From assembly GCA_009992505.1 (NCBI GenBank), contig JAACVI010000225.1, positions 1 to 34,176 of the forward strand: DNA of 34,176 nt. The letters are read 5' to 3'. The first letter of the stretch is position 1, and each line of letters begins with the position of its first letter. Shown here piece by piece: positions 1 through 34,176 of the stretch. The notes below the pieces were generated by a model. The model was not told the DNA's origin. It saw nothing but the letters and a program-made list of their open reading frames with translations, and ran no database searches. Source of the stretch: Myxococcales bacterium (GTDB taxonomy: Bacteria > Myxococcota_A > Polyangia > Polyangiales > Houyiibacteriaceae). The position numbers and the translations under genes are program-made.

Positions 1-1280
1 TTGCGCGTCCAGACGCTGGCCGTGAGACCGAAGCGACCCGAATTGGCGGCTTCGACCGCGGCGTCCACGTCCGCGACCTCGAGGATGGGCACGATGGGTC
101 CGAAGCTCTCCTCCAGCAGCGCGGCGTTGTCGGCGGGCACTCCCGCGAGCACGGTGGGCGCGTAGTAGCGGCCCGCCCCTTCCACGTCCTCGCCGCCGGC
201 CAGGACCTCGGCGCCGGCGTCGCGCGCCGCCTGAACATGGGCGTGAACGGTCGCGAGCTGCGCCGCCGTGCACAGCGGCCCCACGTCGCGCCCCGGCACG
301 AGCTCCTTGGCCAGCTCGGCCACGCGCGCGCGCAGGGCCTTGGCGATGCCAGGCGTGGCGTAGACGCGTTCGATGCCCGCGCAGTTCTGACCCGCGTTGA
401 TCATGGCGCCGAAGAGCACGCCGCGCGCCGTGCGCTCGAGGGGTGCGTCGTCCAGCACGATGGCGGCGTCCTTGCCGCCCAGCTCGAGCGAGACGGGGAC
501 GAGCGCGTCGGCGGCGAGGTGAGCCACCTTCCGGCCCGTGGGGACCGAGCCGGTGAAGACCACGGCGTCCACACCGGCGGCGATCAGCGCCGCGCCCGCG
601 TGCCCGTCACCTTGCACGATCTGCACGAGATCGGCGCCGTAGACGCCGCGCGCCAGCTCGACCAGCAGCGCGGCCGTCCGCGGCGTGTGCTCCGAGGGCT
701 TCAGCATCACCGCGTCGCCCGCCAGCAGCGCCGGGAAGATCGTGCGCAGGGGCAGCGCCGCCGGGAAATTCCAGGGCGTGATCAGCGCCACCACGCCGCG
801 CGGACGCCGCTCGACCAGAGCGCGCTTGCCGGGGTAGCTCATGGCGTCGAGGGGAGGCTCGGTCGCCGCCAAGTACATGGGACCCTCGACGCACCAGTAG
901 TCGCGGAGGTCCGCTACCGGCAGCACCTCGTGCAGCCACGCCTCGACCGCGGGCTTGCCCGTCTCGGCCTCGATCACGGCGGCCAGCTCCTCGCCCCGTG
1001 CCAGCAAGGCGTCGGCGAAGCGTCGCAGAAGGCGCGCGCGCGCCTCGAGGTCCAGCGCGCCGTGCTCGACGCTCGCCTTGGCGGCGCGGCGGACGCTGGC
1101 CTCGATCTCAGCCACGGGGCTGATCGGAACCGGCGCCAGCGTCGACCCGTCGCGAGGGCTCTCGCCGTGGATCGCGTCGTGGTGAATCAGCGCTTCGTTC
1201 GCCTTGGCCTCTTCGGGCGCGGCGGGGGCGTCGGTGGTGTCGTCGGCGTCGGGCGGGGCGTCTTCGGGGGCGTCACTCAT
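1..1280 (-). CDS. Aldehyde dehydrogenase family protein (3' end truncated by left window edge)
   Basis: Manual translation from ATG at 1280: MSDAPEDAPPDADDTT...ITPWNFPAALPLRTIFPALLAGDAVMLKPSEHTPRTA...VFTGSVPTGRKVA...VSLELGGKDAAIVLDDAPL...GAMINAGQNCAGIERVYA...EESFGPIVPILEV. ALDH landmarks PWNFP, KPSE, FTGS, LELGGK, GQNC and EESFGP present. Missing from the ORF track because no stop lies in the window. Confidence 0.95.
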   Translation of the reverse strand, partial: MSDAPEDAPPDADDTTDAPAAPEEAKANEALIHHDAIHGESPRDGSTLAPVPISPVAEIEASVRRAAKASVEHGALDLEARARLLRRFADALLARGEELAAVIEAETGKPAVEAWLHEVLPVADLRDYWCVEGPMYLAATEPPLDAMSYPGKRALVERRPRGVVALITPWNFPAALPLRTIFPALLAGDAVMLKPSEHTPRTAALLVELARGVYGADLVQIVQGDGHAGAALIAAGVDAVVFTGSVPTGRKVAHLAADALVPVSLELGGKDAAIVLDDAPLERTARGVLFGAMINAGQNCAGIERVYATPGIAKALRARVAELAKELVPGRDVGPLCTAAQLATVHAHVQAARDAGAEVLAGGEDVEGAGRYYAPTVLAGVPADNAALLEESFGPIVPILEVADVDAAVEAANSGRFGLTASVWTR

Positions 1281-2104
1281 GCCCGCTTGTCTCGCGCCAT
1301 CCAGCGAGCGTCAAGCGAACCCTCCTCGGCGGACCTTTGGGCCAGGCCCTGGACCTCGAGGTGCTCGAGGTGCGCGGCCAGGCTCAGCGCCGCCAAGGGC
1401 CAGATGGCGGGCGGCACGTCGAGGTAGACGTGGGGCACGAGCTCCGTGGCGCTGACGGCCTGATCGCAGGCACGCAGGGCGCCGAGGACGGCCGCCTCCC
1501 GCTCCAGGCGATGCGCCACGTACTGCGCATAGAGCGCGGGGCCATCCGCCACGATCTCGCCGTGGGCGGGCAAGAGCGCGCGCGAGCCCAGGGACGCGAG
1601 CCGGCGCAGGGACGCGAGGTAAAGGCCCATGTCGCCATCGTTCGGCTCGATCAGGATGCTGCCGACGGAGGCGACCATGTCACCCACCAGGGTGAAGCCG
1701 CGCTCCGGCAGATCCAGGCAGATGTGTCCCGGCGCGTGCCCCGGCGTGTGGAGGACGTCGATCTCGGCACGACCCAAGGTGAGCCGCTCCCCGTCTTGAA
1801 GTCGGCGCGTGACGTGCGAGGCCATGGGTAGGCGCTCCGCCGTCGCCTCGTGGGCCCAGATCGGCAGACCGAGGCGCTCCACGACCGCGTCCAGAGCGCC
1901 CACGTGATCCACGTGATGGTGCGTGAGCACGCAGCCGAGAACGCGCTCTCCCGCGTCCCGCGCTTGCTCGACCCACGCCACCAGGCGCTCGACCTCCTGC
2001 GCATCCGAGGGTCCCGGCTCGACCAGCAGCAGCTCGCCCTCGCCCACCAGCGCGGCGTTGGTGTGGGTGGCCGGCGGCAGCGTCGGCGTACGCAGCGGCA
2101 GCAC
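1277..2104 (-). CDS. Metallo-beta-lactamase-fold hydrolase
   Basis: ORF 1277..2326 (-) contains THHHVDHVGALD, HTPGHAPGHICLDLPE, GDMVAS and LPAHGE, the MBL metal-binding motifs. The N-terminal ~74 aa of the listed ORF overlap the MglA-like gene and are probably not translated; GTG at 2104 (VLPLRTPTLPPATHTNAALVGEGELLLVEPG) is a plausible start. Stop overlaps the ALDH start (ATGA). Confidence 0.88.
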   Translation of the reverse strand: MLPLRTPTLPPATHTNAALVGEGELLLVEPGPSDAQEVERLVAWVEQARDAGERVLGCVLTHHHVDHVGALDAVVERLGLPIWAHEATAERLPMASHVTRRLQDGERLTLGRAEIDVLHTPGHAPGHICLDLPERGFTLVGDMVASVGSILIEPNDGDMGLYLASLRRLASLGSRALLPAHGEIVADGPALYAQYVAHRLEREAAVLGALRACDQAVSATELVPHVYLDVPPAIWPLAALSLAAHLEHLEVQGLAQRSAEEGSLDARWMARDKRA

Positions 2105-2163
2105 CCTCAGCTGCCGATCGGCGCGCCAGGGCCCATGCTCCCCCGAGTCCGGAGAGCCTGGAC

Positions 2164-2886
2164 TCAATCCTCGTCCATCCGGGGCAGACGTGGCGGCTTG
2201 GGGAACTTCAGCGCGTCGAGCGCGGCCGGGCGGCCCCCGGGGAACATCGACGCGCGCCGACCGGGCAAGATGGAAGGCGAGCGACCTTCGGGCATCATCG
2301 CCGGATCCCCGACCAGCTTCAGGCACTCCTTGGTGATCGCCTTCAGCGTCGGGAACACCGCGCGTCCCTCGGTGGCGACCGCGTGGAACTCCACCACCCC
2401 GCGCGGGATCGACAGGGTCTGGCGCAGCTCTTCGACGGGCAAGGCGTTCGGGAGATCGCGCTTGTTGAACTGCACGATCAGCGGCATGCGGTCGGGATCG
2501 TCGCCCTGAAGCCGCAGATTCGTCTCGAGGTTCCGGATGGACTCGAGGTTGTCACTCTCACGCCCCGCTTGGCTGTCGACCACGAAGACGACCCCGTCGA
2601 CGTGCCGCAAGACGAGGCGGCGGGTGGCGTCGCGCGCGATCTGACCGGGCACCGTGCAGAGATGAAGCCGCACGTCGTAGCCCTTGAGCCGCCCCAGATC
2701 GACCGGCAACAGGTCGAAGAAGAGTGTGCGCTCCGACTCGGTCATCAGCGAGATCAGCTTGCCGCGCCGTTCGGGCCGCGTGCGCTCGTGGATGTGCTCG
2801 AGGTTCGTGGTCTTCCCGCCGAGCCCGGGCCCGTAATACACCACTTTCAGGTGCAACTCGTGGCTGGAATGGTTGACGAGGGGCAT
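2164..2886 (-). CDS. MglA-like small Ras-family GTPase with Pro/Arg-rich C-terminal extension
   Basis: MPLVNHSSHELHLKVVYYGPGLGGKTTNLEHIHERT...GKLISLMTESERTLFFDLLPVDLGRLKGYDVRLHLCTVPGQIARDATRRLVLRHVDGVVFVVDSQ...IVQFNKRDLPNALPVEELR. P-loop, TVPGQ and NKRDLPNA motifs match the MglA family closely. Confidence 0.92.
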   Translation of the reverse strand: MPLVNHSSHELHLKVVYYGPGLGGKTTNLEHIHERTRPERRGKLISLMTESERTLFFDLLPVDLGRLKGYDVRLHLCTVPGQIARDATRRLVLRHVDGVVFVVDSQAGRESDNLESIRNLETNLRLQGDDPDRMPLIVQFNKRDLPNALPVEELRQTLSIPRGVVEFHAVATEGRAVFPTLKAITKECLKLVGDPAMMPEGRSPSILPGRRASMFPGGRPAALDALKFPKPPRLPRMDED

Positions 2887-2958
2887 TCGTGGGGATGGCG
2901 GCTCGCCGCGGCGGGTCTGGCTTGCCTGACCGGAGGCTTTCGACTAGTCCGGCTGCCG

Positions 2959-3294
2959 ATGCGGCGCCTGCCGATGACCCTATCATTCCTTTGGGCCGCG
3001 TGCGCGTCCTCAGCGCCCCAAAACGCAACCCCGGCGGATTTTTCGGCGGTGGCCCAGGCGGAGCGGGAGCTCGACATCACCCAGGCTCGGGCGGGTGACG
3101 AGGATCTGCCCTGCGTCGAGCGGGGGAACGCGGGCGCGCGGGCCTCGGCGGCGGCCGAGCGCATCTGCACGCTGGCCGACGAGCGACCGGACGCGGATCT
3201 GACCCGGCGCTGCGAGGCGGCCCGCCTCCTCTCCACCCAGGCCGTCGCCCTGGCCGAGCGCGGCTGCACCGAACCGTCCGAGGCCAGCCCGTGA
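2959..3294 (+). CDS. Small exported, possibly lipoprotein, hypothetical protein
   Basis: In-frame ATG at 2959 within ORF 2383..3294: MRRLPMTLSFLWAACASSAPQNATPADFSAVAQAERELDITQARAGDEDLPCVERG... Short signal-like N-terminus with a weak lipobox-like Cys. Stop overlaps the next gene start (GTGA at 3291). Confidence 0.55.
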   Translation: MRRLPMTLSFLWAACASSAPQNATPADFSAVAQAERELDITQARAGDEDLPCVERGNAGARASAAAERICTLADERPDADLTRRCEAARLLSTQAVALAERGCTEPSEASP

Positions 3295-4313
3295 CCGAGG
3301 CCGAGACGTTGCACGCACGCTGGCCCTCGGGGCTGACGCACCTGCTCGCGAGCATCTCGGCCAGCCTCGTGATCAGTGTCGTCGCGATCGGCTACTCCAT
3401 GGTCCGCGGCGCCGCCGTGCCGTTGGACCCCTACGCGCTGGCGAGCCGCTTCATCGGCCTGGCGGCAGCCCTGCGAGGTGGTCTCGGCCTGCACGACGCC
3501 TGGCCCCTCCTGCGACAGGTGATGGCGCGCAAGCAGCTCCGCCTCGTGCTGTCCCAAGAGAGCATCGAGCTCTTGGGCGACCCCAACGCTGGACGCGCGG
3601 CGCTCGGGGACGTCGCGGCGGTGGTCGAGACCCCGAGGGATGGCGTCTGGCTGCTGCTGCGAGGCACGCCTGGACCTCGCGCCCTGGTGCTTCCGCCCGT
3701 CTTCGACCTCGACGAGGGAGCGCTGGCGGAGCGTCTGATGCGCATGCTGCCGGTCGAGGACACGACCCGGGAGCGCCCCGTCTCCCCGCCCGGACTGCCC
3801 AGCTTGCGCTACGACGAGGCCGCGCGTGGGACGGTCTCCGTGGGCGCCCTCGCCTTGCGTCCCGGCCTGGGCTGGGCTCGCCGTGGGCCCTACGCCGCGC
3901 CGCTCTTCGCCGTCACGCTCGCGTGGTCCGTGCTCCAGGCGCCGGGCGCCTTCGAGGTAGGTCCGCTGTTCACGGGTCTGTTCGCCCTCTGCCTCGCCGT
4001 GCCCACGCTCTGGCTGCTCGCGGTGCGCCGAGTGATCGCCCCACGCAAGGGTCTCGCGCTCCTGCTGACGCCCGAAGAGGTGCTGCTGCGCACTCGTGGC
4101 GGGGTCTCGCGCACGCCCTTCGCGGCGCTGACGAGCGTTCAGCTCATGCACAGCGGCAGCTGGACGCTGCTGGAGGGCAGCCGCCCTCAGCTCAAGCTCG
4201 TGTTCGAGCGCGAAGGCGATCGACCGCTGCGCTACGACGCCAGCTTCTTCCGCTGGCCCGCCGAGGTGGTGCAGGCCGCCCTCGAGGCCTACCGACGAGG
4301 CGACCTGCCTTAG
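3291..4313 (+). CDS. Hypothetical membrane protein with two TM-hairpin plus soluble-domain halves
   Basis: 340-aa ORF; hydrophobic segments LLASISASLVISVVAIGYSMV, ASRFIGLAAALRGGL, AAPLFAVTLAWSVLQAPGAF and FTGLFALCLAVPTLWLLAV, followed each time by a similar soluble segment (RKQLRLVLSQESIELLG / RKGLALLLTPEEVLLRT). Confidence 0.75.
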   Translation: MTEAETLHARWPSGLTHLLASISASLVISVVAIGYSMVRGAAVPLDPYALASRFIGLAAALRGGLGLHDAWPLLRQVMARKQLRLVLSQESIELLGDPNAGRAALGDVAAVVETPRDGVWLLLRGTPGPRALVLPPVFDLDEGALAERLMRMLPVEDTTRERPVSPPGLPSLRYDEAARGTVSVGALALRPGLGWARRGPYAAPLFAVTLAWSVLQAPGAFEVGPLFTGLFALCLAVPTLWLLAVRRVIAPRKGLALLLTPEEVLLRTRGGVSRTPFAALTSVQLMHSGSWTLLEGSRPQLKLVFEREGDRPLRYDASFFRWPAEVVQAALEAYRRGDLP

Positions 4314-4333
4314 GAGCCGGGACGCGCCGCGCG

Positions 4334-7300
4334 TCACTCGGCGGGTGGCTGGGCCACGCCCGCGTCTTGCCAGGGCTCGGGCGGGGGCGGCGGGATCTCG
4401 TCCTGTGCCGGCACGACCACGAAGGCCAAGAGCCGCAGCTCGCCCTCCGTGCGCACGGCGATCGTCGATCCAGTCCCGGGTTCGAGGCCTATCGAGAGCT
4501 CCTGCTCGCCAGCGGGTAGCTGATGGCGCGTGTCGCCGACGCGCAGGACACCTCCCCCCGCGGGTACGTGCACCAGCATCACCAGCCGTCGGACCTCGCT
4601 TCGGCGCCGCGCGCTCGGGAGTCGAAGCTCCGCGCCGTCGCCCGCGAGGCAGCCTTGCGGCTCACACAAGAAGGCGCCCATGCGCGGGCTCGCTTCGACG
4701 CGCAGGTCCGCACCGCCCGGAAGACGCAGCGCGTGCAGCTCGAGCATGAGGCGCATGCCGCCGGGCATGGGCGCGTCCATGCCCAGGAAACGGCGCACCA
4801 GGGGCAGCACGCCCCGATCTCCGAGCGCGACCAGAGCACGAGCCTCGGCGCCGCGCGCAGGCAGGTAGCGCTCCTCCGTCAGGGCCGCGTGCAACGGCGC
4901 GATGGCAGCTCTGGAACCCAGCCGCCCCAGGGACGTGGCCGCCGCCGTCCGCAACCGAACGTCCTCGAGCAGCGCGACCAGGCCCTCGAGCACGTCGGGT
5001 CCTGGGACGTCGGGCAGCACGCGAACGGCCTCTAGGCGCTCGTCTTCGCTCGCCTCTTCATCCAGGGCGAGGGCCAAGAGTGTGGCCGAAGCCGCGGGAT
5101 CCGAGCGCTCGGCCAGGGCGAAGGCGGCCCGGCGCGCTCGCTCCGGATCGTCCGTCGCCGCCGTGAACCCGCGCAGGGCCGGCGCCAAGGTCTCGTCTCC
5201 CAGATGATACGCCGCGATCGCGGCCTCCGCGCGCACGCCGGGGTCGGGATCCTCCAGTCCCAAACGGCTCAACGTGGCGGCAGCGGGCCCGTAGGAGAGC
5301 TTGCCCAGCTCCCGCGCCGCGCCCAGCCGCACCTCCGTCCGTGACTCGCCCAGCAGCCGCGTCAGCGCGGGTCCCTGCGTGCGGTCCCCGAGCGCGGCCT
5401 GCGCCAGCGCCTCGGGCCACGCGCCGCCCGAGCCGAGGGCGAGCGCCTCCACGCGAGGCACGGAAGCCACGAAACCCGCGATGGCCGCGCGCAGGTGCGA
5501 CACGTCGGCCGGGCGTTCCAGCGCGATGTTCTGGCGCTCGTGCGGATCCTCCACGAGGTCGTAGAGGCGGCAGGCCGAACGCTCCGACGAGCAGATGGCG
5601 GCCAGCCTGCCGTCCGTTACGAAGCGCTCGCTGAGAATGTCCGCGAAGGCGAAGCGAGGTCCAGCCGAGGCATCTCCCGCGAGGATGGCGCCGAGGTCGT
5701 CGCCGCGCATGCGCACCTCGGCCGGGATCGACAGGGCCGACAGGAGGGTCGACGGGAGGTCCACCAGCTCCACCGGCGCGTGAATACGGCGAGGGTCCAC
5801 GAGGCCGGGAGACGACCAGAGAAGCGGCACGCGGATCTGTTCGTCGAAGAGCGTCGTGCCGTGATAGCTCCCGCCGTGGTCGTCGAATTCCTCGCCGTGG
5901 TCGGCGGTCAGGATCACCGTACCACCCGGCCTGCGCCGACGAAAGGTGCGCACGAGCGCGCCGACGGCCTCATCCGCGACGCGCACCTCTCCGTCGTAGC
6001 GCGCCTCGTCGGAGTCGCCGGACGCATATCCGTCCGGCGGATCGTAGGGCTCGTGCGGCTCGAAGAGGTGCACCCAGGCGAAGACGGGATGTTCCCTGGG
6101 CACCTGGGCCAGCCACTCATCGAGCTGCGCGGGCCGCGCGCGCGCGTCGAGGAACATGTCCTTCCGGTACTCGAAGTCGAAGCCCCGCTCGCGGAAGTCG
6201 CCGAAGCGGGCGCCGTCGACGAAGAAGATCGCGGGCGGGTAGAACGCACCCGTGCGGTAGCCGTAGCGTCGAAGGATACCCGCCAAGGTCGGTTGATCCG
6301 TCGAGGCGCCGCCCAGCTCGTACAGGGGCCGCAGGTACTTCCCCGTCATCAGGCTGCTGAGCGCGTACGACGTGTGGGGCGTGGCCGTATAGGCGCGCTC
6401 GAAGACCGCACCCGAGCGGCCGAGGGCGTCCATCTCGGGCGTCAGGCCGTGGCCGCCATAGGCCCGCAGACGATCCGCGCGCAGCGCGTCGATGCTGATC
6501 AGGAGCACATCCGGCTGTCCGCGCAGATCGACGCCGTGCCTCCCGGACCGCGCCGTGGCTTCCGTGTGTCCAGGAAAGGACGGCGCGGAGACCGGCACCA
6601 GGGCGAGGAGCTTCCCCGTGAAGGCCGCGCTGCGCTGCACCACGTAGGCCGCGTTCGGAGCCGCAGCCAGCGACCTCGAGGCGTAGGCGGCGGCCAGCGG
6701 CGAGGCGAGCGCGATCAGGAGCAGCGCCAGACCGAGCGCCGACCGGAGCCGCGCGGACAGGGGCAGGCGCCAACCCGCGCGTGGCCACGCGCGCGTCACC
6801 GCCAGCAACGCGAGCGCGGCGCCGAGCGCGAAGAGCGCATGCAGCGCGGGATAGAGGCGCACCAGCCAGTGCTGATCCAGCGCGAGCAACACGACGGAGA
6901 AGGCCACGAGACCTATGGCGAAGCGTTGCGAGCCGCCCGTCCGACGCACGCGCAAGATCGCGAAATAGAGACCGGCGGCACCGAGGGCCATGACGCATGC
7001 CGCCACCACGATGATGGGCCAGCGCAGCGGGCTCGACACCAACCTGCGCCCGGAGGTCAGCGCGTGAAACGCCACCACGCCGAGGGCGCCCGCCGAGAGC
7101 GCGTAGACGGCGGCGAGGCGACGGCGCCGAGCCACGGCGCCCCACGCGCCTAGGGAGCTCACGCGAGCCGCGAGCGAGGCGAGGGAGGTCGCCACCAGGC
7201 TGAGGGTCAGGCCGAGGGAGAGCGTCGCCGCGAGGTAAGCGAACCACTCGGAGCGTCCCAGGAAGAGCGGAGAGGCCAGCGGAGCCGCCAGCAACACCTC

Positions 7301-7354
7301 GACGAGCGAGAGCAAGACCCCCGCCAACAGCGCCCGTCCTAGATTTCGTTCCAC
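4334..7354 (-). CDS. Multi-TM sulfatase-fold (alkaline phosphatase superfamily) protein with C-terminal HEAT-like repeats
   Basis: N-terminal ~250 aa with multiple TM segments; DVLLISIDALRADRLRAYGGHGLTPEMDALGRSGAVFERAYTATPHTSYALSSLMTGKY; WVHLFEPHEPYDPP; ILTADHGEEFDDHG (sulfatase metal/active-site motifs); then HEAT/PBS-like repeats (VRLGAARELGKLSYGPAAATLSRLGLEDPDPGVRAEAAIAAYHLGD...). Confidence 0.88.
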   Translation of the reverse strand: MERNLGRALLAGVLLSLVEVLLAAPLASPLFLGRSEWFAYLAATLSLGLTLSLVATSLASLAARVSSLGAWGAVARRRRLAAVYALSAGALGVVAFHALTSGRRLVSSPLRWPIIVVAACVMALGAAGLYFAILRVRRTGGSQRFAIGLVAFSVVLLALDQHWLVRLYPALHALFALGAALALLAVTRAWPRAGWRLPLSARLRSALGLALLLIALASPLAAAYASRSLAAAPNAAYVVQRSAAFTGKLLALVPVSAPSFPGHTEATARSGRHGVDLRGQPDVLLISIDALRADRLRAYGGHGLTPEMDALGRSGAVFERAYTATPHTSYALSSLMTGKYLRPLYELGGASTDQPTLAGILRRYGYRTGAFYPPAIFFVDGARFGDFRERGFDFEYRKDMFLDARARPAQLDEWLAQVPREHPVFAWVHLFEPHEPYDPPDGYASGDSDEARYDGEVRVADEAVGALVRTFRRRRPGGTVILTADHGEEFDDHGGSYHGTTLFDEQIRVPLLWSSPGLVDPRRIHAPVELVDLPSTLLSALSIPAEVRMRGDDLGAILAGDASAGPRFAFADILSERFVTDGRLAAICSSERSACRLYDLVEDPHERQNIALERPADVSHLRAAIAGFVASVPRVEALALGSGGAWPEALAQAALGDRTQGPALTRLLGESRTEVRLGAARELGKLSYGPAAATLSRLGLEDPDPGVRAEAAIAAYHLGDETLAPALRGFTAATDDPERARRAAFALAERSDPAASATLLALALDEEASEDERLEAVRVLPDVPGPDVLEGLVALLEDVRLRTAAATSLGRLGSRAAIAPLHAALTEERYLPARGAEARALVALGDRGVLPLVRRFLGMDAPMPGGMRLMLELHALRLPGGADLRVEASPRMGAFLCEPQGCLAGDGAELRLPSARRRSEVRRLVMLVHVPAGGGVLRVGDTRHQLPAGEQELSIGLEPGTGSTIAVRTEGELRLLAFVVVPAQDEIPPPPPEPWQDAGVAQPPAE

Positions 7355-7378
7355 GATGGTTCCGGGCAGCGCGCGGGC

Positions 7379-7849
7379 CTACTCCCAGCGAACGTCGACG
7401 ATCTCGAGGGTACGCAAGCCACCGGGCGCCTTGACGCGCACCTCGTCACCGACCTCGTGACCGATCAGAGCCTGCGCCACCGGAGAGGTCACGGAGATGT
7501 GACCTTTCGCCAGGTCGGACTCCTCGGGGCCGAGCAGCACGTAGACGAGCTTCTTGCCGCTCTCGATGTCCTCGAGCTCGACCGTGGCGCCGAACTTCAC
7601 GCGGTCGCCGCCCAAGGTCTTGGGATCGATCACCTCGGCCCGGGACAGCTTGTCCTCGAGGTCGTTGATGTGCGCCTCGTTCAGCCCCTGTTGCTCCTTG
7701 GCGGCGTGGTACTCGGCGTTCTCCTTGAGGTCACCGTGCTCGCGCGCCACCTCGATCGACTTCGAGATGTTGGGCCGCTCCGCCTTTCGGCGTTCCAGCT
7801 CCTGCTTCATTCCGACGTGACACGCCGGCGTCATGGGCACTCGTTCCAT
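7379..7849 (-). CDS. greA: Transcription elongation factor GreA
   Basis: ERRKAERPNISKSIEVAREHGDLKENAEYHAAKEQQGLNEAHINDLEDKLSRAEVID...GHISVTSPVAQALIGHEVGDEVRVKAPGG; coiled coil and FKBP-like C-terminus typical of GreA. ATG at 7849 follows GGAAGG. Confidence 0.95.
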   Translation of the reverse strand: MERVPMTPACHVGMKQELERRKAERPNISKSIEVAREHGDLKENAEYHAAKEQQGLNEAHINDLEDKLSRAEVIDPKTLGGDRVKFGATVELEDIESGKKLVYVLLGPEESDLAKGHISVTSPVAQALIGHEVGDEVRVKAPGGLRTLEIVDVRWE

Positions 7850-7933
7850 AGCGACCTTCCTATCCGAGCCGGCCACGCTGGGCAACCGCGCTGGGCGAGC
7901 ATCTGCCCGCGAGTCTGCCTGGGCGCTCGCGAA

Positions 7934-11305
<3,372 letters not shown>

Positions 11306-11327
11306 TCAGCGAACCGCGCGCGGCTTA

Positions 11328-11810
11328 TCAGAGCGATGGGTCACGAGCAACCGCGGCGCGTAGGGCGACGACGAATCGCTCGCGCCCCCGACCTTCGACC
11401 ACCAAGCCGCGGCCCCCTTCCTCGTGGTGGGAGAGGCGCAGAAGCAGCTCGGGCTCGCCGAGTTCCGCGCGAAAAGGCAGCGCCCACTCCAGCGCCATGA
11501 CCGCCCCCTCGTCCAGGGCCTCGAGCAAGCCGAGGGGCTCGAGCTCGGAGGGATGGGTGAGCCGATACAGATCGCCGTGCACGAAGCGCGGTCGAGTCTC
11601 GTACTCCTGCACCAGGGCGAAGGTGGGGCTGGTGACGGGCACCTCCTCGTCGAGCCCGAGGCCACGGGCGATCCCGCGCGCCAGGGTGGTCTTGCCCGCG
11701 CCCAAGGGCCCCTCGAGGGCGATCCAGGCCCCGGGCAACGCGATCTCCGCGACCGCCGCGCCCGCGCGCAGCGTCGCCGCTTCGTCGGCGAGGTGAATCA
11801 CCAAGTCCAT
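11328..11810 (-). CDS. tsaE: tRNA threonylcarbamoyladenosine biosynthesis ATPase TsaE
   Basis: ALEGPLGAGKTTLARGIARGLGLDEEVPVTSPTFALVQEYETRPRFVHGDLYRL...ALEWALPF; Walker A, SPTF and HxDxYRL motifs of TsaE/YjeE. Confidence 0.95.
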   Translation of the reverse strand: MDLVIHLADEAATLRAGAAVAEIALPGAWIALEGPLGAGKTTLARGIARGLGLDEEVPVTSPTFALVQEYETRPRFVHGDLYRLTHPSELEPLGLLEALDEGAVMALEWALPFRAELGEPELLLRLSHHEEGGRGLVVEGRGRERFVVALRAAVARDPSL

Positions 11811-11855
11811 CCATCCACCACTGGGCCGTCCGGAACTCCCGGTCGACCCGCGGGC

Positions 11856-14800
11856 CTATACCTGGATCTGAATGCCCAGCGCCTCGCGCAGCCGGAAGTA
11901 GTTCTCCGACACGCTGAAGAGCACGAGCTCCTTGACCTTGTCCTTGGGCGGCAGATCCACGGAGCCCTCGGGCGGCAGCGCTTGAACCATGCGCGCGGCC
12001 GTCTCGAGATCACCACAGACCAGGAAGCCGGCACGCAGCGCCGTCAGCTCGACGGTCTGCATCCAGCGCTTCACGTCCGTGCGCGCGCCCGCCTCGACGA
12101 ACTTGCGACAGACCTGCCGCAGGCCATCCTGGGCCGTGGGCGAGAGATGCTGCGCGAGCTGCTGCGCCAGCGCGTCGACCTGCGGATCCGCGGGAGCCAC
12201 GCCCGAGAGGCGCATGGCCGCGAGCAGGATCATGCGCAGCTCGGAGTGGGAGCTCAGGAGCGTGCGGACGAAGTGCTCGGAGAGGTAGTAGGTCAGGAAG
12301 CGGGCGGTCACGAAGGCCAGATCCGCCGGCTTGTAGCCCGAGAGCAGGGTCGCGCCGCAGATCACGGCGGGCGGGTTGCTGCCGGCGACGTGCGCGAGCC
12401 CTCCGGGCGTCTGCGCCTGGAGGAAGAGGCGCGGCTGAATCGGGATGCTCAGCACGTTCATGGAGAAGCCGAACGTGCGCGCCAAGGTGACGGTCGAGGT
12501 CGCGGGATCCACGACCTTCAACTTGTGGATGTTCAGCGCCTTGTCCGAAGCCGTCTTGGCGGCGTGAACGGCCGGCGCGACCAACTCCATGATCTTCGAG
12601 ACGAAGCGGTCCTCGTCGGGATGGAAGAGGTCCGTGAACCAGGCGTTTCGTTCCACCCGCGCCTGCGGACGGATCATGTCGCCTTGCTTGTACTGCGTAT
12701 AGAACTGCTGCTGCTCCGCGTCGGCTTTCTTGAGGAAGTTCAGTGTGGAAGCCAGACACCAAGCCTTGTCGTATGCGCGAGCGTCGAAGTAGAGCTTGTA
12801 CAGCGCTCGATAGGAGTCGACGCGATAGGGATCCTGCCGCAACAGCCATTGATGTTCGCGGATGGCGTTGTCCACGCCGTTGGGCAAGGTGCTGAAAATC
12901 TCGGCCAGGATCTGGTGCTCGGTCGGATCCTCCGGCCGCAGCTTGCTGGCGGCGTCGAAGGCCTGCGCGGCGGCGTCGTAGTTGCGCTGCCGATCGCGGT
13001 AGATGATGCCGAGGTTATGCCAGAGGTTGAACTCGAGCTCGGTCTCGTTCTTCCCGAGGATGCGATGGAGCATCTTGCGGAATGCACGCTCCAGATTCTT
13101 CCAGTCCTTCTTGCTCGTCCAAATCTTGTTGATGGCCTCGAACGCCTTCAGCTGAGTCGGATCGATGTCCAGCGCTTCGTTGAACTTGTCGACGGCGCCA
13201 TCGGGGTTCTTGAGCTCGTCGCGAATGACGACGGCGATGGTGTAGAGATACTTCGACTTGGCCTTGGGCCTATCATCCAAATCCGAGACGATCTGGATCG
13301 TATCAATCGCCTGTTCCCACTGCTTCGTCTCCTGATAACACACGAGCAACTTATGCAGGATGATGTGGTCTTCAGGGTTGATCAGCGAAGCATCGGAGTA
13401 CGCCTGAATGGCCTTCTGCTGATTGTTGACCTTCTCGCGCCACAGATCACCGATGGACACCAGGATGTCGAAGCGCTCCTTGTCCTCCTCGGCGACCTCG
13501 AGCAGCTGCTTCTTGAAGTGGATGACCTGCTCCCACTCCGACTGCTGCTCGTACAGGCCGATGACGGCCTCGAGCGTGGGGCGGTGAAGCGCATCCTCCT
13601 CCAGAGCCTTGTCGAACATGTTGAGCGCCTTGCGACGCTCGCCCTGCTCGCGCTTGATCACGCCCAGGCGATAGAACGTGTCCGTGGTCTCGTCCGGCGC
13701 GAGCGAGTCGCGATGGTGGACGAGGAGCATCTGGTAGTACTTGAAGGCCTTGGTCCAGTCCTCCGTGGCGTAGTGCGCCGCGGCCAGCGCCATCAACGTG
13801 GGCAGGTCGCCCGTGTCGAGCTGGTGCGCCTTGGTCAGCGCCTTGATGGCCTCCTCGTGATTGCCGAGCTTGGTGGCCGCGCGTCCCAAGGAGAGCGCCA
13901 GCCGATGCTGCTCCTCCGCGGGGCGCGCGTTCGAGCGCTTCGAGAGCATCGAGAGGAGCGGGAAGGCATCCTCCCAACGCTCCTGCTGCAGGTAGTGATC
14001 GACCAAGGGCATGGCCGCGTCTTCGCTGTCCGCGTCCGCCGCGTAGGCGGTCTCGAAGATGGAGATGGCGCGAACGTGCTCCTCGAGACGCTCGTCGTAG
14101 ATGCGGCCCATGTCGACCAGCAGGCGAGCCTTCTGTCGCGGCGCCTCCGTGTGCTTCGCCTCGGCCTCGAGCGTGCGCGCGGCGGCGACCCAGTCGCCCG
14201 AATCGACCTGGATCTTACGCATCGCCTCCAGGGAGGGGACGTGCGCCGGATTCAGCCCCGTCGCGGTCTCGTAGTGATCGAGCGCCGAGATCCGATCGCC
14301 CAATTCCTCGTCGAAGATGCGTCCCATGCGGAACTCGAGGTCCACTCGCTGGGACGGATCCGTGAGCTGCCGTGACAGCTGCTCCATCATCTCCAGCGCC
14401 GACGCATGGTCGCCGCGCTTGTCGTACAGGCGCGTCAGAGCGTCGAGCGCCTGACCATCCTGATCGTCGATGGAGAGCACCTCGAGGTAGCAATCCACCG
14501 CGCGATCGGCGTCGCTCACCTCGCCGCCGAAGACGTCGCCCATGGCCTTCCACAGGCGGATCTTCTCTGCCCTATCGGGCGTGGCCTGGATGTGACGCTC
14601 GTAGGTCTCCACCAGGGAGTCCCAACGCTGCATGCTGCGATAGAGGCGCGCGAGCCCGCCCAACGCGGCCTCGTGGTTCGGGTCGAGCTCGAGGATGCGC
14701 TCGAGTCGCTCGGCGGCCTTGTCCGGCTTGACGAACTCTTCCTCCCACATGCCCGCGAGCTGCGTGAGGATGCCGATCTGCTCCTTCTCGGTGCCGGCGA

Positions 14801-17800
14801 CCTCGAGCTGGGTCTCCAGGATACCGAGCAGGTCCTGCCAGCGCTCGGTCTTGGCGTAGAGCCGCTCGAGTCCGCGCAGGGCCTCGCGATGGTGCGGTTC
14901 GGTCTGGAGGATCTGAGCGTAGCTCTCGATGGCCTTGTCGACGTCGCCGATGCGATCTTCGTAGGCCTCCGCGATCTGCAGATGGGCGAGGAGCCTCGCC
15001 TCCGGCTCCTCGACGGCCGCGGCCTTGCGCTCGAGGATACCGAGCAGGTCGTCCCAGCGCGCGTCGCGCCGATACACCCCTTCGAGTGCCTCGAGGGCCG
15101 CCACGCTGGTCGGATCCGCGTCGAGGGCCTTCTGATAGTAGCCGCCCGCCTGCTGCGGCTGCCCCAGCTGCTGCGCCGAGAGATCACCGATTTGCACGTA
15201 CGTCTCGGCCTTGACCCGCGCGTTGTCGGTCATGTCGACCAAGCGCGCGAGGACCTCCGAGAGCGTGTCCCACTGCTGGGTCGTGCGGTAGAGTTCAGCC
15301 ATCTGGCGCATGGCCGGCACGTTCGCCGGATCGAGCGCCAGGATCTGCTGGTAGTAAGGGATCGCGTACTCGGGATGCCCGAGCTCCTGACCGTACCAAC
15401 GTGCGCAGCTCAGGCAGATCGCGATCTTGGTCTCGGCGTCCTGAACCTGACCGAGGGCCTCGTTGGCGGCGGTCAACAGATCGTTCCAGGCGTTGGTCAG
15501 ACCGGCGACGCGCTCGAGCTCGTTGGCCGTCTCGCGGTCGGAGAAGTCCTCCATCCAGGCGACCTTCAAGGCCTCGTAAGCCTGCTCGGGCTCGCTCAGC
15601 TCGCGCTCGTAGACGGTGGCGACCTTGCGCAAGAGTCCGACGCGCTCGGCCGTCGTGCCGACCGATTCGGCGCGCACGATGTAGACCTCGATCAGCTCCT
15701 CAAAGCGCATCCCTTCGCGATGCAAGACCTCGAGCCGCTCGAAGGCGGGACCGTTGATGGGCTCGAGCTCGAGGATGCGTTGATAGGCCGAGGTGCCCCG
15801 ATCCGCGTCCTCCACCATCGTCGCCCACATCTGGGCGATGCCGAAGAGCTGGGCGACCTGGGCCTCGGGATCCGTCAACGACGCGGCGCGTCGCTCCATC
15901 ACTCCGATGGCGTCTTCCCATTGGTGCTCTTGGCGATGGATGTGCTCCAGGGCATCGAGCGCGGTAAAGTTGGCGGGGTTGAAGCTCAGCGCGCTGTTGT
16001 AGGCCTCGACCGCGTCCATCGGCTGCGCGAGATCATGGCTGTAGAGGTAGCCGAGCTGCATGTAGACGCCCTCGAGAGCGGCGTCTTCGAGCGTCGCTGC
16101 GCCCACCTCGATCACGCGATGAAGCGTGTCCACCAGCTCGTGGTTCTGCCCCGATGCGCGGTGGATCTCCGCCATGTGCATCAGTGCTTCGGCGTTGGAC
16201 GGATCGACGTCGAGGACCCGCTCCCAGCTCTCGAGGGCGTTGCGCTCGCGCTCGAGCTTCTCGTACCAGATGCGGCCGAGGTCGGCGTAGATCGCCATGC
16301 GCAGAGCGTCGTCCTCCGCGACGGCCACCTCACGGTCGAGGATGTCGACGAGGTCTCGCCAGTTCTCCTGTGCCGCGTAGATGTCGCCCAGGGCGCTGAG
16401 CGCTTCGGGATCCTCTCCACGAAGATCGAGCACCTTGCGCCACAGCTCGATGGCCTGACCCGCGTCGTCGAGTTGGTCGTAGGCCAGGCGCGCCATCTTG
16501 GCCAGGGTCTCCGCCTGCTGGGCATCGCCGACGACGACGTCGAGCTCACGCTCGAAGGTCGAGAGCAGGCTCGGCCAGTTGGCCTGGCGCGAGTAGATCT
16601 CGGCCAGCGCGCGGATGGACTCGGCGTGCTCCGGCTCCAGGTCCGCGAGGATGTGCTGGTAGACCCGGATCGACTCGTCCGTCTGGCTCAGATCCTGCTC
16701 GAGGACCTGACCGAGGCGGTAGTTGAAGTCGACCTTGTCCGCCGTGATGTCGGCGATCGCGGCGCGCTTGCGCAGCACCTGCGCCAGTGCCTGGGGAGCC
16801 CCGTAGTCCAGATAGATCTGGTCCAGGGCCGCCAGAGGCTCGTCGTCCTCGGGGGCGACGCCGAGCACGTAGCGGTAGGTCTCCTCCGCACGCGCAACGT
16901 CCTCCAGCTCCTCCGCATAGACGCGAGCGAGACGCTTGCCTAGCTGCCCCTTCACTTCGCCATCGAGAGGCGCCTCGAGAATGCCGGCGTAGGTGTCGGC
17001 GAGTTGGGGCCAGCCCTCCAGGATCTGGGAGAGCCGCTCCACCTCGGAGAGCGAGTGGTCGTGACGCGGATCCTCCATCAGGGCGCGCTGCATCCACACG
17101 AAGGCCTTCTGATGATCGCCGGCGCGGTCCTCCGCGACCTCGCTCATGCGATGCATCATCGAGACGCGCTCGGTGGGATCGGGCTGGTAGTGGAGCTGCA
17201 CCTCGTGCACGTTCAGCAGGCGATCCCACTGCTCCTGCACGCGGTAGAGCGGTTCGAGGATCTCGCCCACTTCGAGCGGGCGCACGCCGTCGGCGAAGAG
17301 CAGCTCGAGCGCGGAGAGCGCCGAGCCGTGCTCGGGTGCCGCACCCAGGATGTCGCGGAACTGCGCGATGGCGCGCTCGACGTCCCCGAGATGCTGCTGG
17401 AAGATCAGACCGAGTCGGAACTGCAGGTTGAGCACGTCGTCCGGGCTGGACGCGACCTCGATCTCCTGTTCCAGAACGGCAGCGAGCTCCGGCCAGCGCT
17501 CGGTCGCCTCGTACAGGCTGTCGAGGGCCGTGATCGCCTGCTCGTGGACCGGATCGAACTCGAGCACGATCTTGTAGCGCTCGATGGCCGCCGGGATGTT
17601 CTCGGTCTGGATCTGGTGAATCTGCGCGGCGCGCAGGGCCATGTCGACGACGTCGTCCGGGGACTGCTCACGAAGCGTCTCGATGGCGGAGTCGTAGAGT
17701 GCCGTGACCCGCGGCCAGCTGCCGGTCTCGTCGGCGAGCCGCTCGAGGGACGAGAGCGTCTTGTCGTTCCGTACGTCGAGGGGCAACGCGCGGGCGTAGG

Positions 17801-20800
17801 CTTCGAAGGCGGCTCCGGCCTGTTCGAGTTGGAACTCGTCCAGCTCGGCCACCTGATGAAGCAGCTCCACCTTCCGGATGGGATCCTGCTCGTGGAGAAT
17901 CTGCACCTCGTGAACGGCGATGAGCTTCGCCCACTCCCCGAACTGCCGATAGATGGGCTCGAGCACGGCCGCTGCGGCCACGGGCTCCTTGCCTTCTGCG
18001 ATCAACGCCTCCAGCGCCGCCAAGGTCGGCAGGTGATCCGGGAAGACGTCGAGGATCTCGCGGTAGATGTCGACGGATCGCGCGGCGTCGTCGAGACGGC
18101 GATGCCAGAGCTCGGCGATGCGATAGCGGTAGCTGATGACCTCGCTGGGATCGTCCGCCAGGTCGGCCTCGCGCTCGAGCACGCTGAGCAGATCCTGCCA
18201 GGCCTCGGTCGCCTGGTAGAGGGCGTCGAGCCGACCGATGGCGGTCAGATCGTCAGGATCGATCTCGAGGATGCGTTGGTAGGTGTCGATCGCGTTCGCG
18301 ACGTCGCCGACCTCGCGCTCGTAGACCGTGCCCACCTCGGCGTAGATGCGCTTCTTCTCCTCGGGGTCGTAGACGATGTCGGCTTTGCGCGTGTAGACGC
18401 CGAGCAGCTCCTCCCAACGTTCCAGACCGAGGTAGAGCTGAATCAGCTTGTTCAGCGCGCCCATGTCCTCGGGATCCGTCTCGAGGACCTGCTGGTAGAC
18501 CTTGATAGCATCCTGCGGACGCTCGAGGATCTCCTCGTAGGTCGCCGCGGCGCGGAAGAGGTAGGGCTTCTGCTCCTCGGGCGTGGGGAGCATCGACGCC
18601 TTCTGCAGGTAGATGCTCGCCAGATCGTCGTAGCGCTCCGAGATTTGGTACAGGCGCTCCAGCGCGTCCGCCGCTTCGATGCAGGTGTCGTCCAGCACCA
18701 GCACGTGCCGGTAGTGGGCGATGGCGCCTTCGGCGTCGTCCAACGACTCTTCACGAATCTGGGCGGCCTTGATGTGAAGCGCGGCGGCGAGGACCGGGTC
18801 CTCGAGATCCGCCACTCGCTGCTCGTAGACCTGGGCCAGAGACTCCATCGAACCCGTAGCGCGGGCGAGGCGTTCGAGCTCCTCCTGCGTGCGCAGGTTG
18901 CCGGGGTCCTCGCCCAGAGCGCGGGCCGCGCTGGTGAAGGCTGAACCCGGATCGTCGAGGGCGACCTCGTACAGCTCCGCGATCTGGTGCAGAAGCTCGA
19001 CGCGCGCCTCGGGGCTGCTCGAGTGCTTGGCCTGGATCTCGTGGATGCCCACGAGCTTCGCGTAGGCGCTCTCGGACCGATAGATGGGCTCGAGGATCTC
19101 GGCCACGACCAGCTGATGGTCGTCCGCCGCGAGCAGACGCTCGAGGGCCGCGAGGGCTTCGGAGTTGGTCTGGTGACGCTCCAACACCTCTCGGTAGATC
19201 TCGACTGCCGCCGGCACGGCGTTCATGCGCTCTTCGCGCAGCTGTGCCGAGCGCAACATCAAGGCGAGCTGCTGCTCCTCGTCCGTGGCCAGCTCGAGCT
19301 GGCGGTCGACGTTGTCGGCCAGATCGGCCCACATCTCCCGGCGCGCGAACAGCGTGTCCAGCGCGCCCAAGGCGGATTGGCTCGTGGGATCCATCTCGAG
19401 AATCTCACGCTGGAGCCGGATGGCCTCGTCGGGATCCTCGAGCGCCGTGTCCGAGATGGCGGCCATCTGGGACAGCAGCTCTTCCTTGTCGGCAGGATCG
19501 CTGGCGAGCTCGGCGCGACGTCGCAAGATACCGAGCAAATCCGACCAACGCTCCGTGCGCCGGTAGAGCATCTCGAGGGCTGCGAGCACCTCGACGTCGC
19601 CCGGATCGAGGTCGAGCACCTTGCGATAGGCGGCGACGGCGTGATTGACGTCTTCGAGCTGCACGTCGTGAATGCGCGCGGCCTTGGTCCACAGCGACCG
19701 CGCCAGATCCTCGTCGACGGCGTCGGTCGCCAGACTCTCGATCAAGGCGACCAGGTCGCCGAAGCGCTCGTGCTCGGTCGCCAGCATCTCGAGGCGAGCC
19801 AGCGTGTCTTCGTCTTGCGGCACCTCGCGAAGTGCCTCGGCGTAGGCCGAGAAGGCGCGCGCGGGATCGCCGATGTGCTCGCCGAGGACGGCACCGATCT
19901 TGGTCAACAGCTCCAGGCGCTCGTCGACCGAGGCACTGCCGTCGTGCAACACGCGCAGGGCCTTGACCCACATCTCGCCGTTGCCGCTGACCGCGTACAC
20001 GGGCTCCAGGATTCGGGCCGCTGCCACGGCGACCTCTTCGTCGCCGAGCAAGCGCTCGAGCGACTCGCGTGCGCCGTCGTGCTCCGGCAAGAGCGTGAGC
20101 ACCTCGCGGTAGAGCTCCACCGCACGGCCCTTCTCGGCCAGATGCTGCTCGAGCACCCTGCCCTGTCGGAACTTCAGCGCCGCCAGCTCCTCGGCCGACT
20201 CGGGTCCGAGGTCGATGCGCCGCTCGAGGATGTCCGCGAGGTCCTGATAGCGCTCACGCGACTCGTAGAGGGCGTCGAGGCGCTGGAACGCCTCGGATTC
20301 GTCATCGCCCCACTCCGCGAGGATGCCCTCGTAGGCGGTGATGGCGGTGTCCGCGTCCGCGAGCTGCTCCTCGAGCAAGGCCGCGCGTTCGTAGGCCAAC
20401 GCACGCCTGGCGTCAGCGTCGAGCGTGAGCTCTATGCGTCGATCGAAGATGGCGAGCAGCTCCGCATAGCGCTCGGTCTGTCGATACAAGTCTCCCAGCG
20501 CGGCGATCGCTTGCTCATGATCTCCACGCTCCTCGACCACGGCCGAGTACTGGGCGATGGCCTCGTCGACCTTGCCCATGCGCGAGAGGATGCCGCCGAG
20601 GCCGATGCGCAACTCGAGCGCTTCGTCCGGATCCGCATCTGCGGCCGCGGTGATCGCTTCGCCGTAGGCCGCGACCACGCGGTCCCAGCCTTCGGTCGCT
20701 TCGGCGAGACGCTCGACGTCTTCGCGCAGGATCTCCTGTGACGGCGCCAGCGCGAAGGCCTCGAGGCTCTTCTCGAAGGCCGTGTCGGCGGCTCGAAGCT

Positions 20801-21944
20801 TCTCTTCGTAGAGCAGCGCGGTCTCGCGCAAGAGCGCGATGCGCGCCTCGGGGTCGCCATCGTGACCCAGTCGCACCTCGTAGACGGACGCGAGCTTGCG
20901 AGCGTCACGGGCGTCTTCGTAGATGGGAGAGAGTGCCTCTGCCGCCGCCAGGTTGGTCGGATCGAGCGCGAGCACCTTCTCGTAGGCGCGCGCCGCACGA
21001 TCGGGCTTCTCGTTCTTGTCGATCCAGAGGCGCGCCGCGCGGAAGAGCAGCGAGACCTTCTCGTCGAGCTCACGCTCCTTGCCCTCGGCTTCACGCTCGA
21101 GGATGCGGATCAGCTCGTCCCACTTCTCGCCGTGGGCGAAGAAGTCCTCGAGTTCGTCCCAGGCGCCGAGGGCCACGTAGCGTCGCTTGAGCTGCTCCTG
21201 GGCGCGCCGATCGTCGGGATCGAGCTCCAGCAAGCGAGTGAACGCGCGAATCGCTCCCGCGTCGTCGCCCACCTTGTCGGCGTAGATCATGCCGAGCTTC
21301 TGCAGCTGCTTCTTCAGCTCTTCCGCGTCGGTGGTCGCGTCGGCGAGCTTCTCGAGCACCGCCGCGAGCGGCTCGAATTCCCGCGCGCGCTCGTACAGCT
21401 GCGCCAGCGCATCCAGAGCCTGGGCGTGGTTCGGATCGGCCTCGAGCACCTCCTGCCACAGCTCGATGCAGATGGCCGGCTTGCGCAGGCGCTGCGTCGC
21501 GAGGTCCGCCATCTCAACATATCGGGCGGGGCGGTCGGCCGGGTCGAGAAGTCGCGCCTCCATGCGCATGACGCCGATCAGGCTCTCCCAATCGCGCCGC
21601 TTCTCGTACATGTCCTTGAGGCGCTCGATCGACTCGAGGTCGCCGGGGAGCAGCGAGAGCAAGCGCTCGAAGCACTTGATCGCCTCCGCCTGGTTGCGCG
21701 ACCGATCGACGTACATGACGCCGGCGGTTCGCAGCAACTCGGCCTCTTCTTCGGGCTCGATGACCAAGTCGGCCTTGGCCAACAAGGTGCGAATGACGTC
21801 GGACCAGCGCTTCTGGCCCTCGAACTTCTCGTAGGCCTCGTCCAACTCCGCGAGCTGGGCCTGAACCTCGTCCGTCATCTCTCGCGGCGTGCGCTCAGCG
21901 ATCTCAGCCTTGGGAGTCGCTTCGTCGCCCTCGTGTTCCGACAT
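11856..21944 (-). CDS. Giant cytoplasmic TPR protein (AgmK/GltI-like), 3362 aa
   Basis: Single ORF of 3362 aa, no signal peptide, many repeats of the type ALE.LY....RW.DL..ILE.....A.D......L...A.+.E..L.D...AI..Y..IL..DP. C-terminal ~350 aa not TPR-like. Position in the gene run matches gltI/agmK. Confidence 0.9.
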   Translation of the reverse strand: MSEHEGDEATPKAEIAERTPREMTDEVQAQLAELDEAYEKFEGQKRWSDVIRTLLAKADLVIEPEEEAELLRTAGVMYVDRSRNQAEAIKCFERLLSLLPGDLESIERLKDMYEKRRDWESLIGVMRMEARLLDPADRPARYVEMADLATQRLRKPAICIELWQEVLEADPNHAQALDALAQLYERAREFEPLAAVLEKLADATTDAEELKKQLQKLGMIYADKVGDDAGAIRAFTRLLELDPDDRRAQEQLKRRYVALGAWDELEDFFAHGEKWDELIRILEREAEGKERELDEKVSLLFRAARLWIDKNEKPDRAARAYEKVLALDPTNLAAAEALSPIYEDARDARKLASVYEVRLGHDGDPEARIALLRETALLYEEKLRAADTAFEKSLEAFALAPSQEILREDVERLAEATEGWDRVVAAYGEAITAAADADPDEALELRIGLGGILSRMGKVDEAIAQYSAVVEERGDHEQAIAALGDLYRQTERYAELLAIFDRRIELTLDADARRALAYERAALLEEQLADADTAITAYEGILAEWGDDESEAFQRLDALYESRERYQDLADILERRIDLGPESAEELAALKFRQGRVLEQHLAEKGRAVELYREVLTLLPEHDGARESLERLLGDEEVAVAAARILEPVYAVSGNGEMWVKALRVLHDGSASVDERLELLTKIGAVLGEHIGDPARAFSAYAEALREVPQDEDTLARLEMLATEHERFGDLVALIESLATDAVDEDLARSLWTKAARIHDVQLEDVNHAVAAYRKVLDLDPGDVEVLAALEMLYRRTERWSDLLGILRRRAELASDPADKEELLSQMAAISDTALEDPDEAIRLQREILEMDPTSQSALGALDTLFARREMWADLADNVDRQLELATDEEQQLALMLRSAQLREERMNAVPAAVEIYREVLERHQTNSEALAALERLLAADDHQLVVAEILEPIYRSESAYAKLVGIHEIQAKHSSSPEARVELLHQIAELYEVALDDPGSAFTSAARALGEDPGNLRTQEELERLARATGSMESLAQVYEQRVADLEDPVLAAALHIKAAQIREESLDDAEGAIAHYRHVLVLDDTCIEAADALERLYQISERYDDLASIYLQKASMLPTPEEQKPYLFRAAATYEEILERPQDAIKVYQQVLETDPEDMGALNKLIQLYLGLERWEELLGVYTRKADIVYDPEEKKRIYAEVGTVYEREVGDVANAIDTYQRILEIDPDDLTAIGRLDALYQATEAWQDLLSVLEREADLADDPSEVISYRYRIAELWHRRLDDAARSVDIYREILDVFPDHLPTLAALEALIAEGKEPVAAAAVLEPIYRQFGEWAKLIAVHEVQILHEQDPIRKVELLHQVAELDEFQLEQAGAAFEAYARALPLDVRNDKTLSSLERLADETGSWPRVTALYDSAIETLREQSPDDVVDMALRAAQIHQIQTENIPAAIERYKIVLEFDPVHEQAITALDSLYEATERWPELAAVLEQEIEVASSPDDVLNLQFRLGLIFQQHLGDVERAIAQFRDILGAAPEHGSALSALELLFADGVRPLEVGEILEPLYRVQEQWDRLLNVHEVQLHYQPDPTERVSMMHRMSEVAEDRAGDHQKAFVWMQRALMEDPRHDHSLSEVERLSQILEGWPQLADTYAGILEAPLDGEVKGQLGKRLARVYAEELEDVARAEETYRYVLGVAPEDDEPLAALDQIYLDYGAPQALAQVLRKRAAIADITADKVDFNYRLGQVLEQDLSQTDESIRVYQHILADLEPEHAESIRALAEIYSRQANWPSLLSTFERELDVVVGDAQQAETLAKMARLAYDQLDDAGQAIELWRKVLDLRGEDPEALSALGDIYAAQENWRDLVDILDREVAVAEDDALRMAIYADLGRIWYEKLERERNALESWERVLDVDPSNAEALMHMAEIHRASGQNHELVDTLHRVIEVGAATLEDAALEGVYMQLGYLYSHDLAQPMDAVEAYNSALSFNPANFTALDALEHIHRQEHQWEDAIGVMERRAASLTDPEAQVAQLFGIAQMWATMVEDADRGTSAYQRILELEPINGPAFERLEVLHREGMRFEELIEVYIVRAESVGTTAERVGLLRKVATVYERELSEPEQAYEALKVAWMEDFSDRETANELERVAGLTNAWNDLLTAANEALGQVQDAETKIAICLSCARWYGQELGHPEYAIPYYQQILALDPANVPAMRQMAELYRTTQQWDTLSEVLARLVDMTDNARVKAETYVQIGDLSAQQLGQPQQAGGYYQKALDADPTSVAALEALEGVYRRDARWDDLLGILERKAAAVEEPEARLLAHLQIAEAYEDRIGDVDKAIESYAQILQTEPHHREALRGLERLYAKTERWQDLLGILETQLEVAGTEKEQIGILTQLAGMWEEEFVKPDKAAERLERILELDPNHEAALGGLARLYRSMQRWDSLVETYERHIQATPDRAEKIRLWKAMGDVFGGEVSDADRAVDCYLEVLSIDDQDGQALDALTRLYDKRGDHASALEMMEQLSRQLTDPSQRVDLEFRMGRIFDEELGDRISALDHYETATGLNPAHVPSLEAMRKIQVDSGDWVAAARTLEAEAKHTEAPRQKARLLVDMGRIYDERLEEHVRAISIFETAYAADADSEDAAMPLVDHYLQQERWEDAFPLLSMLSKRSNARPAEEQHRLALSLGRAATKLGNHEEAIKALTKAHQLDTGDLPTLMALAAAHYATEDWTKAFKYYQMLLVHHRDSLAPDETTDTFYRLGVIKREQGERRKALNMFDKALEEDALHRPTLEAVIGLYEQQSEWEQVIHFKKQLLEVAEEDKERFDILVSIGDLWREKVNNQQKAIQAYSDASLINPEDHIILHKLLVCYQETKQWEQAIDTIQIVSDLDDRPKAKSKYLYTIAVVIRDELKNPDGAVDKFNEALDIDPTQLKAFEAINKIWTSKKDWKNLERAFRKMLHRILGKNETELEFNLWHNLGIIYRDRQRNYDAAAQAFDAASKLRPEDPTEHQILAEIFSTLPNGVDNAIREHQWLLRQDPYRVDSYRALYKLYFDARAYDKAWCLASTLNFLKKADAEQQQFYTQYKQGDMIRPQARVERNAWFTDLFHPDEDRFVSKIMELVAPAVHAAKTASDKALNIHKLKVVDPATSTVTLARTFGFSMNVLSIPIQPRLFLQAQTPGGLAHVAGSNPPAVICGATLLSGYKPADLAFVTARFLTYYLSEHFVRTLLSSHSELRMILLAAMRLSGVAPADPQVDALAQQLAQHLSPTAQDGLRQVCRKFVEAGARTDVKRWMQTVELTALRAGFLVCGDLETAARMVQALPPEGSVDLPPKDKVKELVLFSVSENYFRLREALGIQIQV

Positions 21945-22097
21945 GCTTCGTTCCGCCTTGTTCTCAGCAAACTGGAGTTCTCAACAACCCCGGAAAACCA
22001 TCTTACGCCCGACCGACGATCGACGACGAGGCCTCATTAGGCTCGCCTTCGACACGCATTCCCCGACCCGACCGGCAGGTCGAGGAGGAGCCACGCA

Positions 22098-22970
22098 TCA
22101 CGGCCCCGTGCTGAGTTCGCCCAGCTTGTCCCGCGCTGCCTTCAAGTAGTGGGCAGGCGCGTCCTCGCCCGCCGAGTCCACATACTTCTTCAAGTAGCGA
22201 CGACCTTCCTCGCGATTGCCCTCGAGGGCATACGTCCAGCCGAGGGAGAAGAGCGCGTCGGGCATGGACGGCACCACGTCGAGCGCGGCACGGAACTGCA
22301 AGATGGCGCGCGTGTTGTCGTGCTGCTGCTGATACACGGTGCCCAGAAGGTGGTGCAGGTGCGCCTCCTCCTCCGTTCCCGGCATCGCCACCTCGAGCCC
22401 GGACTCGAGCACTTGCCCCGCCTGCTCGGGATATCCCAGCTCGGCGTAGAGCCGACCGAGCTGCGAGTAGGCCTGGAGGAAACGTGGACCATGCTCGATG
22501 GAGTCGCTGTAGTGCTGCAGCGCGCTCTGTATGTCGTCGAGCTCCTCGTCGACCTGGGCGAGCTTGTAGTACGCCTTGAACAACGAGCCATCGATCTCGA
22601 TCGCCTTCTGCAGGGCTTGCTTGGCGCCGTTCCAATCTTCGAGCTGCATCAGCACGGTGCCCAGCTTCTCGGGATAGCCCGCGACCTCACCGTTGATGGC
22701 GATGGCCTGGTTCAAGTCTTCCTTGGCGCGATCGAAGTGACGCAGCTCGATGTGCACCAGGGCCAGGTTGTAGAACGCCTGGTCGTTCGTGCGATCGATG
22801 GCCGTCGCCCGTTCCAGCGCCTTGGTGGCGTCGATGAAACGCTGCTGCTGAGCGTAGACCACCCCTTGGTTCATCTGGTTCATCGACTCCACGCGTTCGC
22901 GAGAGCAGTTGCCCCCGGTCAGGACGAGGATCGCGAGGGGAACCAGGACGAAAATCTCGAGCCGCTTCAT
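22098..22970 (-). CDS. TPR lipoprotein
   Basis: ATG at 22970: MKRLEIFVLVPLAILVLTGGNCSRERVESMNQMNQGVVYAQQQRFIDATKALERATAIDRTNDQAFYNLALVHIELRHFDRAKEDLNQAI... Lipobox LTGGNC followed by tandem TPRs. The N-terminal part of the listed 348-aa ORF is probably untranslated. Confidence 0.88.
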   Translation of the reverse strand: MKRLEIFVLVPLAILVLTGGNCSRERVESMNQMNQGVVYAQQQRFIDATKALERATAIDRTNDQAFYNLALVHIELRHFDRAKEDLNQAIAINGEVAGYPEKLGTVLMQLEDWNGAKQALQKAIEIDGSLFKAYYKLAQVDEELDDIQSALQHYSDSIEHGPRFLQAYSQLGRLYAELGYPEQAGQVLESGLEVAMPGTEEEAHLHHLLGTVYQQQHDNTRAILQFRAALDVVPSMPDALFSLGWTYALEGNREEGRRYLKKYVDSAGEDAPAHYLKAARDKLGELSTGP

Positions 22971-23177
22971 GCAGTTTGCTCCTAGGACACAGCGATGGGT
23001 CGGCCGACCACACCGGCCGGGCGATAGTACGGGAGAAGACGCCCCAGGCTCAACCGCAAAACGGGGTCGAAGAGCGGGTTTCGATCGTGAATTGCGACAC
23101 GCGCGCGCCACGTGAACGCGTCGAAGGGCCACGGCGACAGCCATGGCCCTTCGGCGGATCTGGAAGCCAGGGAGGCG

Positions 23178-25160
23178 TCAGCCGCCCGAGGCCGTGAGCA
23201 TGAAGGGATAGTTGACGATGACGATGCCACCGCCGTCGGGTGCCGGGAAGGTCCAGCGTCGCACCGCGCCAGCGACGCAGCTCTCGACCGCTTGGTTACG
23301 CAGCGTGGTGTCCTGCACCATCGAGGTCTGGACCGCGCCGCTCGCGGAGATGATGAAGCGCACCGTGACGCGACCCTCGAGGTCGGGACGCTGGTTCAGC
23401 TCCTGCTCGTAGCAGAAACGCACCTCGTTGACGTGCCGACGAATGACTCGCTGAATGACCTCGCGGGAGAGCGAGCCGCGGACATCGGCCGCGCCGGAGC
23501 GAATCTGGGGCACGCGAGCCGCGCGACCGTGGAAGCCACCGGCGCCCTGGCCGTAGCCGTTTCCTTCGCCGCCGCCACCACCATGACCGATGGTGCCGAG
23601 GTTGCCGAGGCCGATCGTGCCCTCACCGGTACCACCGCCACCGCGACCGGTGCCGTGCAGACCGAGACCACCGAAGCCGAAGTTCTCACCAATCTGGTCG
23701 CCCATCAACGCACCCAAGGCGCTCATCGGGTCGTTGCCCAGAGCCGTGTCCGCGCCATAAGGCGAGGTGGGCGAGTTCCACGAACCCGTCATCGAACGCA
23801 GGGTGCCGAGGACACCGGCGTTGCGCGCCATCTCCTGGGCCGCATCGCGCGCCATGTGCGGGTCTTCGTTGTCCTGCGGACCTTCGATGGCGTAGCGGTT
23901 GTTGGTCTTCTTGGACTCTTTCTTGCCCATCTGACCTTCTTCGTCCTTGTGGCGCTTGCCCTTGCCGCCCTCGTCGTCGTCCTGATTGCTCTCCTGCAAC
24001 CAGTCGGGCGTCTCCTCCTCCTGGGTCTCCGGCGGCTCCATCAGGTACTGCACCAAGCGCGAGTCCGCGTTGAGCAAGTCGAGGGAGAGGGAGGCCGAGT
24101 TCGGCGGCGCGAAGTAGAAGAGCACCAGCATCAGCCCGAAGACCAGCATCGAGCCGCCGATGTAGAAGAACGGCGTGTAGTCGATGCCCGTCATGCCGGC
24201 GCCGATGCGCTTGCCCGCGTTCACGGGTCGCACGACGAAGGTGAACTCGCGGTGATGAATGCGCGCCGTGGCGCCTGCGGGGAGCGCGTATTGCTTGGCG
24301 CCAGGCAGCTCGGCGCACGCGCTGAGTCGCCCCTGCGCGTCGAGGTCCGTCAGGCTCATCGTCTGGTCACCGACCGTGACCTCGCCCGTGGCCCCCGCCG
24401 GGATCACCGCGGCCACACCACCACCCGCTTCGACGCAGACGGGCATGCGCGAGGTTCCCAGGGCCTCTTCGCCGAGGAAGTAGTCGACCTGCTCCTTGCC
24501 CACCGCTTCGCCCACGTAGTAGCTGCGTGCGGGGGAGAGGTGGTCGACGTTCAGGACGCTCTTGTCGCCCCACATGACGACGACCTCGACGGCCTGCTCG
24601 GTCGTCTCGACCTCCTCCGGGGAGACAGGCGGTCCGCTGGCGACGATGCCGTACTGCACCTGGTCGGGGTCGACCGGCGCGGCGCTCACCGCAGCAGCCG
24701 GAGCCGCGAAGGGGTTGGGCAGCGCGGCGCCCGCGGCGAAGGGATTCGGGATGGCGGGCTTCACCACGGGTGCGGGCATCGGCGCGGGCGGAGCCGACGG
24801 CATCGCCACCGCGGCCACACCGCCCCCAGCCGCTGCGTCGTCCTCCGCTACGGCGGCGCCGATCTCGACCTCTACTCGGGTATCACCGAGCAGGATCTCA
24901 TCGCCGTTCTCGAGCTTGCACTTGTTGACCTTCTTGCCGTTGACCACCGTGCCCGAGGCCGAGCCCAGGTCGATGATGAAGATCTCGTCGGGGCCGCTGA
25001 CCTCGATCACCGCGTGCATACGAGAGACGTTGTCGTCGTCGATGCGCAAGTGACTGGAAGGCAGCTTGCCCACCTTGATGATGTCCTGCTCGAGTTCTTC
25101 CGTACGAATCAACTCCCCGCCGGAGTAGATGCGGAATGTCATCGGGATCTTGTTGCTCAC
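23178..25160 (-). CDS. FHA-domain, single-TM, Gly-rich protein with AgmX/PglI-type C-terminal domain (GltG/PglI-like)
   Basis: FHA: IIKVGKLPSSHLRIDDDNVSRMHAVIEVSGPDEIFIIDLGSASGTVVNGKKV; TM: YIGGSMLVFGLMLVLFYFA; Gly-rich linker GRGGGGTGEGTIGLGNLGTIGHGGGGGEGNGYGQGAGG; TonB-like tail VNEVRFCYEQELNQRPDLEGRVTVRFIISASGAVQTSMVQDTTLRNQAVESCVAGAVRRWTFP. GTG at 25160 (VSNKIPMTFRIY) preceded by GAGG is the likely start. Confidence 0.9.
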   Translation of the reverse strand: MSNKIPMTFRIYSGGELIRTEELEQDIIKVGKLPSSHLRIDDDNVSRMHAVIEVSGPDEIFIIDLGSASGTVVNGKKVNKCKLENGDEILLGDTRVEVEIGAAVAEDDAAAGGGVAAVAMPSAPPAPMPAPVVKPAIPNPFAAGAALPNPFAAPAAAVSAAPVDPDQVQYGIVASGPPVSPEEVETTEQAVEVVVMWGDKSVLNVDHLSPARSYYVGEAVGKEQVDYFLGEEALGTSRMPVCVEAGGGVAAVIPAGATGEVTVGDQTMSLTDLDAQGRLSACAELPGAKQYALPAGATARIHHREFTFVVRPVNAGKRIGAGMTGIDYTPFFYIGGSMLVFGLMLVLFYFAPPNSASLSLDLLNADSRLVQYLMEPPETQEEETPDWLQESNQDDDEGGKGKRHKDEEGQMGKKESKKTNNRYAIEGPQDNEDPHMARDAAQEMARNAGVLGTLRSMTGSWNSPTSPYGADTALGNDPMSALGALMGDQIGENFGFGGLGLHGTGRGGGGTGEGTIGLGNLGTIGHGGGGGEGNGYGQGAGGFHGRAARVPQIRSGAADVRGSLSREVIQRVIRRHVNEVRFCYEQELNQRPDLEGRVTVRFIISASGAVQTSMVQDTTLRNQAVESCVAGAVRRWTFPAPDGGGIVIVNYPFMLTASGG

Positions 25161-25386
25161 GATCGCCTCGACTGCTGGCGGCCACTTCGACGTGGCGCGC
25201 CTCAAAGAATCTCAGGGGTGGATGACTCGCCATCGAGCCAGCGCTAGGACAGACACCAGGGACGGCCGCAGGTTCCGCTCTCGGATTACAAAAGCAGCGG
25301 CTCGACTTTGACCAGGCTAACGTAGACCAGGCCCGAGGTAGACCGGGCAGCCAGGTCCCAGGAAGACCCGGCCCAGGGCGACTCGC

Positions 25387-25677
25387 TCAGAGGTCCTCGA
25401 CGGACTTGAGCATCTCGGGGATGAAGTGTTCGCGAATACGGATCAGCGAGGCGCGCTGTCCCCGGCGACGGACGTTCAGCATCTCGCCGTCCGGCCTGAC
25501 CAGATCGCCCGAGACGACATCGTCCTCGAAGTCATAGGTGGTGGCGTCGCCGCCCCCACCCCCGCTGCCGGCCGTTCCAGCCGTGTCCTGCGCGGAGGCG
25601 AAGCTCGGCGCGAGCGGTAGGGCCATGCCCGCGGTCAGCGAGAGCAGGATCATCGTCTTCGTCATTGGCTTGGTCAT
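25387..25677 (-). CDS. Small exported protein (GltF-position candidate)
   Basis: ATG at 25677 preceded by AGAGG: MTKPMTKTMILLSLTAGMALPLAPSFASAQDTAGTAGSGGGGGDATTYDFEDDVVSGDLVRPDGEMLNVRRRGQRASLIRIREHFIPEMLKSVEDL; clear signal peptide. Confidence 0.8.
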   Translation of the reverse strand: MTKPMTKTMILLSLTAGMALPLAPSFASAQDTAGTAGSGGGGGDATTYDFEDDVVSGDLVRPDGEMLNVRRRGQRASLIRIREHFIPEMLKSVEDL

Positions 25678-25847
25678 CTCGAACCTCTTGGCGGCCGAAC
25701 TGTCGGGTCGAAAGAATAGCGTCACGGCTGGGCCGTGGTCAACGCCGCCCCCACGAGGAGTACGACTATCGCACGGTGATGTAAGAAAGTTCGCACTCGA
25801 GGAGGTCGCCGCAGGGCCACGACGTGGCCATGCGCTGACCCATGGGG

Positions 25848-27320
25848 CTAGTTGCCCTGGGGTGCCGGAGCGGTCCCGCCCCCGGGAGCGGGCTGCGCTT
25901 GTTGTCGTTGCTGGGCGTCGGCCTCGCGCTGCATCTGCTCGGCCTCGCGCTGCATCTGCTCGCCCTCGCGGAGAGCGTCGATCGTCTGCTGGATGATCTG
26001 CAGGCGACCTGGACGACAGGCGTTGGCCCGCGCAGCACGCCGACGACGCTGGGCGGCGGTGCCGTGCTGGGACCTCTCCTCACGGCAATGGTGGGTGACC
26101 TGTTCCAGTGCATCGGCGTAGCGGGTGTGATTGCCCGCCTTGGCCACGAACTGGTCGAAGTAGCCCTTGGCGCGCAGCAGATCGGGCTCCGCGCCGCTCA
26201 GGTAGTTGTGAAAGAGCACGCCGAGGTTGAAGTAGGCCTCGGGACGGTTCCCGTCGAGCTCGATGGCGTGCTCGTAATGCGCCTGCGCTTGGTCGTAATG
26301 CTCGAGTCCACGCTGCGCCGCCCCGAGCCCGATCACGGCGTCGTAGTCCGTGGGCCGCAGCGCCACGGCGCGCGCGAAGGATCGCCGTGCATCCTCGTAG
26401 CCACGGAAGCTCAAGGTGATCTCGGCGAAGTTCATGTGCGCCTCGAACATGTTGTCGTCCAAGGCGACGGCACGCTCGAAGAGCCGAAGGGCCTCGATGA
26501 TGTCGCCCTTGCGCATCTTCGCTAGCCCCCAGGTGTTGTAGATGGGCGCGTAGTCGTGGTTGATCAGCTGGGCCTGGCGGCAAACGACCTCCGCCAGATC
26601 GAGGGAGGACTGGCGCACTTGGCGATCGTTCGTCCGCGCCTGATCCAGATAGAGCAGCGCCATCTCGCTGAACGCGGGCAGGTAGCTCGAGTCGATGGCC
26701 AACCCGCGGCGCAGATTGCTCAACGCCTCGGCGAGGTTGGCCGCACCGCCAGCCCGCCTCTGCACGATGGCCAGGTTCACGTAGCCCGAGGTGCACTGGG
26801 GATCGTCGTGAATGGCGCGTTGGAAGGCACCCTGGGCGCCCGCCGTGTTGCCGCTCTGCAGATCGAGCAGCCCGATGGCCACCCGAGCTCGGCACAGCTG
26901 GGCGTTCGCCTGCAGGGCCTGGTTGTAGTAGCGACGGGACTTGTCGGTGTCGTGACAGCGATCGGCGCTGAGCCCCGCCATGTAGAGAGCCTCGGCGAAG
27001 TGTCCGCCTTGAGCCTCGTTGGCCTGCTCGAAATGCGAGATCGAGTCGTCGCACGCCTGCTGGTTCCAGCCGCGGGTCTCGTAGCCGTTGAAGGCCGCGA
27101 CGCCGGCGGTCCAGCGGTCGTGCGCCTCCTCGGTCACGCCCTCACCACCGGCCGTGTGAATGGCACGGCCGCTGGCGTCGGTCGCTGGGGGGGTCGTGCT
27201 CCCGCCACCCGAGCCTCCGGAGCCACCTCCGCAGGCCGTGAGACCGAAGAAGGCGATGGCCAAGGACGCTCCGAGGGCACCTCGCTGCGTTGCCAAGGGG
27301 CTATGGATGAACTTCTTCAT
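25848..27320 (-). CDS. TPR lipoprotein (AglT/GltE-like)
   Basis: MKKFIHSPLATQRGALGASLAIAFFGLTACGGGSGGSGGGS (lipobox LTAC), then tandem TPRs (ALRLFERAVALDDNMFEAHMNFAEITLSFRGYEDARRSFARAVALRPTDYDAVIGLGAAQRGLEHYDQAQAHYEHAIELDGNRPEAYFNLGVLF). Start overlaps the upstream stop (ATGA, 27317-27320). Confidence 0.87.
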   Translation of the reverse strand: MKKFIHSPLATQRGALGASLAIAFFGLTACGGGSGGSGGGSTTPPATDASGRAIHTAGGEGVTEEAHDRWTAGVAAFNGYETRGWNQQACDDSISHFEQANEAQGGHFAEALYMAGLSADRCHDTDKSRRYYNQALQANAQLCRARVAIGLLDLQSGNTAGAQGAFQRAIHDDPQCTSGYVNLAIVQRRAGGAANLAEALSNLRRGLAIDSSYLPAFSEMALLYLDQARTNDRQVRQSSLDLAEVVCRQAQLINHDYAPIYNTWGLAKMRKGDIIEALRLFERAVALDDNMFEAHMNFAEITLSFRGYEDARRSFARAVALRPTDYDAVIGLGAAQRGLEHYDQAQAHYEHAIELDGNRPEAYFNLGVLFHNYLSGAEPDLLRAKGYFDQFVAKAGNHTRYADALEQVTHHCREERSQHGTAAQRRRRAARANACRPGRLQIIQQTIDALREGEQMQREAEQMQREADAQQRQQAQPAPGGGTAPAPQGN

Positions 27321-30300
27321 GACGCACCTCCGGCAGGGCTTGCGGCATCTGTGGCCGGCTCCGTGTCCTCGTCATCGCCTGTGCTCAGTTCGACGGCGCC
27401 AGGATCACCCAAGGGCGCGTTCATGTAGCTCGGCGCACCGCGCAGCTCTGCGGCGACCGGGTACTGCCTCGGGTTGAGTCGGTTCAGCTCGCTCTCGCAG
27501 ATGGTCGAGTACTCGTTGAACCAACGCACGTTCGTGGCTGTCCGCAGACAGAATTCGAACTTGCTGATGGCCTGAACCCGGACTGGCTCGAGCGGACCAT
27601 CGAAGGCGTCTACGTAGATGTCGTAGAGCTCCGGGTCCGCCTCGATCTCCTCCGGGACAGGCGCGTCCTGCACGGCATCGATGATGCTGATGTACATCTG
27701 GCCGATGCGTGCCGCGGCAGCGATCTGCCACGGGGGCGACTCCAAGGTCACAGCGTCCGTGACGGGCACGCGCAGCGCCGCGACCTTGTTGTACTCGGTT
27801 TCCGTGGCCTGCAGCGCAGTCTGCTTGGCCTGGATCCAAGCCATGAACTCGGTCTGCGCCCACTGGTTCACCCGGTCGAGGCTTCGACCGCCGCTATAGC
27901 GCGGGAAGTGAATGGTCTGGAACTCCGCGAATTTGTACTCGGCCAAGTAGAAGAGCGACTGCGCCGTCGAATCGACCGCCTCTCGAAGCCAGGCGACCTT
28001 CTCTCCCTGGGTGCCATCGAGGGCGTTGATGGCCTCGGGAGTTCCCTCCCAAGCGTGGGCCGCGGCTTCGAAGAAGCGCTTGGCGTCGTCCTTCCGATCC
28101 AGGCTCCAGTAGGCCATGGCGATCTTCAGGTTGGCGCTGATCAGCTGGTGCGGCATCGCCGTGCGACGGTAGTCGCGCAGGTAGCGCTTGTAGTGGTCGA
28201 TCACCCTCGACCAGCTCTCCGCGCGCTCGTAGATGGATCCGAGAGCGAAGACGACCTCGGAGGTCTGACGCGGCAGAGAGCGCTTGTAGTTGCGAGCGAA
28301 GAGCGCGACGTCCGCCTCTGCCTTGTCCGGCTGGTTCAACCCCAGCCGGAAGAAGACGGCGTTCTGAAGCGCCTCGGAGGCGATGGCGCAGGTGCCGCCT
28401 TCGCGTTCGGCGTCGGTGCAACCGTGGCCGTCCTCGCCGGGGAAGCGGCGAGCGAACTGCTCGTAGTAGTCCGCCGCCTGTTCATAGAAGGCCAAGGCGT
28501 GGAAGTTCGCGCCCACCAGGTAGACGGCGCGTTTGGCCCACTCGCTGTCCGCGTAGCGCGTGATGAGCACCTTGCGCACCTGGATCGCGCGACCGAGGAG
28601 ATGAGCCGCCTCGAAGTTGAGCGCCGCGTTGTAGAGCACCTCGTCGAGACGTCCGCACTCCTGGAAGCGGCGGAAGATGCGCACGTAGGTCGAAGCCGCG
28701 CGCTTGTAGTTCTGCTGCTCCTGGAGGCCCTCCGCCTCCTTTCGAAGCACGTCACATCGAAGCTGTTGCAGCGTGCCGCACAGCGTCTCGTGATCCGCGA
28801 GTTTCTCAGCCGTGGAACAGTAGGCGGCGAAGAGCGGCTCGATGTTGTCCTTGATCTCGAGGATGCAGCTCAAGCGATGGGGTTCGCGCATGGCGCCCAT
28901 CACGTTCAAGGAATCGAGGTAGAGGTTCGCCGCGTACTCGGCGAGATCGCTGTCCGTGTTGTTAAGCGCGATGTCGCGGAACAGGACGGCGGCCTCCTCG
29001 TAGTGGTTCGACTCGTAGTAGATGCGAGCCTCGCGATACTTGATCGTCGCGAGATCCTCGCTGTCCGGCACGAAGCAGCGGTAGCGACGGAAGGCATTGA
29101 TCATGCCCTCCTCGAGCGCGGTGAACTCACGCTGACGGTACTGCGCCTGCGGATCTTCAGGCTCGGCGGCTCGCCGACCGCGTCGACCGCGTCTGCCCGA
29201 CGAAGCACTGCCACGGACGTCCCGCTCCCGCCCCTGGTACTGCTGCTGGTACAGGTTGTTGTAGCAAATCACCGAAGCGTAGGCGGCGTCCGAGGTGAAC
29301 TCGCCCTGCGGATTCATCTCCACGACGGTGTCGTAGGCAGGTCCACATCGGGCCCAGTCCTCCATCTTCCACAAGAGCTCCGCGTAGTAGTAGGAGACCT
29401 TGTAGGCCGTGGGCCAATCGCGCCTGTCGATGTCCGGATACTCGAGGTCGCCCATGTCGGGGAACTTCGAGAGCAGGAGCTGATAGAGCCCCGACGCCAG
29501 AGTCATCGTGCCGCGATCGTTGGTACCCGGCTGGGTGTCCGTGCCGATCGCCTCTCGGTGCCAAGCCGTGGCCAACCAGGCCAAGGTCTGCGCCGTCTCG
29601 GCCTTGCATTGAAGTAGCGCGTCGGCGGCATGCCCGCTTGCGGCGGTGTAGGCGTCATAGACGTCGACCAGGCGTTGGAGCTCGCGGCTCTGCTCTGCCT
29701 TGGGTCGCGACGAGATCACCGCGTTGGTGACGCGTGCCTGCCAGTAACAGAGCTTGTCGCTGTTCGCGTTCTCGCTCATCAGGCTGTGGTAGACGCCGAT
29801 CGCCTCCGGCCATTGACCTGTGTCGAAGTAGAGTTCGCCGAGATGTTCGAGCATCTCGATGGCTTCGGCGTCATTGCTTGCGTAGCGTCTGAAGAACTCG
29901 AGCGCTCGGCCGGGTGTACCGACTTGCGCGTAAGGTAGAATCAATTCTCGCCGCGCTTGTCGCGCCAGGTTGGCCGCGTCCGTGGCGTCAGGATTCTGGG
30001 TCGCGAATTCGACCACTTCGACGAATTTCTGCAGGGCGCCGCGGAAGTCCTGTTGGTTGTAGGCTGCCCACGCGGTCTTGTAGAGCGCGTAGCCGTAGAC
30101 ACGGTTCTGCTCCGGTGGGAACTCCGTGACTTTTTCGTAGAAGCGCTGCGCCGCTGCCATGTCGCCGTCTTGGAAGAAGAACTCGGCGAAGGAGAGGTAG
30201 GCGTTCGGGATGAACCGGCTCTGGGGATAGCCCTTGATCAGGCGGTGATAGACCTGCCGGGCGCGGTCGCGCTGCTGCAGCTCGTCCAGGGCGAACGCCA

Positions 30301-31108
30301 GCGAGAAGAGCACCTCGTCCATGCGCCGATAGTCCGGATGGTCACGCACCAAGATGGCGTAGGTCTGGATCGCCTGCTGGCGCGACTCGTCGAGCGCGGC
30401 CTGGGCCGTCCGCTGACTGCCACGCGCCTGCGTGCAGTTCTGCGCGTTCTTCTGGACGCGGCAGGCTTGATAGATCGGATCGTCGAAGGAGCGCACCCGC
30501 GCGGTGAGCGACTGCTGCATCTCGAAGTAGGTCTCCGCGAGGCGCAGGAGGATGTCCGGGCGCTGCGGGTTGTTCGCCCGGGTGTTCTGCACCAGACGAC
30601 GGAGAATCTGCACCTCGCGCTGGAGGATGGTGAACGCGCGGGCTTGGGTCTGCTCGCGGTTCTGCGCCGTGCTCGAGTCGATCGTGATCGAGGGTCCGGT
30701 CGGCCCTTGCTTCTTGGTCTCCTTGGTCTGCACCTCCGCGGTCCGCAGATGGGACGCGGGTGCCGTGCCCGTGGACGCGGCTGCGTGAGCAGGAGCGTTG
30801 CTCGGGCACTGGGCCACCGACTGGCTGGCGCGCGGCGAGATGCAGACGCCGTTGTCGACGGCTGGCGCGCTCGCTCCACGTTGGCCCGCGGCCGCCGTGG
30901 CGGGCTGGTCCGCGTCGTCGTCCGCGTCGTCGTCCGCGTCGTCGTCCGCGGCCGGCGTGGCCGGCGCGGCCTGGCGATGTGCCGGGCGCGCCCGGCGGCC
31001 TCGATGACGGCGCTGAGCGTCGGCGACCGAGGCGCTGCCGAGGCAGATGATCATGAGCACGCTCAGCGTGCTCAGCAGATCGCGCAACGAGAATCGTCTG
31101 CTTCCCAT
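27317..31108 (-). CDS. Large exported TPR protein (AgmU/GltD-like)
   Basis: ORF 27317..31126; ATG at 31108 gives MGSRRFSLRDLLSTLSVLMIICLGSASVADAQ signal peptide, then an Ala/Asp-rich region and multiple TPR-like repeats (ILLRLAETYFEMQQSL, VLFSLAFALDELQQRDRARQVYHRLIKGYPQSRFIPNAYLSFAEFFF, HLGELYFDTGQWPEAIGVYHSLM). Confidence 0.87.
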   Translation of the reverse strand: MGSRRFSLRDLLSTLSVLMIICLGSASVADAQRRHRGRRARPAHRQAAPATPAADDDADDDADDDADQPATAAAGQRGASAPAVDNGVCISPRASQSVAQCPSNAPAHAAASTGTAPASHLRTAEVQTKETKKQGPTGPSITIDSSTAQNREQTQARAFTILQREVQILRRLVQNTRANNPQRPDILLRLAETYFEMQQSLTARVRSFDDPIYQACRVQKNAQNCTQARGSQRTAQAALDESRQQAIQTYAILVRDHPDYRRMDEVLFSLAFALDELQQRDRARQVYHRLIKGYPQSRFIPNAYLSFAEFFFQDGDMAAAQRFYEKVTEFPPEQNRVYGYALYKTAWAAYNQQDFRGALQKFVEVVEFATQNPDATDAANLARQARRELILPYAQVGTPGRALEFFRRYASNDAEAIEMLEHLGELYFDTGQWPEAIGVYHSLMSENANSDKLCYWQARVTNAVISSRPKAEQSRELQRLVDVYDAYTAASGHAADALLQCKAETAQTLAWLATAWHREAIGTDTQPGTNDRGTMTLASGLYQLLLSKFPDMGDLEYPDIDRRDWPTAYKVSYYYAELLWKMEDWARCGPAYDTVVEMNPQGEFTSDAAYASVICYNNLYQQQYQGRERDVRGSASSGRRGRRGRRAAEPEDPQAQYRQREFTALEEGMINAFRRYRCFVPDSEDLATIKYREARIYYESNHYEEAAVLFRDIALNNTDSDLAEYAANLYLDSLNVMGAMREPHRLSCILEIKDNIEPLFAAYCSTAEKLADHETLCGTLQQLRCDVLRKEAEGLQEQQNYKRAASTYVRIFRRFQECGRLDEVLYNAALNFEAAHLLGRAIQVRKVLITRYADSEWAKRAVYLVGANFHALAFYEQAADYYEQFARRFPGEDGHGCTDAEREGGTCAIASEALQNAVFFRLGLNQPDKAEADVALFARNYKRSLPRQTSEVVFALGSIYERAESWSRVIDHYKRYLRDYRRTAMPHQLISANLKIAMAYWSLDRKDDAKRFFEAAAHAWEGTPEAINALDGTQGEKVAWLREAVDSTAQSLFYLAEYKFAEFQTIHFPRYSGGRSLDRVNQWAQTEFMAWIQAKQTALQATETEYNKVAALRVPVTDAVTLESPPWQIAAAARIGQMYISIIDAVQDAPVPEEIEADPELYDIYVDAFDGPLEPVRVQAISKFEFCLRTATNVRWFNEYSTICESELNRLNPRQYPVAAELRGAPSYMNAPLGDPGAVELSTGDDEDTEPATDAASPAGGAS
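30908..30950. repeat. 12-bp tandem repeat (gtccgcgtcgtc, three full copies plus 7 bp)
   Basis: Direct reading at 30908-30950; encodes the DDDADDDADDDAD tract near the N-terminus of the GltD-like protein. Confidence 0.9.
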
Positions 31109-31113
31109 CTTCC

Positions 31114-32829
31114 TCACCTCCCACACTGGTTCGTGACTTGCTGGCGGTAGAAGCCCAGCTCATCGCGCCAGTACTCCCCGTTGAAGGGCCAGAGCTGGTG
31201 CTCCTCGTCGACCTGCACGTCGCCGCGGCCGGTGCGGCGCGCAGCCGTCATCTGCTGCTGCGTCTCCTGGTCGAGCGTGCCGCGCTGGAAGGTCGCGATC
31301 TCCAGTTCGAGAGTGTCGACCTGGTTCGAGAGATCCTGAAGCTCGTCGATCAGGCGCGTGTAGCGACCGCGCGCGAGATCACCTGTCTGGTCGACGGCGA
31401 AGCTCTTGGCGACCGCGATGTCCTGCAGGATGCGGGCACCCAGGGACGAGTTGCGGAACTCCGCGGGATCCTGCGCGAGGCGCGCCTCTTCGGAATCCAG
31501 CAGCTCCACGTATTCGAGGTTTCGGAGCAACGTGCGATCGGACAGGGCGGTGGACACGATGCCGCGAATCTGTGGCGAGAGGTTCGCCTCGCCGGAGCGC
31601 ACGCGCTTGAGGAACTCGAAGAACTGCGTGTTGTCCTGGAAGCTCCCCAGGGTCTGCTCGAGCTCCGTGCGGACGGGATCGTAGCGCTCGTGGAACTGAC
31701 CGACCATCGCCTGGGCGTTCTCGACCTGGCAGTTTACGAAGAAGGTCACGCCCTTGAGGACCAGCGCCTCCGGGTAGTAGGAGTCGGCGAAATAGGGCGA
31801 GAAGAGGGTGTGGATGTTGCCCAAGGCGCGCGAGTACTCGTCCGCGAGGAAGAAGGCCCAGGAGGACTCGAACAGGCCGTCGAGCCAATACTCGCTGCCC
31901 TGATCGACCTGGCTCCAGGCCTCGACCGCCTGACCGAGGATTCGACCGTCGATACTGCGTTCGCCCGTCTCGCTGTCCGTGTGGTTCGCGGCCGTGTAAT
32001 AGACGCGCGCGAGGGAGATCCAGGCGAGGTTCTGCATGCGACCTTCGTCTTCCACACCCGAGATGTCGCCGGACTCGATGCCATCGACGATGGCGCGGAA
32101 GGCCGCGATCGCGGGACGCGCCTGGCGCATGCGAATGTAGGCGATTCCCTCGAAGAACTTGGCCTTGACGTAGAAGTTCGAGCCGGTCTCGACGCGGCCG
32201 AAGAGGTCGATGGCTTGCTGGAACTCGCCCTGCCCGTACTTGAAGCGGCCCATCATGTAGACGAGCTGGTTGAAGAGCTCACTCGTCTCGGCCGTGTTGA
32301 ACTGATCGAGCTGGTCGACGCCGTAGCGACCGACCTTCTCGATGATGCCGGCCGGCTCGGGCAGCTGCGAGGCGAGCTGGGCCAGCCATTGCAGGGTCTG
32401 GGCGAAGTAGAGGTGGCCCTGTCCCTGCTGACCGATCTCGTCGAAGAGCGCGAGCGCGGACTGGTAGTAGTGCAGGTGGTAGAGGCACTTGCCCAGGAAG
32501 AACTGCGCCTTCTGCACATTCGCCGGCGCGTCCTGGCTCTCGCCCTCGACCACGCGCTGGAACTGCACGGCGGCCGCCGGGTAGTTCTCCTGCTGGTAGA
32601 GCCGGAGCGCGTTCGCCAGAGCCTCGGACGGCGGACCCTCGGCGGGAGGCGCGGGAGGCTGCCCCGTCTCGTCGATGCTGAAGTCCATGTCCTGCGCGCT
32701 CGCGCTCGCCGGTGCGAGCAGCGCGCTCACCAGGAGTCCGGCAGCGATGGCGAAAAGCCCGATCGGGGCGAAGGAACTCCTGAAGAGTTGGGAAAAGAGA
32801 ACCGTCATCGGAAGATGGTTGCGGCTCAT
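31114..32829 (-). CDS. Exported TPR-repeat protein, first gene of the run
   Basis: ORF 31114..32979; ATG at 32829 preceded by AGGAG with 7-nt spacing; MSRNHLPMTVLFSQLFRSSFAPIGLFAIAAGLLVSALLAPASASAQDMDFSIDETG signal peptide, then TPR-like repeats (ALANALRLYQQENYPAAAVQFQRVV, AQFFLGKCLYHLHYYQSALALFDEIG). Confidence 0.82.
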   Translation of the reverse strand: MSRNHLPMTVLFSQLFRSSFAPIGLFAIAAGLLVSALLAPASASAQDMDFSIDETGQPPAPPAEGPPSEALANALRLYQQENYPAAAVQFQRVVEGESQDAPANVQKAQFFLGKCLYHLHYYQSALALFDEIGQQGQGHLYFAQTLQWLAQLASQLPEPAGIIEKVGRYGVDQLDQFNTAETSELFNQLVYMMGRFKYGQGEFQQAIDLFGRVETGSNFYVKAKFFEGIAYIRMRQARPAIAAFRAIVDGIESGDISGVEDEGRMQNLAWISLARVYYTAANHTDSETGERSIDGRILGQAVEAWSQVDQGSEYWLDGLFESSWAFFLADEYSRALGNIHTLFSPYFADSYYPEALVLKGVTFFVNCQVENAQAMVGQFHERYDPVRTELEQTLGSFQDNTQFFEFLKRVRSGEANLSPQIRGIVSTALSDRTLLRNLEYVELLDSEEARLAQDPAEFRNSSLGARILQDIAVAKSFAVDQTGDLARGRYTRLIDELQDLSNQVDTLELEIATFQRGTLDQETQQQMTAARRTGRGDVQVDEEHQLWPFNGEYWRDELGFYRQQVTNQCGR

Positions 32830-32970
32830 GGTCTGACTCCTCATGGGGCTGTCGCCCATCGTGTCTGAAGGCATCGTGTCGGAAGAAACTGGAGACATGG
32901 TGACTGAAAACATGGTCACTTCTGGCGGCTGGTGACTGCGGAAGACCGCGACTACTGGAAGACCGTGATT
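32827..32970 (-). repeat. Imperfect short repeats in the operon 5' leader, several carrying in-frame ATGs
   Basis: Minus-strand read: GGTCTTCCAGTAGTCGC / GGTCTTCCGCAGTCACC ... AGTGACCATGTTTTCAGTC / ACCATGTCTCCAGTTTCTTCCGAC / ACGATGCCTTCAGAC / ACGATGGGCGACAGCCCCATGAGGAGTCAG / ACCATG, i.e. degenerate ACSATGNNTTCAGWC units. Confidence 0.5.
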
Positions 32971-33119
32971 GGGAGGCAAGTGAATATGGAAGAAGTCGTC
33001 ACTTGGGGGTGGCGGGCATCGGATTGGCGGCCGTGAGGGCTCGATCCGCGCGCCAGGAATGCTCGGCGCTGCCAGGAAAACTCAAGAAAAACGATAGCTT
33101 GCGACCCAATTTAGCCGCG

Positions 33120-33149
33120 ATAATAGGGAGGCCTGTGCGGGAATGTCAA
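33120..33149 (-). promoter_or_regulatory. Candidate sigma70-type promoter for the TPR/glt-like operon
   Basis: Minus strand TTGACA (33149-33144), 18-nt spacer, TATTAT (33125-33120), in a locally AT-richer intergenic region about 290 nt upstream of the best SD-supported start (32829). Confidence 0.55.
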
Positions 33150-33220
33150 GCGTCCTCTGGAGCCGGGCCCACGGCGCCCTCGAGAAGGCCACGCCACGAA
33201 CCGAAGTTGAACGCTCTGGC

Positions 33221-33250
33221 TTGACACCCGGGCACGGCCCTGAGTAGGTT
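33221..33250 (+). promoter_or_regulatory. Candidate promoter for the Cys-rich lipoprotein gene
   Basis: Plus strand TTGACA at 33221-33226, 18-nt spacer, TAGGTT at 33245-33250. The -10 match is weak. Confidence 0.35.
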
Positions 33251-33405
33251 CGCGCGTCGTGGAAATTCCCCGAGTTGGGATCGACATCGAGTAGAACCCT
33301 CTGGTGGGAAGTTCTTTGGACCCCGCTCGAGGGGTGCCCATCTCAGGGATGCTCACTCAAACTGCTCGGTTCTTGGCCCGCGCCACCGACTCTTTTTGGA
33401 ACCTC

Positions 33406-33843
33406 ATGGTGAACGACATGCAGCGTGTAATCCACCTCGTAGCTCTTGCCTCCCTCCTCGCTCTGCCGACGCTCGCGTCCGGCTGTGCGTCGAGCAGCGT
33501 GGGTGACCCCTGCGATCCAGAGAACGTTCCGTCGGGCGGCTTCAACGCCTCCGAGGCGTATCTGGAGACCAGCTCCGTCCAGTGTCGGACGCGCGTTTGC
33601 ATGGTGTATCACCTGGCTGGCGACACCAGCGATCCCAACTGCGATCCGCTCACGGATCCGAGCTGCCCGTCGCCCGTCGACGTCGAGCAGCGTGTGTACT
33701 GCACCTGCCGCTGCGACGCGCCGGCCGGCTCCAACACGCCCACCTGTGGCTGCCCCGGCGGCTACACCTGCGCCCCCGTGCTTCAGCTCGGCGGCGATGG
33801 CATCCGCGGCAGCTACTGCGTGAAGACGGACACCGTCGAGTAA
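33406..33843 (+). CDS. Cys-rich lipoprotein, hypothetical
   Basis: ATG at 33406 (or 33418): MVNDMQRVIHLVALASLLALPTLASGCASSSVGDPCDPENVPSGG...VQCRTRVCMVYHLAG...YCTCRCDAPAGSNTPTCGCPGGYTCAPVLQLGGDGIRGSYCVKTDTVE; lipobox LASGC, 13 cysteines from the lipobox onward. Confidence 0.8.
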   Translation: MVNDMQRVIHLVALASLLALPTLASGCASSSVGDPCDPENVPSGGFNASEAYLETSSVQCRTRVCMVYHLAGDTSDPNCDPLTDPSCPSPVDVEQRVYCTCRCDAPAGSNTPTCGCPGGYTCAPVLQLGGDGIRGSYCVKTDTVE

Positions 33844-33902
33844 CGAGTGCTCGGCGGACGACTCCGCTGCGGACGATCTGAGGCCGAGAGGTAGCGTCGC
33901 AC

Positions 33903-34176
33903 GTGGCCGGAGGAGAACGGCGGACTGGAGGCGACGAGCCCGATCGCAAGCCGCGCGACCGGCGGCAGGAGACGGGGAGACTGGGCGAAGAGGCTGTGAC
34001 GGCCTGGCTCGAGCGGCGCCGATACCGGATCGTGGCGCGCAACGTCCGGGTCGGGAGGCTCGAGCTGGACATCATCGCCCAGCTCGGCGGACTGCTCGTC
34101 TTCTGTGAGGTGCGCTCACGGCGCTCCGCGAGGCTCGTTCACCCCGCGGAGACCTTCGACCACGCCAAGCGCCAGC
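33903..34176 (+). CDS. YraN/UPF0102 family protein (truncated by right window edge)
   Basis: Manual translation from GTG at 33903: VAGGERRTGGDEPDRKPRDRRQETGRLGEEAVTAWLERRRYRIVARNVRVGRLELDIIAQLGGLLVFCEVRSRRSARLVHPAETFDHAKRQ; GxxGEEAA.WL...GY.I..RN.R...GE.D.I......LVFVEV pattern of UPF0102. Not in the ORF track because no stop in window. Confidence 0.87.
   Translation, partial: MAGGERRTGGDEPDRKPRDRRQETGRLGEEAVTAWLERRRYRIVARNVRVGRLELDIIAQLGGLLVFCEVRSRRSARLVHPAETFDHAKRQ

Follow-up and report, generated by a model that had tools for sequence, protein, structure and literature searches.

A GltC-to-GltI gene block of a Polyangiales-type myxobacterium, probably a gliding transducer operon, and its two conserved lipoprotein genes

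Introduction

Knowledge of the myxobacterial gliding machine derives nearly all from Myxococcus xanthus, where the genes are scattered over several loci, with the motor genes and the cglC-gltBAC group located apart from gltD-J (PMC3169522, PMC4488436). A two-hybrid interaction connects GltG with AglR (PMC3169522), and GltI together with GltG constitutes a cytoplasmic scaffold (PMC13104615). GltG and GltJ resemble TolA/TonB and might extend as far as GltA/B in the outer membrane (PMC5349195), where GltA, GltB and GltC form a subcomplex with the help of CglC (PMC4488436). CglC (GltK) is an outer membrane lipoprotein that aids the insertion of GltA/B and is encoded divergently from gltBAC, and CglF is the same protein as GltF (PMC4488436). 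The slot before gltI is occupied by gltH and then by MXAN_4865/4864 (agmV), a motility gene hit by a transposon, which Luciano et al. (2011) left out as a likely pseudogene (PMC3169522); the AgmV product is among the vesicle proteins recognized by mass spectrometry (PMC4158809).

Outside M. xanthus, Glt homologues are already known in Sorangium, Haliangium and Plesiocystis (Luciano 2011, PMC3169522), and Sandaracinus amylolyticus has been described to glide (PMC5010890). Homologous complexes serve other jobs as well, such as Nfs, which acts on the spore coat (PMC3858216), so that homology as such does not prove gliding. Here, we describe a Glt-type gene block of a Polyangiales-type myxobacterium and compare it with these systems.

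Results

The window, that is the whole stretch of DNA analysed (34,176 bp), is the entire contig C372 of a MAG of 3.75 Mb in 587 contigs with 81.8% completeness. Positions 11856-32829 hold seven intact open reading frames, all co-directional on the minus strand (Table 1), and open reading frame calls as well as domain and transmembrane predictions agree with the architectures that the initial annotation had listed for them. The ATGA overlap claimed there is present between genes 2 and 3 (27317-27320). The claimed tight spacing holds for the first three genes, with genes 1 and 2 sharing 13 bp, but not for the rest, where gaps of 122-244 bp occur. The composition of the block was to be amended in two respects: the 'TPR protein' at its head is a GltC homologue, which makes the order gltC-D-E-F-G-x-I, and a divergent lipoprotein gene adds to the block. 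The open reading frames of gltC and gltG can be extended to 32979 and 25205, respectively.

Table 1. Features of the gene block and its upstream region, with the observations on which each assignment is based.
Feature	Position	Strand	Basis
gltI (AgmK)-type gene, giant TPR protein, 3362 aa	11856..21944	-	size, architecture, synteny after G-x
x, TPR lipoprotein, conserved	22098..22970	-	slot between gltG and gltI (M. xanthus gltH/agmV slot)
gltG (PglI) homologue	23178..25142	-	NF033760 gliding_GltG 448 bits, E 5.2e-134, full length
gltF (CglF) homologue, small exported protein, 112 aa	25387..25725	-	NF033764 gliding_CglF 72.7 bits, E 1.9e-20, full length
gltE (AglT) homologue, TPR lipoprotein	25848..27320	-	NF033758 gliding_GltE 91.3 bits, E 6.2e-26; lipobox
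putative gltD (AgmU) homologue, 1269-aa exported TPR protein	27317..31126	-	size, TPRs, N-terminal hydrophobic segment, synteny
gltC homologue, exported TPR protein	31114..32829	-	NF033756 gliding_GltC 280.8 bits, E 2.7e-83, profile 120-619/622
Promoter-like site TTGACA-18-TATTAT, 5' of gltC	33120..33149	-	11/12 consensus matches, 0.2 expected in shuffles; consensus match only
Cys-rich lipoprotein gene	33406..33843	+	diverges from gltC; M. xanthus cglC/gltK position

The proposal that the proteins are Glt homologues is borne out by the NCBIfam profiles of GltC, GltE, CglF and GltG; judged by sequence, these family matches are far above chance, and the FHA protein, the family assignment of which had been singled out for checking, falls in the GltG family along its full length. 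None of the four reaches the equivalog cut-off (GltC 281 of 450, GltE 91 of 225, CglF 73 of 90 and GltG 448 of 650 bits), and GltC, GltE, GltF and GltG are therefore regarded as divergent homologues. GltG combines an FHA domain (Pfam PF00498), a single transmembrane segment and an AgmX/PglI tail (NF033768, 110 bits), an arrangement that would place the FHA domain in the cytoplasm and the TonB-like tail in the periplasm. The product of gene 2 is matched by no NCBIfam model; its size, TPRs, predicted export and syntenic position fit a GltD homologue.

Similarly, no GltI family model matches the product of gene 7, which on the basis of size, architecture and synteny can be classified as GltI-type. 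The protein contains TPRs, possesses neither signal peptide nor transmembrane segment and ends in a conserved non-TPR region; syntenic homologues of 3350-4216 aa are encoded in every fully covered relative. By eye, the C-terminal region had been considered a degenerate peptidase, a reading dropped after Pfam and PDB profile searches returned TPRs only. A GTPase gene elsewhere in the window (2164-2886) had been considered to encode the machine's own MglA, a candidacy weakened by an MglA of canonical length encoded on another contig (C24).

The gene order is not restricted to this genome. The D-E-F-G-x-I succession pointed out initially is real and recurs: C-D-E-F-G-x-I is unbroken in ten genomes of the same class as far as sequence reaches, with GltC 36-85% identical to its counterparts in these ten relatives, and those loci of a second class of Myxococcota, probably Bradymonadia, that were examined share this layout. 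When genome contigs were scanned with a GltC alignment, 80 loci were recovered, each from a distinct genome. Among the loci of sufficient length for a decision, profiles detected D in 76/76, E in 67/67, F in 64/65, G in 58/59 and x in 49/57. The gltI gene was recovered in 43 of 54 loci, some of the misses being due to the short stretch covered. In five of the loci that lack x, gltG is followed immediately by hisS and gltI is missing from this place too, which indicates that the presence of x and that of gltI are linked in these loci. Of the 241 genomes of the class, 239 have a GltC-type match. Related genomes group together in a GltC tree, whose two second-cluster paralogues have very long branches. 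As it is common to the 80 loci and to a second class, the layout is neither rare nor degenerate.

Two lipoprotein genes that have been little studied almost always accompany the machine. The first, x, most likely starts at 22970 and not at 23144; its product has a conserved lipobox (GG[NDTE]C-SR) and an AlphaFold2 model (pLDDT 94) that is a TPR superhelix throughout. As a PilW/Tgl-type pilotin it was rejected, as the similarity is no more than that of generic TPRs. The position of x leads us to hypothesize that its product corresponds to AgmV. The second gene, which encodes a Cys-rich lipoprotein, points away from gltC in 72 of 75 loci within the 80-locus set and adjoins gltC in the second class also, in some cases co-directionally. 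Nine cysteines are invariant among 39 sequences. No Pfam or NCBIfam family matches above chance, and a Foldseek search of the PDB with the AlphaFold2 model (pLDDT 90) gave no match (best E 3.6); an EGF-like assignment was discarded, with chance-level Pfam matches and an empty Foldseek result. As cglC diverges from gltBAC in M. xanthus, the Cys-rich lipoprotein is read, by position, as a candidate CglC counterpart.

With respect to the components described initially as lacking, namely the motor, AgmX and the beta-barrel, the window is the whole contig of a fragmented MAG, and absence from it is consequently uninformative on the genome. It is correct that gltH, gltJ and aglRQS are not in the block, but motor and AgmX-type genes were found elsewhere in the genome. 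A fragment of an AglR-type gene stands at the end of contig C164, next to three ExbD-type genes that follow it, of which two are paralogous, with the transmembrane aspartate present; the genome thus encodes a motor of the AglR-Q-S type, and in relatives two divergent AglRQS-like operons adjoin each other. A protein encoded on C124 has the AgmX architecture of zinc ribbon, GYF domain, transmembrane segment and tail (68 bits of 450) and several paralogues; beside gltI there is no gltJ.

The incomplete MAG itself yielded no gltA/B-type pair. In a genome of the same genus (G048) and several others, a tandem pair of TIGR04565 beta-barrel genes is located 5-8 kb upstream of gltC in divergent orientation, and 33 of 50 eligible loci have such a tandem pair at most 10 kb upstream of gltC. 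With contig C372 ending 1.3 kb upstream of gltC, the missing pair is attributable to the assembly. Most of the 'missing' genes thus lie outside the contig and are not lacking. GltH is the sole component whose slot is otherwise occupied: in none of the loci inspected is there a barrel gene between gltG and gltI, and x is located there instead. For the adhesin CglB, the best match in the genome scores 26 bits against a cut-off of 200, with up to 94 bits in relatives.

Discussion

Taken together, the block probably represents the main operon for Glt, the gliding transducer, in a Polyangiales-type myxobacterium, and force transduction for gliding appears to be its most likely function. As in M. 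xanthus, a proton-driven AglRQS motor would act on GltG, the TonB-like tail of which would reach through the periplasm, with GltI as a cytoplasmic scaffold. The periplasmic part would comprise GltC, GltD, GltE and GltF and would attach to the outer membrane GltA/B barrel pair, which the divergent lipoprotein may help to insert or to hold in the manner of CglC. The product of x, anchored in a membrane through its lipid, could be a TPR adaptor and partner of GltI/GltG. Movement of the complex would pull surface adhesion sites and thereby cause gliding. Counting against this assignment are the equivalog cut-offs, none of which is reached, the weak CglB match and the barrel pair unfound in the incomplete MAG.

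An unlikely alternative, albeit the one that survives best, is an Nfs-like role, whereby the same transducer shifts surface polysaccharide and compacts a spore or cell coat instead of driving gliding. Nfs uses the AglRQS motor with homologous A-H subunits encoded in one cluster, nfsA-H (PMC3858216), and here, too, C-D-E-F-G are contiguous with the barrel pair nearby in relatives. The block nevertheless fails the pattern of an A-H cluster without GltI, GltJ and GltK counterparts (PMC3169522), as a GltI-type protein is encoded at its end and the cglC position is held by a lipoprotein gene, and the cluster occurs almost universally within the class, whether spore formation is known or not. Near universality would also suit a Tol/Exb-like envelope system with a housekeeping role in cell division or uptake, retained by every species as it is generally needed, and the TonB-like tail of GltG and the membership of the motor in the TolQR/ExbBD family point in the same direction. 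This reading is quite improbable, with separate pairs of TolQ/ExbB and TolR/ExbD type encoded in the genome (C251, C386), Tol-Pal having no C-D-E-F-I partners and M. xanthus Glt mutants being specifically defective in gliding (PMC3169522). Hardly credible is the proposal of the initial annotation, a non-motility envelope machine, ancestral or reduced, without motor, AgmX and barrels: gltH and gltJ are indeed absent from the block and the motor from the window, but the window amounts to a single complete contig from a fragmented MAG, motor and AgmX-architecture genes exist elsewhere in the genome and in relatives the barrel pair lies just past the point where this contig ends.

A layout common to other classes provides a parts list independent of M. 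xanthus. This layout suggests that C, D, E, F, G, x and I belong to the core, together with the lipoprotein, the pair of barrels and the motor, and that gltH in its slot and gltJ beside gltI are lineage-specific features. New here are the Cys-rich lipoprotein and x as little-studied conserved partners, Glt homologues in Polyangia being already known. Tentatively, and with less confidence than in the assignment of the operon, we propose that the two are overlooked phylum-wide Glt subunits, with x as the AgmV orthologue and lipid-anchored TPR partner of GltI and the lipoprotein as a CglC counterpart with a fold new to solved structures; a layout that has x and gltC in the run but no GltH would then be ancestral, and the split arrangement of M. 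xanthus a derived one.

Comparison with known systems

Gammaproteobacteria, Geobacter and Fibrobacter have a core complex (aglRQS with gltC, D, E and G; Luciano 2011) that shares with the block the C, E and G homologues and the putative D homologue, but has the motor inside the cluster and lacks F and I. M. xanthus Nfs (nfsA-H, G3) is likewise encoded in a single region with C-D-E-F-G contiguous; in contrast to the window with its GltI-type protein and x, Nfs possesses NfsH and has no counterparts of GltI, GltJ and GltK. In the same genome, a second cluster (C275, L015) displays a similar order of C, D, E, a small protein and a GltG-like protein, but this GltG-like protein has no FHA domain, x and gltI are absent and the profile scores are much lower than those of the block (98 versus 281 bits for GltC and 190 versus 448 bits for GltG).

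With the M. xanthus Glt system (gltD-J, G1; gltK/cglC-B-A-C, G2; aglRQS, M1), the block has in common homologues of C, E, F and G, a putative D and a very large I-type TPR protein, all in matching relative order. A lipoprotein gene divergent beside the barrel/gltC genes and an unlinked motor are likewise shared. The block differs in that no gltJ follows gltI and in that the barrel pair is located, in relatives, several kb upstream in divergent orientation, while gltC heads the D-I run and x takes the gltH slot before gltI.

The genome encodes GltG-like proteins outside the Glt block, one of them, devoid of an FHA domain, within a second, paralogous cluster on contig C275, whose other genes encode a barrel protein, proteins resembling GltC, GltD and GltE, and a small protein with an export signal. 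The gene for another, on contig C255, adjoins RND-transporter genes (Table). In the second class of the phylum, additional small proteins separate gltG from x, the gene for the TPR lipoprotein, in the joined loci of two genomes; these are GltG-tail proteins in G247 (L234-L235) and one tail fragment together with small lipoprotein-like proteins in G313 (L248-L249).

The C-terminal stretch of the giant TPR protein encoded by gltI retains invariant W, C, R, G and D residues among 17 homologues from two classes, and no known domain was found in it.

With 240 aa, the MglA-family GTPase of the window is a long form compared to the 197 aa of the canonical-length MglA encoded on contig C24, and its close relatives in three compared genomes (G155, G159 and G022) are located approximately 8-22 kb away from gltI. 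Between the GTPase gene and the sulfatase/phosphodiesterase gene, the interval 2887-4333 displays long ORFs on both strands, which gave zero matches in a Pfam search, and contains no convincing gene.

Features in the window and on other contigs of the same genome
Feature	Location	Strand	Remarks
MglA-family GTPase, long form	window 2164-2886	-	PDB MglA match, E 1.7e-64
Membrane sulfatase/phosphodiesterase	window 4334-7354	-	PF00884, PF13646; HEAT repeats at C-terminal end
C-terminal region, giant TPR protein	window 11856-12980	-	conserved non-repeat stretch
AglR fragment, then three ExbD-type genes	L014 (contig C164) 16705-18951		
Second, paralogous cluster	L015 (contig C275) 3181-13126		
GltG-like protein	L016 (contig C255) 8231-9790		TM and tail, without FHA domain

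With respect to the AglRQS-type motor locus on contig C164, the third of the ExbD-type genes is a paralogue of the first (69% identical), and relatives possess two AglRQS-like operons, which are divergent and adjacent to each other.
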